The notes beneath the pieces are model-generated. The model searched no databases and was not told the origin of the DNA. It saw only the letters and a program-made list of their open reading frames with translations. DNA of 64,000 bases. Source: Butyrivibrio proteoclasticus B316. Its GTDB lineage: Bacteria; Bacillota; Clostridia; Lachnospirales; Lachnospiraceae. Each line of letters starts with the position of its first letter. Within the stretch, counting starts at the first letter, position 1. This document shows positions 1 through 64,000 of this stretch, in pieces. Location: the NCBI RefSeq assembly GCF_000145035.1, contig NC_014390.1, positions 1 through 64,000 of the forward strand. Reading direction: 5' to 3'. The translations under genes were made by a program, and so were the position numbers.

Positions 1-30
1 TTGACATAACAGACTGTTCGCCCCTATAAT
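1..30 (+). promoter_or_regulatory. Sigma-A promoter of the replication initiator gene
   Basis: The window opens with a consensus -35 box TTGACA (1-6) and, 18 bp later, a consensus -10 box TATAAT (25-30). Transcription would begin near 37. The promoter therefore excludes the ATG at 29 as the rep start, because that codon lies inside the -10 box. Anything upstream (operator, iterons) is outside the window. Confidence 0.85.
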
Positions 31-64
31 GGTACATGGAAGAAGTAAAAGATATGGGGGAAAT

Positions 65-1309
65 ATGGCTAAGAAAAAAGATGAATCTTATGATCTTAGT
101 ATCCTTAGGGGCAGACAGTATTCAAAGTCTAATAGTCTGATAAATGCAAAGGGTACAACATCTCTTCTCGCTCAGAAGATATTTTCCGTAGGAATACAAC
201 AGGCACAACTTGATGAATCGACAGGGCAGCTTATTACTACACTTCATGGTGGTGATCTCAGAAGGATATTTGGTAATAAGGGCGGTTCTTTTTATGAGCA
301 TATAAGAGATCTTGTTGAGCCAGAGAAAGATAAGGCATCACTTCTAGACTGGAGAATTATTTACACAAATGATAGTACTAAGGAGCTGGAAGCTTTGAAC
401 GTTGTTACGGACTGCAAGTTTAAGGATGGAATCCTTGAGATGCGCTATAACAACAGGATTACGGATCAGTTGTATCAGCTTAAGGAGAACTACACAATGT
501 TCTCACTGGAGGAGACTATTCCTCTTAAGAGCATTTATAGCTACAGAATATACGAGATACTAAAGTCAGAATTTGATAAGCAGAGCTATTTGGCGCATAA
601 GCGTGGTGAAAACCTTGATAATTCAGAGCCTTATATGATGGTTATGAACCTGACAGATTTAAAGCTCAGACTTGGAATTATAGATCCTAACGAAAACAAA
701 GAGATATATAATGCCCTGAAAAAATCCAACGTAGACTTTGACTATATCGAGCAGCTTTCACAAAAGTCCGCTGAACGTAAGAAAGATAAAGACGCCAGCA
801 ATACAGGAAAGCCTAAATACAGCGTATTTAGTACGTTCAGAAAGAACACGCTTGATAAGGCAAAGGAAGAACTTGATGAGATGACCAGCATCAGGTTTGA
901 GTATGAACCAGTCAAATCAGGCCGTGGTGGTAAGATACATTCAATCAGATTCTTTATTTATGACAAGAAAAAGACAAAGGTCGAAGTAGTTGAGAAGAAG
1001 ATTGTAAAGGTTCTTACTCCTGAAGAAAAGGATGAGTTCATTGACAGCCTTAATGAGATAATCGAAGAAAGGCTCAAGATGAAGGACCTTCGTGCAATTG
1101 CAGAGGCTGCAGAGTATGACCTTTCAAAGGTCGAGAAAGCATACAGGGTAATGAGCTCAAAGAGTAGTGTAAATGATATTACAGCATTCATGATAAGTGC
1201 AATTAAGGGCGGATATGAAGAGCCGGTAAAAAAGACTACTCAGTTCAACAAGTATGAACAGAGAGCAGATGATTTTGTAGAGCTGGAAAAGATATTATTA
1301 GATAACTAA
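65..1309 (+). CDS. Plasmid replication initiator protein, Rep_3 (RepB) family
   Basis: This 414-aa protein has the look of the Rep_3 initiators: a basic N-terminus, then the conserved block in which secondary structure alternates around 'SLLAQKIFS', 'MFSLEETIPLKSIYSYRIYE' and 'LTDLKLRLGI' (roughly residues 30-220), corresponding to two winged-helix domains that bind origin iterons and open the DNA. The C-terminal 130 residues are charged and helical. I start it at ATG 65, twelve codons after the first possible ATG at 29, because 29 lies inside the -10 box of the promoter at 1-30 and because GGGGG sits just ahead of 65. It is followed by a strong terminator and is monocistronic. The family normally binds 20-22-bp direct repeats near the gene; a matching array is seen only at 15,990. 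Family call is confident; the link to that array is inference. Confidence 0.88.
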   Translation: MAKKKDESYDLSILRGRQYSKSNSLINAKGTTSLLAQKIFSVGIQQAQLDESTGQLITTLHGGDLRRIFGNKGGSFYEHIRDLVEPEKDKASLLDWRIIYTNDSTKELEALNVVTDCKFKDGILEMRYNNRITDQLYQLKENYTMFSLEETIPLKSIYSYRIYEILKSEFDKQSYLAHKRGENLDNSEPYMMVMNLTDLKLRLGIIDPNENKEIYNALKKSNVDFDYIEQLSQKSAERKKDKDASNTGKPKYSVFSTFRKNTLDKAKEELDEMTSIRFEYEPVKSGRGGKIHSIRFFIYDKKKTKVEVVEKKIVKVLTPEEKDEFIDSLNEIIEERLKMKDLRAIAEAAEYDLSKVEKAYRVMSSKSSVNDITAFMISAIKGGYEEPVKKTTQFNKYEQRADDFVELEKILLDN

Positions 1310-1325
1310 ATTAGGCAAGTAGTGA

Positions 1326-1356
1326 AGGAGAGGATTTTGTTACCTCTCCTTTTTTT
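1326..1356 (+). terminator. Intrinsic terminator after rep
   Basis: An 8-bp perfect stem (AGGAGAGG 1326-1333 with CCTCTCCT 1343-1350) with a 9-nt loop runs into an eight-T tract. It ends the rep transcript 17 nt after the stop codon. Confidence 0.9.
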
Positions 1357-1416
1357 ACGCTAAAAACATGAACTTTAGAATAAAGCAAATTTATTTCACC
1401 TAAAAGAATAAGAGAA

Positions 1417-1435
1417 GTTGTTCACTGTGAACAAC
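1417..1435. repeat. Palindrome GTTGTTCACTGTGAACAAC (copy 1 of 4)
   Basis: A perfect 19-bp odd palindrome centred on T1426. Its 13-bp core GTTCACTGTGAAC recurs at 17,466, 31,267 and 47,723, always between genes. It lies about 70 bp upstream of the parM promoter. It could be an operator of a plasmid regulator, or a centromere-like site; the sequence does not decide. Confidence 0.8.
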
Positions 1436-1488
1436 GATTAAGATAAAAAGGTCAATATTGTGCTAAAATAAGCGGTTTTATTATAAAA

Positions 1489-1517
1489 TATCATTGTATT
1501 ACCAAACGTTATATGAT
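1489..1517 (+). promoter_or_regulatory. Probable promoter of the parM operon
   Basis: A -10-like TATGAT (1512-1517) is preceded directly by ACGTTA, the same arrangement as in the promoters at 10,499 and 33,772. The -35 at the standard 17-bp spacing (TATCAT) is weak. The sequence GTTATATGATAAC (1508-1520) is a near-palindrome over the -10 and may be an operator, as expected for an autoregulated par operon. Confidence 0.45.
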
Positions 1518-1552
1518 AACATTATGGTATAGTAAAGAAAGGAGATAAAACC

Positions 1553-2503
1553 ATGAGAGCAATCAACATTGGGGTGGACGTAGGCAATTACGACACCAAG
1601 ACATCACACAGTAAGATCCCTAGTGGTTATAGGGAATACGCAAGCAAACCTGAAATCGCAACAAAAATTCTTGAGTACAACGGCAAATACTATGTGCCTG
1701 AGATCTCAGAAAGAAAGCCTTATGTAGTAGACAAGACTCAGAATGATCAGTGCCTTATCTTAACACTGATAGGTATAGCAGAAGAGCTTTTGTATATTGC
1801 AAAGGAAAGCGCAGGGGAGGGGCAGATCCAGACTGAGCTTGATAAATATGACCATATAAAGCTTGGCGTTGGACTTCCTCCGGGACACTTTAATGCTTAT
1901 TCTGCAAAAACTCTTGAATATTACAAAGAGAAATTTGAGGGTACGGTGGAGTTTAAGTACAAGAACAAGAAGTTTTGCTTCTCTGTTGATACGATAAGGC
2001 TGTTCCCACAGGATTTTGTAGCAGTATACAAGAATCAGCACTGTCAGACAGCAAAGAAAAAGAGATACTACATTGTAGGAATCGGTGGTGGAACAACAGA
2101 TGTGATTCCTGTTGTTAACGGGCAGCCAGATGTAAATAACTGCTTCTCGCTGCAGCTTGGAACAAGAGTGATGTACAGAAAGATATGTGCTGAAGTTCAA
2201 AGGCAATATGGAGAGATGCTGGATGAGAGCCTTGTTGAAGATGTATTAAACGGAGATGAGACTATTCTTCCTGATGAGTATATTGACCTCATAAAAGCAG
2301 GTGCCAAGACACATTTTGAAGACATCGTAAACGGCTGCATCCAGCAGGGAGTTAAGCTTTCTCTGTATCCTGTAGTGTTCTATGGCGGAGGATGCCTTCT
2401 TTTAAGAGAACAGATTGAAGAGAACAGCCAGCTTAAGGATCCGGAAATATTGGAAGATGTAAATGCAAATGCCAAAGCGTATGCTCTTTGCCTTGGGGCA
2501 TAA
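1553..2503 (+). CDS. parM: ParM/Alp-like plasmid segregation actin
   Basis: A 316-aa actin-fold ATPase of the type that polymerises into filaments and pushes plasmid copies apart. The phosphate-1 loop is at the N-terminus (GVDVGNYDTK, about residues 7-16), phosphate-2 is GIGGGTTDV (about 176-184), and the adenosine-type motif is YGGGCLLL near residue 275. The length is typical for ParM/Alp7A-type proteins. AAAGGAGAT lies just ahead of the ATG. It is the first gene of a two-gene operon with the ParR-like gene 14 nt downstream. The family is clear; whether it is closer to ParM, AlfA or Alp7A cannot be told by eye. The DNA site it acts through should be near; the palindrome at 1417-1435 and the AT-rich stretch 1360-1550 are candidates. 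Confidence 0.88.
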   Translation: MRAINIGVDVGNYDTKTSHSKIPSGYREYASKPEIATKILEYNGKYYVPEISERKPYVVDKTQNDQCLILTLIGIAEELLYIAKESAGEGQIQTELDKYDHIKLGVGLPPGHFNAYSAKTLEYYKEKFEGTVEFKYKNKKFCFSVDTIRLFPQDFVAVYKNQHCQTAKKKRYYIVGIGGGTTDVIPVVNGQPDVNNCFSLQLGTRVMYRKICAEVQRQYGEMLDESLVEDVLNGDETILPDEYIDLIKAGAKTHFEDIVNGCIQQGVKLSLYPVVFYGGGCLLLREQIEENSQLKDPEILEDVNANAKAYALCLGA

Positions 2504-2517
2504 GGAAGGAGCCATGA

Positions 2518-2967
2518 ATGCCTTTTGAGAAAAAGAAGAAATATAAAACATTCAGAGACTACAGGCAAAAGAACATATATCTTGATGAAGCAGATTTGTA
2601 CCAGGCTGAATGCTGTAAACTATTAGAGCTATGTGGACACAAACAGTCAAAGTTCATGGGGTTACTTGCACATGATTTTATTCAGAGGATGGGAATCAAC
2701 CTAGAACTGCTCGATAAGGATAGCTTTAAGCAGATCATGGGCTTATATGAGCTTCAGGTATCAAAGGGCATGAATAATCCTTTTGCTCAGATGGGTGCTA
2801 TTTTTCAGCCAATGATGGCACAGGTGCCTTATCAGACTACAGATAAGATAACATCTATCAAAACGGGGCAAAAACCTGAAGAAGTTATAGACGACCCGGA
2901 AGATGATCTGATAAAAGAAGAAGATATGGATGCGCTTAATGACGCATTAAAGGCATTTGGAGCATGA
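2518..2967 (+). CDS. ParR-like DNA-binding adaptor protein
   Basis: A 149-aa protein directly after parM, the position of the ParR adaptor that couples the actin filament to the plasmid centromere. I assign it mainly by position. Residues about 17-60 have a short strand (IYLDEADL) followed by two helices, compatible with a ribbon-helix-helix fold, and the N-terminus is strongly basic. The C-terminal third is acidic (many D/E after residue 125), as in adaptors whose tail contacts the actin. The ATG at 2518 is chosen because the ATG at 2514 runs into a stop after four codons; AGGAAGGA (2503-2510) is its ribosome binding site. No sequence family was recognised, so the role is inference. Confidence 0.6.
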   Translation: MPFEKKKKYKTFRDYRQKNIYLDEADLYQAECCKLLELCGHKQSKFMGLLAHDFIQRMGINLELLDKDSFKQIMGLYELQVSKGMNNPFAQMGAIFQPMMAQVPYQTTDKITSIKTGQKPEEVIDDPEDDLIKEEDMDALNDALKAFGA

Positions 2968-3003
2968 TTTAAGAAGTAAAAACAGCAGAAATAAACAAAA
3001 CTA

Positions 3004-3107
3004 TTTACAAATATACTTTTTGGTATTATATTATTATTGTTGTTATTTAGTAGTGATTATTAATTAGGGCGAGTATTTTGTTTGATTGCGAAATACTCGC
3101 CCTTTTT
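3004..3107 (+). ncRNA. Putative leader/attenuator RNA, family member A (promoter plus ~68-nt RNA)
   Basis: TTTACA (3004-3009), a 17-bp spacer and TATATT (3027-3032) form a good sigma-A promoter. The RNA would start near 3039, carries the box TAGTAGT (3048-3054) and ends at a perfect 12-bp terminator stem (3067-3078 with 3091-3102, then five Ts). The same architecture recurs at 52,329, 54,541 and 57,078. It lies 50 nt ahead of the pilin-gene start, with no other promoter visible between, so read-through may control that gene. It could instead be a free small RNA. Confidence 0.6.
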
Positions 3108-3156
3108 ATGTGCTACGAAGCCTAAAAACAATCATTAAAAAGGAGGAGTTGTTAAG

Positions 3157-3521
3157 ATGACAAAGATGAAAGATTTGCAAAGAGCACAGCAGCAAAGGCA
3201 TCTGCTTTTGGTGCATTGGCGGTGGCAAGGGCTAATTACCTTGTTTACTGTGATGCATTCACAGATGCAAGCACAGCGGTAACAAACCTTCAGAGCAAGC
3301 TTGTTACTCTTGCAGAAGCACTGTTCCCTCTTGCAATCGTAATCTGCGGTATCGCAATGTTCTTTACCAGAGATCAGAAGAAGTTCGATGTTGAGAAGCA
3401 TATTCTTATCGGATGTTGCCTTGCATTCGCACTTATCGTTCTGGTTACAAAGGGACACATTGTATCAACAATCAAGTCTCTGTTCAACGGAGGAGCCGCT
3501 GCTCCAGCAGCAGGTGTTTAA
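3157..3521 (+). pseudogene. VirB2/TrbC-like conjugative pilin, apparently frameshifted near its start
   Basis: The coding body (3174-3521) encodes a small protein with two hydrophobic segments (LAEALFPLAIVICGIAMFF and HILIGCCLAFALIVLVTKG) separated by a short basic loop, the usual shape of a VirB2/TrbC-type pilin. It stands at the head of the secretion genes. The strong ribosome binding site AGGAGG and ATG at 3157 are in a different frame; that frame gives only a short, Trp/Gln-rich nonsense peptide. In the pilin frame the only start codon is a TTG at 3216 without a binding site. One extra A in the AAA run at 3169-3171 would join MTKMK directly to RFAKSTAAKASAFGA, a natural pilin leader. So there is either a real disabling deletion, a sequence error, or translational slippage. 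Read as written, the gene is broken. Confidence 0.65.
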
Positions 3522-3553
3522 TCACACGATGACTGTTGATAAAGAAAAAGATG

Positions 3554-3580
3554 AACTCCCCAAAACCTGGGGAGTTTTTT
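3554..3580 (+). terminator. Intrinsic terminator after the pilin gene
   Basis: A 9-bp perfect stem (AACTCCCCA 3554-3562 with TGGGGAGTT 3568-3576), 5-nt loop and six Ts. Confidence 0.9.
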
Positions 3581-3581
3581 C

Positions 3582-3636
3582 TTGCCACGCACTAAAACTT
3601 TGAATATAATATAACAAAAAATATATTTTTGTTATA
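3582..3636 (+). promoter_or_regulatory. Promoter of the VirB6-like operon with an inverted-repeat operator
   Basis: TTGCCA (3582-3587), 17-bp spacer, TATAAT (3605-3610). Immediately after the -10 is an 11-bp inverted repeat, TATAACAAAAA (3610-3620) and TTTTTGTTATA (3626-3636), around the expected start site: an operator position. The spacer also holds GCACTAAAA, the complement of TTTTAGTGC found ahead of the promoter at 10,499. Confidence 0.7.
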
Positions 3637-3672
3637 ACATAACTTTTAATAAAGAGTAAGGAGTAAGAGATA

Positions 3673-6600
3673 ATGCTGGAAAATTATCTGTATTCAATCC
3701 CCAAAAAGAAAAAGATCTTCTATGCATTCCTGATATCGTGGGCGTTTGTATCGCTTTTAACATACAGGGTTAATTGCGGTGGATTTTTTTCATGGATTGC
3801 AAGCACCGTAACGGACAATATCACTGATGAGATATTTACAGCCATGAATCAGTCGCTGGGAGAGGCTGTAGGTGCACTTATTGATTGGTTTTTCAATACG
3901 CTTTTGCAGCCGTTTGGCCCCCAGATAAAAACCTTTACTGACAGTACGAATTTTGTCAGTGTATCTCTTACGGACTTCCTTGATAGATTTTCGATATTTA
4001 CTGGAATGTTCCTTGCAACACTTTTTTTTGGCTTTGGAATCTGCGTTTATTTCCTAAACGGCAAGGTTATTGATTCAAAGGATACTCCAATAAGCCTTTT
4101 CTTTAGATACTGTGTTGCGATTGCCATATGCTATAAGCATAAGACAATCTATACAACTATCCTTACGATCATTGACGACTATTTTGGAACAATGGCATAT
4201 ACACTCACAAAAGATGCAATGAAGCAGGAAGGATTCCTCAATATCGTTGCAAAATCAGCAGATGATGAGTTGACGATTTTTGCTGTAAAGCAGGCCGTTA
4301 AATTTACATTTCCTGGAGTCGGTCTGATTATTGTTATTTTGCAGATCATTCTTATCTGGAAGCTTATAAAAGGATTTTTGAAATTATACTGCGAGATGGT
4401 ATCTAGGTACATTGTGACAATGGTTCTTTTGCTCTTATTTGCAGCTTTTGGTGGAACGATTGTTTCAAATAATACATCACCTATTTTTAAATCTTATTTA
4501 AGAACATTATTTAGTAGTTTCCTTGTAATGATATTTAACATGGTATGGTTCAAGGGGTGCTTCTTTGCAGTGCTTGGAGGAAACACATTTACTTTTATCC
4601 AGTATATTTTTGTTCTTGAACTATTAGCATTTGGCCTTAAGTTTGATGGAATGTTAAGAAGTATGGGTCTTGGAGTTGCTACCGGTGGATCTAGGATAGG
4701 AAGTGCGATAGCAGGTGCTGGAAGAAACCTTGCAAATTCACTTAGACAGGCAAATGCAGCAAGAAAAGGTGCCGGAAATCTTATGCAGGCTGAAGGTCTT
4801 AGAACTGGAAATAAGAAACTTTTCGATGCCGGAAAGATGCTGAGTGCTGGAGCATCAGATATTGCAAAGGGCGTTGGTCTAACAGATCCATCACACATGG
4901 CCGCTCAGCTTGGTGCTATGGGTAAAAAGATTAATGATGATTTTGTAACACCAGAACAGGCTGGAAAGATGCTTGCAAACGCACTTACTAATCCGCAGGA
5001 TAGGGATGCGCAGAATGCGGTTAGAGCATTGTCGAAGAATAAATTGAAGCAGGGTGCTCAGGCACTTGCAGATCAGGGCAATAGTGGAATCAAGGTTAAT
5101 AGTGCATCTATGAATCAGTTCAGGGGAGCAGACGGTAAGATGCATTCAGGAATTGCCATAAATGGTGAGAAGACTAAGATTGGCAAGGATGGAAAGGCTG
5201 TGTCTCAGGGAGTTAAGGGAACAATAAGTGATGCAGACGCATTTAGTTATTGTCAGAATTTTGGTAATGGAATGGGATTCCAGGCCAAGGGTGCTATGAA
5301 GAATGGAGAAAGATGCAATGCATCTGAAGCTGCTGAGCGTGCAGGACAAGACGTAGCCGATGCAATGAAAAAGGCGAGCGAAAATAATCCTAACTATAGT
5401 AATGACGATGTGATTCAAAAAGCTGGAACAGACATCAACAAAAATGATGTGTTCAATTGCTGTGATCCAAATGGAAAGCAGTATGGAACAGTAGTGGGGG
5501 GTGATTTTACACCAGCCAGTGATATAAATGCACCAATCCATGGTGATGATATGCGTCTTGCGGAAGCAAAAGAAGAAATTGGAGCAGCATCAGGAGCGGG
5601 AGCATCTAACGTATCTGACTTTAAGGCAACTGGATATACCGCAACAGCTACATCTCAGAATGTAGAGTCCTCACCTGTTTCAGTAGCTATGTCACCAAAT
5701 AGCGACGGTTCATCTACAGCAACACTCACAGGTGCAGATGGAAAGAGTGCCTCATTTAATGTACCAAATGGATCATCTTTAGAAGATGCTCTTTCTACAG
5801 ATAGTGGAAAGAACGCGGTAAGTAGTATAGGTTGTTCAGGTGGTTTGTCAGACATATCACCCAAATCCTATAGTGCATCAACGATAAGCCCTGATTCAAT
5901 GCATCCAATATCTGCAAGCGTTGTTTCTAATAGCGACGGCTCATCTACAGCGACATTAACGAATGGAAATGGTGCTAGCAGTTCATTTGACATTCCTAAA
6001 GGGTCATCTTTTGGAGAGGCTCTTGGCTCAGAAGAAGGACAGAGTGCTCTTAGTAGCGTATGTGGAGGCACTGGTGTAGCAGAGTTTACACCTACAGCAT
6101 ATAGTGCGACAGCGGGAGATTCAGACTCGGTGCAGTCTATTTCGGCTACTTTTGCTGATAATGGAGACGGTTCATATACAGGAACACTGGAAAGCGAAAG
6201 TGGAGGTAGCGTTCAGTTTAATGTTCCAAGTGGATTATCGTTTGAAGACGCTCTGGCATCTGATGAAATAATGGATGCGGCAAGCAGTATCAGTGGTGGT
6301 GCAGAAGTATCAGGATTTACACCAAGCGAATATGGAGCATGGGCAGTGGATGCTGATGCATCAGGAACACCAATTACGTTCAGCATGGGCACTGATGAGA
6401 ATGGAAACACAGTTGGAACATTCTCAAATGCAGATGGCGATAGCAGCAGTTTTTATGTTCCAAATGGTACTGGTTATGAGGATGCGATTTCATCAGAGGC
6501 AGGACAGGAGGCCGTAAGCAGTCTTGTTGATGGCGGCTATACAACCCCATTTACACCGAGTGAATATGAGGCAACAGGAACAGCAGTGGAAGAAGTTTCA

Positions 6601-7365
6601 TCGCCTATTACTGCTTCATTTACACCGGGAGAAGAAGCGGGTAGTTACGTAGGAACTGTCTCAAATGCATCGGGAGATAGCGTGGCATTTAATGTTCCAG
6701 AAGGAACAACCTTTGAAGATGCGCTGGCATCTGATGAAATAAAGGATGCTGCAAGTAGTCTGAGCGGTGGTGCCGATGTAGGAGACTTTACACCAAGCGA
6801 GTATACGGCAACTGCGAAAATATCAGATGATGAAAGTAGAGATTATGCCGTAAGTTTCAGCGGCAATAATGACGGAACATATACAGCTTCGATTAGAGAT
6901 TCTGATGGAAATGTATCCACATATGAATCCACTGATGAAACAATTGGTAACTCTATAAGGGATAGCCTTACAACATCAGAGAGATTTGATTCCGTATCAC
7001 CTTTTGAGCCTGTAGAAGGATCTGTTGGAGTATATCATGCAACAGGAACAAAGGATGGTGTTGAAACAGATATTACGGCCACTGACAGAGGTATATATGG
7101 TACTTCTACAACAAATGGTGAAGCAGGTAGCTATATGTACATCGGAAGTGATAGCTATGGAAATACTACTAGATACGATGTAAATGTAGGCGGAAGAGGA
7201 GGATCTTCTGGAAGGCAGTATGGATCAAATACTACTGTGGATGCAGAGGTCCTAATAGAGCAGGGCAATAACGAACGTCAAGATGTCGAGACGGCTGATA
7301 GTTATAACACGAACCCTGGTTTTGCTCAAAAAGGTAAGATAAAGACTCCCAAGAAGAGGCAGTGA
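3673..7365 (+). CDS. VirB6/TrbL-like polytopic conjugation protein with a five-fold repeat domain
   Basis: A 1230-aa protein. Residues about 15-330 hold a hydrophobic N-terminal segment and then some six membrane spans (for example FLATLFFGFGICVYFL and GLIIVILQIILIWKL), the expected core of the VirB6/TrbL inner channel component. A Gly/Ala-rich basic stretch follows (about 330-450). From about residue 649 come five tandem repeats of about 78 residues, each with F-T-P-S-x-Y near its start, an NADGDS-type centre and a V-P-x-G-x-x-x-E-D-A helix near its end, then two decayed repeats. The repeat region is acidic and Ser/Thr/Gly-rich, like an exposed beta-rich stalk. AAGGAG (3658-3663) precedes the ATG. 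It overlaps the next gene's start region and belongs to the operon 3673-10,424. Family by topology and neighbours; the repeat domain is unknown to me. Confidence 0.72.
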   Translation: MLENYLYSIPKKKKIFYAFLISWAFVSLLTYRVNCGGFFSWIASTVTDNITDEIFTAMNQSLGEAVGALIDWFFNTLLQPFGPQIKTFTDSTNFVSVSLTDFLDRFSIFTGMFLATLFFGFGICVYFLNGKVIDSKDTPISLFFRYCVAIAICYKHKTIYTTILTIIDDYFGTMAYTLTKDAMKQEGFLNIVAKSADDELTIFAVKQAVKFTFPGVGLIIVILQIILIWKLIKGFLKLYCEMVSRYIVTMVLLLLFAAFGGTIVSNNTSPIFKSYLRTLFSSFLVMIFNMVWFKGCFFAVLGGNTFTFIQYIFVLELLAFGLKFDGMLRSMGLGVATGGSRIGSAIAGAGRNLANSLRQANAARKGAGNLMQAEGLRTGNKKLFDAGKMLSAGASDIAKGVGLTDPSHMAAQLGAMGKKINDDFVTPEQAGKMLANALTNPQDRDAQNAVRALSKNKLKQGAQALADQGNSGIKVNSASMNQFRGADGKMHSGIAINGEKTKIGKDGKAVSQGVKGTISDADAFSYCQNFGNGMGFQAKGAMKNGERCNASEAAERAGQDVADAMKKASENNPNYSNDDVIQKAGTDINKNDVFNCCDPNGKQYGTVVGGDFTPASDINAPIHGDDMRLAEAKEEIGAASGAGASNVSDFKATGYTATATSQNVESSPVSVAMSPNSDGSSTATLTGADGKSASFNVPNGSSLEDALSTDSGKNAVSSIGCSGGLSDISPKSYSASTISPDSMHPISASVVSNSDGSSTATLTNGNGASSSFDIPKGSSFGEALGSEEGQSALSSVCGGTGVAEFTPTAYSATAGDSDSVQSISATFADNGDGSYTGTLESESGGSVQFNVPSGLSFEDALASDEIMDAASSISGGAEVSGFTPSEYGAWAVDADASGTPITFSMGTDENGNTVGTFSNADGDSSSFYVPNGTGYEDAISSEAGQEAVSSLVDGGYTTPFTPSEYEATGTAVEEVSSPITASFTPGEEAGSYVGTVSNASGDSVAFNVPEGTTFEDALASDEIKDAASSLSGGADVGDFTPSEYTATAKISDDESRDYAVSFSGNNDGTYTASIRDSDGNVSTYESTDETIGNSIRDSLTTSERFDSVSPFEPVEGSVGVYHATGTKDGVETDITATDRGIYGTSTTNGEAGSYMYIGSDSYGNTTRYDVNVGGRGGSSGRQYGSNTTVDAEVLIEQGNNERQDVETADSYNTNPGFAQKGKIKTPKKRQ
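5617..6783 (+). repeat. Five tandem ~234-bp coding repeats in the VirB6-like gene
   Basis: Repeats begin near 5617, 5851, 6082, 6313 and 6547, each about 77-79 codons. They are diverged at DNA level but keep the Y-x-A, D-G-S and V-P-x-G-x-x-x-E-D-A signatures in protein. Copies 3 and 5 share an almost identical end (EDALASDEI...DAASS), suggesting recent duplication or exchange. Confidence 0.85.
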
Positions 7366-7370
7366 TAATA

Positions 7371-9704
7371 ATGGCAGATGATTTTAGCATTCGCGATAAT
7401 ATGGAGCAAGATGCTAGGGACGTCAAAAATGATATCAAAACCTTAGCCGAGCCCATTGACAACAAAATACGACAAAAGGCCCAGGATGAGATTGGGAATC
7501 GCATTGCAAAGCATATTGCAAATGAAGGTGCAAAGCATGCAGCAGAGGCCGCCGCACAGACAGCAGGAACAGCTGGTGCGGCTGGCGTTGCCGGGGCTGA
7601 AGCTGCGGCAGAAGCTGGAGCTGGAACAACCGCTGCTGGAAGTGGCACAGCTTTAGCTACTACAACCGCTGCTGGAGGAACAGAAGTGGCTGCTGCAGGA
7701 GGCAGCGCCGCAGCGACTACAGGAGCTGCAGCGGCTGGCGGAGCTGTAGCAGAAGGAGCTGCTGCGGGCTCAGCAGGAGGACCTGCAGGAATTGTTGTAG
7801 GAGCGATTATTGGAGCAGCTATTGCACTTGCATCAGCTGTAAAAAAAGAGACAGATATTTCACTGGATAAAGATAATCCGGATGGTCCTAAGATCAATGC
7901 TTTTATTTTGATTCCGCTGATACTGATTTTTGCAATAACTACCCTTTGCGGAACGCTTATTTCCAAGGGAGTCGCATCTCCATTATCTGTGGGGCAGGAA
8001 ACAGAGTTTCAGAATTCTAAGGTTGACGGAGAGAACATGTCTGATGCGGGAAATCGCTACAAGGATGGCATGACACTTAAGGATTTCCATGACAATCAGC
8101 CTCTTTATAATGCCATATGGGATTATACTTTTGGCAAAGATGGTTCCGGAAAAACTGATGGTCTAAGGCAAACTCTTTCAAAAGCCCTTAGAGACCACTG
8201 CGCTAATATTGTAAAGCAGCTTGAAAAGTACACGGGATCTATGAATGGCCATCCATATAACAGTGAAAGGTCCTTGGACTCGTTTTATAAGAACAGATAT
8301 CCATATGACCTAGCTACAAGTACGTTTAAACCAAGAATTGGAGATGTACTTATTCCAGGCCAGACCTTTTATGACACGACATATTCAACATGGAATCCGA
8401 CCTACGATGACGTTAACTACGCTGAGATATTTGCTGTTTTCAGCATGACAGATACTGTTGCTAACGGTGCGCATTATGGATTTGACTGGGGAGATGTAAA
8501 CTATGAGGATTTCATGACATATCTCCAGAAGGAAGAGTGCTACAAGTACATGTATGAGCTGGGACTTATGTGGGTTCCGGTATATGTAGGCGAAAAAGAA
8601 GTATTTAATGAAAATGACCCTACTACAGATGATGATGATACGTACGACACCATAACTTTTGAGCGTGAGCCATATGAGTTTGATTCTCCGGAAGGCTGCA
8701 GAAGTGCACCCGATACAATAGAGTGGGACGGAGTAGTATGCAACTGGGAATATTATTATGTAAAAGTCACAGTTAAGCCATTTGGCTTAAGAGAGCTTTT
8801 TGCGATGGCTTTTAATACAACAGATCCTACGTGGGCATCCAATCTTAAGCATGTAAACTTTGACCAGCATAATAACCTTTATATGCTTGGATATTCCGAG
8901 CGTGTAACAAGGCTATATGCGCGTGATGTTAAAGTTTCATACGTAAATCCAGCTGGAGTTACTGTATCAGTTGCAGATGCACTAGGACCAGCGTTTAATA
9001 AGACGCGAAGTTACTTAAGCCCTGTATTCTATGATGTTAATCATGACTCATGGCTTATAGAACGTGGCTGGCAGGGTAAAGGAAGAAGCCCATGGTGCTA
9101 CATTGATAAAACATATAATGATAAGTTTGAAGTTATAGATTGGGACGAAGATCCAGGCGGAGCCGACCCTCCGGGAGAAGATTTAGTACCTCCAGAAGGT
9201 GGAAAAATCCTTGATATGTATGAGTATATAAATCAGGGTGATTATCCTGATACAAAAAGAGGTGCTTCAAAGAAGACAGTTGCGGGGTCTGGGTGTTATG
9301 ACTGTTCGATTGATATGATAATCATGTACTACGAGAGGTATCATATCCCTATAACAGAAATCAGTAAATATGTAGATGCTGGCGGAGATCTTCACTCCGA
9401 TGAGGTTCTTGCAGTATATGGCCTTAAAAAGAGCGGCAATATAACCACAAATGTTGTACAAGGCGTTATAGATGAGATCAATAACGACAGGCCTGTAATA
9501 CTTCACATTGAAGGTTATTGGTATTCCAAAGAGGATGGAAGAACGTTACATGGAACGTCTAACGGACATTTCCTTGTGGGAATTGGTTATGATGAAACGG
9601 GTCTTTACGTTTGGGATCCAGGAAGACGTGCCAATTATCATATCATTTATGAAGACTGGAACCATGTTAATTCACTGTATTACAGAACTGTAACTCATAT
9701 GTAG
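7371..9704 (+). CDS. Membrane-anchored C39-like cysteine peptidase of the conjugation operon
   Basis: A 777-aa protein. Residues about 40-145 are an Ala/Gly-rich low-complexity stretch; one membrane span follows (AFILIPLILIFAITTLCG, near 180), so the remainder should be outside the cell. The last 140 residues resemble the C39-like family 2 domain: a candidate nucleophile Cys642 (with Cys645) in GSGCYDCS, His733 in SNGHFLVG and Asp749 in VWDPG. In this place other systems carry a VirB1/PrgK-type wall hydrolase, so local cutting of peptidoglycan or of a cross-bridge peptide is the likely role. I start at ATG 7371 (AGAAGAGG ahead of it), not the GTG at 7362 that overlaps the preceding stop. The middle 400 residues (many Tyr, Trp, Asp) match nothing I know. 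Confidence 0.68.
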   Translation: MADDFSIRDNMEQDARDVKNDIKTLAEPIDNKIRQKAQDEIGNRIAKHIANEGAKHAAEAAAQTAGTAGAAGVAGAEAAAEAGAGTTAAGSGTALATTTAAGGTEVAAAGGSAAATTGAAAAGGAVAEGAAAGSAGGPAGIVVGAIIGAAIALASAVKKETDISLDKDNPDGPKINAFILIPLILIFAITTLCGTLISKGVASPLSVGQETEFQNSKVDGENMSDAGNRYKDGMTLKDFHDNQPLYNAIWDYTFGKDGSGKTDGLRQTLSKALRDHCANIVKQLEKYTGSMNGHPYNSERSLDSFYKNRYPYDLATSTFKPRIGDVLIPGQTFYDTTYSTWNPTYDDVNYAEIFAVFSMTDTVANGAHYGFDWGDVNYEDFMTYLQKEECYKYMYELGLMWVPVYVGEKEVFNENDPTTDDDDTYDTITFEREPYEFDSPEGCRSAPDTIEWDGVVCNWEYYYVKVTVKPFGLRELFAMAFNTTDPTWASNLKHVNFDQHNNLYMLGYSERVTRLYARDVKVSYVNPAGVTVSVADALGPAFNKTRSYLSPVFYDVNHDSWLIERGWQGKGRSPWCYIDKTYNDKFEVIDWDEDPGGADPPGEDLVPPEGGKILDMYEYINQGDYPDTKRGASKKTVAGSGCYDCSIDMIIMYYERYHIPITEISKYVDAGGDLHSDEVLAVYGLKKSGNITTNVVQGVIDEINNDRPVILHIEGYWYSKEDGRTLHGTSNGHFLVGIGYDETGLYVWDPGRRANYHIIYEDWNHVNSLYYRTVTHM

Positions 9705-9719
9705 GAGAAAAAATAAACT

Positions 9720-10424
9720 ATGAAAACAAAGACCAAGTTAATACTAGGTGGCGTGGCGCTTGTTACGTTTGCATCCCTAATGACAGCGCTTATATTTTAT
9801 AAGAACAGTACAGAGGCGGTTTCAGATGAGGAGGAAGAAATAACTGGTTTCTATGTTCCTGAAAGAGAGCATTCTTCCGAAAGCAGTACAAGCAGCACAG
9901 CAGTGCCAATGTTCGCTGATAAGAGGAATTTCACGGAAGAGGAACTGGCAAAGGATGATGAGTTTGAACCTGAGGGGGCTGATCACTACGAAGTTGATGA
10001 GGAACAATCAAATATCCACGTCATCGTAAATAACTTTGAAGAGATTTACACACATTATGATGACTGGAAGATATGTAATGAGCTTCCGTATTACCTTCAT
10101 ACATACTTCAACTTATGCACAGGAAATCTCGATGAAAGATATGTTGTTACACTCACGGAAGGGTCCTGCGTATGTGAAGAATACTATTCAGTTATCACTT
10201 GGGAAGCAACCGTTGATAAGTATCCGGGAATGACTATTTACCTTGAGTATGACAAACAGGAAAGAGAGTTTGGAATAAAATCAGACCTTGGAGACTATTC
10301 ATTGCAGGCTCTTAAGGAAAAGGGCTCAAAGAGTGACTTCTGGATAGAATATGATCCGAACCTTGATATGGAAGATGATGGACAGGCAGGCGATGCTACA
10401 GCAGTAGATCCGAACGAACACTAA
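9720..10424 (+). CDS. Membrane-anchored acidic protein of the conjugation operon, unknown function
   Basis: A 234-aa protein with one N-terminal membrane anchor (LILGGVALVTFASLMTALIFY, about residues 7-27), a long Ser/Glu-rich linker, and a globular domain from about residue 95 with three Cys residues. Very acidic overall. AGGAGA lies ahead of the ATG, 15 nt after the C39-like gene, and a terminator follows, so it is the last gene of the 3673-10,424 operon. Position and topology would suit a VirB8/TcpC-like assembly factor, but no sequence signature was seen, so I do not assign it. Confidence 0.7.
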   Translation: MKTKTKLILGGVALVTFASLMTALIFYKNSTEAVSDEEEEITGFYVPEREHSSESSTSSTAVPMFADKRNFTEEELAKDDEFEPEGADHYEVDEEQSNIHVIVNNFEEIYTHYDDWKICNELPYYLHTYFNLCTGNLDERYVVTLTEGSCVCEEYYSVITWEATVDKYPGMTIYLEYDKQEREFGIKSDLGDYSLQALKEKGSKSDFWIEYDPNLDMEDDGQAGDATAVDPNEH

Positions 10425-10430
10425 TATGAG

Positions 10431-10469
10431 GCTCTTACCAGCAAAAATGTTGTTGGTAAGGGCTTTTTT
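10431..10469 (+). terminator. Intrinsic terminator ending the VirB6-like operon
   Basis: A 10-bp stem (10,431-10,440 with 10,454-10,463, one T-G pair), 13-nt loop and six Ts. The T tract merges with TTTTTAGTGCAAAAG, a member of the TTTTAG-NNN-AAA motif group. Confidence 0.85.
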
Positions 10470-10489
10470 AGTGCAAAAGTCTTGAAAAA

Positions 10490-10527
10490 TTACCGCCTTT
10501 GGGATATTATATATAACGTTATAATAT
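10490..10527 (+). promoter_or_regulatory. Promoter of prgI-virB4 with an iteron-like box
   Basis: AATTACCGCCTTTG (10,488-10,501) is identical over 14 bases to the inverted copy of the iteron at 16,093-16,106. It overlaps the -35 TTGGGA (10,499-10,504). At 17 bp lies TAATAT (10,522-10,527); a TATAAT is also present at 15-bp spacing. The end of the spacer (ACGTTA) and the following ATTTAAAAGTAAT match the promoter at 33,772. The protein that binds the iterons may therefore also control this operon. Confidence 0.6.
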
Positions 10528-10559
10528 ATTTAAAAGTAATAATGCAAGGAGGGAGAAAC

Positions 10560-10991
10560 TTGAACGAGGATAAATTATATGAGTTCCAGATACCTGATAA
10601 CGTGCTTGATTCAAAGAGAGTTTTCGGATTCAGGCCGCGTAACTGGATAGAGGGAATTATATGTGCCGGAATAGTTGGATTTATCATTGCAGCAATTCCG
10701 TTCGTACTTAGAGTAAAGCTGATTTTCATGGTATGCCTTTGCGGTCCCATACTGCTTTTAAATCTTGTAGGAATCAAGGACCAGAGTGTATTTGAGGCTA
10801 TTATGATCTTTCGTCAGGCATTGGCAAATAAAGGGGAATATCACTTAAGGAGTGCAAATCATGAAGAACGATACAAATCAGGAAGAATGGCGCAATCCGT
10901 TAATGGAATTGGTAATGGGGATAGTGCCGCAGACAAAGTCGCAGAGTTCGTCAAAGCAAAGTACGAAGAGTTCAAGGAAAGAAGAGCATAA
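10560..10991 (+). CDS. PrgI/VirB3-like small membrane protein
   Basis: A 143-aa protein. After 'YEFQIPDNV' and a basic patch come two close hydrophobic spans (IICAGIVGFIIAAIPFVL and IFMVCLCGPILLLNLVG, about residues 37-75), then 'FEAIMIFRQAL' and a charged helical tail. This hairpin topology directly before a VirB4 ATPase is typical of PrgI (Gram-positive VirB3 counterpart), which docks VirB4 to the membrane. The start is TTG 10,560: AAGGAGGG (10,547-10,553) precedes it, while the upstream in-frame start at 10,482 lies ahead of the promoter. Its last 131 nt overlap the virB4 gene in another frame, which is long for an overlap. Confidence 0.75.
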   Translation: MNEDKLYEFQIPDNVLDSKRVFGFRPRNWIEGIICAGIVGFIIAAIPFVLRVKLIFMVCLCGPILLLNLVGIKDQSVFEAIMIFRQALANKGEYHLRSANHEERYKSGRMAQSVNGIGNGDSAADKVAEFVKAKYEEFKERRA

Positions 10992-13536
10992 TGACTCATC
11001 TAAAGGCCGCTTATTACCCTTTTCAAAAGATGGAGTAGGCAGGCTCATTCCTCAGAAGAAAGGGGCAGAAACAGATAAGAAGGCTGATAAGAACAATTTT
11101 GATTCCCAGGGGATCGTAAATGTTAAAGAGATCAAGGCAGGCATTGTATGCTGCGGAGATGGAACTTATGTAAAGATCCTTGAAGTAATGCCTCTTAACT
11201 ACTATCAGAAAGATGTTGTTGATAAGAACAAGATAACTGATGCATTCCTTCAGATGTTCAAGACCTGTCCTAATAACATTCATATCAAGATGAGGACAGA
11301 AAAGTCTGATACGAATGTGATCGTTAATACTATCAGGGAAAACTACAGAAGAGAAAATAACCCAAAGCTAGCTGAAATGGCTGAAAGCTATATTGCTCAT
11401 ATCTCGACTTTGCAGAACGCTGATACAGTTGATAAAAGGTTCTATATCATTTATCAGTACGAGGGTGAGAATGGCAAGATCAGCAGGGAATTTACTGATA
11501 TCTACAGAAACATGAAGAGTATCGAGTATGACCTTCGTTCAAAACTCACGAGCTGCGGAAATCTTGTTATAACACCTAAAAATGAAGACTATCATGCATG
11601 TGAAGTTCTTTATAAGTATTACAACCCTTTGTCATGTATAGGCGAAACATTGCAGGACAGAATAGACAGGGTAGTAACAGACTATGAAATGACAGATGGT
11701 GCCATAGGTGAGGCAAAGGAAGCTGACTACATTGCACCAAGAGGACTTTCAAGCAAGGCTACTAAAGACTGGATCCTGATGGATGGAATGTATCACACAT
11801 GGCTTGTGATGAGAGACAATACTTTCCCTCCTATTGTTCAGACAGGATGGCTTGATAACATACCGATAGACTACGGCATTGATGTTGATATCATCGCCAA
11901 GAGACTTAACAGAAGCACTGTTGAGACAGGCCTTAAGCAGATGAGGAAATATAAGTATTCTTCCTTTAACGCTAACAGGACCAACTTCGACAAAGCAGAA
12001 TCTATATCAAAAGAGATCCAGAATGCAGAATACATAAAGCAGTGCATGAGTAACTATGATGAAGACCTCTTTAGCTGTGAAGTGATAATTACTGTAAGAG
12101 CAGAGACATATGCTCTTATGAGGGAACTTAAGAACTCTATTCAGAAGCACCTTGAGGGTCTTTCAATCTACACATCAACATCATTCCTCGCTGCACATGA
12201 GTGGCTTAAAAATACAGCACCGGATATGTATGTGACAAAGAGCTTTTTCAAAAAGTATTCGCACAACATGCTTACAAGAAATATGGCTCAGCTATATCCT
12301 TTCACCTCAATGTCACTTTTTGACAATGAAGGATATGTTGTTGGACGAAATGTACAGGGTTCTTCACTTGTTTCATTCAATAACTTCAATACACAGCTGT
12401 ATTCAAACGGAAATATAGTAATCATGGGTACGCCAGGTTCTGGTAAGTCATTCCTTGAAATGATGCTTGCATCAAGAATGAGGATGATGGGAGTAAGGAC
12501 CATGTTCATTCTTCCGTTAAAGGCTCACGAGTATTACAACGCCTGCGAGAAGATGGGAGGAGAGTACATAAAGTTTATCCCCGGTGGTAAGACCTGTGTA
12601 AACATCATGGAAATAAGACCTCAGGTTTCCGCAAGCGGAGAACTTTTGGAAGATACAGATGAGGCAGACGGAATGGATGCACCCCTTCTTGCCAGAAAGA
12701 TAGCTTCTCTTTGTGCTTTCCTTCAGCTCAATATGCTGGACGATCACTTATCAACTTCTGAGAAGAACAGATTTAACGTTCTTTGTACGAAGTTGTATGC
12801 AAACTATGGAATCACTTCAAATAACGATTCTATCTGGCTTAACAAGGAAAAGAGGATATTAAAGCCTATGCCTATCCTTCAGGACCTTAACGATGCTCTT
12901 AAGGAAGATCCGGTCCTTTCAAGGGTAAGAGATGCGCTAAGTCCTTACATGTACGGAGGAATGTTCAGTAACTTTAACGGACCTACAAACGTAAACCTTA
13001 ATAACCAGTACCTTATATTTGACGTAGATAAGACTTCAATAAGTGAGGATTACCTTCCTGCGATGATGTATATCGCATTTGACTGCTGCTACGACCTTGC
13101 AAAGCAGAGCCTTAAACATAAGGATGCAATATTCATGGATGAGGTTTGGCTCATGATGCAGAACGAGGATTGTGCAAAGCAGGTTAAGGAAATGGTTAAG
13201 ATCATCCGTGGATATGGTTCATGTACCGTACTGGCTACTCAGGATATCGGAGACTTCCTAAGAAGCAACGATGGTCTTGGAGAATCTATCCTTGCTGCAT
13301 CAAAGATTAAGTTCTTCCTCAGGATCGAGGATATGGAAATAAACAACGTGGCAAGGGTTGTAGATCTAAATGCCAACGACAGGGCAAACTTCAAGAAGTT
13401 CCCAGCTCATGGAAGGGCGCTTCTTATGTCGGATAAAGATAAGATTTTGATTGACCTTATTTCCTCAGAAGAAGAGATCAAGACCTATACAACCGATGTT
13501 AACCTTCGTAAAAAGTTTTCTAAAAAGACCGGTTGA
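10861..13536 (+). CDS. virB4: VirB4-family conjugation ATPase
   Basis: An 891-aa ATPase that powers assembly and transport of the secretion channel from the cytoplasmic face. The P-loop GTPGSGKS is at about residues 523-530 and the Walker B AIFMDEVW at about 756-763, followed by the usual VirB4 blocks (RGYGSCTVLATQDIGDF and KIKFFLRI). The first ~95 residues are polar, Ser/Lys-rich and probably disordered. ATG 10,861 is chosen because AAGGAG ends 8 nt before it; a GTG nine bases earlier is in frame. It overlaps the prgI-like gene by 131 nt. The gene is intact; the IS element lies 60 bp after its stop and separates it from the next conjugation genes. Confidence 0.93.
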   Translation: MKNDTNQEEWRNPLMELVMGIVPQTKSQSSSKQSTKSSRKEEHNDSSKGRLLPFSKDGVGRLIPQKKGAETDKKADKNNFDSQGIVNVKEIKAGIVCCGDGTYVKILEVMPLNYYQKDVVDKNKITDAFLQMFKTCPNNIHIKMRTEKSDTNVIVNTIRENYRRENNPKLAEMAESYIAHISTLQNADTVDKRFYIIYQYEGENGKISREFTDIYRNMKSIEYDLRSKLTSCGNLVITPKNEDYHACEVLYKYYNPLSCIGETLQDRIDRVVTDYEMTDGAIGEAKEADYIAPRGLSSKATKDWILMDGMYHTWLVMRDNTFPPIVQTGWLDNIPIDYGIDVDIIAKRLNRSTVETGLKQMRKYKYSSFNANRTNFDKAESISKEIQNAEYIKQCMSNYDEDLFSCEVIITVRAETYALMRELKNSIQKHLEGLSIYTSTSFLAAHEWLKNTAPDMYVTKSFFKKYSHNMLTRNMAQLYPFTSMSLFDNEGYVVGRNVQGSSLVSFNNFNTQLYSNGNIVIMGTPGSGKSFLEMMLASRMRMMGVRTMFILPLKAHEYYNACEKMGGEYIKFIPGGKTCVNIMEIRPQVSASGELLEDTDEADGMDAPLLARKIASLCAFLQLNMLDDHLSTSEKNRFNVLCTKLYANYGITSNNDSIWLNKEKRILKPMPILQDLNDALKEDPVLSRVRDALSPYMYGGMFSNFNGPTNVNLNNQYLIFDVDKTSISEDYLPAMMYIAFDCCYDLAKQSLKHKDAIFMDEVWLMMQNEDCAKQVKEMVKIIRGYGSCTVLATQDIGDFLRSNDGLGESILAASKIKFFLRIEDMEINNVARVVDLNANDRANFKKFPAHGRALLMSDKDKILIDLISSEEEIKTYTTDVNLRKKFSKKTG

Positions 13537-13612
13537 TTTTAGGTGAAAGATAAGCGTCTTTTGTATAAAACAACAGCTGATTAGTATAAAAAACTGATAT
13601 GTAATGACCTCC

Positions 13613-14016
13613 TGTCAAGCAAAAAATGACTGGAATCACCACAAACATATTTAATTGTTGCTGAAGGCACCTTGAAAGAGCCTCGGGGTATCAGTTCCCG
13701 GCATTGGCCACTCTGATATACGTGGATTGGTTACCGACAGGTCAATGGTCCGCCGTGAGCTCTACCGTCTAGTTGCGTGGATCACAAATTTCTCTGTGCC
13801 AACATAGTTTTATCGTAGATAGCTCTAACCTTGAAATGGCCGAAGCCCTTTCAAGATGTCTTCAGTTGGTACTTGTTGGTGGCCAGATGTAAATGGCGTA
13901 AGCCATCTTACATCTGCTTGATTACCCGCTATAACAGCGGGGTGAAGATGTCAAGGCTGCGAAGCACCGCCCACGGCGGCTTGGCCTTGATATCGGAGGC
14001 GCGATGTTATACCTGA
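13613..14016 (-). ncRNA. Putative bridge/seek RNA region of the IS110-family element
   Basis: No credible gene is present. The stretch is rich in stable hairpins: 13,884-13,916 (CAGATGTAA paired with TTACATCTG, inner TGGC-GTAA-GCCA), 13,925-13,941 (CCCGCT with AGCGGG) and a longer TCAAGGC / GCCTTGA pairing nearby. IS1111-group elements are known to encode their target-choosing RNA downstream of the transposase gene, which is this location. The RNA's limits and guide loops cannot be set by eye. Confidence 0.55.
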
Positions 14017-15135
14017 TCATGCTATATTATCGGTTATCATGCCCCACATGAAGCAGGCAAGTTCTCTTGCTATTGCAGTTTTAGCCACATTGTGTTTCTT
14101 GCTTTTACCAAGAACCATTTTGTAAAACTTGCGTCTTAGCCTTTCATTAGCTTTATCAGCATATGCAATGACTTGAGGTGAGTTGCCAATCTGACGGGAT
14201 TTAAGTGCTTTTGATTTATGTCCGATTTGTCCTTTGCTGTATGACTGGGATGATTCTATAAGAAGCTGTCTAACATGACGATTTCCGGCTTTTGTGATTC
14301 CAAGCCTTGACTTTTCATCACCACTGGATTCTTCACCAGGCACAAGTCCAAGATATGCAGCAAACTGATTGGCTGATGCAAAACGTTTGAAATCACCTAC
14401 TTCAACCAATACAGATAGTGCTGTGTGAGTTTGAACCCCGATGAAACAGCAGAGTTTTTTAACAGGCTCTCTGTATTCATCTTTTAAAGCAAGTTCTTCT
14501 ATTCGCTTGTCTAAACGTTCAAGCTTATCTCTCAAGTTTATGTAGGTCAGCAGATATTCATCGAGTATTTCTTTATACAGTGCCTCAGGCTTTAATGATT
14601 TTAACCAGTTCACATGAGCTTCTGTCCAGTGACTTTTTCCTTCATAGCGATAGTCGTGGCGAAGACAAAACGAAAGTATTTGTTGCTTCACTTTCTTGAG
14701 TGCAAGCTTATGATCATCTCTCATACGGAGAAACTCTTTTGTTTCTTCATCTGTAGAAGTAGGAACATGAACAGGACTGTAATTGTGCTGAGCCAGACAT
14801 TTGCCAATCAATTCAGCATCACGTTTATCAGTTTTAATTCTTTTGCCACTACGCGGTTCAAGCATAGTGGTTGGTGCAAGTATCACACAGTTAACGTTAT
14901 GATTAGTTAACTGATGATATAAAGTATAGCCGAGACATCCGGCTTCATAACCGCATATAAAGTTTGTATCATTTCCGTAGATGGTTCTAAGGAATTCCAG
15001 ATATTTTAGGACTTCCTTGTAATCAGCGTGGGTGCGCCTTGTATGAGACGCCTTCTCTGTTTCGATTAAATAATCGCAGAGAGTAAAACTTTCCTTATGT
15101 ACATCCATTCCTACGTAAACTGTGATATTATTCAT
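14017..15135 (-). CDS. IS110-family transposase (DEDD recombinase)
   Basis: A 372-aa transposase. The N-terminal RuvC-like domain has the first acidic residue in YVGMDVHKE (about residue 10), then GYEAGCLGYTLY, and the KTDKRDAELIG block (about 100-110). The C-terminal Transposase_20 domain shows AYLGLVPGEESSGDEKSRLGITKAGNRHVRQLLIESS, where the serine of the hybrid active site is expected. Length is normal and the frame is intact, so it may be active. GGGAGGT lies 6 nt ahead of the ATG on the minus strand. It is transcribed against its neighbours. Confidence 0.95.
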   Translation of the reverse strand: MNNITVYVGMDVHKESFTLCDYLIETEKASHTRRTHADYKEVLKYLEFLRTIYGNDTNFICGYEAGCLGYTLYHQLTNHNVNCVILAPTTMLEPRSGKRIKTDKRDAELIGKCLAQHNYSPVHVPTSTDEETKEFLRMRDDHKLALKKVKQQILSFCLRHDYRYEGKSHWTEAHVNWLKSLKPEALYKEILDEYLLTYINLRDKLERLDKRIEELALKDEYREPVKKLCCFIGVQTHTALSVLVEVGDFKRFASANQFAAYLGLVPGEESSGDEKSRLGITKAGNRHVRQLLIESSQSYSKGQIGHKSKALKSRQIGNSPQVIAYADKANERLRRKFYKMVLGKSKKHNVAKTAIARELACFMWGMITDNIA

Positions 15136-15238
15136 TTAGTGACCTCCCTTTGTATGCGGTAATCCCTGTTACCATTGACTCAACATCTTTAGTATACAGG
15201 TAAATCCACGTTGCTACATAGTGGAGGTCATTACATAT

Positions 15239-15406
15239 TGTCTAGTGCTGTAGCAGATATAAAGACGTTTTAGGTGAAAAACAATCATTTTAATGCAAAG
15301 GGAAAACAGCCGGAACAAGTTTTTAGTGGAAACACATATATTTTTCCACTAAACAAGGCTATTTATATGCGAAACAGTACGTTTTTAGCATAAAAGGAGA
15401 ATAAAC
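15239..15406. promoter_or_regulatory. Intergenic stretch with an 11-bp inverted repeat and TTTTAG motifs
   Basis: Between the IS and the gene at 15,407 lie TTTTAGGTGAAA (15,268-15,279), a perfect inverted repeat TTTAGTGGAAA (15,322-15,332) / TTTCCACTAAA (15,343-15,353), and TTTTTAGCATAAAA (15,382-15,395) overlapping the region just before AAGGAG. These related boxes look like operator sites. No clear promoter was found, so expression may come from the virB4 promoter through the IS or from an unseen promoter. Confidence 0.5.
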
Positions 15407-15991
15407 ATGCCAGAATTAGCACCAGAGACCAGAGTTACCGTAAATCTATTAAATAAGTTTGGCGCTCTTACAATTGACCAGATAAAGAAGATGTATGAGG
15501 GAACAAGGTTTAATCCAAAGCCTATGATCTCGTTTCTGTGTAACAGCAGGATAATACAGTTTCTTGATGACAACTACGCTGTTCTTCAGAACAGACCACA
15601 GTATAGTCCAGAGACGCTGTACTGCCTTTGGGTAATGCTGGATAAGATAAAGGAATCAAATATAGCCAGGACAGATGAGATTAGGTCAGCAAATCCCTGT
15701 GATAATGGCGTAGAAGTTTGCTTTATCAATAAGGCTAAGATGATAGAGTATATAGCATTCATCGATAAGAACAGTATCTCTAAGGTATCAATGATCCAGG
15801 ATACATTCTACACATCTACAGGTTGCAAGATTGGAGAAGAAAAAGACAGCAGAAGGCTCTATACATTTGTTGTTAATGATGAGGACGTAATGGATATTCT
15901 TGCAGAGATGAACCTCACAATTCCTTTCATGGTTGCCTATGTGGAAGGACCACTTACAGAGGTTCCAAGCATTGAATATTACGAACTTTAA
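15407..15991 (+). CDS. Putative winged-helix protein (DUF5697-like)
   Basis: A 194-aa protein. Residues about 8-60 (VNLLNKFGALTIDQIKKMY ... ISFLCNSRIIQFLDD) read like a winged-helix domain of the kind found in plasmid and ICE proteins annotated as DUF5697 or replication-relaxation; the rest is a mixed alpha/beta region without known motifs. The ribosome binding site AAAGGAG lies ahead of the ATG. Its stop codon overlaps the first iteron at 15,990. A DNA-binding regulator or relaxosome accessory role would fit, but this is inference. Confidence 0.55.
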   Translation: MPELAPETRVTVNLLNKFGALTIDQIKKMYEGTRFNPKPMISFLCNSRIIQFLDDNYAVLQNRPQYSPETLYCLWVMLDKIKESNIARTDEIRSANPCDNGVEVCFINKAKMIEYIAFIDKNSISKVSMIQDTFYTSTGCKIGEEKDSRRLYTFVVNDEDVMDILAEMNLTIPFMVAYVEGPLTEVPSIEYYEL

Positions 15992-16105
15992 AGACGGTAA
16001 TTTTAAATCCCAAAGAAAGTAATTTTAAGCCTCAAAGACGGTAAAAATTATTTCCAAAGACGGTAAAAATACCCCTTTTCGCGGAGAGGGCAAATTACCG
16101 CCTTT
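15990..16105. repeat. Iteron array, 22-bp period (putative origin or regulator site)
   Basis: AAAGACGGTAA occurs at 15,990-16,000, 16,034-16,044 and 16,056-16,066, and as AAAGAAAGTAA at 16,012-16,022: four direct copies spaced exactly 22 bp, two helical turns. An inverted copy (TTACCGCCTTT, one difference) is at 16,095-16,105. A 22-bp period is what Rep_3-family initiators usually bind, so this may be the replication origin. It lies 14.7 kb from rep and ahead of the gene at 16,240, so an oriT accessory site or an operator is also possible. Confidence 0.8.
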
Positions 16106-16239
16106 GAACAGTGGTAAGCCGCATGATTTGGGCATTTGATAACTTTTAGGAGCTCAAGCTTAGAAACAGATATGAGCCAAAAATCACATAGGAAACTGTA
16201 GTTGAACCAAATGTGAATTTAGTATGAGGAGCATCAGAA

Positions 16240-17427
16240 ATGAATAATAAACCGAGGTATATTGAGGGAACGATGAGGAACAAGATCGTGAATCTTTTAC
16301 ATGTTTCCAGCGTAATTACACCAAGGTCATATAAGCTCTTTGATGAGCCCCAGTCTTCAATCAACAACACCATGTGCAAGATGAAAAGGGAAGGCGTGGT
16401 TGAAAAGGGACATAGCGTAGAAGTCTTTGAAAATCTAGTCATATCAAATTACAAGGAAAATCTTGAGAACTATTTTTATGACAATATCCCTGATGAGAAC
16501 TTAGATTTCTTTGAAGAGTATGGCATAAGGGATATTAAAAGAGCTAAATACAGTAAGGACCAGCTGCAGGCTAATGCTAAGAGAATTATTCGGAGTAGTG
16601 AAGTAGTTATCATGATGGACTGTGCTGGCATACCTACACTTCCAGCTGATAAGAAGGACGTAGTAAAAAATAAGACTCTTACAGGCAATGTTTATTATCA
16701 AAGTCGTGAGATAAGGAAGTATTCAGGTTATACGGATGATGTTGAGGAGATTGACGGGGAAAAAACGGCAATAGCATCAAGGATAAATGGAACTTTATTA
16801 TCAGCAGGTGGCAATTACAACGTGTATCACTTTGGAAAAGATATCCAGACATGGTCGGCCCAGGGAGAGTATAAGATAAAATCCTTTATCCAAAACATGC
16901 TGGCTAATTACATAAACAAAGAAAGCTGCATGCTGGAAAGCGCGATCATCCTGGCATATGACCTGTGCCTCTTTGAACGGATAATAGACCCACCAAAGAA
17001 ATATAGGGAAAGATATGAAGGACTTTGTATGACATATGATGACCTCTACATACTTCCCTATGACAGGAACGGAAGGGACATGATAAAGATAATGTCCGAA
17101 TCAGATTGGCAGGTAAGAATGTATGAAGCCGTCATGGAAGAACCTTATAAAGATACATCTAAGCTTGACTATGTATGTGATTTCTACGATGGCGAAGTAT
17201 ACACCTTTGTTTTCTGCGTACCGAATTTTGCAAGGCTATTACAGTTTGTCCGGAAAGTAAAGTTTGCAGTTCCGCCAAAGGAAACAATACGTGTTATATG
17301 TTTTGATTACCAGGCTGAATTTATTAAGAGCATTCTTGATGGCTATGCTGAAATCTTTTCATGTAGCTTCGAGGACTTTTTGAAGGACTGGAATAGTAAG
17401 AAGCTTGTTCAGCAAAAGGCTATCTAA
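16240..17427 (+). CDS. Unknown protein between the iterons and the coupling protein
   Basis: A 395-aa soluble protein, not recognised. Residues about 15-60 (MRNKIVNLLHVSSVITPRSYKLF ... NNTMCKMKREGVVEKG) look like a winged helix. The middle and C-terminal parts are alpha/beta with many Tyr and Asp. The ATG at 16,240 has GAGGAG ahead of it. It is followed by a small membrane protein and the VirD4 coupling protein, the neighbourhood in which relaxases or relaxosome proteins are commonly encoded. It lacks the HxH relaxase triad in any form that I can see. A relaxosome, replication or regulatory role is possible. Confidence 0.6.
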   Translation: MNNKPRYIEGTMRNKIVNLLHVSSVITPRSYKLFDEPQSSINNTMCKMKREGVVEKGHSVEVFENLVISNYKENLENYFYDNIPDENLDFFEEYGIRDIKRAKYSKDQLQANAKRIIRSSEVVIMMDCAGIPTLPADKKDVVKNKTLTGNVYYQSREIRKYSGYTDDVEEIDGEKTAIASRINGTLLSAGGNYNVYHFGKDIQTWSAQGEYKIKSFIQNMLANYINKESCMLESAIILAYDLCLFERIIDPPKKYRERYEGLCMTYDDLYILPYDRNGRDMIKIMSESDWQVRMYEAVMEEPYKDTSKLDYVCDFYDGEVYTFVFCVPNFARLLQFVRKVKFAVPPKETIRVICFDYQAEFIKSILDGYAEIFSCSFEDFLKDWNSKKLVQQKAI

Positions 17428-17465
17428 AAGCCGAATCAGATATGAACGAATCAGATCAGAGCCTG

Positions 17466-17478
17466 GTTCACTGTGAAC
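17466..17478. repeat. Palindrome GTTCACTGTGAAC (copy 2 of 4)
   Basis: The core palindrome sits between the gene ending at 17,427 and the AAGGAG (17,482-17,487) of the next gene, so a protein bound here would lie in the untranslated gap of a running operon. It also supplies a misleading GTG (17,473). Confidence 0.8.
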
Positions 17479-17496
17479 AACAAGGAGAAAAACAAG

Positions 17497-17784
17497 ATGA
17501 CTACAGAACAGATGATAAAGCTGGCGGTATGCCTTTTGATAATGTCCATCATATTCACGACAGTAAAGGCCGTGCTTATAGGTATCAAAGAAGGGGCTCA
17601 GAATGCTAAAGCCCTTATGAACGGAGCTTCCTACGAACAGATACAGGCAAAGAATAAAAAGAAACAGGATGATGAATTTGAAAGAGACTTTAAGAAAATG
17701 GATTCAAAGCTATACCGTTATACGCATCCTGTGGAATATATAGGGTGCCTACTCATGAAAAAGCTTAGGGAGAAGGTGGGCTGA
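17497..17784 (+). CDS. Small single-span membrane protein upstream of virD4
   Basis: A 95-aa protein with one N-terminal membrane span (LAVCLLIMSIIFTTVKAVLIGI, about residues 8-29) and a basic, charged cytoplasmic part. AAGGAG lies 9 nt before ATG 17,497; the in-frame GTG at 17,473 falls in the palindrome and has no binding site. Its stop TGA overlaps the virD4 ATG (TGATG), so the two are translationally coupled and probably work together. No family recognised. Confidence 0.75.
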   Translation: MTTEQMIKLAVCLLIMSIIFTTVKAVLIGIKEGAQNAKALMNGASYEQIQAKNKKKQDDEFERDFKKMDSKLYRYTHPVEYIGCLLMKKLREKVG

Positions 17785-19919
17785 TGGAAAGTGTTTTTGA
17801 TAAGTTAAGAGGAAATAACGAAGAGGGAGGAAAGGTCTCCCAGGGAATATCAGACTTTTTTTATGACGTAAAAGAGCATAAAGGAACTTACAGGTCTATC
17901 CTTATCACATCGCCCATAGCAGGAATCCTTTTGTCGGGGTGGTTTTGCCAGCTGGTATTAAAGCTGTTCGGCAAGCAGGACCAGATCTATATCGCACAGA
18001 TCTTTGTTGCTTGGCTTAATACCCCGGGAATTATCCTTGCAGCACTCATAACATTTTTCTTCATGATGGGCGGATACAGATTCCATAAGATAACCAAGAA
18101 AGATTACTACGTGGACAGAGAAGGAAAGTTCCTAGTAAGTAAACAGGGACTTCATGGAACAGCCCACTGGCAGACAGAAAAAGAGAGGGATGTGTGTTTT
18201 AACAGATCCAAGAATATCAACAACCTTTTGGGAGATATCCTTGGAATGGATGATGAGGGAAGGCTTTATACCTTAAAGGATGACCTTGTTGGTATCAACA
18301 GAAATAAGTGCGTGTTTGGTACACCTGGTTCAGGTAAGTCTGCAGCCATCATTGAAAACGACATCCTTCAGTGCATTCGAAGAGAAGAGTCGGCAATCAT
18401 AACAGACTCAAAAGGAGACCTGTATAGGAGACTGTCACAGAAAGCAAGGGATGCAGGATACGTTGTAAGGGTCCTAAACCTTAAGTCTAACGAGCTTAGA
18501 AACTCCGATGCATTCCATCTTCTTAAGTACCTTGAAAACGGAGATACTTCAGTAGCAGAGATGTTGGCCAACTGTATCATTGAAAATACCGGTGACGGTC
18601 ACATGGACTACTGGGCACAGAACGAGCTAAATGGTTATAAGGCACTTCTTCTTTATATCTCAACAAATGAGGCATTAAAGAAGGCTGGAAGAAATACACT
18701 GGCTGAGATGTATAACATCTGTACTCAGAATACTCCTCAGCAGCTTGCTACAATGTTCAATGGTCTTCCAAAGACTCATCCGGCAAGACAGGCATTTAAT
18801 ATCTTTGCTAACTGCGCACCGGATGTACAGGGACAGATCCTTAACGGTATGGGTATCAAGCTTTCATTCCTTACTGATTTCTGTGCTCAGCAGATAGTAA
18901 GCCATGATGAGATTGACCTTATCCTTCCTATGAAGCAGAAGTGTATGTACTTCGTTGTAATCCCAGATACCAATAAGACTTACAACGTTATTGCAAACCT
19001 GTTCTTTAACATGATGCTCATAAAGCAGTGTGAGTATTCCGATTCACTCACAACAAGGCAGAAAGAGAACCAGCTCTTTGTTAATTACATCCTTGATGAG
19101 TTTAAGGCAACAGGTGCTATCAACAATTTTGATGGAACTATCACAACAGTAAGATCAAGAAAGATCGGTATCACTACAGTTCTTCAGACGCTTGGACAGC
19201 TCAAGGATATGTATCCTGGAGAAGCATATAACACAATCCTTGGATCAATGACAGTAAAGATTCTTCTACGAGCCGGTGATGAAGACACAGGAAGATATTT
19301 CAACATAGCATGCGGAAAGCAGACAAGACTTAATAAGGCGGCAAGGTATTCAGATAACCTTGGTGAAACGATCCATACACATAATAGTGAGACCATCACA
19401 GAGGGCCTTATTGGAGCTGACCTGCTTACAATAGACGAAACACAAAAGCTCGATGCAAATAAGCTTATCGTCTGCATCCTTGGCTTTGAGCCTGTAAAGC
19501 TTAATAAATACCTTAGTAAGTACAATCCATACATGGAAGGCTGTGAAGACCATGAAAGAGTTCCGGGTCGTCACAAACCTCTTTGGAGAAAGCGCCTTGA
19601 AGATGCAGAAAAGGAAAAAGCTGAGACGCGAAAGAAATTCAGGGAAGCTTCTGAGGTAAATAAAGAGGAGACTATTGAAGCAGTAGCAGTAGAATCAGAA
19701 AACGGCATAGAATACGTCAATCCTCAGACAGGTGAGGCCATATCTATGGACGCTTCTTATGAGACTGAAGACTATTCTGATCAGGCTTTTGAGTACGAAC
19801 CTGATGCTTATAACGAGCAGGAAGAAGCACCTAAAGAGAGATCTCTTAAGAGAAGAGATAAGTTCACTAGAGTAAACGGAAACAAAGAGCTTGAAAAAGT
19901 CCTGGAAAAACTGGGCTGA
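17784..19919 (+). CDS. virD4: VirD4/TraG-type coupling protein
   Basis: A 711-aa T4SS coupling ATPase that brings the relaxosome DNA to the channel. Two N-terminal membrane spans (residues about 35-60 and 72-98), then the ATPase with Walker A GTPGSGKS at about 179-186 and Walker B ILDEFKATG at about 436-444, preceded by the family block 'SEFIITDSKGDL'-like 'ESAIITDSKGDLYRRL'. The C-terminal 130 residues are acidic and disordered, as is common for substrate-docking tails. It begins in a TGATG overlap with the previous gene. Full length and intact. Confidence 0.92.
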   Translation: MESVFDKLRGNNEEGGKVSQGISDFFYDVKEHKGTYRSILITSPIAGILLSGWFCQLVLKLFGKQDQIYIAQIFVAWLNTPGIILAALITFFFMMGGYRFHKITKKDYYVDREGKFLVSKQGLHGTAHWQTEKERDVCFNRSKNINNLLGDILGMDDEGRLYTLKDDLVGINRNKCVFGTPGSGKSAAIIENDILQCIRREESAIITDSKGDLYRRLSQKARDAGYVVRVLNLKSNELRNSDAFHLLKYLENGDTSVAEMLANCIIENTGDGHMDYWAQNELNGYKALLLYISTNEALKKAGRNTLAEMYNICTQNTPQQLATMFNGLPKTHPARQAFNIFANCAPDVQGQILNGMGIKLSFLTDFCAQQIVSHDEIDLILPMKQKCMYFVVIPDTNKTYNVIANLFFNMMLIKQCEYSDSLTTRQKENQLFVNYILDEFKATGAINNFDGTITTVRSRKIGITTVLQTLGQLKDMYPGEAYNTILGSMTVKILLRAGDEDTGRYFNIACGKQTRLNKAARYSDNLGETIHTHNSETITEGLIGADLLTIDETQKLDANKLIVCILGFEPVKLNKYLSKYNPYMEGCEDHERVPGRHKPLWRKRLEDAEKEKAETRKKFREASEVNKEETIEAVAVESENGIEYVNPQTGEAISMDASYETEDYSDQAFEYEPDAYNEQEEAPKERSLKRRDKFTRVNGNKELEKVLEKLG

Positions 19920-19931
19920 TTGGAGGAAGGT

Positions 19932-20009
19932 ATGTTTAAACTTATGGCTGCACTTTTCATCGTTGCAATTCTTTGGGGAATGGGAAGTAATTCAAGTTCA
20001 GAGTACTAA
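19932..20009 (+). CDS. 25-residue small membrane peptide
   Basis: A short reading frame starting 12 nt after virD4, with the very strong binding site GGAGGAAGG 2 nt or so before ATG 19,932. The peptide is MFKLMAALFIVAILWGMG followed by a polar Ser-rich tail: one hydrophobic span. The strong site and coupling to virD4 suggest that it is made, possibly as a small accessory of the channel. Too short to assign. Confidence 0.5.
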   Translation: MFKLMAALFIVAILWGMGSNSSSEY

Positions 20010-20217
20010 AGACGGACTCTGGATCAAAAGTGAAATGGTTTCAAATGTACCAGAAAGTGAGGGCTGCTATCATAGTGGCCTTCATTTTGCGTTCAAAAAT
20101 AAGCTATAGTTGCGATAATGGAAGGGTTAGGGTGCGGTAATTCTACAAAATGTGTATATTAGTCAGTATGATGCTGCATTACAATGGATAGATAAAGCTG
20201 ATGGGAGGCGTATCTCT

Positions 20218-21417
20218 ATGAAGAAGATTGCTATGTTCACGATGGGCACCAGGGGTGATGTCCAGCCATACATATATCTTTCAAAGGGACTTGCAGATGC
20301 AGGGTATGATGTGACTTTGGGATCACATCCGTGCTGGAAGGAACTGATCGAATCTTACGGGATTCATTTTGAGCCGGTGGGACCGGATATTGATATTGAG
20401 GAAGAGGCGGCTGTAATACGCGGTAAGTCGTCTAATTCCGCTGTCAGTATGATCAGATGCATGAACTTCATTATGAAGATTATTCAGAACTCTACAGGTG
20501 AAGTTTATAAGCTTTGTGAAAACAAAGACCTGATTGTGGTGACTCACAGCAAAATGGGAGCGGTAGAAGCAGGTGTTCTCGGTATTCCTACGGTTGATGT
20601 GTCGCTTCAGACGGAGATGATCCCTGAGAAAGGAAAGCCCTTAAAATTTTCGGACAGGATCATTGGAAAGCTTATCGGGAAACAGATGAACAAACCATAT
20701 GACAAGATCCGCAGGCAATACGGGTTAAAACCGATGAAAACCGGTGATGAGATCAGATCTGACTATTATAATCTGATCCCGGTAAGTAAATACGTTCTTG
20801 AGGCGAGCCCCTACTGGGAAAAGAATAATATCATAACCGGATATTGGTATGAAGAAGAAAAAGATTATGTCCCTGATGAGAATCTTAGTAAGTTTATTAA
20901 AGCAGGCGATCCCCCGGCAATTCTGGCTCTTGGTGCCATGTCCTTTGAAGCAGCTTCGGACAAGGCCAAACTGGATATGTTTGTTAATGCATTTCGGAAA
21001 ACAGGTTCAAGGGCTGTAATTCAGGGCTTTAAGAAAACAATTGCCGACTATGAACTTCCGGATACCATGATATCCTGCGGCAGTGTCCCGCACAGCTGGC
21101 TCTTCGGGCAGGGAAAGTTTGTAATCCACCACTGCGGCTTCGGTACCAGCGCCTCTTCGATGATATACGGGATTCCCTCAATCCCGGTTCCACATGTACT
21201 CGACCAGCTCGGCTTTGCAATGCAGCTCGAAAGGATTGATGTTGCAACAAAGCACATTAATGCCAAGGATCTTTCTGAAGAAGCACTTATTGCCGCAATA
21301 GAAGAGATGAACAGTACATATGAAACCAAGAAGCGGAATGCTTTATCCATATCAGAAAAGATAAAAACAGAGGATGGGATAGGGGAAGCAGTACGGCTGA
21401 TCGGAAGTGTCTTGTAG
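20218..21417 (+). CDS. UDP-sugar glycosyltransferase (GT1 / Glyco_transf_28-like)
   Basis: A 399-aa protein with the two-domain GT-B pattern of macrolide/sterol-type glycosyltransferases: N-terminal MFTMGTRGDVQPYIYLSKGL (about residues 5-24), and the C-terminal nucleotide-sugar block VPHSWLF...VIHHCGFGTSASSMIYGIPSIPVP...DQ (about 285-330) with the usual HHGG-like HHCG and the closing D-Q. It would move a sugar from a UDP donor to a lipid or small acceptor in the cytoplasm. Start at ATG 20,218, with GGGAGG (20,203-20,208) ahead; the upstream start at 20,152 has none. Stands apart from the conjugation genes and is probably cargo. Confidence 0.8.
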   Translation: MKKIAMFTMGTRGDVQPYIYLSKGLADAGYDVTLGSHPCWKELIESYGIHFEPVGPDIDIEEEAAVIRGKSSNSAVSMIRCMNFIMKIIQNSTGEVYKLCENKDLIVVTHSKMGAVEAGVLGIPTVDVSLQTEMIPEKGKPLKFSDRIIGKLIGKQMNKPYDKIRRQYGLKPMKTGDEIRSDYYNLIPVSKYVLEASPYWEKNNIITGYWYEEEKDYVPDENLSKFIKAGDPPAILALGAMSFEAASDKAKLDMFVNAFRKTGSRAVIQGFKKTIADYELPDTMISCGSVPHSWLFGQGKFVIHHCGFGTSASSMIYGIPSIPVPHVLDQLGFAMQLERIDVATKHINAKDLSEEALIAAIEEMNSTYETKKRNALSISEKIKTEDGIGEAVRLIGSVL

Positions 21418-21528
21418 ATTACAAGTGCCCTATAGATTATAAATGTCTGTAATGGAGCAAAAGAATTTGTCGGGATGAGTATTGGATTGAATCCTGGGGA
21501 AAAGAGGGGGTTAAGCCAAGAGAGTAGC

Positions 21529-22068
21529 ATGAGATTATATCATTATTATGAAAGGGAAAAAGGTCCGTTTCGGAGTATATCTGATCTATCTGATGAGGAT
21601 GGAGAAAAGGTTCTGGAACAGATTCGCAAGGATAAGCCGGATGTTTTTCTGGCCAAACGGCCATCCGATTATCTTCAGAAGCGGAGACGTTTTGAAGCAA
21701 TCCTTCGAAACGAATTTATAAAAATCGGTGGAAGACCTGAGAGAGACACCCCGCATTATATGGTAGTGGAAGAAGTGCCGTTTTTTGAAAAATGGTATGA
21801 ACATACCGCAAGCATTATAATTGATACCGATGAGTTAGATACGAGCATGCTCTCGTTCACTTACGGAGATTCCCACCCTACTTTCAGCGGTAATGTAAAG
21901 GATGGGAAAGAATATAGAAATAGGCTTTACAGTTTTGAAGAGATTCAGAATATCATAGACAAGTATGGGCTGCCTCAGGAATGGAATCCGGACTTTAAAT
22001 ATGGGCCGGAATGCTATGTAGAGGTCCAGGTCTGGACTGACCGTGGATTGGAGAAGTGGTTAGAATAA
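21529..22068 (+). CDS. Conserved hypothetical protein
   Basis: A 179-aa soluble protein starting MRLYHYYEREKGPFRSISDL, with 'EVLEQIR'-like helices and a C-terminal region ending EVQVWTDRGLEKWL. This opening is familiar from uncharacterised proteins of Firmicutes; I know no function. ATG 21,529 is chosen because the protein pattern begins there; the alternative in-frame start is at 21,475. The ribosome binding site is weak. Lies 111 nt after the glycosyltransferase. Confidence 0.6.
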   Translation: MRLYHYYEREKGPFRSISDLSDEDGEKVLEQIRKDKPDVFLAKRPSDYLQKRRRFEAILRNEFIKIGGRPERDTPHYMVVEEVPFFEKWYEHTASIIIDTDELDTSMLSFTYGDSHPTFSGNVKDGKEYRNRLYSFEEIQNIIDKYGLPQEWNPDFKYGPECYVEVQVWTDRGLEKWLE

Positions 22069-22069
22069 A

Positions 22070-22186
22070 ATGGAAGAAATAAACGATTCAATAGTTATCA
22101 AATCAGCTGAAACTGATGAGGAGTTGTGCGGAAGAGGATACGTCCACTGTACTGCATGGCAGGAAGCCTATAGAGGCATAGTATGA
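22070..22186 (+). pseudogene. GNAT acetyltransferase remnant (N-terminal fragment)
   Basis: A 38-codon frame starting right after the previous stop. Its end, YVHCTAWQEAYRGIV, matches the first helix of GNAT acetyltransferases (YVHxxSWxxxYRGIVPxxYL), where about 120 further residues should follow. Here a stop codon comes immediately and no acetyl-CoA motif is seen downstream, so it is a truncated gene. Confidence 0.6.
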
Positions 22187-22246
22187 AATAGATGAAGTCG
22201 GATAATTTTTATCTTTCAGTATAAAATTACTATCTAAGGAGAAAAA

Positions 22247-22987
22247 ATGGAGATTGAATATAAAAAAATAATAAACCAAAAGATGGGTAAAGAAGCTAAA
22301 GCCAGAGGATTTAAGATGGTTAGTTTGTCTCCTGGAATATCAAAGTGGCCTATAGCTATATTCAAAAAAAGTGTTGATGGTCATAGTCAAAAGTATGATA
22401 TAAATCTTGATCTGGTTTACAATAAGGTTATTTTTCGCTGCGGGAAAAATACAATTGAGAAGAAGTACGAGGACGAAGAATCTTATACCAATATTATTTT
22501 GGAGTGCGCAAAGTTTATGAATGAAACAGGTTTCAAAATGCTAGATGAAAAAATAGCTAATGAACCAGGTTTTAGAGTAGAAGATCATAGACGCATATTG
22601 GAAGGTTACCAGACATTAGCGGATGAGTTTGTCAACAAGAATAATATAGACGAAACTATCGCGTTTGGTGACAGAATATATTTGATAGTTTCAAAGATTA
22701 ATGAGCTTAAAAATATGGATTGGGGAAGTATAAAAGAGGAGCTCTTATTAATTGGGGCGTATTATTGCGCTACTCTTCTTACTTACCCTGATACAAGAAT
22801 TGGAGGACTAGAGGCAGGAATGATCAAAAAGCCTGATAGAAGCACTATTTATGGCCCTAATGGAATAGTTGACCCTCTTTTTAATGTGTATAATGCGTGG
22901 ATGAAAGATGATGATGAGTCAATTAAGCGTAGTTGTGCAGACGTCATGGCTAAAGAAGAGTATGAGGCTTTTGATTGGAAATTCTAA
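22247..22987 (+). CDS. Paralogous family protein 1 of 3, unknown function
   Basis: A 246-aa soluble protein with AAGGAG ahead of its ATG. It is similar along its length to the products at 23,595 and 24,387: shared features are an N-terminal 'KKII...MGKEAKARGF', the block SKWPIAIFKKS (compare SFWPIAIFKRT), a central 'DWGSIKEELLLIGAYYCATLL', and a C-terminal helical part. No catalytic motif is visible. A tandem family of this sort, mixed with broken genes, resembles immunity-gene clusters, but that is speculation. Confidence 0.75.
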   Translation: MEIEYKKIINQKMGKEAKARGFKMVSLSPGISKWPIAIFKKSVDGHSQKYDINLDLVYNKVIFRCGKNTIEKKYEDEESYTNIILECAKFMNETGFKMLDEKIANEPGFRVEDHRRILEGYQTLADEFVNKNNIDETIAFGDRIYLIVSKINELKNMDWGSIKEELLLIGAYYCATLLTYPDTRIGGLEAGMIKKPDRSTIYGPNGIVDPLFNVYNAWMKDDDESIKRSCADVMAKEEYEAFDWKF

Positions 22988-22993
22988 TAGCCT

Positions 22994-23022
22994 AGAGGTT
23001 ACTAATGTCACAAATCAATTAC
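22994..23022 (+). repeat. 29-bp direct repeat, second copy at 24,376-24,404
   Basis: The sequence starting AGAGGTTACTAATGTCACAA is exactly repeated at 24,376, where it forms the ribosome binding site and first codons of paralogue 3. Here the same start region leads into no open frame. It is the scar of another copy of that gene lost by duplication or recombination, 1,382 bp apart. Confidence 0.85.
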
Positions 23023-23127
23023 CTGCACTCTTTTTGAGGGAGTAATACTAGCCAAGACCGGAAAAATAGAAGAAGCAAAGCTTCAATATTTTTATAGAAA
23101 AAAGTTTTGAAATACGGGGAAAGAGAT

Positions 23128-23595
23128 ATGTTTAAATTATTTAAAAAGTCAGCAGCAGTTTAGCTGGCTGTAGGAATTATGTCATCAACTATGACAGCTA
23201 TGCTGCTGAGGATAATGCTGCGGCAGAAGCATTTTTGAATCAGATTGTAGATGATATTGTGGATGATGTAATAGATGGCGGCGAGCTTACAGAAGAGGCA
23301 GAAGAAATATGCCGCTGGAGAAAGCAGCACAGAGCCTGTTTACGTTACAAATGTTAATGAAGCAAAGAACGGCGTCGTGCAGGTTAACTATGTTTACGTG
23401 GATGATAATGAAAAGTCCCACATTGTAAAAGGTGGCACAGGATTTCTTATATATTTACTAGGAGCGGCTTTGGCCGCTGCTATAGGCGCGTCTGGAGTTG
23501 CAGCAGCGGGAGTGGCAGCGCTTTTATGCCTTTGTATAGTTGCTTATGGATGGTTTAAAGGAATAGGTGATCCTAATGGATGCGAGGTAGCATAA
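23128..23595 (+). pseudogene. Broken exported small membrane protein
   Basis: A frame begins at ATG 23,128 with GGGGAAAG ahead (MFKLFKKSAAV) and meets an in-frame TAG at 23,161; it goes on as LAVGIMSSTMTAM. A shift of one base then gives AAEDNAAAEAFLNQIVDD, so that a normal signal peptide with an A-x-A cleavage site appears. A second shift near 23,305 gives KKYAAGESSTEPVYVTNVNEA and a C-terminal Ala-rich membrane span. One stop and two shifts show a decayed gene. Its end overlaps the next start (TAATG at 23,593). Confidence 0.7.
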
Positions 23596-24320
23596 TGATT
23601 AATAGAAAAAAAATAATAATGGAAATAATGGGGGAGGAAGCCGAAAAAAGAGGATTCACTATTGATTTTGAGCGAAAACAAGCATCATTTTGGCCTATAG
23701 CAATTTTTAAAAGAACTGGCCCTCAGCAGTTGTTTGAAATAAGGGAAGATTTAGAAGAAAAGGGTAAACTATCGCTTATGCATTTGTTCACAAAAGAGTA
23801 TGTATTATATTACACCGATAATGAATCTTTTGTTGAAGCTATAAAGAAATTTCAGGCGAAACTAATAGAAGAAGGTTTTGATTTATTAGATAAGAAAAGA
23901 AATCAACCATCTTTATCTAAACAAGACTATGATTATGTTTGCCAAAATTATGTAAATCTTGCCCAAAGTTTTGGCTTGAATAATGGAATTGATATTGATA
24001 ATGTTTCTTTTGGTAATGCTATCGATATTATCGAAAAAAGTATTAGTTCAATGGTGGGTAAGGATTGGGATAGTATAAAGCAAGACTTTTACTCTGTAAC
24101 AGCCTTCTATATACAACTATTATTACGTATTCCTGATACGAAATTTTATCAGTATGATGGAAAAGTTCTTTACGTAGAAAGAACAGAAGGAAAGAGAAAT
24201 ATGACAGCTGTTATGTCAGTTCTATTTACCGCTTTAAGAGGAAATACGAGACAAAAAGTTATTAGAGGTATTTCTGACTTACTATTGATGAAAGAACTAG
24301 AAGAATACGGAATAAAGTGA
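23595..24320 (+). CDS. Paralogous family protein 2 of 3, unknown function
   Basis: A 241-aa protein homologous to those at 22,247 and 24,387. It shares 'MGEEAEKRGF', WPIAIFKRTGP, and DWDSIKQDFYSVTAFYIQLLLRIPDT. I start at ATG 23,595 since the alignment with paralogue 1 begins there and the upstream ATG at 23,580 lies within the end of the broken gene. AT-richer than the conjugation genes, as are its neighbours up to 31 kb. Confidence 0.75.
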   Translation: MINRKKIIMEIMGEEAEKRGFTIDFERKQASFWPIAIFKRTGPQQLFEIREDLEEKGKLSLMHLFTKEYVLYYTDNESFVEAIKKFQAKLIEEGFDLLDKKRNQPSLSKQDYDYVCQNYVNLAQSFGLNNGIDIDNVSFGNAIDIIEKSISSMVGKDWDSIKQDFYSVTAFYIQLLLRIPDTKFYQYDGKVLYVERTEGKRNMTAVMSVLFTALRGNTRQKVIRGISDLLLMKELEEYGIK

Positions 24321-24386
24321 AGTAATATAGATATGCTTTAGCGATTTATTATAAAAATGTAATTAGTGATAGATCAGAGGTTACTA

Positions 24387-25130
24387 ATGTCACAAATCAA
24401 TTACAAAAAGAATGTTAAAGAACTGCTGCTTCCAAACGCAGAAGAACACGGTTTCAATATGCGCATTCTCAAGGGGCAGATGACCAAGAAATCATTAGGG
24501 TTTTTTGAAAGGACTGTTGGAGAAGTATATCAGTGCTTTGAGATTTATGAAGATTTACTTCGAGAAGGGACTGTCGTGCTTTTGAGCTATCCCTGGGGGA
24601 ACTTTGAAGTAAACTATTCCGATGAAAAGTCATTTAGAGAGGCTATTGAAACTATAGCTAAGGCAATGAATGACGAAGGCTATAAAGCTTTGGATAAAAA
24701 GCTGGTAGAGCCTCGTATTATCTCAGATGATTATTTGTTTATTCGTGATAATTATCTGAAGCTTTCGGATGATTTCTGTAAAGCGCATGGTATTATATCA
24801 AAAGATAATAATAGCGATAATCTAAAGCTGGTTACTGATTCTGTGCTTGCGATCCGCGGTAAGGAATACGGAGAGGTAAAAGAGGAAATTCTTCGAATTG
24901 CAGCGTTTTATGCTGATGCTTTGATTACAGTATTGAACGGACAAGTGTATTGGGATGATGATAATCAGGTCTTTAAGATTATCAGAGATAATCAGTATAA
25001 GTTTGTTAATACTTTGGAAATTGTTTTTGCAAGTTACAAAGCAGATGCTGAAAATGTAGCAATAAACATGATACGAAGCAGCTATGAAAGACTTTTTACA
25101 AAAGCAGAGAAAGAAAGTATTTGCACCTAA
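24387..25130 (+). CDS. Paralogous family protein 3 of 3, unknown function
   Basis: A 247-aa member of the same family (SQINYKKNVKELLLPNAEEHGF at the start, 'EYGEVKEEILRIAAFYADALI' in the middle). AGAGG lies 6 nt ahead of ATG 24,387, in the 29-bp repeat. It has diverged more than the other two from their WPIAIF block (it has SLGFFERTVG). Followed 25 nt later by a membrane protein gene, probably the same transcript. Confidence 0.75.
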   Translation: MSQINYKKNVKELLLPNAEEHGFNMRILKGQMTKKSLGFFERTVGEVYQCFEIYEDLLREGTVVLLSYPWGNFEVNYSDEKSFREAIETIAKAMNDEGYKALDKKLVEPRIISDDYLFIRDNYLKLSDDFCKAHGIISKDNNSDNLKLVTDSVLAIRGKEYGEVKEEILRIAAFYADALITVLNGQVYWDDDNQVFKIIRDNQYKFVNTLEIVFASYKADAENVAINMIRSSYERLFTKAEKESICT

Positions 25131-25155
25131 GTGTAAAGGAAATTAAGGGGAAGAG

Positions 25156-26088
25156 ATGGACACTATGCAATACTCAAATTTATTCATTGAGTGGATATTT
25201 TTATACATGTTACCATGCTTGAGTTTATATGCATTGTCACAGTACTACGTAAACTATGAGAATTTGCAAAGAAGTCAGCTTACTAACCTTCTTACGAAGC
25301 TTGTAGCGGTAGGACTATTGGTTTTTGTAACATTAAATAAAGAACTATTGATAGTAGAACCATATTTATATTTACTTGATTTGCCGGGAAAATTGAGTGA
25401 TTCAGGGGAAGCAGTTATTTGTGCACTTGAGATATTGGGAATGGGCATGTTATTCTATATCTTTGTCTGGATAATGAAGATTTATTCAAAGGATTATTAT
25501 TATTTTGCGGCAGCAAGGAAGTGTATAATTGTTGCTCATGCTGCTTCATTTATGTTAATTTCCGGATATTTGCTATTGGGCGATGGCGCTTATGTTGGCA
25601 ATTTGCTTGTTTGGCGCGCCCTTATATTGAGTAATCTTGCGCTTACAGTAATGTTCATTCTTATAAGTTCATTCAAAATCTCTATTGGCAAGAGTGGCAA
25701 GTATATTTGTTATGATATGCTTTTGGTACAAAAGGCCATTTGGTGTACAGAGACAAAAGCATTTGTATTTGAAAATGATTTTGAAAATGGTTCTGTTACT
25801 GTAAAGACGGATAATAATTCTTTGTTTATGCAAACGCTCACGGATGAGCAGAGAATGGCATTAAACATACTAAAGGAGAAAAAACATATGACACCAGATG
25901 AAAAATATAAAAAGACCATGAAGGCAGTCATTGGACAAACTGCGATATCGTTGGTTATCGGAATACTCATGATTTTATTAAAATCTGCAGTACTTGCCGG
26001 TGTGTTCTTATTTAGCGCATTTATGGGAGTGATTCTTTTATTCGTTCAGTATAAGAACAAAAAGAATTTGGAAAAGGAAACAGAATAA
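25156..26088 (+). CDS. Multi-span membrane protein, unknown function
   Basis: A 310-aa protein with about five N-terminal membrane spans (residues 8-190), a cytoplasmic part (about 195-255) and two closing spans (AVIGQTAISLVIGILMILL and VLAGVFLFSAFMGVILLFV). No transport or enzyme motif is visible. Start with GGGGAAGAG ahead. It ends 2 nt before the TIR-like fragment, an arrangement like that of effector pairs with a membrane protein, but no such claim can be supported. Confidence 0.7.
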   Translation: MDTMQYSNLFIEWIFLYMLPCLSLYALSQYYVNYENLQRSQLTNLLTKLVAVGLLVFVTLNKELLIVEPYLYLLDLPGKLSDSGEAVICALEILGMGMLFYIFVWIMKIYSKDYYYFAAARKCIIVAHAASFMLISGYLLLGDGAYVGNLLVWRALILSNLALTVMFILISSFKISIGKSGKYICYDMLLVQKAIWCTETKAFVFENDFENGSVTVKTDNNSLFMQTLTDEQRMALNILKEKKHMTPDEKYKKTMKAVIGQTAISLVIGILMILLKSAVLAGVFLFSAFMGVILLFVQYKNKKNLEKETE

Positions 26089-26090
26089 CC

Positions 26091-26417
26091 ATGCATTACA
26101 ATGCTTTTATTTCTTACAAGCATGCGGATCTGGATGATAAGAATCTGATCTGCCTAGGTCCAAATGGTTCCTATAACAGGCTGAAGAGCTATATCCAGAC
26201 GGCGATAGACATGGATGAACTTCCTAACATCAATAGCCATCTCAATGCCCAAAAGAAGATAAATTGGACAAAAGGCTTGGATATTGCAATGAAGAACGAG
26301 GTTACAAACGAGTATTCTTACAGAGAACGCTCTGAACAGGTAAAACTTAGGGGCTTCTTTGAAAAACAACACTAGGAAATTGAAATAAGAAAGATGCTTG
26401 CAATGGCGAGCGGATAA
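26091..26417 (+). pseudogene. TIR-domain protein fragment
   Basis: The frame 26,091-26,375 (94 aa) starts MHYNAFISYKHADLDD, the classic first strand of TIR domains in Firmicutes (NAFISYKHxxxD). The rest does not continue as a TIR domain and seems joined from another protein. After the TAG at 26,373 the same frame continues EIEIRKMLAMASG to a TAA at 26,417, so the stop may be a later mutation. Best read as a rearranged remnant; a small functional protein is possible. Confidence 0.55.
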
Positions 26418-26445
26418 AGGTTCTATTCGAAAATAAAGGTGACGG

Positions 26446-26474
26446 ATGCTCTGCGTGTGCAGGGCATTCTTTTT
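26446..26474 (+). terminator. Intrinsic terminator
   Basis: Stem ATGCTCTGC (26,446-26,454) with GCAGGGCAT (26,459-26,467, one T-G pair), GTGT loop, and a T-rich tail broken by one C. Confidence 0.7.
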
Positions 26475-26559
26475 GAAATAAAGTTAGCGGTAACTAACAT
26501 AAAGTAGTATGATGAAAATATGAAGATAGAAAATCATTGGAAGGGCATGTGCGTAAGCT

Positions 26560-26934
26560 ATGGTTTGGTACGTATTTGTAATTGAAGCGATAGTATTTGC
26601 TGCGATTTTTACAACGGTTTTATTTGCTGTTTATCATGGCGATAGAATGTACAGTCCGGAATGCATCCACAATTATCCATCTGATATTCAGGAGGAATAC
26701 TTCAAGACCCATGATAAGGTGGATGTATCTGGTAAATCCCAAAATGTTATAGTGGAAAAATCCTGTGGTGTATTGATGTTTACTGTGATTCTTACAGTAT
26801 GCGCGAAGATTGCAGGAACTACCACATTCTGGCAGGGCTTTGGAATTGCCTTTGGCCTTATGGCTTGTATTTGCGCTGATACCTGCTGCACTAGTGGGAT
26901 TGTTTATAAGTTTGATGAGGTGAATGATTTGTAA
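26560..26934 (+). CDS. Small membrane protein next to a hydrolase
   Basis: A 124-aa protein with an N-terminal span (VFVIEAIVFAAIFTTVLFAVY) and one or two C-terminal spans (LMFTVILTVCAKIAG and FGIAFGLMACICAD). No family recognised. It overlaps the next gene by TAATG, so it is coupled to the hydrolase. Its own ribosome binding site is poor (GGAAGGG some 14 nt away). Confidence 0.6.
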   Translation: MVWYVFVIEAIVFAAIFTTVLFAVYHGDRMYSPECIHNYPSDIQEEYFKTHDKVDVSGKSQNVIVEKSCGVLMFTVILTVCAKIAGTTTFWQGFGIAFGLMACICADTCCTSGIVYKFDEVNDL

Positions 26935-27848
26935 TGAAGATACAAAGGTCTTTTAAATACAAGTTTTTATTGGGACTGTGCAGGCTGGTTAGATTGCAGA
27001 GAGTTATGGAGCTTCCGCCTGAGAAGGCACAGAAGCTTTTCAGAAAAGCATATAAGGGAGTAGTTATCCCCAAAATGCACGATGAACAGTTTGACATAAA
27101 GGCTGAGCAGATACTTGGTTCCACATGTCTTTGGTATCGCGATAAAAAGAAAAATGACAGGGCATGCATATATCTCATCGGCGGAGGTATGCTGAACTAT
27201 CCAAAGCCTGCTCAGGCAAAGGAAGTACTTAAACTTGCAAAGGAAACCGAAGTAGATTTTGTGCTTCCTTATTATCCTCTCGTTCACACGGGAAATACCC
27301 TAACAGATGTATACGAGATGATATATGCGTTATACAAAGAGATGTTAAAGACGTATTCACATGAAAATATATATTTCTTGGGAGGCTCCAGCGGAGCGAA
27401 TCTGGCATTGGGACTTATTTCATACATCAATGATAAAGGCGAAGGTTTGCCGATGCCAGGCAAGGTTTACGCCGGTTCTTCGGGATCTCTGCTCATTACA
27501 GATGATGAAAAGAAAAAGGCAGATGAACTGGACAAAACGGATGTAATAATGAGTCAGAAGGCTACACTTTCTGTATGGAAAGGAATGACCGGCGGTAAAA
27601 AGGTTGCAGATTATATGGAGTCATTGCAGTTAGGAGATTATACAGGATTAAAGGATGTGTATCTCACTTTTGGTGGTGATGAAGTGTTTACAGCTGCGGC
27701 TGACTCTATCAAAGCAAGACTAGAGCAATACGGTGTTAATGTTTCTATGGAGGTTGAGCCTGGGATGTATCACTGTTATGCTGTCATACCACTTGTTAAG
27801 GATGCAATGCCAGCCTACAGGAGAATGATTGAATATATTAAGAGGTAA
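26934..27848 (+). CDS. Alpha/beta hydrolase (HSL/esterase type)
   Basis: A 304-aa hydrolase of the hormone-sensitive-lipase-like group. The oxyanion loop is IGGGMLNYP (about residues 78-86), the nucleophile serine is in GGSSGANLALG (about 151-161), the acid is in FGGDEVF (about 245) and the histidine in PGMYHCY (about 276). It probably acts on short-chain esters, in the cytoplasm as no signal peptide is present. Coupled to the membrane protein upstream and closed by a strong terminator. Confidence 0.82.
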   Translation: MKIQRSFKYKFLLGLCRLVRLQRVMELPPEKAQKLFRKAYKGVVIPKMHDEQFDIKAEQILGSTCLWYRDKKKNDRACIYLIGGGMLNYPKPAQAKEVLKLAKETEVDFVLPYYPLVHTGNTLTDVYEMIYALYKEMLKTYSHENIYFLGGSSGANLALGLISYINDKGEGLPMPGKVYAGSSGSLLITDDEKKKADELDKTDVIMSQKATLSVWKGMTGGKKVADYMESLQLGDYTGLKDVYLTFGGDEVFTAAADSIKARLEQYGVNVSMEVEPGMYHCYAVIPLVKDAMPAYRRMIEYIKR

Positions 27849-27920
27849 GCAAGGAGAACGATACGATAGAACGTTCTACCGGAATATTATCTTGCAAAAA
27901 ATGATCTAATATTTCAGTCC

Positions 27921-27951
27921 GGACCAGATTTTAATCTGGTCCTTCTTTTTT
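27921..27951 (+). terminator. Intrinsic terminator after the hydrolase
   Basis: A 10-bp perfect stem GGACCAGATT (27,921-27,930) / AATCTGGTCC (27,933-27,942) and a T-rich tail. Confidence 0.9.
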
Positions 27952-27953
27952 TG

Positions 27954-28430
27954 AATCAGTACAGTTATAACGTAAGTGGTAAATATAAAGAAATAAGAGT
28001 ATTGTTGAATACTCCATTCGGTCTACTGCTTCAAATAAAGCTGATAAACTCAAACGATTCATCATTGTCTCCATTATATTTTCGCGAATGACATAATGAT
28101 ATCAGTTTGAAAAAAGTGTATAGACTAGATTGAAAGAGGCAAGTATGCGCGTTGCTCGGTGGCTCTGAAGAATTTTAGCCCACTGATATAGATTACTGCA
28201 TTTCTTAAAGCCGCACAATATCGGAAATTTTGATGAAATATACTGATTATTTATGTGTATTAATGCGGTTTTGCAGACACCGAGTATATGCTAGTATACT
28301 ACAGGGCACAATTTGACTATACAAAATGTTTTTTGGTTTTCAGTAGTAATCCATTTTTACAGAGAAGGGATATAAAGCATTATCTATTGCTTTTTCTCAA
28401 AATGATAATACAGCAAGGGAGGATAGCTAC
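27954..28430 (+). promoter_or_regulatory. Non-coding stretch with the probable promoter of the NTPase-SEFIR gene
   Basis: About 480 bp of AT-rich DNA without a credible gene. The best promoter is TTGCAG (28,271-28,276), 18-bp spacer, TATACT (28,295-28,300), giving a 5' leader of about 124 nt. The sequence GTATATGCTAGTATAC over the -10 is an inverted repeat and a possible operator. The strong site AAGGGAGG precedes the ATG at 28,431. Confidence 0.5.
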
Positions 28431-30647
28431 ATGAGTACGAAAAGTATTGGAAAATGGGAGACAGACGCTGGTAGGATTGTAGATTTTGATAAGCTGGGGA
28501 AATTTGTTTATCGAAATGATATTGTTAATTCTTTTTTAGATGATCCAAGCAAATGCTTTATTATCGCCGCAAAAGGTATGGGAAAAACACTTTTGTTGTC
28601 ATATAAGCGATTCTTACTTGAAAGTGATGATTCTAGATCACAGTTATTTATTCCAAATCGACATCCTTATTTATCATTTGTTGAAAATATAACTACGACT
28701 CTTTCAAAAGAGCACATTAACAGCCTAAAGGATTGGGAGTTTTGTTCAAGACTATGGACGTTTGTTATTGAGTTGTGTGTGATTTCACACGCGGACATAG
28801 ATAAAAAAGAGTTTATTGACGAATTGCCGTCAAGAGCAGAAAAGCATAAGGAGTTTTTGTCAGATGCAATCTCGAAAAAAAGATCTATTGACTATATTTT
28901 TAATGAGCTTATAGCTAGGGGCGAATCGACTATCCAGAAGATTGTGAATGATTGCTCTAATTATGTCAAAGAGAAATATGCAAATTTACATCAAGGGATG
29001 GTTATTTTTTTCGACCGTTTGGATAATGCGTTGGAATTATCCCATGATGAGATATGGACTTCAATTCAGGTTGGTCTGCTTGAGGCTGCTTGGAATATTA
29101 TGCGTACAAATCCGCACACTAAAGTCTATTTATCAATTAGGCAAGAAGCATATGCCTCGCATCGTTCCAGAAACTCAAGTGCAATTTCATCATCAGTAGT
29201 AAAAATTAATTATTCGCCAGCTGAGTTAAGAACGCTTGTTAACCATTTAGTACAATATTATGAAAAAGTTCCGACTATAGAGGAATTTCTTGGAATAGAC
29301 ACTTTTTATAATACTATCGTTTACAGAGATGAAAATGTGTTTGAATTTATGTACAGGTATTCTATTGGAAGACCGCGTGATTTCGTTCAGATATGTGGAG
29401 AGCTAGCAACGAAAAAAGATAGTTATAATACTCTCAAAGAAAAGAGAAAGCAATTAAAGCTAGCAGTCAGAGAGGTGTCATCTACCAGCATCATTCCTAG
29501 TTTATTTGATGAGGTAAGGATGCTTTTGAAAACACTTAGGACACAAGAGCTTTTTGATAACTTTTTGAAACTCATCTATTCTAATATTTTTACTTATGAT
29601 GACTTGCAAGATATTTGCAAAAGGTTTAATGAAGTAAACTGTGTGGGTGAGTGTGAGATGTGCCGTTCTGATATGCATCCATTTTGCGATTTATACAATA
29701 TGGGGCTTTTAGGCGTTGTAGAAAAACAGCCAGGAGAAGAAACAATCACACAGAAATTTAAGAGTCCATATGAAGACTTTATACATGGACTTCAGGGAAA
29801 ATATTTTTTAATACATCCAGCATTAAGGGAATATATAAAGAGTCTACATAATCATAAGGATAAATACAGGCTTGATCTGGGTATTCTTGTTGGTGATGGA
29901 CTGGAATGGACAGAAGAAGATGAAAAAAGGTTTTATATAAACAAGTGGATCCGTGAAATGCAGAACCCAGACTATAAACAATACTGTTATTCAATGTTTG
30001 AACAGTATGTAAAGGGTGCGCCAATTGCTATTAAAGAAGAAAACTTGTTGGCTAATGGTAGGGTTTCATTAGTTGATAGAAAAAAGAAGGAAGCAATCAA
30101 AAATTATGTATTGAAAGGGGAATTCAATATGCCAAAACCAATAACAGCTTTTGTCAGCTATGCGTATGACAGTCCTGAACACCAGGAGAATGTAATCAGT
30201 TTCGTTGATATGCTTCTAGGAATGGGAATAGATGCAACTATGGATGTTAAACTTAAAGGGAAATATCCCAATATAGATGAAATGATGACTTATGGACTGT
30301 CGCTTGACAAAGTAATCATCGTTCTTTCCGAAGAATATAAGAGAAAGGCTGATGAAGGAGTTGGCGGTGTGTGGAAGGAATTTCAGATGATTGCAGCCGA
30401 TTTAGAAAAGCATCCGCTGAAATATATTTTTGTTAGCTTTGATTCGTTAACAAACGAACGATCAGAAAAAATATCTCCAAGGCGTATAGGATGTCGATGG
30501 ATTGTAGATCTAGAGAAGGGACAGAACGATAATTATAGTGAGCTGATCTCGTTCATTACAGAAAAAGAAGAATATGACTTTAGAAAAGTAAATCCGAAGT
30601 CTGTACAGCCAGGGCAGAAAACCATTAAACCATTTGGCAAAAAGTAG
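28431..30647 (+). CDS. P-loop NTPase-SEFIR fusion, probable anti-phage defence protein
   Basis: A 738-aa protein. N-terminal P-loop NTPase with AAKGMGKT (residues about 46-53) and a Walker B-like FFDRLD (Asp195-Asp198), in the manner of the Sll1717/STAND-like ATPases. A Cys cluster (CVGECEMCRSDMHPFC, about residues 405-420) may bind zinc. The last ~170 residues form a SEFIR/TIR-like domain: ITAFVSYAYDSPEHQENV at about 570-590 and KVIIVLSEEYKRKADE at about 625-640. Such NTPase-effector fusions in cargo regions commonly act as sensors that trigger cell shutdown on phage infection. AAAGGGG 8 nt before an in-frame ATG at 30,129 could also make the SEFIR domain alone. It is monocistronic, with its own promoter and terminator. 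Confidence 0.75.
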   Translation: MSTKSIGKWETDAGRIVDFDKLGKFVYRNDIVNSFLDDPSKCFIIAAKGMGKTLLLSYKRFLLESDDSRSQLFIPNRHPYLSFVENITTTLSKEHINSLKDWEFCSRLWTFVIELCVISHADIDKKEFIDELPSRAEKHKEFLSDAISKKRSIDYIFNELIARGESTIQKIVNDCSNYVKEKYANLHQGMVIFFDRLDNALELSHDEIWTSIQVGLLEAAWNIMRTNPHTKVYLSIRQEAYASHRSRNSSAISSSVVKINYSPAELRTLVNHLVQYYEKVPTIEEFLGIDTFYNTIVYRDENVFEFMYRYSIGRPRDFVQICGELATKKDSYNTLKEKRKQLKLAVREVSSTSIIPSLFDEVRMLLKTLRTQELFDNFLKLIYSNIFTYDDLQDICKRFNEVNCVGECEMCRSDMHPFCDLYNMGLLGVVEKQPGEETITQKFKSPYEDFIHGLQGKYFLIHPALREYIKSLHNHKDKYRLDLGILVGDGLEWTEEDEKRFYINKWIREMQNPDYKQYCYSMFEQYVKGAPIAIKEENLLANGRVSLVDRKKKEAIKNYVLKGEFNMPKPITAFVSYAYDSPEHQENVISFVDMLLGMGIDATMDVKLKGKYPNIDEMMTYGLSLDKVIIVLSEEYKRKADEGVGGVWKEFQMIAADLEKHPLKYIFVSFDSLTNERSEKISPRRIGCRWIVDLEKGQNDNYSELISFITEKEEYDFRKVNPKSVQPGQKTIKPFGKK

Positions 30648-30668
30648 GCTAGTAAATAAGAGCATGAA

Positions 30669-30695
30669 AAAGCCGTCCCAATTTTGGGCGGCTTT
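30669..30695. terminator. Bidirectional terminator between convergent genes
   Basis: AAAGCCG-T-CCCA (30,669-30,680) pairs with TGGGCGGCTTT (30,685-30,695) with one bulged T; the flanking A and T runs let it work both ways, for the gene ending at 30,647 and the minus-strand gene ending at 30,700. Confidence 0.8.
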
Positions 30696-30699
30696 AATC

Positions 30700-31080
30700 T
30701 TAGTACCAGTTATTTAAATAGTCATCAACAAGGGCTTGCCTTTCTGCTTCCTCAGGATCAACACCCATAAAAGCAGCTTCTTCAGCATCAAAATCCGGGT
30801 ATCTGTCGTGGATGTCCTGTAGCTTTCTTTCGTAATCTTCCTGCTCATCCCATTCACGCTGCTGCATTTCGCAGAGCTCTTCGATATCCTCTTCATCATC
30901 TATAGCATCAGGACAGGTGGGCTGATCCATGTAGCGCTTGTAATCGCTGTCATAGCTTGCAACGCTGTATTTTTTCTGGCGGCCACTCTGTCTATTGTTA
31001 TCGTTACATTCAGAAAGAATGTAGTTGCATATGTCGTTCTTAGTTATCTTGTTACCTGAAAGAAATCTTTTATCTCCCAT
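30700..31080 (-). CDS. Small acidic hypothetical protein
   Basis: A 126-aa, strongly acidic protein (runs of D/E from about residue 60 on) with a basic N-terminus (MGDKRFLSGNKITKNDI). AGGAGG lies ahead of the ATG on the minus strand. It is the only minus-strand gene here besides the transposase. The protein pattern (short lysine/asparagine-rich head, acidic coiled tail) gives no function. Confidence 0.7.
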   Translation of the reverse strand: MGDKRFLSGNKITKNDICNYILSECNDNNRQSGRQKKYSVASYDSDYKRYMDQPTCPDAIDDEEDIEELCEMQQREWDEQEDYERKLQDIHDRYPDFDAEEAAFMGVDPEEAERQALVDDYLNNWY

Positions 31081-31105
31081 GGTTTTTCCTCCTGTTTTTT
31101 ATATA

Positions 31106-31136
31106 TTGACACAAAAATGTGCATTTTGTCAATTAT
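31106..31136 (-). promoter_or_regulatory. Promoter/operator of the minus-strand gene, element shared with 33,650
   Basis: On the minus strand TTGACA is followed by GCACAT and TTTGTG blocks (an imperfect palindrome from TGACAC to TTGTCA on the plus strand). An element with the same TTGACA, GCACAT and TTTGTG order is at 33,650-33,672, also on the minus strand. Probably a -35 region overlapping a repressor site. The -10 at 17 bp is poor. Confidence 0.45.
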
Positions 31137-31220
31137 AGGCAAAGAATTTTCAATCCCATCTAATATCTTATTATCCCCCTAAAGGCCGATAAAATAAAGA
31201 CTTTTCAAAACTATTACCAC

Positions 31221-31249
31221 TTGTGAAAATATAATAAAAGATATATTAT
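31221..31249 (+). promoter_or_regulatory. Promoter of the surface-protein gene at 31,307
   Basis: TTGTGA (31,221-31,226), 17-bp spacer, TATTAT (31,244-31,249). The start would be near 31,256, so the palindrome at 31,265-31,281 lies just downstream, a typical repressor position. Confidence 0.6.
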
Positions 31250-31264
31250 ATTAAAATATAAGCA

Positions 31265-31281
31265 TGGTTCACTGTGAACCA
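31265..31281. repeat. Palindrome TGGTTCACTGTGAACCA (copy 3 of 4)
   Basis: A perfect 17-bp palindrome around the core GTTCACTGTGAAC, between the promoter at 31,221 and the AAGGAGG at 31,292. Confidence 0.85.
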
Positions 31282-31306
31282 AAAACAAAACAAGGAGGAA
31301 ATAGAT

Positions 31307-33538
31307 TTGAAAAAGCATAGCATGCTTAAGGCTGTATCAGCTGTGGCCATGTCAGCGCTTTTTATTCCGGTACTTGCTGGACCATTGAAGGTAAGTGCAG
31401 CGGAAGATACTCCCAAGGTCATTTTTTCGACCATTGACGGAGAGGACGTTGAGATCTCATTAGAGAAAGCCATAAGTAAAGAAAGTACCGGCAGGACCTG
31501 GTACTGCAATGATGCTGAAGTTGTGCTGGATGAATCCCATATTGATACCTCAGAAGGGACAACTGCAAGATTAAAGCTCATTAAAGCGACTACAAGAAAT
31601 CACATGGAGAACTATAAGTGTGTTGATAGAGAGGGTTCACTTGAAGAAGCAGAAGTAGCAAGGCTTTATGTAATAAGCAAGGATAACTATGAGAATGCCG
31701 AGCTTATGATCAAGGATATGGAAGCAAGTAGCGGCATGGATCTCTACGCTAAAGACATAACCCTTTATATCGATAAGACACCTTATCCTAACTTTGCACC
31801 GCTTAAATTCGTAGAAGACGGAAAAGAAGTAGACAAGGTAAGAGTCAAAAAGGGAACTAATACATACAGCCTCGTTGATACAGTCTTTAAAAGAGAAGTA
31901 GAAGCAGTGATAACAGGTGTTGGAGATGAGATAGCCCCAACGATCAAGTATTTAAAGATAAAAGGAGACATGGCTGATAAGTTTGCCTTTGAAAAGACTG
32001 TAGAAGCCTTGGCATCTGATGAAGAAAGCGGTCTTCCAGATGACGCTTACTATTTTGAGAAAGATGAAAAGCTTTCTTCTGCGGTAAAACTTCTTGTTGT
32101 AGAGGGTGCTTCAGCAGATGACCTTTTGGGCATTACCTGGAGCAAAGATACTGAGTATGTGGTTACAGACAATGGAACCTATACCTTGTTTGTAAGGGAT
32201 AAGGCAGGCAATGTAGCTTATAAGGACATAAATGTTTCAAAGATAAGCACATCTTCTCCAAGCATCACGGAAGTATCCCTTGGCAAAGAAGATGAGAAGC
32301 CGTACCTTTATGTTGTGGCAAAAGATCCTGACAACCAGCCTCTTATGTATAAATTAAACGATGGCAAGTGGCAGGAGTCAGATAAGCTCTTTGACCTTAA
32401 GGAAGGTGATAACTTTGTTGTAGTTAAGAACGAAGCCGGTGTTGTTACTTCCCTAAAGAAGTATGTATATTTAAGCCTTTATACAGGAAAAGAAGAGGGG
32501 CTTAGTGAAAAGAGCTTGTATAACTATATAAAGGTTTCACCTGCATCATGGACCAATGGATCTGTATCAGTATCACTTGTACTTCCTGATTCCATTATTG
32601 AGAAGCTTTCTGTATCTCCTTATTCCATAAACGGAGCTGCATTTTCAGCAAACAGGACAAAGACTGTTTCAGCAAATGAAGAGACGGTTCAGTTCACAGT
32701 TAAGGATATCTACGGAAACACTCATACATCACAGGTATATACTGTAACAAACATAGATAAGGAAAAGCCTTCACTGGAAGTTGTATCAAAGAGCGGTTCC
32801 TTTACAATTAAGGCTGCAGACTCTGGATCAGGTATTGCCAAGATCACAGTATCATCATCAAGTGCAAGTAACTATGTCATAAAAGCTAATTCATCAGACA
32901 AGGTTTCATCAGACAATGCAACCTATAAAGCTCCTTCAAATGGCACATACCAGTTTACTGTATATGACTATGCTGGTAATACAACAACAGTATCCGGAAC
33001 GATGTCCTATTATACAAAGGAAAACGGAAAGGTTCAGACAGCGGCTAAAAGTTCTGGAACAACAACTAAGACTTCAAGTACCACATCTAAGAGCTCAGCT
33101 GCAACAACAAAAAGCTCAAGCAAGACTTCAACCGCTTCTGTAGATAAGAAATATGCGGAAGAAGAAAAGACTTCATCCGCTACTTTAGGAGCAAAGAAGG
33201 ATACTGAAAAGAAAGATAATAAAAAGACTGCTTCTAAGGACGTTTCAAGTGAGCCTGTTGTAGTTAAAGAGGAGAGAAGGATTATTTCAAATGCTGGAAA
33301 CAGCGTAAGCCCCGATCTTCCGGAAGCAGAAAAGATAGAAGTAATAAGAGAGCAGGACCCGGCTCTTTCAAGTCCTCCTCAGATGCAGACAACAGAAAAA
33401 CTTGATAATACAAATGAAAAGCGTCTTAAGGGTCTGGTAATCCTTATCATAGCAGCAAGTGCGGCAGCTGTTTTAGTTGCCATTTGGGTAAATTCAGTTA
33501 AGGGCAGAGAAAAAGACGATTTTAGTTTCAGAAAGTAA
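31307..33538 (+). CDS. Secreted, membrane-anchored surface protein with Ig-like domains
   Basis: A 743-aa protein. It starts at TTG 31,307, 8 nt after AAGGAGG; this gives a normal signal peptide (MKKHSMLKAVSAVAMSALFI..., cleavage after VSAA near residue 29). The in-frame GTG at 31,274 is inside the palindrome. The body has several Ig-like beta modules with repeated patterns of the form 'NGTYTLFVRDKAGNVAY' and 'NGTYQFTVYDYAGNTT', then a Ser/Thr/Lys-rich linker (about 580-660) and a C-terminal span (LVILIIAASAAAVLVAIWV) with a basic tail. It should reach through the wall as an adhesin or stalk. Placed just ahead of the pilus operon but separated by a terminator. Confidence 0.75.
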   Translation: MKKHSMLKAVSAVAMSALFIPVLAGPLKVSAAEDTPKVIFSTIDGEDVEISLEKAISKESTGRTWYCNDAEVVLDESHIDTSEGTTARLKLIKATTRNHMENYKCVDREGSLEEAEVARLYVISKDNYENAELMIKDMEASSGMDLYAKDITLYIDKTPYPNFAPLKFVEDGKEVDKVRVKKGTNTYSLVDTVFKREVEAVITGVGDEIAPTIKYLKIKGDMADKFAFEKTVEALASDEESGLPDDAYYFEKDEKLSSAVKLLVVEGASADDLLGITWSKDTEYVVTDNGTYTLFVRDKAGNVAYKDINVSKISTSSPSITEVSLGKEDEKPYLYVVAKDPDNQPLMYKLNDGKWQESDKLFDLKEGDNFVVVKNEAGVVTSLKKYVYLSLYTGKEEGLSEKSLYNYIKVSPASWTNGSVSVSLVLPDSIIEKLSVSPYSINGAAFSANRTKTVSANEETVQFTVKDIYGNTHTSQVYTVTNIDKEKPSLEVVSKSGSFTIKAADSGSGIAKITVSSSSASNYVIKANSSDKVSSDNATYKAPSNGTYQFTVYDYAGNTTTVSGTMSYYTKENGKVQTAAKSSGTTTKTSSTTSKSSAATTKSSSKTSTASVDKKYAEEEKTSSATLGAKKDTEKKDNKKTASKDVSSEPVVVKEERRIISNAGNSVSPDLPEAEKIEVIREQDPALSSPPQMQTTEKLDNTNEKRLKGLVILIIAASAAAVLVAIWVNSVKGREKDDFSFRK

Positions 33539-33550
33539 GATACAAAAATA

Positions 33551-33579
33551 CCACGGCTGGCATGGCCGTGGCATTTTTT
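33551..33579 (+). terminator. Intrinsic terminator after the surface protein
   Basis: CCACGGC (33,551-33,557) pairs with GCCGTGG (33,565-33,571), then a T tract. Confidence 0.9.
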
Positions 33580-33595
33580 ATGTTATCTGTAAAAA

Positions 33596-33763
33596 AGGAG
33601 GCCCAACAAAGTGGGCAAAAACAAATCACTTAACCTGATATTATATTATCACAAATATGTGCTTTTTGTCAATATAAACTTCATGGTTTTTCTTCTCCTT
33701 TATTCCCAATCAGTTCTCGTATTCTCAGATTCTATCTGTATTTCTAAGGAAATGACAGTTTAA
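33596..33763. other. Ambiguous small locus: 50-codon hydrophobic ORF or antisense small RNA
   Basis: On the plus strand AAGGAGG (33,596-33,602) precedes GTG 33,611 and a frame to 33,763 whose product has one hydrophobic span (YVLFVNINFMVFLLLY). No promoter is visible ahead of it. On the minus strand a TTGACA element near 33,668, an AT-rich -10 region and a hairpin GCCCA/TGGGC (33,601-33,616) followed by CTCC and six Ts could make a ~60-nt RNA that covers the plus-strand ribosome binding site. A hydrophobic peptide with an overlapping antisense RNA would be a type I toxin-antitoxin layout, but either half may be chance. Confidence 0.3.
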
Positions 33764-33771
33764 TTTCTCAC

Positions 33772-33800
33772 TTGCTTAATATTATAATACGTTATATTAT
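33772..33800 (+). promoter_or_regulatory. Promoter of the wall-hydrolase/pilus operon
   Basis: TTGCTT (33,772-33,777), 17-bp spacer ending ACGTTA, TATTAT (33,795-33,800), then ATTTAAAAGTAAT. The spacer end and the downstream 13-mer match the prgI-virB4 promoter at 10,499, so both operons may be switched together. Confidence 0.6.
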
Positions 33801-33829
33801 ATTTAAAAGTAATACCAAGGAGAAAAAAC

Positions 33830-35606
33830 ATGCATAAAAGGATAATTGCATTTTTGATGGCTGTGGTAATGACTGTAGGGGCATGCCCCATAAAAGCTAA
33901 AGCCGCGCAGCCGGTAGCAGTAAGTAGATTAAAAGATTCAGTTGGAACTGTTGTATACCTCCTTAAGGAAGTCTTTAAGGACAGATATGAAAAGACAGAG
34001 GAGGAAATAAAGGAGCTGGTCAGGGAAAAAGGCTATGACTATTCGCTTTCCATGGATTCGTTCTATGATCAGCCAAGTCCATACAAGGACGCAGATTATA
34101 TCAGGTATCTCTCAGCTTATATGAGCTGCAAGAAATACGCACAGGAGAACAATAAGGCTGCACTACTACTTTGTGAGATTCCTTTCCTAACATACGAAGT
34201 AAAAGAGCAGTCAGTCAAGGAGTATGTTCCGACAAAGATTCCCCTATACCTAGCGTCGGATCAGATCCTTGACGAGTTCATCCTTGCTGGAGATCAGTAC
34301 ATCCTGGAGCCTACAGAAGTGGATGTATATGAGCAGCAGCAAAACGGACACTTCAAGACAACAGGGGAAAAGGAACTAATAACTCCGGAAACAAAGGATG
34401 TTTCCTATATTGATGTAACGCTCAACGTGATAAGCCCTGATGACATCTTTGAGGTAATGGGGATAGATAAAGAGCTGGTTGAAGATGACTATGAAAGGCG
34501 ATCTGACATGATAAGGCGCGTCATTTCAAACCAGAATATTGCACAGACCGTGTTCATAAACCTTCCAACAGTCCCCATGGCATCAAGCGAAGTACTTGCT
34601 GAGTATGCTTCCTATATAGAAGGGGCAGAGGGCATAAGAAAGACCATCATCCAGACAGCGCTTTCTCTTGTAGGAAGAGTTCCTTATGAATGGGGAGGAA
34701 AGGCTTCCCACCCTGGATATGACACTTTGTGGTGGTCCTATAACGAAGAAAATGGACTCCAGCACGGCCTTGACTGCTCGGGATTTGTGCAGTGGACATA
34801 CATGACATCAGGCTTTCCAAGTGACATATACGGTAAGCTCCACTCAACAAAGGCAATCCTATCAAGCAGCTTAAAAAGAGTAAGTAAGGAAAAACCTAAA
34901 GCCGGGAGACGTCGGGGTAACGAACAGGCTTGGAACAAACCATACAGGAATCTACATAGGAGATGGACTGTGGTGTCACTGTTCATCTGATAAGAAGACA
35001 GTAACAGTAGGAAGATATGGCAACTTTAGCGTGTATTACAGCCCATCTGACGGAGTAGAAACAATTGATGAATCCATCATCAGAGCTTATGCAGAAGGGG
35101 ACGTCAATTATGGCAACTATGCAAATAGTTATAATATAACGAATAATATTGACACACAAAAATCGTTATACTATACTTATAACTATAATTCAGAAGAAGA
35201 GATGCTGCTTGCAAAGCTCATTACGCTAAGAGCCAGAGGCGAAGGCATGAATTGCTGGATCGCGATCGGCGAAGTAATGAGAAACAGAGTTGTTTCGGAT
35301 ATGTTTCCTGATTCACTCTACGATGTCATCTACCAGAATGCAGGCAAAGCGGAACTTGCCGAGATAGAACCACCAGAGGAGATAGTAAATGTCGCAAAAA
35401 TGGTCCTTTCCGGAAAGCTCTCAGTCCTTGCAAATGAAAAAGCAGTATTTTTCTTAGACATAAGGGATATGGAAGAAACAGATGAATCTTCTGAGGAAGA
35501 GACGGATGAAGAGACCGTATCTGAGGAAGAAAAAGAGGAAGAACATTCCTGGGAAAGTTATCCCTGGTTCACTACCATAAACGGCTATGTGTTCTATTCA
35601 CTGTAA
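33830..35606 (+). pseudogene. NlpC/P60 plus SleB-like cell-wall hydrolase, frameshifted
   Basis: Two frames make one exported enzyme of about 590 aa. The first (33,830-34,990) has a signal peptide (about residues 1-25), an unknown domain, and the front half of an NlpC/P60 endopeptidase with nucleophile Cys in GLDCSGFVQW. At CCTAAA (34,895-34,900) one A too many shifts the frame; the other frame continues KPGDVGVTNRLGTNHTGIYIGDG with the catalytic His, and then a SleB/hydrolase-2-like domain (LRARGEGMNCWIAIGEVMRNRV) and an acidic tail to 35,606. As written, the first product lacks the His and has 36 wrong residues. It heads the pilus operon and would open peptidoglycan for the pilus or the mating channel. 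A sequence error is as likely as true loss. Confidence 0.75.
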
Positions 35607-35632
35607 AAGGAAAGAAAAAGGAGAAAAAGCAA

Positions 35633-36901
35633 ATGGCAAAGCTAGATTTACAGGCTGATTCAGTTGAAGAGCTTACAAAGGGCATCAACCCTCCTAAAAA
35701 GCTTAAAGCTGTAGTTGCAGCTCCTAAGGAGGATGCAAAGGAAAAAGAAGAGCCTAAGGAAGAAGCAAAAAAGGAGCAGGGAACTTTGAATGAAAGCGCA
35801 CCTGTAAAGAGAGGACCTGGAAGACCAAAGAAAAGAAAGATCGATCAGATGTCTGAAGCTGATGCCATAAGACTCCACGTACAGAGAAACACATACGCTG
35901 TGCAGAAGGCATCAGAGGAAGCAAAGAAGGATGTATATGCATCTGAACACATCTTTGTTGAAGATGGCGATGAGGCCATGGTCGAGACAGATGCCACACA
36001 CAGAAAAGAAGAGTGGCTTGAGCTTGTTGCTTCCGCAACAGAGGACAGGATCCTTAAGGGAACGATAACTTCTATTACAGAGATCCCTTCAGCAAAGGAT
36101 GAAGATGATCCTGATTACATCCCTGACTTCATGGCAAAAGTAAGATTCAAGACCGGACAGTTCACCGTGAACATCCCTTCATACGTTCTTTACTATTACC
36201 ACTACGAGAGAATGAACAGGGCAATGGCCATGGACATCCAAAAGAACATGATGAGACGTCTTGGTGCTGAGATCGATTTCGTAGTCAGATATGTTGATGA
36301 AAAGACAGGTACTGTTTACGGCGACAGACTTTCAGCTCTTGGTATGAGAGGTGTAAAGAACTACACATCAATAAATGGAAGAAGACCTAACATCCAGGTT
36401 GGAGAACTTGTTCAGGCCAAGATCATCGCTGTAGCAAGAGAGTACATTACAGTAGATGCTGCAGGAGCTGAGATAAGGATTCCTATCGAAGAGATCAGCT
36501 GGCTCTATGTTGCAGATGCAAGAGACTTTGATGGTGTCAAGACAGCAGAGTGCTACAAGGTAGGCGGAAGGGTAAATGTAAAGATCCTTTCAGTAGCAAC
36601 AGAAAGAGTAAAGGTTGCAAACTCCTATTACACACTTGTAAAGGCAACCGGCTCTATCAAGCAGGCTAAGCCAAACCCAAGACTTAGATACTTCTCAGAA
36701 TTCAATCCTGGAGACCTGTACGCAGGTGTTATTACAGGAATCACAGAAAGCGGCGTCTTTGTAAATCTTGATAACAAGATGGACTGTGTATGTAAGCATC
36801 CATCATCCGGAAGAAGAATGCCAATCATGGGTGAGTCAGTAATTGTAAAGATTAATTCCAAGGATGAAGAAAAGAAGTTCATCTACGGAAGCTTAAAGTG
36901 A
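35633..36901 (+). CDS. S1-like RNA-binding protein with AT-hook-like stretch
   Basis: A 422-aa cytoplasmic protein. The first ~100 residues are Lys/Glu/Pro-rich and hold an AT-hook-like KRGPGRPKKRK (about residues 59-69). Two OB/S1-like modules follow: VGELVQAKIIAVAREYITVD (about 258-277) and NPGDLYAGVITGITESGVFVNLDNK (about 361-385). S1 modules usually bind RNA. Why it is in a pilus operon is unclear; it may tune translation of abundant pilin mRNA. AAAGGAG lies ahead; it follows the hydrolase by 26 nt. Confidence 0.7.
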   Translation: MAKLDLQADSVEELTKGINPPKKLKAVVAAPKEDAKEKEEPKEEAKKEQGTLNESAPVKRGPGRPKKRKIDQMSEADAIRLHVQRNTYAVQKASEEAKKDVYASEHIFVEDGDEAMVETDATHRKEEWLELVASATEDRILKGTITSITEIPSAKDEDDPDYIPDFMAKVRFKTGQFTVNIPSYVLYYYHYERMNRAMAMDIQKNMMRRLGAEIDFVVRYVDEKTGTVYGDRLSALGMRGVKNYTSINGRRPNIQVGELVQAKIIAVAREYITVDAAGAEIRIPIEEISWLYVADARDFDGVKTAECYKVGGRVNVKILSVATERVKVANSYYTLVKATGSIKQAKPNPRLRYFSEFNPGDLYAGVITGITESGVFVNLDNKMDCVCKHPSSGRRMPIMGESVIVKINSKDEEKKFIYGSLK

Positions 36902-36965
36902 TATTAAAGCAGCTCTTCTATATAAGGAGGGCTGCAAATTTACGAAAGAAGGGACAAAAAAAGAA

Positions 36966-37910
36966 ATGAGAAAAAATAAGTTCAAGCTGATAATCAGTAT
37001 CCTTGTGGCAGTTCTCATCATTCTTGCCGGATGTATCGCAATCATCTATGTAGGTAAGAAAACACTTGATGAAAAGAAGGCTCAGATCGATGAGCTGCAG
37101 TATGAGATCGATGCCAACAAGCTGGTAGTATATGTTGCCAAGAATGACATCTCCGCAGGAGAAACACTTGTAGATGGTGAGAACATCATGAAGCAGGAAA
37201 TCTTTACAGGACTTGAGTCCGAGTATTACCTCTCTGATTCAGAAGTTGGTGGAATCGCAGTCCTTGATATCAAGGCACTTGAGCCTATCATGGCTGACAT
37301 GGTCACGTCACTTCAGATCCAGCAGGACACAAGAGAGTATGAGATTGCAGTAGCAAATCTTATGACAGACCAGGATGAGTACGACTACGTTGATGTCAGG
37401 ATCATGTTCCCAACAGGTGAGGATTACACAGTACTCACAAAGAAGCCTGTTCATAACCTTATCCTTGATAACTGCGTATTTTACTCATATTTAAATGAGG
37501 ATGAGATTCTTCGAATGGCATCAGCAACAATCGATGCATATACAGTAACTGGAACATACATCTATACAACAAGATATGTTGAGCCAAACCTTCAGACAGA
37601 GGCTACACCAAACTATGTTGTAAGACCTGAAGTAATAGACCTTATCAATTCAGATCCTAACATCCTTAGCATCGCAAAAGAGACTCTTAACCTTGAGGCA
37701 AGAATCAGCCTTGAGCAGAGACTTCTTGGTCTTTCAGAGGATGCATTAAAGGCAGTACAGGAAGGCCATGAGATCGCAGATACAGCAAAGACAAGTGTAC
37801 AGCTCGGCGTACAGTACTCGGCAGACAGTGAAGAAAATGAAGAGCTTGCAGAAGAAGGAACAGAAGAGGCTGCTACAGAGAGTTCTTCAGAAGAGACTTC
37901 AGGCAACTGA
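36966..37910 (+). CDS. cpaB: CpaB/RcpC-like pilus assembly protein (SAF domain)
   Basis: A 314-aa bitopic protein: N-terminal span (LIISILVAVLIILAGCIAIIYVG, residues 8-30), then an SAF-like domain (VVYVAKNDISAGETLVDGENI, about 54-75) as in CpaB/RcpC, which sits at the base of Tad pili and is thought to guide the secretion pore or wall passage. Acidic low-complexity C-terminus. Its presence directly ahead of TadZ-, CpaF- and TadB/C-like genes defines the operon as Tad-like. Binding site GAAGGGA is weak and 36 bp of hairpin-forming DNA (36,906-36,934) lies ahead, which might limit its translation. Confidence 0.78.
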   Translation: MRKNKFKLIISILVAVLIILAGCIAIIYVGKKTLDEKKAQIDELQYEIDANKLVVYVAKNDISAGETLVDGENIMKQEIFTGLESEYYLSDSEVGGIAVLDIKALEPIMADMVTSLQIQQDTREYEIAVANLMTDQDEYDYVDVRIMFPTGEDYTVLTKKPVHNLILDNCVFYSYLNEDEILRMASATIDAYTVTGTYIYTTRYVEPNLQTEATPNYVVRPEVIDLINSDPNILSIAKETLNLEARISLEQRLLGLSEDALKAVQEGHEIADTAKTSVQLGVQYSADSEENEELAEEGTEEAATESSSEETSGN

Positions 37911-37920
37911 GGAGGTAAAT

Positions 37921-38559
37921 ATGGCAAAGACGATTGCAATAAGAGGTAAAGAAAAAGGTGATTTTCCCTACTATGTAGCGAAATCCCTTGCATGCAACAG
38001 CTTTAAGGTTGCTGTCATAGATAACAGTTATTCAAAAGACCTTTACGAGTCAGTGCATCAGTATAAGGATGAAGAACAGTCAGTTGAAAAGGAAAACATC
38101 GTCTACATCAGGGATGCAGAGGTAGATGAGGGATTTGCCGGTAAGTTCGACTATGTTGTTTACTACATGGGACTTAACGAGAACAGCCAGGACGCTGAGT
38201 TTTCATTCATCTTAAATGACTACAGCAGATCCGGAATCCACAACATGCAGAAGGCTCCAAAGGAGCTTTTGGACAGTTCATATTTCATCATGAGAGACAA
38301 GGTTTCAAACAAGGTAACTGAAAGAGACGTTATCAAGATGCTTGAGATAAATGAGGACCAGGTCCTTGGGTACATCCCGCTTGATGAAAAGGATGAAGTC
38401 GCATACATGAACTTCTCACATACAGGAAGACAGCGCATCAAGAATACATCTGTTGATATGCAGCTTGCGGTAATGACCGCGCTTTCCATTGTTACTGGGG
38501 AAGACATGAAGACAGTTAAAAAATACTACAGAAAGGCAAAGCGCGTAAGGCGCATATAA
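37921..38559 (+). CDS. CpaE/MinD-like protein 1 (degenerate)
   Basis: A 212-aa protein starting MAKTIAIRGKEKGDFPYYVA, a MinD/CpaE-like first strand in which the usual GKGGxGKT P-loop is degenerate (RGKEKGDF). Start at ATG 37,921 after GAGGAGG that overlaps the cpaB stop; frames further upstream lie within cpaB. It probably pairs with the next, related protein to place the pilus machine at a site on the membrane, as TadZ/CpaE do. ATPase activity is doubtful. Confidence 0.6.
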   Translation: MAKTIAIRGKEKGDFPYYVAKSLACNSFKVAVIDNSYSKDLYESVHQYKDEEQSVEKENIVYIRDAEVDEGFAGKFDYVVYYMGLNENSQDAEFSFILNDYSRSGIHNMQKAPKELLDSSYFIMRDKVSNKVTERDVIKMLEINEDQVLGYIPLDEKDEVAYMNFSHTGRQRIKNTSVDMQLAVMTALSIVTGEDMKTVKKYYRKAKRVRRI

Positions 38560-38569
38560 GGTGGATCAA

Positions 38570-39745
38570 ATGGTTATCTTATTTAAAGGTACAGATGTAT
38601 CAAAAAACTACGCACCACAGGCACTTGCGCTTACAGCAGGCCTTGCTGCAACAAAGTATTTCAAGAAGACATTAGTACTTCAGCTTACAACCAAGTACCC
38701 GGTAGAAAGCTATCTTATCGGTAAGAGAGTAAGCGAGCAGTCAATCGATGACATGAAATACATCTTTGAAGATACAGGTATGGACTCCCTTACAAGAAGG
38801 GCAGGAGTAAAGGCCTTTACAACAAGCCACTTTGCAAATGCGGTTGTACCAGCTATCTCAAGTGAGAATCTTCTTGATATCTTAAAGGTTTCAAAGAAAG
38901 TAGAAGCGGACGTTGCAAGAGAGATAGTCCAGGAGCCTGAGTCAGTTGGAACGATCATCAACTCAGCTAAAAAGATCTATGACAACATCTTTGTTCTTGC
39001 TGATGGAAAGGCCGCTAAGGTTGTAGAAGCAGTCCTTCCTTATGTTGATAAGACAGTTACATGTATCACTCAGGGAAAGAAAGAGGAGATCACAGCTCCT
39101 TCTACTTCAAAGAACTACCTTCTTGTAACCAACTACGACTACAAGAGCCAGTTCTCAGCACATCACATGGCAAAGCTCTTTGGAGTAAAGAAAGTCTTTG
39201 TGATGCCATATAACGTTGACTTTAAGGATTACTACACAAACGAGAACATGATCCAGTACATCCTCTCTAATACAGAGCCGGAAAAGAGCGATTATTCATA
39301 TCATCTTGTAACAGAGATGGATAAGCTCGTAAGAGCCCTTATTGATGATGAAGAATCTGATGAGGATGAGTTCCGTTTCAGCAAAAAGACAATCGAAAGG
39401 CGAATCGAAGAGCCAGTAAAGCTTACAGGCGGTAATGCCAAGATAGAAGTTACTGAAAAGAAGTTTTTAAAGCCATCAAAGACCTTAGCACATGTAAATG
39501 TTAAGGAAGAATTCCCCGAGGAGCCAGAGAAAGAAGTAGAACCTCTTGATCCTAAGAAGCTTAAAAAGCTCCAGGCTGAAAAGAAGAAGGAAGAAAAGCG
39601 CCTTAAGAGGGAAGAGGCAAAAAGATTAAGAGAAGAAAAGAAAGCAAAAAATACAAAGGCTTTCGGTCTTAAAGGCAAGAAGATAAAGGAGAACAAGGTA
39701 GAGAATTCTGATAAAGAGTTTAACCGCCTTAGAAAGGACGCTTAA
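38570..39745 (+). CDS. CpaE/TadZ-like protein 2
   Basis: A 391-aa protein starting MVILFKGTDVSKNYAPQALALTAGLAATKYFKKTLVLQLTT, a ParA/MinD fold without a canonical Walker A. The region 'VGTIINSAKKIYDNIFVLADG' is like the CpaE receiver-ATPase core. The last ~130 residues are a very basic and acidic Lys/Glu coiled stretch (KKLQAEKKKEEKRLKREEAKRL). The ATG at 38,570 is preferred over GTG 38,561 because AAGGTGG falls at 38,558-38,564. A localisation factor for the pilus base is the likely role. Confidence 0.65.
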   Translation: MVILFKGTDVSKNYAPQALALTAGLAATKYFKKTLVLQLTTKYPVESYLIGKRVSEQSIDDMKYIFEDTGMDSLTRRAGVKAFTTSHFANAVVPAISSENLLDILKVSKKVEADVAREIVQEPESVGTIINSAKKIYDNIFVLADGKAAKVVEAVLPYVDKTVTCITQGKKEEITAPSTSKNYLLVTNYDYKSQFSAHHMAKLFGVKKVFVMPYNVDFKDYYTNENMIQYILSNTEPEKSDYSYHLVTEMDKLVRALIDDEESDEDEFRFSKKTIERRIEEPVKLTGGNAKIEVTEKKFLKPSKTLAHVNVKEEFPEEPEKEVEPLDPKKLKKLQAEKKKEEKRLKREEAKRLREEKKAKNTKAFGLKGKKIKENKVENSDKEFNRLRKDA

Positions 39746-39746
39746 G

Positions 39747-41600
39747 ATGCAGACGCTGAATTTTATTCTTATCCTGGTGATCGGACTTGCGCTTATAGCG
39801 TTTTTGTTCTGGTACTTCACCAAGTTATCAAAATCAGAAGAGCAGCTGGACTTTGAAAATCCATACACCATAAAGCACATCACTGCACAGGTAGCAGAAG
39901 AGTTCTCCAGTGCCTTGAAGGTTAACCTTAAGGAGCAGAACCTTACAAGAAAAGAGCTTGAAGCAAGAGAATCAGCAAAGCAGGAGCTCCGTATCTCCCT
40001 TAAGGAATCTGCTTATGGAAACCCCATAGCAAAGAAGTATATCAAGAACTTCATCAAGGATATCATCCGAGGCAAGGCTATCAACGTCACAGAAGATACT
40101 GTAAATAACGTCATTGCCTTTGATAATCCTATAAGACTTACTCCAAGAGATAAGTTTGAGATCATGCTTTATTTCTACATGAAGGAATACAAAAAGGATG
40201 GTCTTATACAGCTCATCGAGGACTATGAGTGGTTAAAGCCAAAGGTTGATGAAGATGGTGATTATCTCTACGAAGTAACAAATGAAGAGATTGAAGAAGC
40301 CTATAAGGACTTCATCGTTACAATCGAGAGCATCGACTATGAGGATAAGCTTGAGATCATTTCCCAGAGAGTATTCTCTGAGTACAAGGGATTTGGAGCA
40401 GCCGACATCCTCTTTGATAACGCTATCGATGAAGTTGACGGTGGTACATCAGGAATACCATTTACAGGATATTCCCAGCAGGCAGAAGATGCACCTTATT
40501 CATATGAGTGCGTCTGGATAAAGGTTCATGGTATTGATCTTAAGCTTAAGTTTTTAAGCCTTGAATCACAGGACGAACTTGTAAGAATCTGTTCAAACGT
40601 ATATAAGCACAATGCACCATACGCACTTTCAAGAAGAAATCCTAAGGTAGTATCTACCATGATGGATAACTCCCGTGTGGTTGTAGCAAGACCACCGGCA
40701 TCAGATTCATGGGAGTTCTTTGTTCGTAAGTTTGACTCTGTAGGATCTCTTGTTCCAGGAAAACTCCTTGCAGATGAGAACAGCATTGTACCTATTACAT
40801 TCATGAAGTATTTCATAAAGGGTTATCTGAACATCATCATCTCCGGTATGCAGGCTGCAGGTAAGACAACTACCTTAAAGTCATTTATCAGATTTGTTCC
40901 AAAGTCTGAAAATATAAGGATCCAGGAGCTCGCCTTCGAATCAAACCTTCGTCAGGCTTACCCTGACAGAAACATCTCAACCTTGCAGGAGACAGATAAC
41001 TTTACAGCACAGGAAGGACTTGACCTTGAAAAGAAGATGAACGGTTCATACTTCGTATTTGCCGAAGTTGCGACCGCAGAAGGAGCATCATGGCTGGTTC
41101 AGACAGCTCAGGTAGGTAATAAGGCTACGATCGGAACTCACCATGGTAAGACACTTCGTGATCTTATCATCTCTATGAGAAATAACCTTCTTGATGCACA
41201 TTCAGGTGCCGGATTCCAGTCAGAAAGAGCGGCTGAGGAGATGGTTGCCAGAGCGCTCAACATCGATTTCCATATGGAATCAGTTGGAGGTCACAGATTC
41301 TGTAGCAGAATTACAGAGATCATTCCTATCGAGGATACAAGATATCCTTCAGAACTTCCTGAGAATAAGGACCTTCCTCTGGAAGAGAAATTAAAGCTTG
41401 ATACACTTGAGAGCTTTAGAAGAAAGACTGACAGAGAAGTATATACATCAAGAGACCTTGTTGTATTTGAAAATGGCAGATATGTATTTAAGAGCATGCC
41501 TACAGAAGCAACCATGCAGAAGATCAGGGCAAATCTTAAATCAGATGAACAGAGAGCACTGTTTGAAGCCGAGTTTAATGAGCTTAAAAAGTATGCATGA
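39747..41600 (+). CDS. cpaF: CpaF/TadA-type secretion ATPase with an N-terminal membrane anchor
   Basis: A 617-aa type II/IV secretion ATPase that drives pilin polymerisation. The Walker A is GMQAAGKTT (about residues 367-375), the Asp box region 'RIQELAFESNL' follows, the Walker B-like region is YFVFAEVATAEG, and the His box is GTHHGKTLRDL (about 463-473). Unlike usual CpaF it opens with one membrane span (LNFILILVIGLALIAFLFWYF, residues 4-24). It starts directly after the previous stop (1-nt gap), with AAAGGA ahead. Confidence 0.88.
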   Translation: MQTLNFILILVIGLALIAFLFWYFTKLSKSEEQLDFENPYTIKHITAQVAEEFSSALKVNLKEQNLTRKELEARESAKQELRISLKESAYGNPIAKKYIKNFIKDIIRGKAINVTEDTVNNVIAFDNPIRLTPRDKFEIMLYFYMKEYKKDGLIQLIEDYEWLKPKVDEDGDYLYEVTNEEIEEAYKDFIVTIESIDYEDKLEIISQRVFSEYKGFGAADILFDNAIDEVDGGTSGIPFTGYSQQAEDAPYSYECVWIKVHGIDLKLKFLSLESQDELVRICSNVYKHNAPYALSRRNPKVVSTMMDNSRVVVARPPASDSWEFFVRKFDSVGSLVPGKLLADENSIVPITFMKYFIKGYLNIIISGMQAAGKTTTLKSFIRFVPKSENIRIQELAFESNLRQAYPDRNISTLQETDNFTAQEGLDLEKKMNGSYFVFAEVATAEGASWLVQTAQVGNKATIGTHHGKTLRDLIISMRNNLLDAHSGAGFQSERAAEEMVARALNIDFHMESVGGHRFCSRITEIIPIEDTRYPSELPENKDLPLEEKLKLDTLESFRRKTDREVYTSRDLVVFENGRYVFKSMPTEATMQKIRANLKSDEQRALFEAEFNELKKYA

Positions 41601-41614
41601 CAGGAGAATAATCA

Positions 41615-43612
41615 ATGTCTTCTAATATGATGATGCGGGTAATGCTCATAGCGATTGCTGTGTGCGCGGTACTCTACATCTTACTGACGATCAACATAAG
41701 AAAAAAGAGATCACTGTCTCCTATAAAAAGTACGAAGAGGAGCCTTAAGGGAATCTACTGGTTATACAGGTTCTTTTCACAGACTCCTGTGCTCAAAAGA
41801 TACTATGCAAAGATAAAGACCTTCCTTGAGATCAACTATCCTGCGGATGAGATGTCAATTAAAAGAAAGGCTACGCTCACAACAGCTAAGTGCGTTGGAG
41901 CAGCACTTCTTCTTATCGTATTTGTCATCTCAATATCGGGTGGTGACTGGTTCTATATATGCATGGGCTGTTTTATGTCTTACTTCATTTTTACCTATTT
42001 CATCACAGCAGCCCAGGAAAGCCTTGATAAGAAGCTCTTAAATCAGCTTGGAGACTTTATCACAAACATAAGACATCACTACTCTGTAGCAGGCAACGTT
42101 GAAGATGCCATCTATGACACCTTGGATGAGACTCCTTATGAGATGGGCCTTCACGCAACCAAGATCTACAAGATGCTAACAGCTACAAATGTTGAGCATG
42201 AAGTAGACAAGTACACAGATATAGCGCCAAATAAGTTCATCCTTACTATGGTGGCCATATGCGCAACCATCAAGGAATATGGTGACAAGACACTTGATGA
42301 CGGACAGTCCCTTTTCCTTACAAACATCAACTACTTAAAGGAAGAGATAAATGTAGAGCTTATAAAGAGAAGAAGGAATGCGTTCCTTTTCTCAGGACTT
42401 ATAACACTTACACTTCTTCCACTGTTTTTCTTAAAGGCAATTGAAGCATGGGGAATATCAAACATCCCTGAAATGACCAGGTTCTATGCAGGACCTGCCG
42501 GAACAACAGTAATGGCCGGTATCTTTGTAATAACCGTTATCGTATACCAGCTTATAGCAAACCTTAAGGACGGTCATGTTGATGATGAGAGAGAGCACAA
42601 GATAATAGGATGGCTCCTTACTGTTCCTTATATAAACAAGTTTGTTACTTTGGAGATCAACAGGCACTATACAAAGCACCTTAGGATCGATGATGGCCTT
42701 AAGATGGTCGGCGACAGGATCGGCGTAAAAGGATTTCTTGTTAAGAGAGTTTTATTTGGACTTCTTGCAGTACTTCTTATAAACCTTGTTATCTTCACTG
42801 CTGAATGGAGAACCAAATATAACCTTTTAAATGACTTTAAGACAACCTTTGAATCCTCGATCGTACCTGATGAAGAATACAGAGAGGCCATGAGGGAAGC
42901 GGCAGTTGAGTACACATTAAGCTCAAGGAATCTTCCGGATACACCTGAGAACAGACAGATGGTGCAGGCGCAGATAGAGAAAAAAGGCATCTCCCCAAAG
43001 TTTTCTGAGCAGGTAACTTCTGAGGTATTTACGAGGATAGCAAAGTACAGGGACGTCTATTACAGATGGTGGTTTTTACTTATCAATATCCTTGGATATC
43101 TGGCGGGTTATTACCTTCCATATCTGATTCTGCAGTACAAGCTTCGTATCGTGAAGATGGACATGGAAGATGAGGTAATCCAGTATCAGACGATTGTCCT
43201 TATCCTGATGCATGTGGATGGAATGCTTGTTGATACAGTCCTTGACTGGCTTGAAAGATTCTCATTCTGCTTCAGGCAGTCAATCCAGGAATGCATCATC
43301 AACCTTGAGTATTCCACAAGCAAGGCTCTTCAGAAGATGAAGAACCAGGAAACATTCCCACCATTTAGGAGATTCGTAGATAACCTTCTTATGGTCGAGG
43401 AAGAAGATATCCTTACAGCGTTCTCTGAGATCGAGACTGACAGAGAATACTACAAGGAAAAGAGAAAGACCGATAACGAGATCATTTCAACACAGAAGGC
43501 GGAAGTCGGAAAGATCGTGGCATTCATACCACTTATCCTGACACTGATCATATACATGATCGTGCCATTTGCGCTCTATTCAATGGAGATGATGAAGAGT
43601 ATCGGTATGTAA
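41615..43612 (+). CDS. Fused TadB-TadC-like pilus platform protein
   Basis: A 665-aa membrane protein that appears to join both T2SSF-type platform subunits. The first half (spans near residues 8, 95, 120; NQLGDFITNIRHHYSVAGN) resembles TadB; the second half (spans near 375, 480, 640; QYQTIVLILMHVDGMLVDTVLDWLERF) resembles TadC and ends with the two usual spans. A Tad system normally has two genes here. It would form the membrane base on which the CpaF ATPase acts. AGGAGA precedes the ATG. Confidence 0.75.
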   Translation: MSSNMMMRVMLIAIAVCAVLYILLTINIRKKRSLSPIKSTKRSLKGIYWLYRFFSQTPVLKRYYAKIKTFLEINYPADEMSIKRKATLTTAKCVGAALLLIVFVISISGGDWFYICMGCFMSYFIFTYFITAAQESLDKKLLNQLGDFITNIRHHYSVAGNVEDAIYDTLDETPYEMGLHATKIYKMLTATNVEHEVDKYTDIAPNKFILTMVAICATIKEYGDKTLDDGQSLFLTNINYLKEEINVELIKRRRNAFLFSGLITLTLLPLFFLKAIEAWGISNIPEMTRFYAGPAGTTVMAGIFVITVIVYQLIANLKDGHVDDEREHKIIGWLLTVPYINKFVTLEINRHYTKHLRIDDGLKMVGDRIGVKGFLVKRVLFGLLAVLLINLVIFTAEWRTKYNLLNDFKTTFESSIVPDEEYREAMREAAVEYTLSSRNLPDTPENRQMVQAQIEKKGISPKFSEQVTSEVFTRIAKYRDVYYRWWFLLINILGYLAGYYLPYLILQYKLRIVKMDMEDEVIQYQTIVLILMHVDGMLVDTVLDWLERFSFCFRQSIQECIINLEYSTSKALQKMKNQETFPPFRRFVDNLLMVEEEDILTAFSEIETDREYYKEKRKTDNEIISTQKAEVGKIVAFIPLILTLIIYMIVPFALYSMEMMKSIGM

Positions 43613-43678
43613 CTAAGGTATAAAGAGCAGGGCCTCTTGATACATATAATAAAAAATCAAAGAAAAAGGAGTTTTAAA

Positions 43679-44119
43679 ATGGGCGGAAGTTTATCAGAAG
43701 GATTAAGAACAGTTTTCGCAGTAGTACTTTCATGTCTGGTGATCGGATTTGTATTCATGCAGTGGTCATCCGTTAAGGAGTCAGGAAACACAGCTCTTAC
43801 AGATTCAAACTCAACCATCACACAGATGGATGAAGCAAAGTACACACAGTATGATGCAGCAGTTGTAACAGGTTCAGAAGTTGTCAACGTAATCAAGCTT
43901 CACCAGAACGATCAGATCTATGTAGGCGTTAACACAGGATCAGGTATGGTTAATTACATCTATTCTGGTCCATCTCTTACAGGTGCTGGTGCTGACCTTG
44001 CAGATGCAAGAGATAAGACAAACGCAGCATACATCAATCCTAACTCAAAGTTCACAGGAAAAGTTATCAGAGCAGTCAATACAGACGCAATCGTAGGTAT
44101 CGAATTCACAAAGAGCTAA
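43679..44119 (+). CDS. Probable major pilin-like protein (prepilin motif with a two-residue leader)
   Basis: A 146-aa protein. It begins MG-GSLSEGL then a hydrophobic segment (TVFAVVLSCLVIGFVFM). Cleavage after G2 would put Glu at +5, the type IV/Flp prepilin rule (G, then xxxxE). The C-terminal 120 residues are a Ser/Thr/Asn-rich globular part. AAGGAG lies ahead of ATG 43,679. It is followed by a stable stem-loop without a T tract, such as often protects abundant mRNA, so this is my candidate for the major pilin. Confidence 0.65.
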   Translation: MGGSLSEGLRTVFAVVLSCLVIGFVFMQWSSVKESGNTALTDSNSTITQMDEAKYTQYDAAVVTGSEVVNVIKLHQNDQIYVGVNTGSGMVNYIYSGPSLTGAGADLADARDKTNAAYINPNSKFTGKVIRAVNTDAIVGIEFTKS

Positions 44120-44135
44120 TAACCTAGGAACATAC

Positions 44136-44159
44136 TGCCGGAGGCTAAAGCCTCCGGCA
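44136..44159 (+). promoter_or_regulatory. Strong stem-loop after the pilin-like gene (mRNA stabiliser?)
   Basis: TGCCGGAGGC (44,136-44,145) pairs perfectly with GCCTCCGGCA (44,150-44,159) around TAAA. No T tract follows, and the operon continues 20 nt later, so partial termination or protection of the upstream mRNA from decay is more likely than full termination. Confidence 0.7.
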
Positions 44160-44178
44160 TCTAAAAAGGAAAAACAGA

Positions 44179-44595
44179 ATGGGCGAAACAGTATCAGAAT
44201 ACATGCATATGGTGGTAGCGACCATCGTCTTTGCATCTGCTTTGGCATTTTTCTTTGCATATATGGGGCTTTTATCTATGTTCAACAAAACAGAAATAGA
44301 TGACATGAATACAAAGACCTCTGTAACAATGGACACTCAGATAGGTTATTCGGAACCTGTCTTATATGTAAAAGGAAGCTCTGTTTACACTGATATCATC
44401 AGTCAGGGCGACCACATAACAATAACACTGGATGGTACAGTACTTGATGCTGACTATCTTACTAACCTTAGGGAAAACAATCCAGCTTACCTTCAGGATC
44501 TTAGAGCCAAGATAAGCATGGACGACGATTATGTAATAAAACACGAGTATTATTCAACTAACGAGATCAAGGCTGTGGAGTACACGCACAGCTGA
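44179..44595 (+). CDS. Pilin-like protein 2 (Flp-type MG-xxxxEY start)
   Basis: A 138-aa protein starting MG-ETVSEYMHMVVATIVFAS, which fits the Flp/Tad pilin signature G, xxxx, E, Y exactly, followed by a hydrophobic helix and a ~95-residue globular part. Again the leader would be only Met-Gly. Probably a minor pilin or pseudopilin. Confidence 0.65.
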   Translation: MGETVSEYMHMVVATIVFASALAFFFAYMGLLSMFNKTEIDDMNTKTSVTMDTQIGYSEPVLYVKGSSVYTDIISQGDHITITLDGTVLDADYLTNLRENNPAYLQDLRAKISMDDDYVIKHEYYSTNEIKAVEYTHS

Positions 44596-44616
44596 CTATA
44601 GATTAAGGAGCTATTT

Positions 44617-45144
44617 ATGGGTGACGTCTTAGGAAAAGTATTTGCAGCATTTTTGGGATGCATACTGATGTTTATTGTCCCTATCATGCTGATTGCCCAG
44701 AAACAGGATACTATCAGACAAAGCTATATAGACAATGCAGTTGTTGAGTTCGTAGACAATGCGAAGGTTGCAGGAAAGATCACTCCTCAGGCCTATGAGA
44801 AGCTCTGCTACGACATAGACACTGCACATCTTCTTTGCGAGATAAAGATTACCCATTCATCAGCATACACAGTGCCTACAGAAGTGGTAGACCCGGCAAC
44901 CGGCTATCATGAGGTTGCAACCTACAGAGTAGACTATACAAAAGAAGAGATCCTTTCAGTCATGTACCCGTCATCAGGCCCTGATCAGGACTACAGGATG
45001 AAGAATGGTGATTACATTTCCGTGGAAGTAAAGAATATTTCTCCTACACTCGGCACAAGACTTTCAAGGGTATTCCAGACCAAAAGCTCTGACATAACAC
45101 TGTTCACATCCTATGGCGGATATGTAGGTAACAACAGGCAGTAG
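44617..45144 (+). CDS. Pilin-like or TadE-like protein 3
   Basis: A 175-aa protein starting MG-DVLGKVFAAFLGCILMF, with a single N-terminal hydrophobic helix. The Glu at +5 is replaced by Lys, so it may not be processed or may be a minor pseudopilin. The rest is Ser/Tyr-rich. AAGGAG (44,606-44,611) lies ahead. Confidence 0.6.
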   Translation: MGDVLGKVFAAFLGCILMFIVPIMLIAQKQDTIRQSYIDNAVVEFVDNAKVAGKITPQAYEKLCYDIDTAHLLCEIKITHSSAYTVPTEVVDPATGYHEVATYRVDYTKEEILSVMYPSSGPDQDYRMKNGDYISVEVKNISPTLGTRLSRVFQTKSSDITLFTSYGGYVGNNRQ

Positions 45145-45152
45145 GAGGCATA

Positions 45153-46253
45153 ATGAAGTTTAGTGATTATATTTTGATCTTCATTGGGATAATCCTTTGC
45201 TTTGGTATTGTTTCATTTGCAAATGTGGACATAACCAAAAAGGTAAATACCCAGAACATAGAGTATTCAAACAAACTTACCGCAGCTTCCTATGATGCAG
45301 CCCAGACCATGAATACCGACAACGTCGAGAAATACGGTCATGTATGGAACGACGAGGACGACTTAAATGATACGCTGACAGTCTTTTACAACTCACTTGT
45401 TTATTCATTTAACTGGGACAATCAGGGTAGGGTAGATGAGATGGCCCTGTACACTCCTGTAGTGTGCATGGTAGATGTTGACGGATATTATATAAGTCAC
45501 AACGTTGTTTTTGATACATCGGGAATGGTAGAGATCCCTTCAGAAACTGACAAGAGGAATGGCCTCACCACTCTAAATACATGGACAAAGAACTATGGCG
45601 GAGTTCTTCTTAGATATTACCTTAGCGACTATGTTGAAGTGTATTCCCTCGATGGAACCATCTTTTCAGGAAACAGGAAGGATGTTTACAAAACACTCAC
45701 AGAAAAACGTCCTGGAGGCGCAGAGGTTTCAAATCTGTGCTTTTTGATGGATGATGATACATTTAATGCCAACAAGAACGAGCTCATAGTGCGAGAGATA
45801 AACAAAGCCTGTGAATATTACATCAACAGACATAACGTTATAGGTGATAACTATGAAAACCAGTATACATTTGAAATGCCAGAGATAGCAGGAGAGGACT
45901 GGGCAAGACTTTTAAAGAACCCTACGATCATCTCATTTTTGCAGGGGTATGCAGCAAAGGCTGACAACAGATATCTAAATATCTATGCTCTTGGCGGTGG
46001 TGAGCTGGTAAGAAATTACCACTACTTTATTGATGGTGATGAGTATCACTGTATAGAGTCAGATCCTGACGTATCACAGGTAACAAATACCGTGACAACA
46101 AGTTATGAGTCAGAGGGCGTTACAAAGACCGTGACAACAACCTATGTACAGTATATGTTTAATGGTCATGAAATTGAAACCGTCTATAATACCCAGACAG
46201 AGTGTGCAAAGAGAGGCGCAACTCCTCATAACTGCGTATATGAATGGAATTAG
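45153..46253 (+). CDS. Bitopic pilus-operon protein, TadG-like position
   Basis: A 366-aa protein with one N-terminal span (YILIFIGIILCFGIVSFA, residues 6-23) and a large outer domain. No Gly-leader prepilin signature. It closes the operon, where tad loci carry the large minor pilins TadE/F/G, so a tip or adaptor role is possible. GGAGG lies ahead, 8 nt after the previous stop. Confidence 0.6.
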   Translation: MKFSDYILIFIGIILCFGIVSFANVDITKKVNTQNIEYSNKLTAASYDAAQTMNTDNVEKYGHVWNDEDDLNDTLTVFYNSLVYSFNWDNQGRVDEMALYTPVVCMVDVDGYYISHNVVFDTSGMVEIPSETDKRNGLTTLNTWTKNYGGVLLRYYLSDYVEVYSLDGTIFSGNRKDVYKTLTEKRPGGAEVSNLCFLMDDDTFNANKNELIVREINKACEYYINRHNVIGDNYENQYTFEMPEIAGEDWARLLKNPTIISFLQGYAAKADNRYLNIYALGGGELVRNYHYFIDGDEYHCIESDPDVSQVTNTVTTSYESEGVTKTVTTTYVQYMFNGHEIETVYNTQTECAKRGATPHNCVYEWN

Positions 46254-46274
46254 TAATCTGAATACAATTAGTAT

Positions 46275-46318
46275 ATAGCCAGTTTCGCAATAAAGTCTGC
46301 GAAATTGGCTATTTTCTT
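46275..46318 (+). terminator. Intrinsic terminator ending the pilus operon
   Basis: AGCCAGTTTCGCA (46,277-46,289) pairs with TGCGAAATTGGCT (46,298-46,310) with a G-T pair, followed by ATTTTCTT. Confidence 0.85.
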
Positions 46319-46487
46319 ACTATCAAGCTGTAACATAAAGCGGATGATTTTTGTCAGACCTGTTTTTTTTCAATTTGGTAGGAATAATAAACCATATTTT
46401 GCTGTTATTTGCCTATATCCTACGCCGCATCTGTATTATTATCAATCATGTAAGGAGCTTTTCCTTATAGAAGGAGAAAGAGATTGT

Positions 46488-46682
46488 ATGAAAAACAAAA
46501 AGTTAGAAGCATTTGTAGTTTTAGTTGGTGGAGCAGCGTGGGTATATGTGGCATTAACAAGTGGAAAGCCCGTATTTTTATGTGCAGCGTTTCCACTACT
46601 CTACCTGGCATATGATCTGTTTATGAAGAGTAAAAACAGTAAGAAAACTATAACAACTGGCAAGAAGGGATCCGATAAATGA
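46488..46682 (+). CDS. Small two-span membrane protein
   Basis: A 64-aa protein (MKNKKLEAFVVLVGGAAWVY...) with two hydrophobic segments and a basic tail. AAGGAG (46,471-46,476) precedes ATG 46,488; the longer frame from 46,305 runs back through the terminator and is rejected. No family recognised. Confidence 0.65.
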   Translation: MKNKKLEAFVVLVGGAAWVYVALTSGKPVFLCAAFPLLYLAYDLFMKSKNSKKTITTGKKGSDK

Positions 46683-46874
46683 GTTCCTTCTATTTTTTTG
46701 CTCGAAAATATGCGGATTGCTAAGATGCAGATAATAATATAAAATTGATACTTGCAGGATATATGGGCATTTTGGGGCGATACATGGCAGAAAAATTGAC
46801 AATTATACAGTCCTGCACTATATTTAATATAATAAAAAGATATATATAAAGTATTGTTATGGGGAATAACACGC

Positions 46875-47717
46875 ATGAAAAAGTATATGTTATTAAAAAG
46901 ATGCCTTCTAACTGCATCAATGATAGGGATGTTTATGGCAAGCACAGTTCATGTGCAATGTACTGAAGGCACGTTTTATTCTTCTAAAGAAGAATCGCAA
47001 TTGATTGAAAAGCTTCGAAAAGAATGTGAAGATGCAGGGTATACTTTGGGCCATTTTGGAAGTGGATCAGGGCAAACAGATAACTCTCAGGATACATCTA
47101 ATCAAGAAACAGTGAAGCAGGCCAAATCATGTGAACATGACTACGTTGAATCCATTACTAAAGAAGCAACATGTGCTGAAGATGGTGAAATGATAAGTAA
47201 ATGTTCTAAATGTGGTGATTCCTACAAAACAGTGATTCCAGCAACAGGAAAACATGACTATGTATCTGAAACTACTAAAGAAGCTACCTGTACAGAGGCT
47301 GGGGTGCTTACATATACCTGTAAAGTATGTGGTGATTCTTATACTGAAGAAATACCAATTATTGACCATAAATATGAAGAATCTGTAACCAAAGATGCGA
47401 CATGTTTAGAGTCTGGTGAGATAACTTATACATGCTCAATGTGTGGTGATAGCTATACAGAGGAGATTGCAGCTACTGGTCACGAAGCTGGAACGCCAAT
47501 AGTGACTAAAGAGGCTGGATGGTTTACTCCAGGAGAAAAGGTGACAAGATGTACACGTTGTGAAGAGGTGCTCAGTACAGAAGCGATGCCTAGCAGATTT
47601 CCAGTAGCATATTTATATATCCTGATATCTGTAATTGCCATTTTTGTAATAGTTGGCATTAGCCTGACAGTAATGAAAAAGAAGAACGCCAAAAGTAAAC
47701 TTGCAAAAAGTGCATAA
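46875..47717 (+). CDS. Exported protein with C-x-x-C repeats and a C-terminal anchor
   Basis: A 280-aa protein: signal peptide (MKKYMLLKRCLLTASMIGM..., about 1-33), a charged linker, three tandem ~39-residue repeats from about residue 86 and one degenerate copy. Each repeat has H-[DEK]-Y, T-C, then C-x-x-C-G-D-S-Y, so two Cys pairs per repeat may bind zinc or form disulfides. A C-terminal span (YLYILISVIAIFVIVGISL) and a basic tail anchor it. Repeats of this type are common in clostridial surface proteins; the function is unknown. Confidence 0.75.
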   Translation: MKKYMLLKRCLLTASMIGMFMASTVHVQCTEGTFYSSKEESQLIEKLRKECEDAGYTLGHFGSGSGQTDNSQDTSNQETVKQAKSCEHDYVESITKEATCAEDGEMISKCSKCGDSYKTVIPATGKHDYVSETTKEATCTEAGVLTYTCKVCGDSYTEEIPIIDHKYEESVTKDATCLESGEITYTCSMCGDSYTEEIAATGHEAGTPIVTKEAGWFTPGEKVTRCTRCEEVLSTEAMPSRFPVAYLYILISVIAIFVIVGISLTVMKKKNAKSKLAKSA

Positions 47718-47722
47718 TAGTG

Positions 47723-47735
47723 GTTCACTGTGAAC
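47723..47735. repeat. Palindrome GTTCACTGTGAAC (copy 4 of 4)
   Basis: The core palindrome lies 5 nt after the stop codon of the previous gene and before its terminator; unlike copies 2 and 3 it is not just ahead of a ribosome binding site. Confidence 0.8.
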
Positions 47736-47750
47736 TGAATATAATAGACA

Positions 47751-47784
47751 AACCCGTAATTCGCGCAAGAATTATGGGTTTTTT
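47751..47784 (+). terminator. Intrinsic terminator
   Basis: AACCCGTAATTC (47,751-47,762) pairs with GAATTATGGGTT (47,769-47,780, one G-T pair), 6-nt loop, six Ts. Confidence 0.9.
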
Positions 47785-47796
47785 GTTGTGCAATTC

Positions 47797-47825
47797 TTGA
47801 ATGAACTATTAGAAAGTGTTATAGT
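47797..47825 (+). promoter_or_regulatory. Promoter of the secreted-protein operon
   Basis: TTGAAT (47,797-47,802), 17-bp spacer, TATAGT (47,820-47,825); the ATG at 47,858 follows after CAAGGAG. Confidence 0.65.
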
Positions 47826-47857
47826 ATATCTAAATGTAATAGTACAAGGAGAATATC

Positions 47858-49519
47858 ATGCACTCAATTACTAAAAGGATCTGTACTGTATGTGGACTTC
47901 TTTTTTTGTCTTTTGTCTTATTATTAGCAATTCCGGTAAAGGTTTATGCATGGGATGTACACTTAGATGAATATAATAACGTGACATTTGTAACTGTCGA
48001 TAAGAGGCGAACAACTCCGATACACTATCAAACAAAAGGAGTAACAATAACAAGATGTGCTTATCCTGGAAAACAGGAAATACATAGTGATAAAAACCAT
48101 TTTGATTGGCAATTGGCAAATGTTAAAGAAGATTTAGATGAGGAAAGAAATACATATTATAATACGTGGTTAATAAAGCTAGAAGACATAATTAGCCAAG
48201 CTGCAATTGAAGACCCAGCATGGGCCGAGGAAATACAAAAAGCGGTTGATGGAACAGGCCCTGCTGTGTATATAAAAATCGATTGTATAATGATGGCTTA
48301 TGATGACACGACAGGAAAGGCAGATGGTCCTTTTTTGAATGTTCCCGGGTATGGTGGATCAGATGGAAACCTGCAAGTTGGTGTTACGGAAGACGGATAT
48401 AGCATGAGTCAGATATTTAATGTAAATAACGGTCTTCTTTCGCACTTTAATAGATATCTACTTATAGGTAATGGGACGATTGAAATACAACAAGACAATG
48501 AAGATGATGAGTTTGTGGCATATGATTACACAATGGATAAGTATGCAAATATCGATGCAAACCAGCCTGCATTTGCTATGAGCAATTTTTCTTCGGAGTT
48601 CGATCTATCAAAAGGTATTCCTTCAAGTGAGTATATTACAAATACTTTTCTTGCTGACAGCTGGTATGGAAATACAAATGTCTATGCAAGGATAGTAAGT
48701 AAGCACTATACGCATCCAATTACATATAGATGGAAGATTGATAGTGGCTATTGGACATATATAGATACTGATAATGATGGAATTAACGAAACTCCCTGGT
48801 GGGAATATGACATAGATACTTATTCCGAGACAGTAAATCTTGATATTGGAACAGCATATGTGGCATTCCAGTATTTGTCTGATACACATATATATGATTT
48901 TACTAATGCAGACATAGCAAATGGTGCTTATGATGGTGACCATATTTATTATGATGATACGCACGAAGTACCAATAACTTGCATAGGGACCAAGGACTAT
49001 AAAGATGTAGCTACTCATGGGCCATTGATCACAGAAGAGCCTCTTTGGAAAGCAACAACAAGCGATCATGTAAGCCTTGGTACATTCACATATAAGAATT
49101 CTGTTGATCTAGGTCTTGTATCTCAAAAACCAGATTTAGACGCTCAGAAAAAAAATGATATAGATGCTATAAGGAAGATTATCTCTGCAAACACAAGAAC
49201 AAGAAACGATAAGTTGGTTATTGACGGTCACACTTTTATGAGTAATGAGACAGTGACTGGATGTAATTTTGTCGATGAACAAAATCCTGTACCAACCACA
49301 TATAAGCTGTGTACAAATTCAGCAGCATGGGTACATGATTATTTGCAGCAAACTGGTACGAAACCGCTTCATGCATATGATCCAGCAGATGTAACAGGAA
49401 GCGTATCTGTTCAGATACCGCCAACAGTTGATAACGGATATTATGAAACATCTATGAAAGTCTATTATCAGCGACTTGCTACATACTCAAAAACAGCAAT
49501 ACAGTTTAGTGCGGATTAA
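47858..49519 (+). CDS. Large secreted protein, unknown
   Basis: A 553-aa protein with a clear signal peptide (residues about 1-31, ending VYA). The mature part is rich in Asp, Tyr, Thr and Trp with beta character and calcium-loop-like DTDNDGINE near residue 305. No membrane anchor at the C-terminus. It is paired with the next secreted protein (11-nt gap, GGAGG ahead of that one), so they may form a complex on the surface, possibly linked to the pilus or to mating contact. Confidence 0.7.
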   Translation: MHSITKRICTVCGLLFLSFVLLLAIPVKVYAWDVHLDEYNNVTFVTVDKRRTTPIHYQTKGVTITRCAYPGKQEIHSDKNHFDWQLANVKEDLDEERNTYYNTWLIKLEDIISQAAIEDPAWAEEIQKAVDGTGPAVYIKIDCIMMAYDDTTGKADGPFLNVPGYGGSDGNLQVGVTEDGYSMSQIFNVNNGLLSHFNRYLLIGNGTIEIQQDNEDDEFVAYDYTMDKYANIDANQPAFAMSNFSSEFDLSKGIPSSEYITNTFLADSWYGNTNVYARIVSKHYTHPITYRWKIDSGYWTYIDTDNDGINETPWWEYDIDTYSETVNLDIGTAYVAFQYLSDTHIYDFTNADIANGAYDGDHIYYDDTHEVPITCIGTKDYKDVATHGPLITEEPLWKATTSDHVSLGTFTYKNSVDLGLVSQKPDLDAQKKNDIDAIRKIISANTRTRNDKLVIDGHTFMSNETVTGCNFVDEQNPVPTTYKLCTNSAAWVHDYLQQTGTKPLHAYDPADVTGSVSVQIPPTVDNGYYETSMKVYYQRLATYSKTAIQFSAD

Positions 49520-49530
49520 GGAGGCGGAAG

Positions 49531-51483
49531 ATGAGATTTAAAAAGATAATAGCTTTTGCCGCTTCCATGGCGGTACTAGCTACAACGATAGTTCCAGTAA
49601 ATTGTCTTGGACTTGATCCGGCACATGTCATAGATGGATATGAAGTATATGAGCCCTTGTTTGTTCATACACCTGTTATATCCCCAGTAGTTATTACAGA
49701 CGGTGAAGGGCATGCGATTCCAGATAAAGGAAAGGGCAGAACAGAGCTTATAAGTGAGAACCCAACACCGTGGTATCAGCTAAGACTTGATACGGAATAC
49801 ATCATGCACTGGGATTCCATGAAACATAGAGAGATCCTTGGATATGATGAATCCGGTGAGAATCCTAGTAAGTACGATAAATACACACAGAATAAGTGGA
49901 TGAAGTTTCCGTTTGAAGTTCTTTACGATGGGGTATATTACGAGCTTCAGGCAGATAATTACACCAATTGGATCAAGATTAAAAAGCCAGCTGACTGGCA
50001 TGATACTGTAGATAACCACTGGATCGACACTCCTATTTATATCCCTTCATATGCAAGAGAAATGGGAGAAGTTGGTAACGAAGGCAGCATCTTTTATAAG
50101 GTTGAAGCCATAAACGTTGATGGTGACCTTGCAGAACATTACTCAGAAGAGGAAGAAAAAGGAAATCTTTGGTTTAACCTTGTTATAGCTGATGACGGAG
50201 CTAAATATGTAGCTACATATGAGATTCCTATACAGCTTTCCGGATGGATATATGACTTTACTATCACAGGAACGGACAACGGTTCTTTGTATGCTGGGGA
50301 ATCAGTACTTGGAAGTAATGAACTTTCATTCGTAATGTCCAAGAATGAAAAGAAGACTGGTACCAAGAACAGGTTCGGAGAGGATAACCAAAGATATCTT
50401 CTTGATGGCAGTGTAGAAAGCACATGGCCGGAGAAAAACACTATAACCTTAACGGACGGCAAATCTCCTCAGTTTAAAAAGCAGGGTGCTTTATGGAAGG
50501 GACAGACCTTCAGCTTTGAAGTTAAGACTATAGCAAATCTTTGGAATGAGAACGATAAGGTTGATATCATCCCAACATTTACATATGTAGATAACAGCGG
50601 AAATAAGGTAGACAGTGACCATATAAAGGTCTTTTATAACAACTCTGATGGAAGTGGTTCCTATATCGAATATGGAACATCAAGAGATACCATCACATCC
50701 AACTGGCTGAATACAAAGATCGGAACAAAGATGCAGGAGGGAGCATATTACACCAAGGAGATGACTGATACTGAAAGCGGTGGATCTGCAAGAAAGTATC
50801 ACTTTGGTGATTGGAGCAACTTCACAGCAGAGCAGTATAACTCAGACTACAGCCTTACTGGAGCAAATCAGCTTACTTCTGAGAAAGTACTTGGAAGAAG
50901 TACAAGATCATACTGCCTTAGCCATATCATCCTAAATAAGAACCTCAGACTATACTCTGGTGAATGGGAACAGCTTAGCTGGAATACCAAGGATACTGCA
51001 ACAGAATTTGAGAGCGTATTAAGATACAGTGACCTTGATAATGACGGAACCGTAGATACAGGATGGCTTGCAGAAGACACAGATAGATTCAGGACATCCA
51101 TGCAGACATGGTATGGTCAGTTCTATGTTCCATCCGATCTGTTCATCGTTGATCTGAACAAGCACCCGGGCTTTGATATGGAAACATACATGGCCTCAGC
51201 AAATGGTGGACTTGGAATCAAAGAAGATGATCCTGTATTTGAAAAGAGCGGATATCTTATTGTTAATTTCAACATAAGAACATATAAGGATGGAAAAGCT
51301 CATCTTAGGTATCTAGGCGGTGCTTTCGGTGGAGATATGTGGGAGATTGAAGGCTTTAATACAATGCCTCTTTCAGGAGATCCAACACCGATACCTGACT
51401 TTGAAGAAGGTGATGTAGTAGTTATCGACCTAGAAAAATCCGTTAAGGATAAGTATTCACCAGGAATCTTTGGTGTCAACTAA
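49531..51483 (+). CDS. Large secreted protein, unknown (partner of 47,858)
   Basis: A 650-aa protein with a signal peptide (MRFKKIIAFAASMAVLATTI, cleavage near residue 25). The mature part is beta-rich with many Trp/Tyr/Asp and a DLDNDGTVDTGW loop near residue 507, similar to the DTDNDGINETPWW loop in its neighbour, which suggests distant relatedness. No C-terminal anchor. Followed by a hairpin and then small genes. Confidence 0.7.
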   Translation: MRFKKIIAFAASMAVLATTIVPVNCLGLDPAHVIDGYEVYEPLFVHTPVISPVVITDGEGHAIPDKGKGRTELISENPTPWYQLRLDTEYIMHWDSMKHREILGYDESGENPSKYDKYTQNKWMKFPFEVLYDGVYYELQADNYTNWIKIKKPADWHDTVDNHWIDTPIYIPSYAREMGEVGNEGSIFYKVEAINVDGDLAEHYSEEEEKGNLWFNLVIADDGAKYVATYEIPIQLSGWIYDFTITGTDNGSLYAGESVLGSNELSFVMSKNEKKTGTKNRFGEDNQRYLLDGSVESTWPEKNTITLTDGKSPQFKKQGALWKGQTFSFEVKTIANLWNENDKVDIIPTFTYVDNSGNKVDSDHIKVFYNNSDGSGSYIEYGTSRDTITSNWLNTKIGTKMQEGAYYTKEMTDTESGGSARKYHFGDWSNFTAEQYNSDYSLTGANQLTSEKVLGRSTRSYCLSHIILNKNLRLYSGEWEQLSWNTKDTATEFESVLRYSDLDNDGTVDTGWLAEDTDRFRTSMQTWYGQFYVPSDLFIVDLNKHPGFDMETYMASANGGLGIKEDDPVFEKSGYLIVNFNIRTYKDGKAHLRYLGGAFGGDMWEIEGFNTMPLSGDPTPIPDFEEGDVVVIDLEKSVKDKYSPGIFGVN

Positions 51484-51497
51484 ACAAAAAAGGATAT

Positions 51498-51521
51498 GGG
51501 CTTTGGATGATACCAAAGCCC
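51498..51521 (+). promoter_or_regulatory. Stem-loop between operon genes
   Basis: GGGCTTTGG (51,498-51,506) pairs perfectly with CCAAAGCCC (51,513-51,521). No T tract, so it probably protects or processes mRNA and lets transcription continue. Confidence 0.65.
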
Positions 51522-51544
51522 GATTCATGGAAAGGAACTTAACA

Positions 51545-51790
51545 ATGGTTGTCAGTGGGATTGAAGTATATCCAGTAGATGTTACTAGTCTTGAGGACAA
51601 ATCACCGGTATATATAGAGTTTGATGGAAATTCAGCGTTTACAAGCCAGTGGGGGATTGTAGACCAGAAATTACATCGTACAATCCATAAGGATTTTATC
51701 ATCACGTTCAATGACAGATGCAGATATTATGGCCTGTATAAGGACAGGAGTGAGAAAAAGGAAAAGAAGGGCGTTATAGTGAAGTTTTGA
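51545..51790 (+). CDS. Small hypothetical protein
   Basis: An 81-aa soluble protein (MVVSGIEVYPVDVTSLEDKS...) with a basic C-terminal end. AAAGGA lies ahead of ATG 51,545; the longer frame beginning at 51,470 overlaps the previous gene and the hairpin, so I reject that start. Not recognised. Confidence 0.5.
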   Translation: MVVSGIEVYPVDVTSLEDKSPVYIEFDGNSAFTSQWGIVDQKLHRTIHKDFIITFNDRCRYYGLYKDRSEKKEKKGVIVKF

Positions 51791-51815
51791 TTCTATATAT
51801 GTAAAGGGGTTACAT

Positions 51816-51986
51816 ATGGAAATGACTGATGGAACTAACAAAGTATCCGTTACCAAGGGAAAAGAAAACTTTAGTATAGGTGAAACAATTAAGGGACTGA
51901 CACCAACATTTATCGTCATCATGGGGATTACGCTTATATTGGCGCTGGTACTAAGGTATGTCGGATATAGATATGGCGTGTTATAA
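51816..51986 (+). CDS. 56-residue single-span membrane protein
   Basis: The frame has GGGG about 8 nt before ATG 51,816. The product has a polar N-terminal half (MEMTDGTNKVSVTKGKEN) and one hydrophobic span (FIVIMGITLILALVLRYVG). It follows the previous small gene by 25 nt and is probably in the same operon. The function is unknown. Confidence 0.5.
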   Translation: MEMTDGTNKVSVTKGKENFSIGETIKGLTPTFIVIMGITLILALVLRYVGYRYGVL

Positions 51987-52032
51987 GATAGGAACTGCTT
52001 GCGTTTTTTCGGAAGAAAGGTGAGGGGAAGAT

Positions 52033-52302
52033 ATGAAAGACGTTTTTGCTGATCTTAAAGAAGACATTCATAAGGAAAGAGTTAAGTTATGTATCTCAAA
52101 GATAGTCTGCGGCATTTTTGTAGCTGTTTTTCCATGGATTTTTAGTCTGTTCATGCCATCTACAGCGGTTTATGACAGGTTCTTTTCTATAATGTTTCTC
52201 TTAGTGAGGATAGTATTTTTGATAATTGGCCTCCTATTTGTTTGCGGGGGTGTATCAGCCTTGAAGCAAGAAAAGAGAAACTACCATGAAAAAAGGCTAT
52301 AG
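52033..52302 (+). CDS. Small two-span membrane protein
   Basis: An 89-aa protein with an N-terminal charged helix and two hydrophobic spans (ISKIVCGIFVAVFPWIFSLF and IMFLLVRIVFLIIGLLFVCG), ending in a basic tail. GGGGAAG lies ahead. Not recognised. Confidence 0.6.
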   Translation: MKDVFADLKEDIHKERVKLCISKIVCGIFVAVFPWIFSLFMPSTAVYDRFFSIMFLLVRIVFLIIGLLFVCGGVSALKQEKRNYHEKRL

Positions 52303-52328
52303 AAGCTAAAAGAAAATGAAGGTTTTTA

Positions 52329-52438
52329 TTGACTCTTACTTTTCGAAATACTATAATTAAATATGTTATAAGTAGTTAAGTTAATAATTGTGGCAAAAAT
52401 CGATCCGTTAGGCCTGTACAAGGCTTAGCGGATTTTTT
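52329..52438 (+). ncRNA. Putative leader/attenuator RNA, family member B (ahead of ssb)
   Basis: TTGACT (52,329-52,334), 17-bp spacer, TATAAT (52,352-52,357). The RNA, from about 52,365, has the box AAGTAGT (52,370-52,376) and a 13-bp terminator (52,403-52,415 with 52,421-52,433, two G-T pairs, six Ts). No second promoter is visible before ssb 77 nt further, so ssb may depend on read-through. Confidence 0.6.
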
Positions 52439-52514
52439 ATTCCAGTTATTAGCATCCTCTACTTATAGAAACTGTTCACAAAGCACAATAAAACCCAATA
52501 AGGAGGAAAAAACA

Positions 52515-52934
52515 ATGATGAACAAATGTCTATTTACTGGACGCCTGACGAAAGATCCTGAGGTGAGATACACTCAGGGAGAGAGGACAAGCGCTGTTGC
52601 AAGATTTTCACTTGCAATCGACAAGCAGGACAAAGAGCACACAACAGGATATATCAATGTTGTAGCTTTTGGAAAGCTTGGAGAGTTTGTCGAAAAGTAT
52701 CTGAAAAAGGGAATCAAGATTGAGCTTGAATCCCATGTTACACCAGGATCTTATGAAAAGGATGGCAGAAAAGTCTATACATATGACTTTGTAGCTGACA
52801 AGATTGATTTTGCGGAGAATAAGAACGCATCATCAGTTACTTCTGGTAAAACACATTCCGAGGCAGGTTCTTCGGATGATGACGGTTTTATGGATATTCC
52901 GGATGGAATTGAAGAAGAGCTGCCATTTCACTAA
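52515..52934 (+). CDS. ssb: Single-stranded DNA-binding protein
   Basis: A 139-aa SSB with the OB-fold start MMNKCLFTGRLTKDPEVRYTQ, the core FSLAIDKQDKEHTTGYINVVAFGKLGEFVEKYLKKGIKIELES, and the acidic C-terminal tip ending EEELPFH in place of the usual DDDIPF. It coats single-stranded plasmid DNA during replication and conjugative transfer. AAGGAGG (52,501-52,507) precedes the two adjacent ATGs. It is controlled by leader B and closed by a terminator. Confidence 0.95.
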   Translation: MMNKCLFTGRLTKDPEVRYTQGERTSAVARFSLAIDKQDKEHTTGYINVVAFGKLGEFVEKYLKKGIKIELESHVTPGSYEKDGRKVYTYDFVADKIDFAENKNASSVTSGKTHSEAGSSDDDGFMDIPDGIEEELPFH

Positions 52935-52960
52935 ACAGCAACTGCATACATGAGCAGATA

Positions 52961-52988
52961 AAGGGAGAGTTTAGGCTTTCCCTTTTTT
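52961..52988 (+). terminator. Intrinsic terminator after ssb
   Basis: AAGGGAGAG (52,961-52,969) pairs with CTTTCCCTT (52,976-52,984, one G-T pair), 6-nt loop, six Ts, then ATGCCCATTT, a string that also follows the terminator at 54,643. Confidence 0.85.
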
Positions 52989-53018
52989 ATGCCCATTTAG
53001 CAGAAAGGAGAGAAAGTC

Positions 53019-53119
53019 ATGGAAATAATTGAATCAGCTGCTGCGATACTGTTCGTGTTTTTGGTTTGCCAAAACTGATTCCGATTGTCGGAAAAATCAT
53101 GAACAAAAGAAATGACTGA
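53019..53119 (+). pseudogene. Small hydrophobic peptide gene with a homopolymer frameshift
   Basis: AAAGGAG precedes ATG 53,019 and the frame MEIIESAAAILFVF runs to a stop after 19 codons. One more T in the TTTTT run (53,058-53,062) would give MEIIESAAAILFVFFGLPKL followed by IPIVGKIMNKRND, a sensible 33-aa membrane peptide. Either a real shift or a sequence error. Confidence 0.45.
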
Positions 53120-53142
53120 ATAAGATCTTTTGATTTAAGTTC

Positions 53143-53323
53143 ATGGTAGCTGCAAAGCAGAAGGTAAAGAAAAAGGACTCTTCTTCTAAGCCAAAAGACT
53201 AAAAAAAAGAATCCCAATTCTTCACCAAAGAATCTCGATCTTGTTAAGACGATTGCTACCTTAGTAACGATGGTAAAAGATGTGATAAACATCGCCATTG
53301 CTATTAAGAGCTTTCTTCCTTAA
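53143..53323 (+). pseudogene. Small Lys-rich protein gene with a frameshift
   Basis: ATG 53,143 opens MVAAKQKVKKKDSSSKPKD then TAA at 53,200. Dropping that T would join to KKKNPNSSPKNLDLVKTIAT and a hydrophobic helix (LVTMVKDVINIAIAIKSFLP) ending at 53,323. The break lies at an eight-A run. No good ribosome binding site is seen. Confidence 0.35.
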
Positions 53324-53329
53324 AAGATC

Positions 53330-53368
53330 AGAGTTACGGGGGAGTCCAACCCACTCCCTTGTAACTCT
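53330..53368 (+). promoter_or_regulatory. Very stable hairpin
   Basis: AGAGTTAC-GG-GGGAGT (53,330-53,345) pairs with ACTCCC-TT-GTAACTCT (53,353-53,368), 16 bp with two G-T pairs and a 7-nt loop. The T tract is poor (CTATTCTACC). Probably a terminator of reduced strength or an mRNA end. Confidence 0.6.
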
Positions 53369-53376
53369 ATTCTACC

Positions 53377-53508
53377 ATGATAAAAGAAACTATGTCAAAG
53401 AAAAGCGCAGTATTACTGCTGGTTTTGAGCATTATTGACCTGGGATTTGTTATTGGAAAAATCCTGGCAGATAAAAAGGAGAAAGAAAATGAACAAGATG
53501 ATAATTAA
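53377..53508 (+). CDS. 43-residue single-span membrane peptide
   Basis: The frame from ATG 53,377 (or 53,392) gives MIKETMSKKSAVLLLVLSII then DLGFVIGKILADKKEKEN: one hydrophobic span and a basic/acidic tail. Its end overlaps the first 20 nt of the next gene, whose AAAAAGGAG lies within it, so the two are coupled. Confidence 0.45.
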   Translation: MIKETMSKKSAVLLLVLSIIDLGFVIGKILADKKEKENEQDDN

Positions 53509-54406
53509 CAACTGGGTAAAGAATCTTTTAGCTCCGGCAATGAAGGCAAATGGATGCATGGCAGAAATAAGAACACCGGAAGATGTTATTGAAAACATGT
53601 ACTATCTGTCAAAGGAAGATGGAAGAGGATCCAGATATATTCCGCTTCAGTACAAGAGGATGATAGAGAAGATCATATGCGGTCTTTTTAATTCAGGCTT
53701 TGTGTATAGGGACAAAGAGGACGTCTATTTTGACAAGATTGGCGATACGCTTGTGTGCTGCGCCAATGTATTCTTTGTTTCCTACGCAGATGATGGTACA
53801 AAGAAAGTTTTAGGACACGGCTTCCATTGTCTTTCACTTGATGAGGTTATGCCTGGCATCTTCATGAGCGAGGCTGAACGAGCTTCAAAATGGAAGGCAA
53901 CAGTAATAGGTGCTGCTAAATCCAGAGCTTTGTATGATGCAGGAATAGGACTTGAATTCTATGGTGATATATATGCTCCGGAAGAAAACCTGGATGAGCA
54001 TGAAACAGAAGCTGTAGATGAAAAAGGTAAGAGCCGAAGTAAGGAAGGCGTTAAAGAAAAGGTATATTCCCAGATGGGCAATCCGATCCCTCAGCCAAAG
54101 AAAAAAGCAGCAGTTAAGGATTCTTCTAAAGAAGAGGCTCCTTCAGTAAAGGCAGAAAAAGAGGCTGATCGCGTGGTGCCACCTATGCAGAATGAAGCTC
54201 AAGATGCAGGGATGTCTATTGAGATAGCCAAAGCTTTAAAGGCAGATTGCGGGAATTATCAGGGGATGACGCTTGGAGATATATATGAAACAGCGCCTAA
54301 GAATCTGGCATTTCTTATCAGATACTCTAAGGATGAGCAGGTGAAATGTGCTGCAAAATCCATTATCTATGCTGATCCAGAGCTAAAAGAAAAGCTTGCA
54401 GTTTAA
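53489..54406 (+). CDS. Putative DNA recombination/annealing protein
   Basis: A 305-aa protein. The N-terminal ~180 residues (with DTLVCCANVFFVSYADDG and SEAERASKWKATVIGAAKSRAL) read like the Rad52/Sak-type annealing proteins of phages and plasmids, in which a similar 'ETxAxGRAL' helix occurs. A Lys/Glu linker follows, and the C-terminus has GNYQGMTLGDIYETAPKNLAFLI, a motif found in several replication/recombination proteins of mobile elements. Start ATG 53,489 with AAAAGGAG ahead. Near ssb, consistent with DNA repair or handling after transfer. Family call is tentative. Confidence 0.6.
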   Translation: MNKMIINNWVKNLLAPAMKANGCMAEIRTPEDVIENMYYLSKEDGRGSRYIPLQYKRMIEKIICGLFNSGFVYRDKEDVYFDKIGDTLVCCANVFFVSYADDGTKKVLGHGFHCLSLDEVMPGIFMSEAERASKWKATVIGAAKSRALYDAGIGLEFYGDIYAPEENLDEHETEAVDEKGKSRSKEGVKEKVYSQMGNPIPQPKKKAAVKDSSKEEAPSVKAEKEADRVVPPMQNEAQDAGMSIEIAKALKADCGNYQGMTLGDIYETAPKNLAFLIRYSKDEQVKCAAKSIIYADPELKEKLAV

Positions 54407-54415
54407 AGCAATAAG

Positions 54416-54445
54416 AGGGTCGAGTCACATGACTTGGCCCTTTTA
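54416..54445 (+). terminator. Intrinsic terminator
   Basis: AGGGTCGAGTCA (54,416-54,427) pairs with TGACTTGGCCCT (54,430-54,441) with two G-T pairs, then TTTT. Confidence 0.85.
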
Positions 54446-54540
54446 TTAATATCAAATCAACAAGTAAAGACAACTATGATAGTCTAATGGAACCGAGTAA
54501 GAAAAAATACAGATAGATATATAGTATACGCTAAACTTAG

Positions 54541-54643
54541 TTTACATGGGCATTTCTTCATAGTATAATTCTTCATGTTTAGTAGTTTTAGTTTAAAATT
54601 GTTGCTAGTAGTGTCGTTTCATTTTTGTGAAGCGGCTTTTTTT
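54541..54643 (+). ncRNA. Putative leader/attenuator RNA, family member C
   Basis: TTTACA (54,541-54,546), 17-bp spacer, TATAAT (54,564-54,569). The RNA, from about 54,576, carries TAGTAGT twice (54,580-54,586 and 54,606-54,612) and ends in a 9-bp terminator (GTCGTTTCA / TGAAGCGGC, then seven Ts). It lies 83 nt ahead of the membrane-protein gene at 54,726. The remaining gap 54,446-54,540 is AT-rich and holds nothing clear. Confidence 0.6.
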
Positions 54644-54725
54644 ATGCCCATTTTTAAGCAACGGACTTACTAAATCAAAAGACATACTTTAAATCAAAAT
54701 CCGTAAAATAAGGAGGTACTTCAAA

Positions 54726-55334
54726 ATGAAGGCAAAAATCACTACAAAACTTATGATGTTATCAGCAAAGGTTTCTGGTTTTATTAATCAGAACGAAAGA
54801 AGGAGAATCTCAATAGGCCTTGCATTGTCTGGCGGATCATTTCTGTATACATTTTTCTTACTTGATATTACAGAAAACAATGACCCTACAGCATTCGCTT
54901 TAAGCGTTTGGGCAGGAATTCTCTTTATCATTGGATTGGTTATAATTACTGGCAGTGCAGCTTCAATCACAAAGTTCTTTGAGAGATTGAATGTAGAGCT
55001 TTTAGAGCTTATGTCTTTTTTCGCTGCAGGCATTTTAATTGGTAATTTTTATACCGTTCCATACAGTAACTGCAGTGGTATTATACAGGTTGCCATGTTT
55101 GGATGTGCAATCTACGTAGTATTTTACTTAGCAAGATGCAGCATGCTTATTTTCCAGTTACTTAAAAAATTAGTAACACTGGTAATAGACAAGCTTAAGG
55201 ACGCCGGCGATAAGATCAAGTCTAAGACTGATCTTTATGATAAAATCCTTAAAAATCTTGTTAGTATCGCAGGTACACTATTTGTTATTTTTAACTTCCT
55301 TGAGCCTATGATCAGAAAGATCCTTGGTTCATAA
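54726..55334 (+). CDS. Membrane protein with amphipathic tail
   Basis: A 202-aa protein with three to five spans (LALSGGSFLYTFFLL, AGILFIIGLVIITGS, LMSFFAAGILIGNFY, VAMFGCAIYVVFYLA) and a C-terminal charged helix ending in one more hydrophobic stretch. AGGAGG lies ahead of the ATG. No family recognised. Expression is probably governed by leader C. Confidence 0.65.
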   Translation: MKAKITTKLMMLSAKVSGFINQNERRRISIGLALSGGSFLYTFFLLDITENNDPTAFALSVWAGILFIIGLVIITGSAASITKFFERLNVELLELMSFFAAGILIGNFYTVPYSNCSGIIQVAMFGCAIYVVFYLARCSMLIFQLLKKLVTLVIDKLKDAGDKIKSKTDLYDKILKNLVSIAGTLFVIFNFLEPMIRKILGS

Positions 55335-55342
55335 GCAAAATT

Positions 55343-55374
55343 AGCCTGTTCACTTCGGTGGATAGGCTCTTTTT
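55343..55374 (+). terminator. Intrinsic terminator with UUCG loop
   Basis: An 11-bp stem (55,343-55,353 with 55,358-55,368, two G-T pairs) capped by TTCG, then CTCTTTTT. Confidence 0.9.
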
Positions 55375-55405
55375 ATATCACTAGATAATACAACTAAATA
55401 ATGCA

Positions 55406-55447
55406 ACAGCTCTTCCCGGAGCGTTTATCACCTGAGGGGAGAGCTGT
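55406..55447 (+). promoter_or_regulatory. Structured leader stem-loop
   Basis: ACAGCTCTTCCC (55,406-55,417) pairs with GGGGAGAGCTGT (55,436-55,447) with one G-T pair and an 18-nt loop. No T tract; it lies 38 nt ahead of the gene at 55,486 and may regulate it or protect its mRNA. Confidence 0.6.
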
Positions 55448-55485
55448 AATGGCTTTCTCCTCTTGATTAGAAAGGAAAAAAGAGG

Positions 55486-55980
55486 ATGAAAAAAGTTTAC
55501 AATTGTTATGGAAAAGATATTACGGGGATAAAGGTAAAGCTTCAGAGTGCAACATTCGGCGGATATAACGCTGCAGGAGAACTTGTTGTTAACTGGCCTC
55601 AGGTCTCAGCTATGGTTGATGACTGTGGGTTTGACAAGACTCATAAGGAGCCAAACGGTCAGTACCTTATGGACGTAGAACTTCCAAAAGGAACTATTGT
55701 TGTAAGGTATGGTTCAAACAAGGGATATTTTACAGCTCCATTGGGAACAGCATTTGAACTCTTGGGCTTACCCTATGAAAAAAGCACATGTGAATACCAT
55801 CAGTACAAAGTTGTAGCTGACGGAATCCATGTAAAATGCGTAGTAAAAAGAGGAAAGGTAAGGGCTGCGTTCAACAGCTGTGGTGGTGCTATTCAGTATT
55901 ATCATGAGCAGAGCATCGCTAATGAACTACTGCAGCACAAGCTGGAGGAGGACTTTTCATGGCTTACGAAAGAGAAATGA
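55486..55980 (+). CDS. Hypothetical protein
   Basis: A 164-aa soluble protein with beta-rich character (TFGGYNAAGELVVNWPQVS; VVRYGSNKGYFTAPLGTAFELLGLPYEKSTCEYHQYKVVADGI is split across two strands groups). It recalls glycohydrolase-toxin or TNT-like folds only loosely, so I leave it unassigned. Its last 22 nt overlap the next gene. Confidence 0.6.
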   Translation: MKKVYNCYGKDITGIKVKLQSATFGGYNAAGELVVNWPQVSAMVDDCGFDKTHKEPNGQYLMDVELPKGTIVVRYGSNKGYFTAPLGTAFELLGLPYEKSTCEYHQYKVVADGIHVKCVVKRGKVRAAFNSCGGAIQYYHEQSIANELLQHKLEEDFSWLTKEK

Positions 55981-56180
55981 AAATGTTAATCCGACTGCTT
56001 CAGTTTCGCTTTAGAAAACCTTTTTCAATAAACGGATACTCCGAAGGAGTACTCTGTACTGAGAAGGATGGATCAAAGTGGGATGTATACTACGGTGAAC
56101 GTAATCACAAGATGGACCTTCATAGGTTCGACAGTCAGTGTGATGCTTACCAGTATCTCATTACGCAATTAACTATCTGA
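55959..56180 (+). CDS. Small protein, paralogue of the gene at 56,350
   Basis: A 73-aa protein with GGAGGAGG (55,944-55,951) ahead of ATG 55,959. The pattern INGYSEGVLCTEKDGSKWDVYYGERNHK is shared with the product at 56,350 (IGGYSDSAICLEKTEFGYEVYFAERNKK). This G-Y-S...C-x-E-K...V-Y-[FY]-x-E-R-N motif is typical of small single-domain proteins that occur near toxin or accessory genes, possibly immunity proteins; function unproven. Confidence 0.6.
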   Translation: MAYEREMKMLIRLLQFRFRKPFSINGYSEGVLCTEKDGSKWDVYYGERNHKMDLHRFDSQCDAYQYLITQLTI

Positions 56181-56202
56181 TATCTTTAACAAAAGGCAAA
56201 AC

Positions 56203-56235
56203 GGACCATGCACTACAAAAGCATGGTCCATTTTT
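56203..56235 (+). terminator. Intrinsic terminator
   Basis: GGACCATGC (56,203-56,211) pairs perfectly with GCATGGTCC (56,221-56,229), then ATTTTT. Confidence 0.9.
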
Positions 56236-56349
56236 ATGTCTAGAAAGCCTTTCTTAAGCACATTTTTTATTGCATTTGGAGGCCTGAATCATTACACTAG
56301 ACTTATAAGAACTATTAACTGTTGGTAGATTATTATATGGAGGCAGGAT

Positions 56350-56586
56350 ATGGATAAGGTCGCAGTTAGAAACATAAATGATCTACAGGATGCTTTAAAG
56401 AACGTCCCTGAGAGGTCTTATCATATTGGTGGCTACTCAGACAGCGCTATATGCCTTGAAAAGACTGAGTTTGGCTATGAGGTTTATTTCGCTGAGAGAA
56501 ATAAGAAGTGGGATCAAAAGCTCCACAAAACAGAGCAGGAAGCATGTGAAGATATGCTTGGCCGACTTGAAGAGTATATGGATTGA
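56350..56586 (+). CDS. Small protein, paralogue of the gene at 55,959
   Basis: A 78-aa acidic protein of the same small family. It has its own promoter candidate TTGCAT (about 56,269), 17-bp spacer, TACACT, and GGAGGCAGG just before ATG 56,350. The two copies have diverged strongly but keep G-Y-S, C-x-E-K and E-R-N. Confidence 0.6.
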   Translation: MDKVAVRNINDLQDALKNVPERSYHIGGYSDSAICLEKTEFGYEVYFAERNKKWDQKLHKTEQEACEDMLGRLEEYMD

Positions 56587-56603
56587 ATTACTGAGATTCC
56601 AGG

Positions 56604-56629
56604 GCCTTGGATTTTATCCAGGGCTTTTT
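56604..56629 (+). terminator. Intrinsic terminator
   Basis: GCCTTGGA (56,604-56,611) pairs with TCCAGGGC (56,617-56,624, one T-G pair), then five Ts. Nearly the same stem is used at 57,152-57,175. Confidence 0.85.
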
Positions 56630-56714
56630 CTTTGGCTATTTTCAAATGATTTTTTGAAACGAATCCATCTTAAAGATTGTTTATTATATGCATACGGAGG
56701 AGATGAAATAATTT

Positions 56715-57071
56715 ATGACAGCAAAAAAACATACACCATTAAAGATTCTACTCATCATTCAGATAGTACTAACAGTATTGTTTTTCCTATATCTTAGTAT
56801 TCATATGAAAGTATGGGATGGATATCAGCTTGCGGTTGAGGAGACAAGTTTTATATATGAAATAAGTAAGATTCTATCAGGGATAGTGTTTATACCGGCG
56901 ATCCTTACACTTCTTGGATTCTTGCCGACCATGATAGCAGTAATTGTTTCACTCATCCTTTTCTTTAAAAACAGATCTGACAAGGGGCTTCTTATATATC
57001 CGCTCCTTAGCTTTGTTACCGAGTTTTTACTTGTGTTTTCCAGCATGAGTGTACTTGGAAGCATGTACTAG
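56715..57071 (+). CDS. Three-span membrane protein
   Basis: A 118-aa hydrophobic protein with three spans (ILLIIQIVLTVLFFLYLSI; GIVFIPAILTLLGFLPTMIAVIVSLILFF as one long or two short spans; LLSFVTEFLLVFSSMSVL). GGAGGAG lies unusually far (about 14 nt) from ATG 56,715. Not recognised. Confidence 0.55.
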   Translation: MTAKKHTPLKILLIIQIVLTVLFFLYLSIHMKVWDGYQLAVEETSFIYEISKILSGIVFIPAILTLLGFLPTMIAVIVSLILFFKNRSDKGLLIYPLLSFVTEFLLVFSSMSVLGSMY

Positions 57072-57077
57072 AGCATA

Positions 57078-57180
57078 TTTACAAGAACATTAAATAATGT
57101 TATATTCTAAATGTTAGTAGTAGTTTTAATTTATCATATTATTGTTTGTAGAGCCTTGGGATTTTTCCCAGGGCTTTTAT
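57078..57180 (+). ncRNA. Putative leader/attenuator RNA, family member D
   Basis: TTTACA (57,078-57,083), 17-bp spacer, TATATT (57,101-57,106). The RNA, from about 57,113, has TAGTAGTAGT (57,115-57,124) and the terminator AGCCTTGGG (57,152-57,160) / CCCAGGGCT (57,167-57,175) with TTTTATT. A second terminator follows at 57,191. It stands ahead of the small ORF at 57,270. Confidence 0.6.
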
Positions 57181-57190
57181 TATTTTAAGC

Positions 57191-57230
57191 AGAGTCATGG
57201 CTCATTCTATAAAGCCCTGGCTCTTTTTTT
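57191..57230 (+). terminator. Second tandem terminator ahead of 57,270
   Basis: AGAGTCATGGCT (57,191-57,202) pairs with AGCCCTGGCTCT (57,213-57,224) with one mismatch, then seven Ts. With leader D it puts two terminators in a row before the gene, a layout suited to antitermination. Confidence 0.8.
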
Positions 57231-57269
57231 ATATAGCAACCTTAAATCAGGTAAAAGGAGGAAAAACAA

Positions 57270-57344
57270 ATGACAAAAATTCCAAGAAAGCTTCCAAACG
57301 AAGCGAAAACCAAGATGACAGCTAAGGAGGAAAACAATGTTTGA
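57270..57344 (+). CDS. 24-residue basic peptide (leader-like)
   Basis: AAAAGGAGG precedes ATG 57,270; the product MTKIPRKLPNEAKTKMTAKE plus four residues is short and basic. Its stop overlaps the start of the next gene (57,337), whose AAGGAGG is inside it. It may be a translated leader that couples to the next gene. Confidence 0.4.
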   Translation: MTKIPRKLPNEAKTKMTAKEENNV

Positions 57345-57831
57345 TCTACTACTTGGGTTAACAGCAATTGTAAACAGTGCAATAGAAGTTGCAACAGTTG
57401 TTACAGCAAATGCTATCGGTAAAGAAACAAAGACAAAAATGGAAAGGTCAGAAGATGCCATGGGTATCTGGGTTTATCCTAATGAAATCAAAAAGGAAAA
57501 CGTGACCGTTCCAAATGATATCCCTGTTGTTTCGAAAGAAACAGTTTATGAGCGTATGCATAGGGAATATGTGGAGAGAGAAGCTGCAAGGAGAGTAGCT
57601 GCACGTCATGCAAATGATGGAGCACCTCAAAAAGAAAATAAACTTGCAGACTGGGTAAGCGATCATGACGAACTTATCCTATCAATTTTAACTCCCGGTG
57701 TTCATTTCCTTCCAGAAAAGGAGATGATAGGTATGGATATCGATGTAATTGCTGACCATCTGTTCAACAAGATATCCTCAGTCGAATCTGTTGAGAAAGT
57801 AGAAGGCGGACTGGAAGTAACAGTAAGATAA
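57337..57831 (+). CDS. Hypothetical protein
   Basis: A 164-aa protein with a hydrophobic N-terminus (MFDLLLGLTAIVNSAIEVATVVTANAI, amphipathic or membrane-associated), a charged helical middle (YERMHREYVEREAARRVAARH), and a C-terminal domain. AAGGAGG lies ahead. Not recognised. Confidence 0.6.
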   Translation: MFDLLLGLTAIVNSAIEVATVVTANAIGKETKTKMERSEDAMGIWVYPNEIKKENVTVPNDIPVVSKETVYERMHREYVEREAARRVAARHANDGAPQKENKLADWVSDHDELILSILTPGVHFLPEKEMIGMDIDVIADHLFNKISSVESVEKVEGGLEVTVR

Positions 57832-57853
57832 CCTTCTGTAAGGAGAACAAATC

Positions 57854-58312
57854 ATGAAAATCAAATATGTATCCTATACATTTCCTGAGGGAAAGAAGGA
57901 ATACACACCATGGAACCGGATGACATTCTACGATTGTCGTGTCGTGAATATCCAGACATCTGAATATAAAGCTGGAAAGCGAATGAGCATAGAGATCGAA
58001 GCTCCTAAGCTTAGAAAAAAGTATTATCTCTATGCTTGGTCAGATGAAGGGATCTATGCGGCTATTGAAAAGAGTGGCCTTAAGGAAGGAGATCTTATTT
58101 CCTGCCATACAGAGCTTTCATACTACCAGAATAAGGATGGAAGACACTGCGAAGCCTTTAAGGTAGTAGCAAACGACGCATACGACAGCAAGATTCCAGA
58201 AAATGAGCTTTTTTTCAAGTTCATGATCATAAAAAGGGAATCAAATACATCTAGTCAGTCTAAAAAGTCATCTTACCTTAGCAAAAATGACATCTTACAA
58301 AAAATGATCTAA
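57854..58312 (+). CDS. Hypothetical protein, possibly OB-fold
   Basis: A 152-aa protein. The alternating strands (TFYDCRVVNIQTSEYKAGKRMSIEI; GDLISCHTELSYYQNKDGRHCEAFKVVAN) suggest a small beta barrel such as an OB fold that would bind single-stranded nucleic acid. The basic Ser/Lys tail would agree. TAAGGAG lies ahead, 22 nt after the previous gene. Confidence 0.55.
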   Translation: MKIKYVSYTFPEGKKEYTPWNRMTFYDCRVVNIQTSEYKAGKRMSIEIEAPKLRKKYYLYAWSDEGIYAAIEKSGLKEGDLISCHTELSYYQNKDGRHCEAFKVVANDAYDSKIPENELFFKFMIIKRESNTSSQSKKSSYLSKNDILQKMI

Positions 58313-58323
58313 CATTGTTTTAG

Positions 58324-58352
58324 ATACCTCCTGTAATGGGAGGTATTTTTTT
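58324..58352 (+). terminator. Intrinsic terminator
   Basis: ATACCTCC (58,324-58,331) pairs perfectly with GGAGGTAT (58,339-58,346), 7-nt loop, seven Ts. Confidence 0.9.
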
Positions 58353-58625
58353 ATGCTATTTTCAAGGCATGAAGCATATGTCTTGAATTATAGATAACAC
58401 GGTAAATAAAAATGGGGATACTTGGTGAGAATCGGGGAGAGAAAATACACTCACTATTATTTCTACTATCCGTTTGCTAACATTGTCTCATCGCAAGAAA
58501 TGATTTTGCGAAGAACCTTTCGACAAATAGTGTGTTGTTTACGTAAGTCACTGATATCCAATAAAACATGGTCTGCATTGGTGAGAAGTGGCGGCAGGCC
58601 ATAGTTCCAAATGAAGGAGAGTTAT
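58353..58625. other. Non-coding stretch without a clear feature
   Basis: About 270 bp. A 60-codon frame (58,422-58,604) and a 22-codon frame (ATG 58,412) exist but have no good ribosome binding site or protein-like composition. It may hold the decayed remains of a gene or the promoter of the small gene at 58,626; I see nothing decisive. Confidence 0.5.
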
Positions 58626-58808
58626 ATGGGTAGCATAACAGAGTTTAGTATTGGTTGCAGACGATGTGCTAACCTCGAACAAATAGGAAAAAAGTCGTTT
58701 ATGTGTAGTGTAAGAAGCCATATGGATGATTCGGATGTGGTTCCTATAAGAGATGGCAAAAAGACTGAGGATTGGTGCATATGCGATGGTGAATATTATA
58801 GAAGATAA
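58626..58808 (+). CDS. Small Cys-rich (zinc-type) protein
   Basis: A 60-aa protein with six Cys in the order C-R-R-C, C, then C-I-C (GCRRCANLEQ ... SFMCSV ... DWCICDGEYY), a likely zinc-binding fold. AAGGAGA lies 5 nt ahead of ATG 58,626; the ATG at 58,611 overlaps that site. Not recognised further. Confidence 0.6.
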   Translation: MGSITEFSIGCRRCANLEQIGKKSFMCSVRSHMDDSDVVPIRDGKKTEDWCICDGEYYRR

Positions 58809-58844
58809 TGTGATTTTTTAACTATAGGAAAGGAATAATATATT

Positions 58845-59432
58845 ATGATTAAAAAAGAAATATATAAGGAAATGAAGCAGAAATATGGAAAAGTATCCAG
58901 CTGGGCAGTATGGGCTCCTGAGCAGGGGACACCAAAATCAAATGTTGGAAATCTAGACATGTTTGAAAATGAAGATATCTTAGACATCTTGGATACCGGA
59001 TATGTTTTTGTAGGATTGAATGTTTCAGGGACAGAAGTTAATACAAACATTTCTGACTGGCGTAATTTTCATAGCCCCAATGCAAGACATCATGATTATA
59101 AGCTTAGATATGCTTTGAAAGGTACTAAGTTGTGGGGGTCTTATCTGACTGACATAATAAAACTTCATGCAGATACAAATGGAGAAAATGTTATTTCTTA
59201 TATGAAGAAACATCCGTCTGAAGTAAAAAGAAATATAAATGATTTTGAGGAAGAGATATCTTTTTTATCGGGAACCCCAGTACTGGTTGCAATGGGTGAT
59301 AAAGTTTATAATATTCTTAAAGAAAACCTTCCTCATGACAAATATACTATCATTAAAATCAAGCATTATTCTTATACCATTTCGAAAGAGGACTATCGAA
59401 GAGAGCTATTACAAGCCATAGGAGAGCAGTAA
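58845..59432 (+). CDS. Putative uracil-DNA-glycosylase-like fold protein
   Basis: A 195-aa protein. Features recall the UDG superfamily: YVFVGLNVSG (where family members have a 'GxNPG/S' strand), NFHSPNARHHDYKLRYAL, GSYLTDIIK, and 'VLVAMGDKVYNIL' near residue 155 as the family's 'ALG' strand. The catalytic Asp/His of true glycosylases are not evident, so enzyme activity is open. AAAGGA lies ahead. Its stop overlaps the next start (TAATG), making a two-gene unit that might be a defence or regulatory pair. Confidence 0.45.
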   Translation: MIKKEIYKEMKQKYGKVSSWAVWAPEQGTPKSNVGNLDMFENEDILDILDTGYVFVGLNVSGTEVNTNISDWRNFHSPNARHHDYKLRYALKGTKLWGSYLTDIIKLHADTNGENVISYMKKHPSEVKRNINDFEEEISFLSGTPVLVAMGDKVYNILKENLPHDKYTIIKIKHYSYTISKEDYRRELLQAIGEQ

Positions 59433-60313
59433 TGAGATCATTTTTAGATGATGGTGTAGCATGCAATTTTTGCCCAGAAAAACTTCAAAATCTATATATT
59501 GAAGCAAAGTCTTTCGATAAAGCCAAAAAGTACGTCAAAATAGATGAAGATTTACATCAGATTGTTGGAGTTGAGGCGGATACCGTAAAGAAATGGAGAT
59601 TGGGGAAATTTGGCCCCGATACTCTTGATGAAGTCAAGAAGATAGCCGAATATTTTAAGATTGATTATCAAGAGTTACTTACTCCGATAGTTACAAAGGA
59701 GTTTAATTTCAATGCCCCATCAGATGATGAAAAACAGATAATTATTTACATACATAAGCTTCTTACTGATTTCTTATATACATATTTGTCTGCTAGTGAT
59801 ATGTATTCATTTCACATTTCTTATTCAATGAGAAGAAGAAACAACGAAACAGAATCAGTTAATGAGGCTATAGATAGAATCCATGTAGAAGTTGAAGATT
59901 ATTTTATTAATCTATATAAATTATTAGATACTGAAAGCCTGAAAATAAGACAAAGTACGTATGATAAGCTTCATAGACTTATCACAGAATGCCATGCTCT
60001 GTATGATTATGCTTGTACTGAAAGTCATACCAGCGATTGGCCGTTCTATAATAAAAGATGGGGAATGGCAAACCCCAGATTGGAAAAGCTATTAGATTAT
60101 TATGAGAATTATTATGGTACTGAAGAAGATAATGAATACAAAGACTTTGAAAATGACTACACTAGCGAAACAGGCATCAGCGATTATATTTTAGCTAATG
60201 ATCTAGGCGGAGAGTATATGCCTATGGCTTATGATGCTGTGCCTCGTGAATTTGCTAGAACACTAGCTTTATTGTTTAGAGAAGACTTCAAAGAACTATT
60301 TGAAGATAAATAA
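59432..60313 (+). CDS. HTH-containing protein, partner of 58,845
   Basis: A 293-aa protein. Residues about 30-80 (HQIVGVEADTVKKWRLGKFGPDTLDEVKKIAEYFKIDYQELL) are an XRE/Cro-like helix-turn-helix. The long C-terminal part (Tyr/Asp/Glu-rich, helical) is unknown and could bind a ligand. It overlaps the upstream gene by TAATG and is closed by a terminator at 60,332. Confidence 0.7.
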   Translation: MRSFLDDGVACNFCPEKLQNLYIEAKSFDKAKKYVKIDEDLHQIVGVEADTVKKWRLGKFGPDTLDEVKKIAEYFKIDYQELLTPIVTKEFNFNAPSDDEKQIIIYIHKLLTDFLYTYLSASDMYSFHISYSMRRRNNETESVNEAIDRIHVEVEDYFINLYKLLDTESLKIRQSTYDKLHRLITECHALYDYACTESHTSDWPFYNKRWGMANPRLEKLLDYYENYYGTEEDNEYKDFENDYTSETGISDYILANDLGGEYMPMAYDAVPREFARTLALLFREDFKELFEDK

Positions 60314-60331
60314 AAATACCTATTGTTAAAG

Positions 60332-60368
60332 AAGACCCGTAATTGCAATTTGTAGTTATGGGTCTTTA
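60332..60368 (+). terminator. Intrinsic terminator
   Basis: AAGACCC (60,332-60,338) pairs with GGGTCTT (60,360-60,366), extended by GTAATT with AGTTAT through wobble pairs; short T tract. Confidence 0.75.
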
Positions 60369-60440
60369 GTCTGTATATGTGGCCATTATAATTTTGTAAA
60401 TATTGTAAAGCATTTATTTACAAAAGGAGCATTACCAAAA

Positions 60441-60470
60441 ATGACAGAAAGTACATAAAAATGATATAAT
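60441..60470 (+). promoter_or_regulatory. Promoter of the gene at 60,514
   Basis: ATGACA (60,441-60,446), 18-bp spacer, TATAAT (60,465-60,470). Confidence 0.6.
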
Positions 60471-60513
60471 ATTTTAAGCTAAAAAGGGTTGTTTTATATG
60501 AAAGAATCATCTG

Positions 60514-60933
60514 ATGAACAAGAAAACAAAGTGCATGGATCATAAGGGTATATCCTACGGTTCCATAACGGAAATGTGTGATGCCTATGATGTATCACCA
60601 ACTCTATATCTAAAACGTATCGAACGAGGCTGGACTATTCAGAAATCACTTGAAGGTAAACAGCCTTATTTTTCGCGCGGCGGAGTAGATTACTACTCTC
60701 AGAAAGAAGTATGCGAAGCCTTCAGCATACATCCAAACTCATTCCGGTTAAAACTAAAGAAGGGCTATTCCATTGATGATATTGTAGACAGGGTGTCATA
60801 CAGGGTAGAGGATCATCTTGGAAATGGATACGCCAATGAGGCAGCCATGTGCGCAGAGTATGGAGTAAAGGTATCTACGTATAGAGCTAGGATAAGAAAA
60901 GGCTTAAGCAAGGAAGAAGCGTTAACTAAATGA
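60514..60933 (+). CDS. Three-module HTH-like repeat protein
   Basis: A 139-aa protein made of three ~42-residue modules, each reading like [DG]-x-x-Y-x-S-x-x-E-[MV]-C-x-A-[YF]-x-[VI] then x-P-x-x-[YF]-x-x-[RK]-[IL]-x-x-G-[WY]-[ST]-[IK]-x-x-[AS]-L. Small repeat modules of this kind (NUMOD1-like) occur in mobile elements and probably bind DNA. ATG 60,514 has no clear ribosome binding site; ATG 60,535 is another option. A short overlapping ORF (ATG 60,498, 15 codons) lies just ahead of it. Confidence 0.6.
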   Translation: MNKKTKCMDHKGISYGSITEMCDAYDVSPTLYLKRIERGWTIQKSLEGKQPYFSRGGVDYYSQKEVCEAFSIHPNSFRLKLKKGYSIDDIVDRVSYRVEDHLGNGYANEAAMCAEYGVKVSTYRARIRKGLSKEEALTK

Positions 60934-61559
60934 TCATGAGAATAAAAAAGAATAATGAAATGAAGAAAAAATTGGCAGTGCTGTTATCAGGAATAATGGC
61001 TTCTTTTGTGCTTTCCGGATGCGGTAATGCTCCCGCAAAAGATAGTACACTTACGCTGTACAATGATCTGATTCAAAAAGTAATCTCTGGAGAAGAAATG
61101 TTTTCTGATGAAGGAATGGGCTATACATTTGATGAAGCAGAAGATCCTGGCTATGCCCTCTATGATATAGACAAAGACGGAGCAGACGAGCTCTTTATCA
61201 CTGCAAGGATGGGAGATGAAGGTCACACATATGTGGTCTATGATATCAAAGGCGGTGTTGTAACTCGCGAAATGGCCTTAAATGGATATCTTCCAGAGTC
61301 AGGATACTGGACATACTTTTTTGATTACTTCATCGAAGGCTATTCATATATACGCGGACAAGGGTTTGTAAGGCAGTGGGAGCTGGATTACCCTTGGGTT
61401 GATGGAATTGATACTACTATAATAAACTATGAAGGGCAGGATCCAAGAACGATTTCGGATGATGAGCTGAAAACTCTTTTAAAAGGCCACGTCACTGAGC
61501 CAGCGGAGTTAAACTGGAACCCCATAAAAAAAGATACAAATATCCTTCAGACAAAATAG
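60930..61559 (+). CDS. Lipoprotein, unknown
   Basis: A 209-aa protein with a lipobox: KKKLAVLLSGIMASFVLSGCGN, Cys near residue 31. The mature part has a D-I-D-K-D-G-A-D-E motif (near residue 75) like the calcium-loop of 'FG-GAP/YD' type repeat modules. It would be attached to the outer face of the membrane. Start overlaps the previous stop (ATGA); ATG 60,960 is an alternative that still keeps the signal. Confidence 0.7.
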   Translation: MIMRIKKNNEMKKKLAVLLSGIMASFVLSGCGNAPAKDSTLTLYNDLIQKVISGEEMFSDEGMGYTFDEAEDPGYALYDIDKDGADELFITARMGDEGHTYVVYDIKGGVVTREMALNGYLPESGYWTYFFDYFIEGYSYIRGQGFVRQWELDYPWVDGIDTTIINYEGQDPRTISDDELKTLLKGHVTEPAELNWNPIKKDTNILQTK

Positions 61560-61578
61560 GATAGAAACAAAAAGAGAT

Positions 61579-63678
61579 ATGAAGAAAAAAGGACAATATA
61601 ATCGATTTATAGCCAAAAGGAAAAAAGATAAGAAAGATAAATTACTGGCGGAGAAAGCTTTTCCCAAGAAAGAGTTCACTGAGTACTGGAAGAAGCATTC
61701 TGACGATGTTTGCAGGGCTGTTTACGATGCTTTTTTGGATGTTCTTGCAACAGAAAAACTGTTCATGATTTCAAAAGGGCCATATGGACGAAGCCAGAGG
61801 CAGGAGATCTTTAAGGAAAATGTGGGGAAGTTTTGTGAGTACATTCCTAAGAAATTTACCGGAGCCATGCTAAAAGAGATGATGCCGGATTATGCAAAAG
61901 TAATCTTCGGTGTGATCCTTAACTGCGATAACATGCCGCTTGTTGACTTTGCCATGTCGGTGAATGAGAAGATCGGCACTAAGATCATCTTGAATAACCT
62001 TCATGTGACAAAGCGTGACAGAGAGATCGTAGAGTATGTGAGAGCACATCTAAATGAGATGGTTGTTTATGAACAGGTTTCACATAACCCTAAGTATGTA
62101 CATGCTGCAGAGCGAATCAAGAAGACAATGGAAGCAAAGAGGCTTCTATATCATAATATTCAGGATTCAACGCCTGATGATTATACAACACTCTTTCCTC
62201 TTGCAAGAAAGATGAAAAGGCATTTCGTACTTCATATAGGTCCTACTAATTCAGGTAAGACCTATCAGGCAGTTCAGGAACTCATGGAAGCCGACAGTGG
62301 AATTTACCTTGCGCCGTTACGACTCCTTGCCTATGAACAGTACGAATCTATGAACAATAACGGATGCCCATGCTCCATGATAACAGGAGAAGAAAGGATT
62401 CTAGTTCCTGGTTCGTTCCACCAGTCATCAACAATAGAGATGATGAGCATTAGGGATGAGTGGGATATGGCAATTATAGATGAGGCACAGATGGTAGCTG
62501 ACCGCCAGAGAGGCGGCTCTTGGACTGCAGCTATTTTGGGACTTCGTGCTAAAAAGATCCATGTCTGCGCATCTCCTGATGCTGAAAAGCTCCTTACCAG
62601 AATGATAAAGAGCTGTGGTGATATCATGGAAGTTGTCCATCACGAAAGAAAGACACCACTTGAAATGGATGAGGAAGCATCAAACTTTAGGTTCCCTGAG
62701 GACGTTAAAAAGGGAGATGCTCTGATTGTTTTTTCAAGAAAAGACGTTCATAGTGTTGCAGCTGAGCTTCAGGACAGCGGCCTGACCTGCAGTATCATTT
62801 ACGGATCACTTCCTTATGATGTAAGACATAGAGAAGCTGGCAAATTTGCAGATGGCGAAACTGATGTCGTGGTGGCAACTGATGCAATTGGAATGGGCAT
62901 GAACCTTCCGATCAGGAGAGTTGTATTTTTAGAGACTGTTAAGTATGACGGCATAAAAGAGCGTCCTCTTACTGTATCTGAGATCAAGCAGATAGCAGGC
63001 CGTGCAGGTCGATATGGTAAGTATGATGTAGGATATGTTACTTCCTATTATGATTACGACATCATCAAATATCTTGTTTTCTACGATGCGGTTCCTATAG
63101 GAAAAGCCATGATAAACATCCCAGAAGAATTCCTTGAAAAGGATGGGAAGATATCAACAATCCTGGAACTGTGGAATCAGATTCCAGCTGCGGACTTTTA
63201 TGATAAAGGCGATATCTTAGAAAAGATCACGGTCGCCCATGCCCTTGAGGATATAAAGGATGACAGGGAACTAATAAGACAGTTCATCAGAATTCCAATT
63301 AATATAAAGAACGAAGAGATATATGACGTTTACAAGAAGTTCTACAGAGCTGTTGCTGAGGGAAGACCTGTTGAGCTTGAAGAGACCATGAGAAAATATG
63401 ACAATTCTGGTATCAGCCCCAAGTATAAGCAGGCTCTTCAGATACTTGAGACAAGCAGCGCAATATATGATTTTCTGTATTCCTTTACTAGATTCTTTGG
63501 GGATGAAGAAGATCTTGAGCCAATCCTTGAAACAAAGAGACAGATATCAGAAAAGATATTTACTATCCTTGATATGCAGAAACTCAGCATGAAGTCCTGT
63601 AAGTGCTGTGGCAAAAAGTTAAAGTGGTCATATCAGTATTCTGTATGTCAGGAGTGTTATAGAAAAGGTAGGAGTTAA
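61579..63678 (+). CDS. Suv3-like superfamily 2 RNA/DNA helicase
   Basis: A 699-aa helicase. Motif I LHIGPTNSGKT (about residues 216-226), motif II IIDEAQMVADRQRG (about 298-311), motif V/VI VVATDAIGMGMNLP and EIKQIAGRAGRYG (about 433-480): the DEAQ and GRAGR forms are those of mitochondrial Suv3 and its bacterial relatives. The N-terminus (first ~45 residues) is very basic. A C-terminal CxxC-x14-CxxC zinc ribbon (CKCCGKKL...CQECYRK) ends it. It unwinds RNA in known family members; on a plasmid it may serve mRNA turnover or defence. Poor ribosome binding site (AAAGAG). Confidence 0.88.
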   Translation: MKKKGQYNRFIAKRKKDKKDKLLAEKAFPKKEFTEYWKKHSDDVCRAVYDAFLDVLATEKLFMISKGPYGRSQRQEIFKENVGKFCEYIPKKFTGAMLKEMMPDYAKVIFGVILNCDNMPLVDFAMSVNEKIGTKIILNNLHVTKRDREIVEYVRAHLNEMVVYEQVSHNPKYVHAAERIKKTMEAKRLLYHNIQDSTPDDYTTLFPLARKMKRHFVLHIGPTNSGKTYQAVQELMEADSGIYLAPLRLLAYEQYESMNNNGCPCSMITGEERILVPGSFHQSSTIEMMSIRDEWDMAIIDEAQMVADRQRGGSWTAAILGLRAKKIHVCASPDAEKLLTRMIKSCGDIMEVVHHERKTPLEMDEEASNFRFPEDVKKGDALIVFSRKDVHSVAAELQDSGLTCSIIYGSLPYDVRHREAGKFADGETDVVVATDAIGMGMNLPIRRVVFLETVKYDGIKERPLTVSEIKQIAGRAGRYGKYDVGYVTSYYDYDIIKYLVFYDAVPIGKAMINIPEEFLEKDGKISTILELWNQIPAADFYDKGDILEKITVAHALEDIKDDRELIRQFIRIPINIKNEEIYDVYKKFYRAVAEGRPVELEETMRKYDNSGISPKYKQALQILETSSAIYDFLYSFTRFFGDEEDLEPILETKRQISEKIFTILDMQKLSMKSCKCCGKKLKWSYQYSVCQECYRKGRS

Positions 63679-63691
63679 TATAGCAAATAAG

Positions 63692-64000
63692 ATGATCAAA
63701 AATGTTTTATGCTATGGTGATTCAAATACATATGGATATATGCCTGGCTACGGGACCAGGTATCCTAGAGATATCAGATATCCGGGAAGGCTCCAATACC
63801 TTCTGGGAGAAGACTTTAATGTGATAGAAGAAGGTTGTAGCGGCAGGACCACTCTTTATGATGATCCGATAGATGGGTGGAAGAATGGTTTTGACTATCT
63901 AAAACCATGCCTTTATTCACACAGACCAATCCACATAGTGGTTTTGATGCTTGGAAGCAACGACTTAAAGACAACATTCCACCTTACAGCTTCTCAGATT
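63692..64000 (+). CDS. SGNH/GDSL hydrolase (partial, cut by the window end)
   Basis: The first 103 residues of a SGNH-fold esterase: MIKNVLCYGDSNTYGYMPGY with nucleophile Ser in GDSNT (block I), then VVLMLGSNDLK, the G-x-N-D of block III. The His/Asp block lies beyond the window. No signal peptide. ATG 63,692 has only a distant AGGAG (63,670-63,674). Confidence 0.85.
   Translation, partial: MIKNVLCYGDSNTYGYMPGYGTRYPRDIRYPGRLQYLLGEDFNVIEEGCSGRTTLYDDPIDGWKNGFDYLKPCLYSHRPIHIVVLMLGSNDLKTTFHLTASQI

Follow-up and report, generated by a model that had tools for sequence, protein, structure and literature searches.

In phage lambda, a short promoter-proximal transcript ends at a terminator and a dedicated factor, Q or N, lets the polymerase pass; Q reads DNA at its site. 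To our knowledge, plasmid-encoded attenuators, antiterminators, and antisense RNAs have mostly been known as single cases. conAn of pLS20 consists of the protein ConAn1 and the RNA conAn2 (PMC8955417; this and the other PMC articles are cited from excerpts), and the leaders described here resemble it in their Gram-positive conjugative setting, the terminators within transfer operons, and the link to a promoter; however, one conAn element heads one long operon, whereas here a short element precedes many short operons. canT of Tn916 is likewise an RNA element ahead of terminators and transfer genes, but it needs hundreds of nucleotides (a 452-nt region, with active and inactive fragments of 232 to 400 nt, in the excerpts of PMC11658703), whereas about 35 nt lie ahead of the first terminator here. 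Leader-dependent terminator read-through in Bacillota is also described for the NusG paralog LoaP (excerpts of PMC12691694), but the genome studied here is without a second NusG-family protein. Rli51 of Listeria monocytogenes is a 5′-UTR attenuator that also acts as an sRNA in trans (excerpts of PMC11394854). Premature stop frees a short trans-acting RNA and a further sRNA binds the leader, as may also be the case here; in contrast, Rli51 serves one chromosomal gene and has a predicted terminator/antiterminator switch, whereas our leaders form a set of at least nine on a plasmid and such a switch was not seen in them.

The stretch of DNA analyzed (the window) covers 64 kb of plasmid C4 of Butyrivibrio proteoclasticus B316. 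The four units that a preliminary description had placed at 3004, 52329, 54541, and 57078 were found there as claimed: a −35 of TTTACA or TTGACT, 17 nt, a −10 of TATATT or TATAAT, TAGTAGT (AAGTAGT in the ssb unit; box A), an AT-rich stretch, a terminator (T1), and an RBS with a gene. The shared 5′ part is not limited to box A, as a second box, ATTRTTGC (box B), is also common to the units before T1. The features of the units (U1 to U4) are as follows.

3004..3032, + strand: U1 promoter; TTTACA, 17 nt, TATATT
3039..3103, + strand: U1 leader; +1 G at 3039, box A 3048-3054, T1 3066-3103, fold z −8.0
3062-3070, + strand: U1 box B-like element, AATTAGGGC
3216-3521, + strand: TrbC-like pilin frame after the U1 leader; TrbC 24.2 bits, under the Pfam cut-off of 27.9
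52329..52357, + strand: U2 promoter; TTGACT, 17 nt, TATAAT
52365..52433, + strand: U2 leader; +1 G at 52365, box A (AAGTAGT) 52370-52376, T1 52403-52433
52386-52394, + strand: U2 box B, AATTGTGGC
52480..52488, + strand: AAAGCACAA after the U2 leader; 9 nt complementary to the 5′ region of the C4 sRNA (see below)
52515-52934, + strand: ssb, the gene after the U2 leader
54541..54569, + strand: U3 promoter; TTTACA, 17 nt, TATAAT
54577..54636, + strand: U3 leader; +1 G at 54577, box A 54580-54586, T1 54613-54636
54597-54605, + strand: U3 box B, AATTGTTGC
54689..54696, + strand: TTAAATCA after the U3 leader; belongs to a D element (see below)
54726-55334, + strand: gene of a 202-aa protein after the U3 leader
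57078..57106, + strand: U4 promoter; TTTACA, 17 nt, TATATT
57113..57177, + strand: U4 leader; +1 G at 57113, box A 57118-57124, T1 57150-57177
57137-57145, + strand: U4 box B, TATTATTGT
57191..57224, + strand: U4 second terminator (T2); fold z −2.8
57236..57249, + strand: U4 D element, GCAACCTTAAATCA; complementary to the sRNA 5′ end, immediately upstream of the RBS

Two details differ from the preliminary description. Its single terminator per unit holds for T1 in all four, but U4 has another one; and the TrbC-like pilin domain after U1 is not in the frame that begins at the RBS-proximal ATG (3157), which is interrupted, but in a different one.

A wider search confirmed that the four units are real and part of a larger leader family, whose 29 copies are spread over ten contigs (6 of 79 genomes of the same genus plus one metagenome contig). 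Nine copies are on C4, all on the + strand and each directly ahead of a gene with an RBS; the downstream genes include those for the pilin, ssb, a primase-like protein, and a RecE-like nuclease. The layout is, in order, promoter (17-nt spacer), RNA start GUU, box A (UAGUAGU-like), box B (AUURUUGC-like), T1, often T2, RBS, and gene. It is this ordered combination that is special and not TAGTAGT by itself, which occurs 12 times in the window versus 7.65 expected, a count reached by 10 of 100 shuffles. In a position weight matrix (PWM) scan of C4, exactly nine sites scored ≥20 (28.9 to 41.9), versus seven sites ≥20 and none ≥26 in 30 dinucleotide shuffles (2-kb blocks), a test that is partly circular because the PWMs were trained on members.

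Less circular is the collection of members, which began with a set of five, the window's four plus one from a promoter and terminator scan. With these, nhmmer raised three more below the inclusion line (E = 0.037 to 0.51) and a fourth at E = 19, and these four were accepted by eye. A genus model search gave 22 rows, of which 16 were accepted (G054:C11:530-570 among them) and 6 were not; a model of 16 members raised 6 new loci in other genomes. From 30 PWM rows, two with neither the 17-nt spacer nor a leader setting were dropped by eye (G068C21:6185, score 26.5, terminator score 20; G068C23:195417, score 22.9). Leader statistics cover 28 or 27 members, the 29th having joined afterwards. The strict pattern matched 5 of 79 genomes in the genus versus 20 of 79 for the reversed control, and therefore, genus members were accepted by inspection and not by count. 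In the family, it matched 7 of 397 genomes (our own included) versus 11 of 397 for the control; outside the genus, pattern matches stay at the control rate. A pattern scan gave 91 stretches in genome contigs and at least 120 in viral contigs. Among the best 22 of 230 scored matches from these two sources and the family-scan loci, the layout was seen, apart from our own plasmid, only in Butyrivibrio AC2005 (G015:C11) and a Treponema-labeled MAG contig; stricter scans of the viral contigs gave no leader match. Two syntenic plasmids keep leaders ahead of six orthologous genes, and the ssb of a third genome (G054:C11) is likewise preceded by a leader, closely similar to that of U2. At the gathering score, Rfam had no match in the 64-kb window, and searches of 52200-57400 and of the sRNA locus yielded sub-threshold hits only. 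No description of the family was found in the titles and abstract starts of the literature searched, nor in the excerpts of PMC8955417, PMC11658703, PMC2914790, and PMC11394854.

T1 scores ≥19 in 28 of the 29 members, so that the gene is separated from its promoter by a terminator, as in an attenuator, and T2 is present in 18 of 28 leaders examined. Compensatory change in T1/T2 is weak over nine related leaders (1 of 21 pairs). In agreement with the preliminary description, the stretch from T1 to the RBS showed no strong promoter; the best promoter-like score after T1 on C4 is 4.8, and T1 is followed by 27 nt up to the RBS end in U9 and by 20 nt in its ortholog, RBS included. The genes therefore seem to need read-through, although U7's own promoter scores just 4.3, so that a weak promoter after T1 is possible at some leaders.

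Two unrelated terminators in series would suit processive antitermination, in which a plasmid or host protein reads box A/box B as RNA or DNA, the polymerase ignores T1 and T2, and the RNA matches are secondary. Box B, which is conserved yet without a partner RNA in our search, points the same way, and conjugative elements employ such systems (conAn, PMC8955417; canT, PMC11658703; both from excerpts). However, the common read-through factor postulated in the preliminary description was not found: a search of the genome for NusG paralogs (PF02357) gave a single match, on the chromosome (C1), no candidate protein is tied to all leader-bearing contigs, and box A is better explained by an exact antisense partner (see below). 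In contrast to lambda, no Q- or N-like protein was identified on our side, and box A-box B pairing in the leaders shows no covariation. We therefore consider antitermination possible but rather unlikely. A box A-box B hairpin, a candidate antiterminator fold, was not favored by the comparison of own with swapped pairs (−3.13 versus −3.26 kcal), although own pairs beat shuffled box A (−2.35 kcal). A leader peptide from AUGUUUAGUAGU was discarded by eye (frames differ, no RBS ahead). Gene 57854 offers a box B/C partner that stands out in both plasmids (−15.5 and −15.2), but this was set aside because it is G-U rich and falls within the conserved end of the coding gene upstream. Pairing in cis between a leader's 5′ part and its late segment was hardly distinct from other pairs (−10.4 versus −9.5 kcal, ranks scattered). 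The nine C4 5′ parts against all late segments gave −10.18 versus −9.89 ± 0.1, under all 10 shuffles, and this was set aside because the shift is small beside that of the sRNA.

A conserved block adjoining the promoter could also be a DNA operator, with a repressor on box A over the start site and terminators that only shield from upstream transcription; HTH proteins are encoded on the plasmid (e.g., C4 177668-178384). However, box A is not palindromic, its distances from +1 and from box B vary, and T1 downstream of the promoter would block the very gene that the promoter serves, which makes an operator very improbable.

Box A has a putative RNA partner. Over 13 nt it is exactly complementary to the leader that precedes an 82-aa gene on the same plasmid, outside the window (in U3, the 13 nt are at the 5′ end of the leader unit), and such a complement occurs once on C4 outside the leaders. 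The site is the sole outlier among 44 ortholog pairs, and none of 300 shuffled sites is as good in either plasmid. However, by raw energy the anti-A window ranks only 3rd of 61,315 C4 windows, and the match is weak in U5, U6, and U9. The modeled fold of the 82-aa protein resembles Hfq/Sm and Tudor barrels, with Foldseek E values of 2.3e-3 (Hfq, top) and 6.8e-3 (Tudor), none below 1e-3, and a Pfam Tudor_5 match under the cut-off (E = 0.0044); the genome has no Pfam Hfq match.

This partner and the common 5′ end with variable hairpins would also fit a multicopy small RNA family, in which T1-ended RNAs are the product and a constant leak at T1 serves the downstream genes. Since all C4 copies lie right ahead of an RBS-bearing gene, and since a free sRNA would hardly need another terminator in front of that gene, we regard this as quite improbable.

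Directly behind the 82-aa gene, at plasmid positions 167428-167518, lies a putative 90-nt sRNA with a promoter, a terminator, and a folded body between them (z −4.8 and −3.4), conserved on the sister plasmid. Its 5′ end complements an element, D, upstream of the RBS in most leaders: Watson-Crick runs of ≥7 nt were found in 20 of 27 leaders versus 36 of 504 other genes, and are absent or shorter in seven of the 27 (U1, U8, and U9 among them) and, with 6 nt, in the G054 ssb leader. The U4 element pairs over 12 nt with the C4 sRNA and over 15 nt, preceding A included, with that of G015. Against 25 late segments, the first 20 nt of the C4 sRNA gave −14.35 versus −9.2 ± 0.43 kcal for shuffles, and those of the G015 sRNA −13.9 versus −7.8 ± 0.44 kcal; a mid-sRNA control, too, was a little ahead of its shuffles (−8.0 versus −7.1 ± 0.4). 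The sRNA seed matches several mRNAs close to their RBS, as in trans-acting antisense sRNAs. By raw energy, however, the sRNA window ranks only 11th of 61,315 C4 windows. Each sRNA pairs better with the DUF5688 site of its own plasmid than with that of the other plasmid (C4, −23.2 versus −18.3; G015, −29.0 versus −20.4); other sites are mixed. Our search located the 82-aa gene and the sRNA in 2 of 79 genomes but in none of the four others that bear leaders, two of which are incomplete (G054, 88%; G072, 72%). In PLSDB, the sRNA locus had no DNA match, and only distant relatives of the primase and VirB4 were found.

In sum, we lean toward one plasmid-borne family of promoter-proximal attenuators that are wired together by RNA, a reading drawn from the sequence. 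Each promoter would yield a short RNA with a GUU start and boxes A and B, as the layout indicates, which should mostly end at T1, or at T2 where present; the downstream gene would be expressed only when RNA polymerase passes the terminators. In addition, the stopped RNAs are probably trans-acting small RNAs, since their shared seed, box A, fits the leader of the 82-aa gene. Read-through mRNAs would mostly carry the D element beside the RBS, fitting the dedicated sRNA, and because its loop also matches the stretch from Shine-Dalgarno to start, the sRNA most likely represses translation. The net result would be that transfer and DNA-entry genes are controlled in two steps, first at termination and next at translation. 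The preliminary interpretation, an attenuation regulon or a small RNA family, is as a whole partly supported: T1, T2, and the lack of a strong promoter between T1 and the RBS speak for the former, the antisense-like box A for the latter.

It is imaginable, if doubtful when taken as a whole, that this constitutes a plasmid-wide RNA switch with the 82-aa Sm-like protein as the read-through factor or its chaperone. T1-stopped RNAs would pair via box A with the 82-aa leader and shut the gene off; failed read-through would keep the system off and success would lift the brake, giving two stable states of the transfer/entry genes. The adjacent sRNA would lock these genes at the level of translation as well, and its absence from a fresh recipient cell would permit expression on entry.

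On a single plasmid, one leader type precedes nine or more genes or operons, and most of the mRNAs also bear an element that fits the sRNA. If our reading is true, rumen Butyrivibrio would have a coordinated RNA regulon, built of short parts, for plasmid transfer and entry. Such a way of switching plasmid genes jointly would, if confirmed, be new.

Our sequence data show a family of 29 leaders on ten contigs, nine of them on the 186,325-bp plasmid contig C4 of B. proteoclasticus B316 (whole genome, 4,404,886 bp in four contigs). Proteins in the window (C4 1-64000) match Rep3, actin-like/ParM, TraG/VirB4-type, and VirD4-type families, with a TrbC pilin match below the cut-off. The four leader units of the preliminary description were confirmed on re-reading the sequence, and the profile-model search it had proposed, run on the replicon and its relatives, brought in further members. 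A fifth unit (79849) came from a promoter-plus-terminator scan of C4; nhmmer with these five returned three more below the inclusion line, plus another at E 19; these four were accepted on visual inspection. The nine leaders are as follows (-35 start on C4):

3004, plus strand, before the pilin gene (U1)
52329, plus strand, before ssb (U2)
54541, plus strand, before a 202-aa gene (U3)
57078, plus strand, before a small operon (U4)
73052, plus strand, before an 80-aa gene
79849, plus strand, before a DUF5688 gene
166706, plus strand, before a 102-aa and then an 82-aa gene
168288, plus strand, before a primase-like gene
170253, plus strand, before a RecE-like nuclease and then a RecD-like helicase gene

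Within B316, where 150 of 2911 first-look candidates were scored, the model alone separated six of the nine from noise; the best match outside C4 had an E value of 0.56, and the leader layout was absent from all five matches on chromosomal contig C1. Across 79 genomes of the genus (G-numbers), a strict pattern, a 16-sequence model without structure, and a PWM rescan of contigs found ten leaders in G015 (two contigs) and two each in G077, G072, G068, and G054; two further ones lie on a 3,270-bp MAG contig labelled Treponema (JAILNT010000288). C4 and both G015 contigs are syntenic, with leaders kept at six orthologous genes (pilin, 102 aa, primase-like, RecE-like, 80 aa, and DUF5688), and the G054 ssb leader has boxes nearly identical to those of U2, odd letters included.

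The -35/-10 spacer is 17 nt in 29/29 leaders (scanner range 16 to 18, with a penalty), and a GTT 6 to 7 nt after the -10 is taken as +1; the second scanner demanded this GTT, a rule that had no part in finding the nine C4 members. Box A (TAGTAGT or variants, e.g., TTGTAGT) lies at most about 8 nt from the GTT, and box B reads ATTRTTGC/T, frequently extended by TTGTAG. The first terminator (T1) scores at least 19 in 28/29 leaders, the exception (G015C11:99897) having a bulged stem and a score of 10, and a second (T2) is present in 18/28. PWM scores of the first 28 leaders were 26.1 to 42.2, compared to a maximum of 24.5 in C4 shuffles. In GAGCC-type leaders (57150-57224 and relatives, alignment A8), the T1 3' arm CCAGGGCT complements the T2 3' arm AGCCCTGG, as judged by eye.

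As for the claim that no promoter is visible between terminator and gene, none of 27 curated leaders (G068C21:488, whose gene start has no RBS, was left out) showed a strong one, the highest score between T1 and RBS being 8.5 (4.8 on C4). Shuffles of these stretches gave mean scores of up to 5.8, and the leader promoters scored 4.3 to 17.4. Since the latter go as low as 4.3, a weak promoter may follow T1 in some leaders. From T1 to the RBS end, RBS counted, there are 27 nt in U9, the leader near the 82-aa gene, and 20 nt in its G015 ortholog. Judged by this layout, the downstream genes seem to depend on read-through of T1.

Several observations concern neighboring genes (L-numbers denote stretches examined). 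In the pilin gene (window 3157-3521), the frame from the RBS-proximal ATG is interrupted by a frameshift or sequencing error; the TrbC domain is encoded in a different frame (3216-3521). A 164-aa protein (55486-55980) matches the TNT (tuberculosis necrotizing toxin-type) domain and is overlapped by a 73-aa ORF (55959-56180), a possible partner. The first short frame behind U4 (57270-57344) resembles the start of a ~733-aa family that in G015, G077, and G072 stands behind a leader of this type, and therefore may be a remnant. The two lone G068 leaders are possibly relics; that genome has neither the 82-aa gene nor the sRNA described below. One (L280 near 488, G068:C21) enters a serine-hydrolase-like frame (labelled by eye) without an RBS, and the other (L291 near 7576, G068:C23) precedes a short frame similar to the start of the 733-aa family. 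On the Vescimonas fastidiosa plasmid NZ_AP023417.1 (L309 7370-13392), lambda-exonuclease, RecD-like helicase, and a distant primase-like relative are grouped, with an AcrIIA9-family gene behind them; this grouping hints at a leading region at U7-U8. Iteron-like clusters of TTTACA-containing repeats lie at L009 18600-19000 (C4 about 182,600-183,000) and L098 2020-2110.

Two C4 features are candidate partners of the leaders:

167147-167395, 82-aa gene, between U9 and the putative sRNA
167428-167518, putative sRNA: TTGACA, 17 nt, TAATAT, GATTTAAGGTTGTGC..., hairpin with loop UUGUUUUUCC, terminator

The leader of the 82-aa gene holds AAAACTACTAAAC, which is fully complementary, read in reverse, to GTTTAGTAGTTTT at the start of the U3 RNA. 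Leaders aside, C4 carries this 13-mer once, and its 12-mers at that place only. In G015, 12/13 of the box A complement is kept while the surrounding intergenic stretch has changed, and the 82-aa leader is the sole box A outlier among 44 ortholog pairs. Pairing of the nine C4 leaders (first 28 nt) with this site scored -13.66 (shuffled sites, -10.5 ± 0.74), equalled by 0/300 shuffled sites and 1/300 shuffled leaders. The ten G015 leaders scored -10.28 on their own site (0/300 and 2/300 shuffles equally good) and were weaker on the C4 site (7/300 and 11/300). The C4 site is third among 61,315 windows when they are ordered by raw energy.

The 82-aa gene was found in 2/79 genus genomes, and a Pfam search with its product gave no match above cut-off. 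AlphaFold (six sequences) gave a mean pLDDT of 73.6, a core of about 90, and five strands. Foldseek against the PDB returned no match with E under 1e-3; Hfq of M. jannaschii was top (E 2.3e-3, probability 1.00), and the Tudor domain of PHF19 had E 6.8e-3. From these matches the protein is read as a small barrel, Sm-like or Tudor-like, as modelled; Pfam detects no Hfq in the B316 genome. Two-domain relatives lie divergent from or near a DUF5688-type leader, within about 2 kb, on four contigs:

L004 13468-14013, minus strand, two-domain relative
L301 2798-3406, minus strand, two-domain relative
L303 203-787, minus strand, two-domain relative
L098 492-1088, minus strand, two-domain relative

A D element, GCAACCTTAAATCA complete or partial, stands in many leaders after the last terminator and ahead of the RBS; the putative sRNA starts with its reverse complement. 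The same arrangement, with a changed stem, is found at G015:C11 77321-77411 (fold z-scores, -4.8 for C4 and -3.4 for G015). The 5' 20 nt of the C4 sRNA paired with 25 late segments (two shorter than 21 nt excluded) at -14.35 kcal, compared to -9.2 ± 0.43 for 100 dinucleotide shuffles; values were -13.9 and -7.8 ± 0.44 for G015 and -8.0 and -7.1 ± 0.4 for a mid-sRNA control. Watson-Crick runs with either sRNA of at least 7, 8, and 9 nt occurred in 20/27, 14/27, and 9/27 leaders, compared to 36/504, 11/504, and 2/504 other genes. Each sRNA favours its own plasmid's DUF5688 site, with mixed results elsewhere, and the D element recurs at the inner gene of the U8 operon (C4 173403; G015 83364). The loop UUGUUUUUCC also pairs better with the SD-to-start stretch of leader genes (-7.1, n = 21) than of others (-5.2, n = 287; p 7e-5). 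Counting against this sRNA layer, a 7-nt run is missing from 7/27 leaders (including U1, U8, and U9) and from the ssb leader of G054, and the sRNA was found in 2/79 genus genomes.

Among known systems, the C4 leaders would work like Rli51, an attenuator also serving as an sRNA (PMC11394854), and resemble conAn (PMC8955417) and canT (PMC11658703) in purpose. The leader family is provisionally placed under none of these: the B316 genome has no NusG paralogue, an antiterminator fold by box A-box B pairing is without support, and Rfam has no family match at the gathering score for the window or the sRNA locus.

In sum, the leader family, its layout, and its RNA complementarities are established at the sequence level. 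In our model, transcription would terminate at T1/T2, leader RNAs would pair in trans, read-through past the terminators would reach the downstream gene, and the sRNA would repress the leader-bearing genes.
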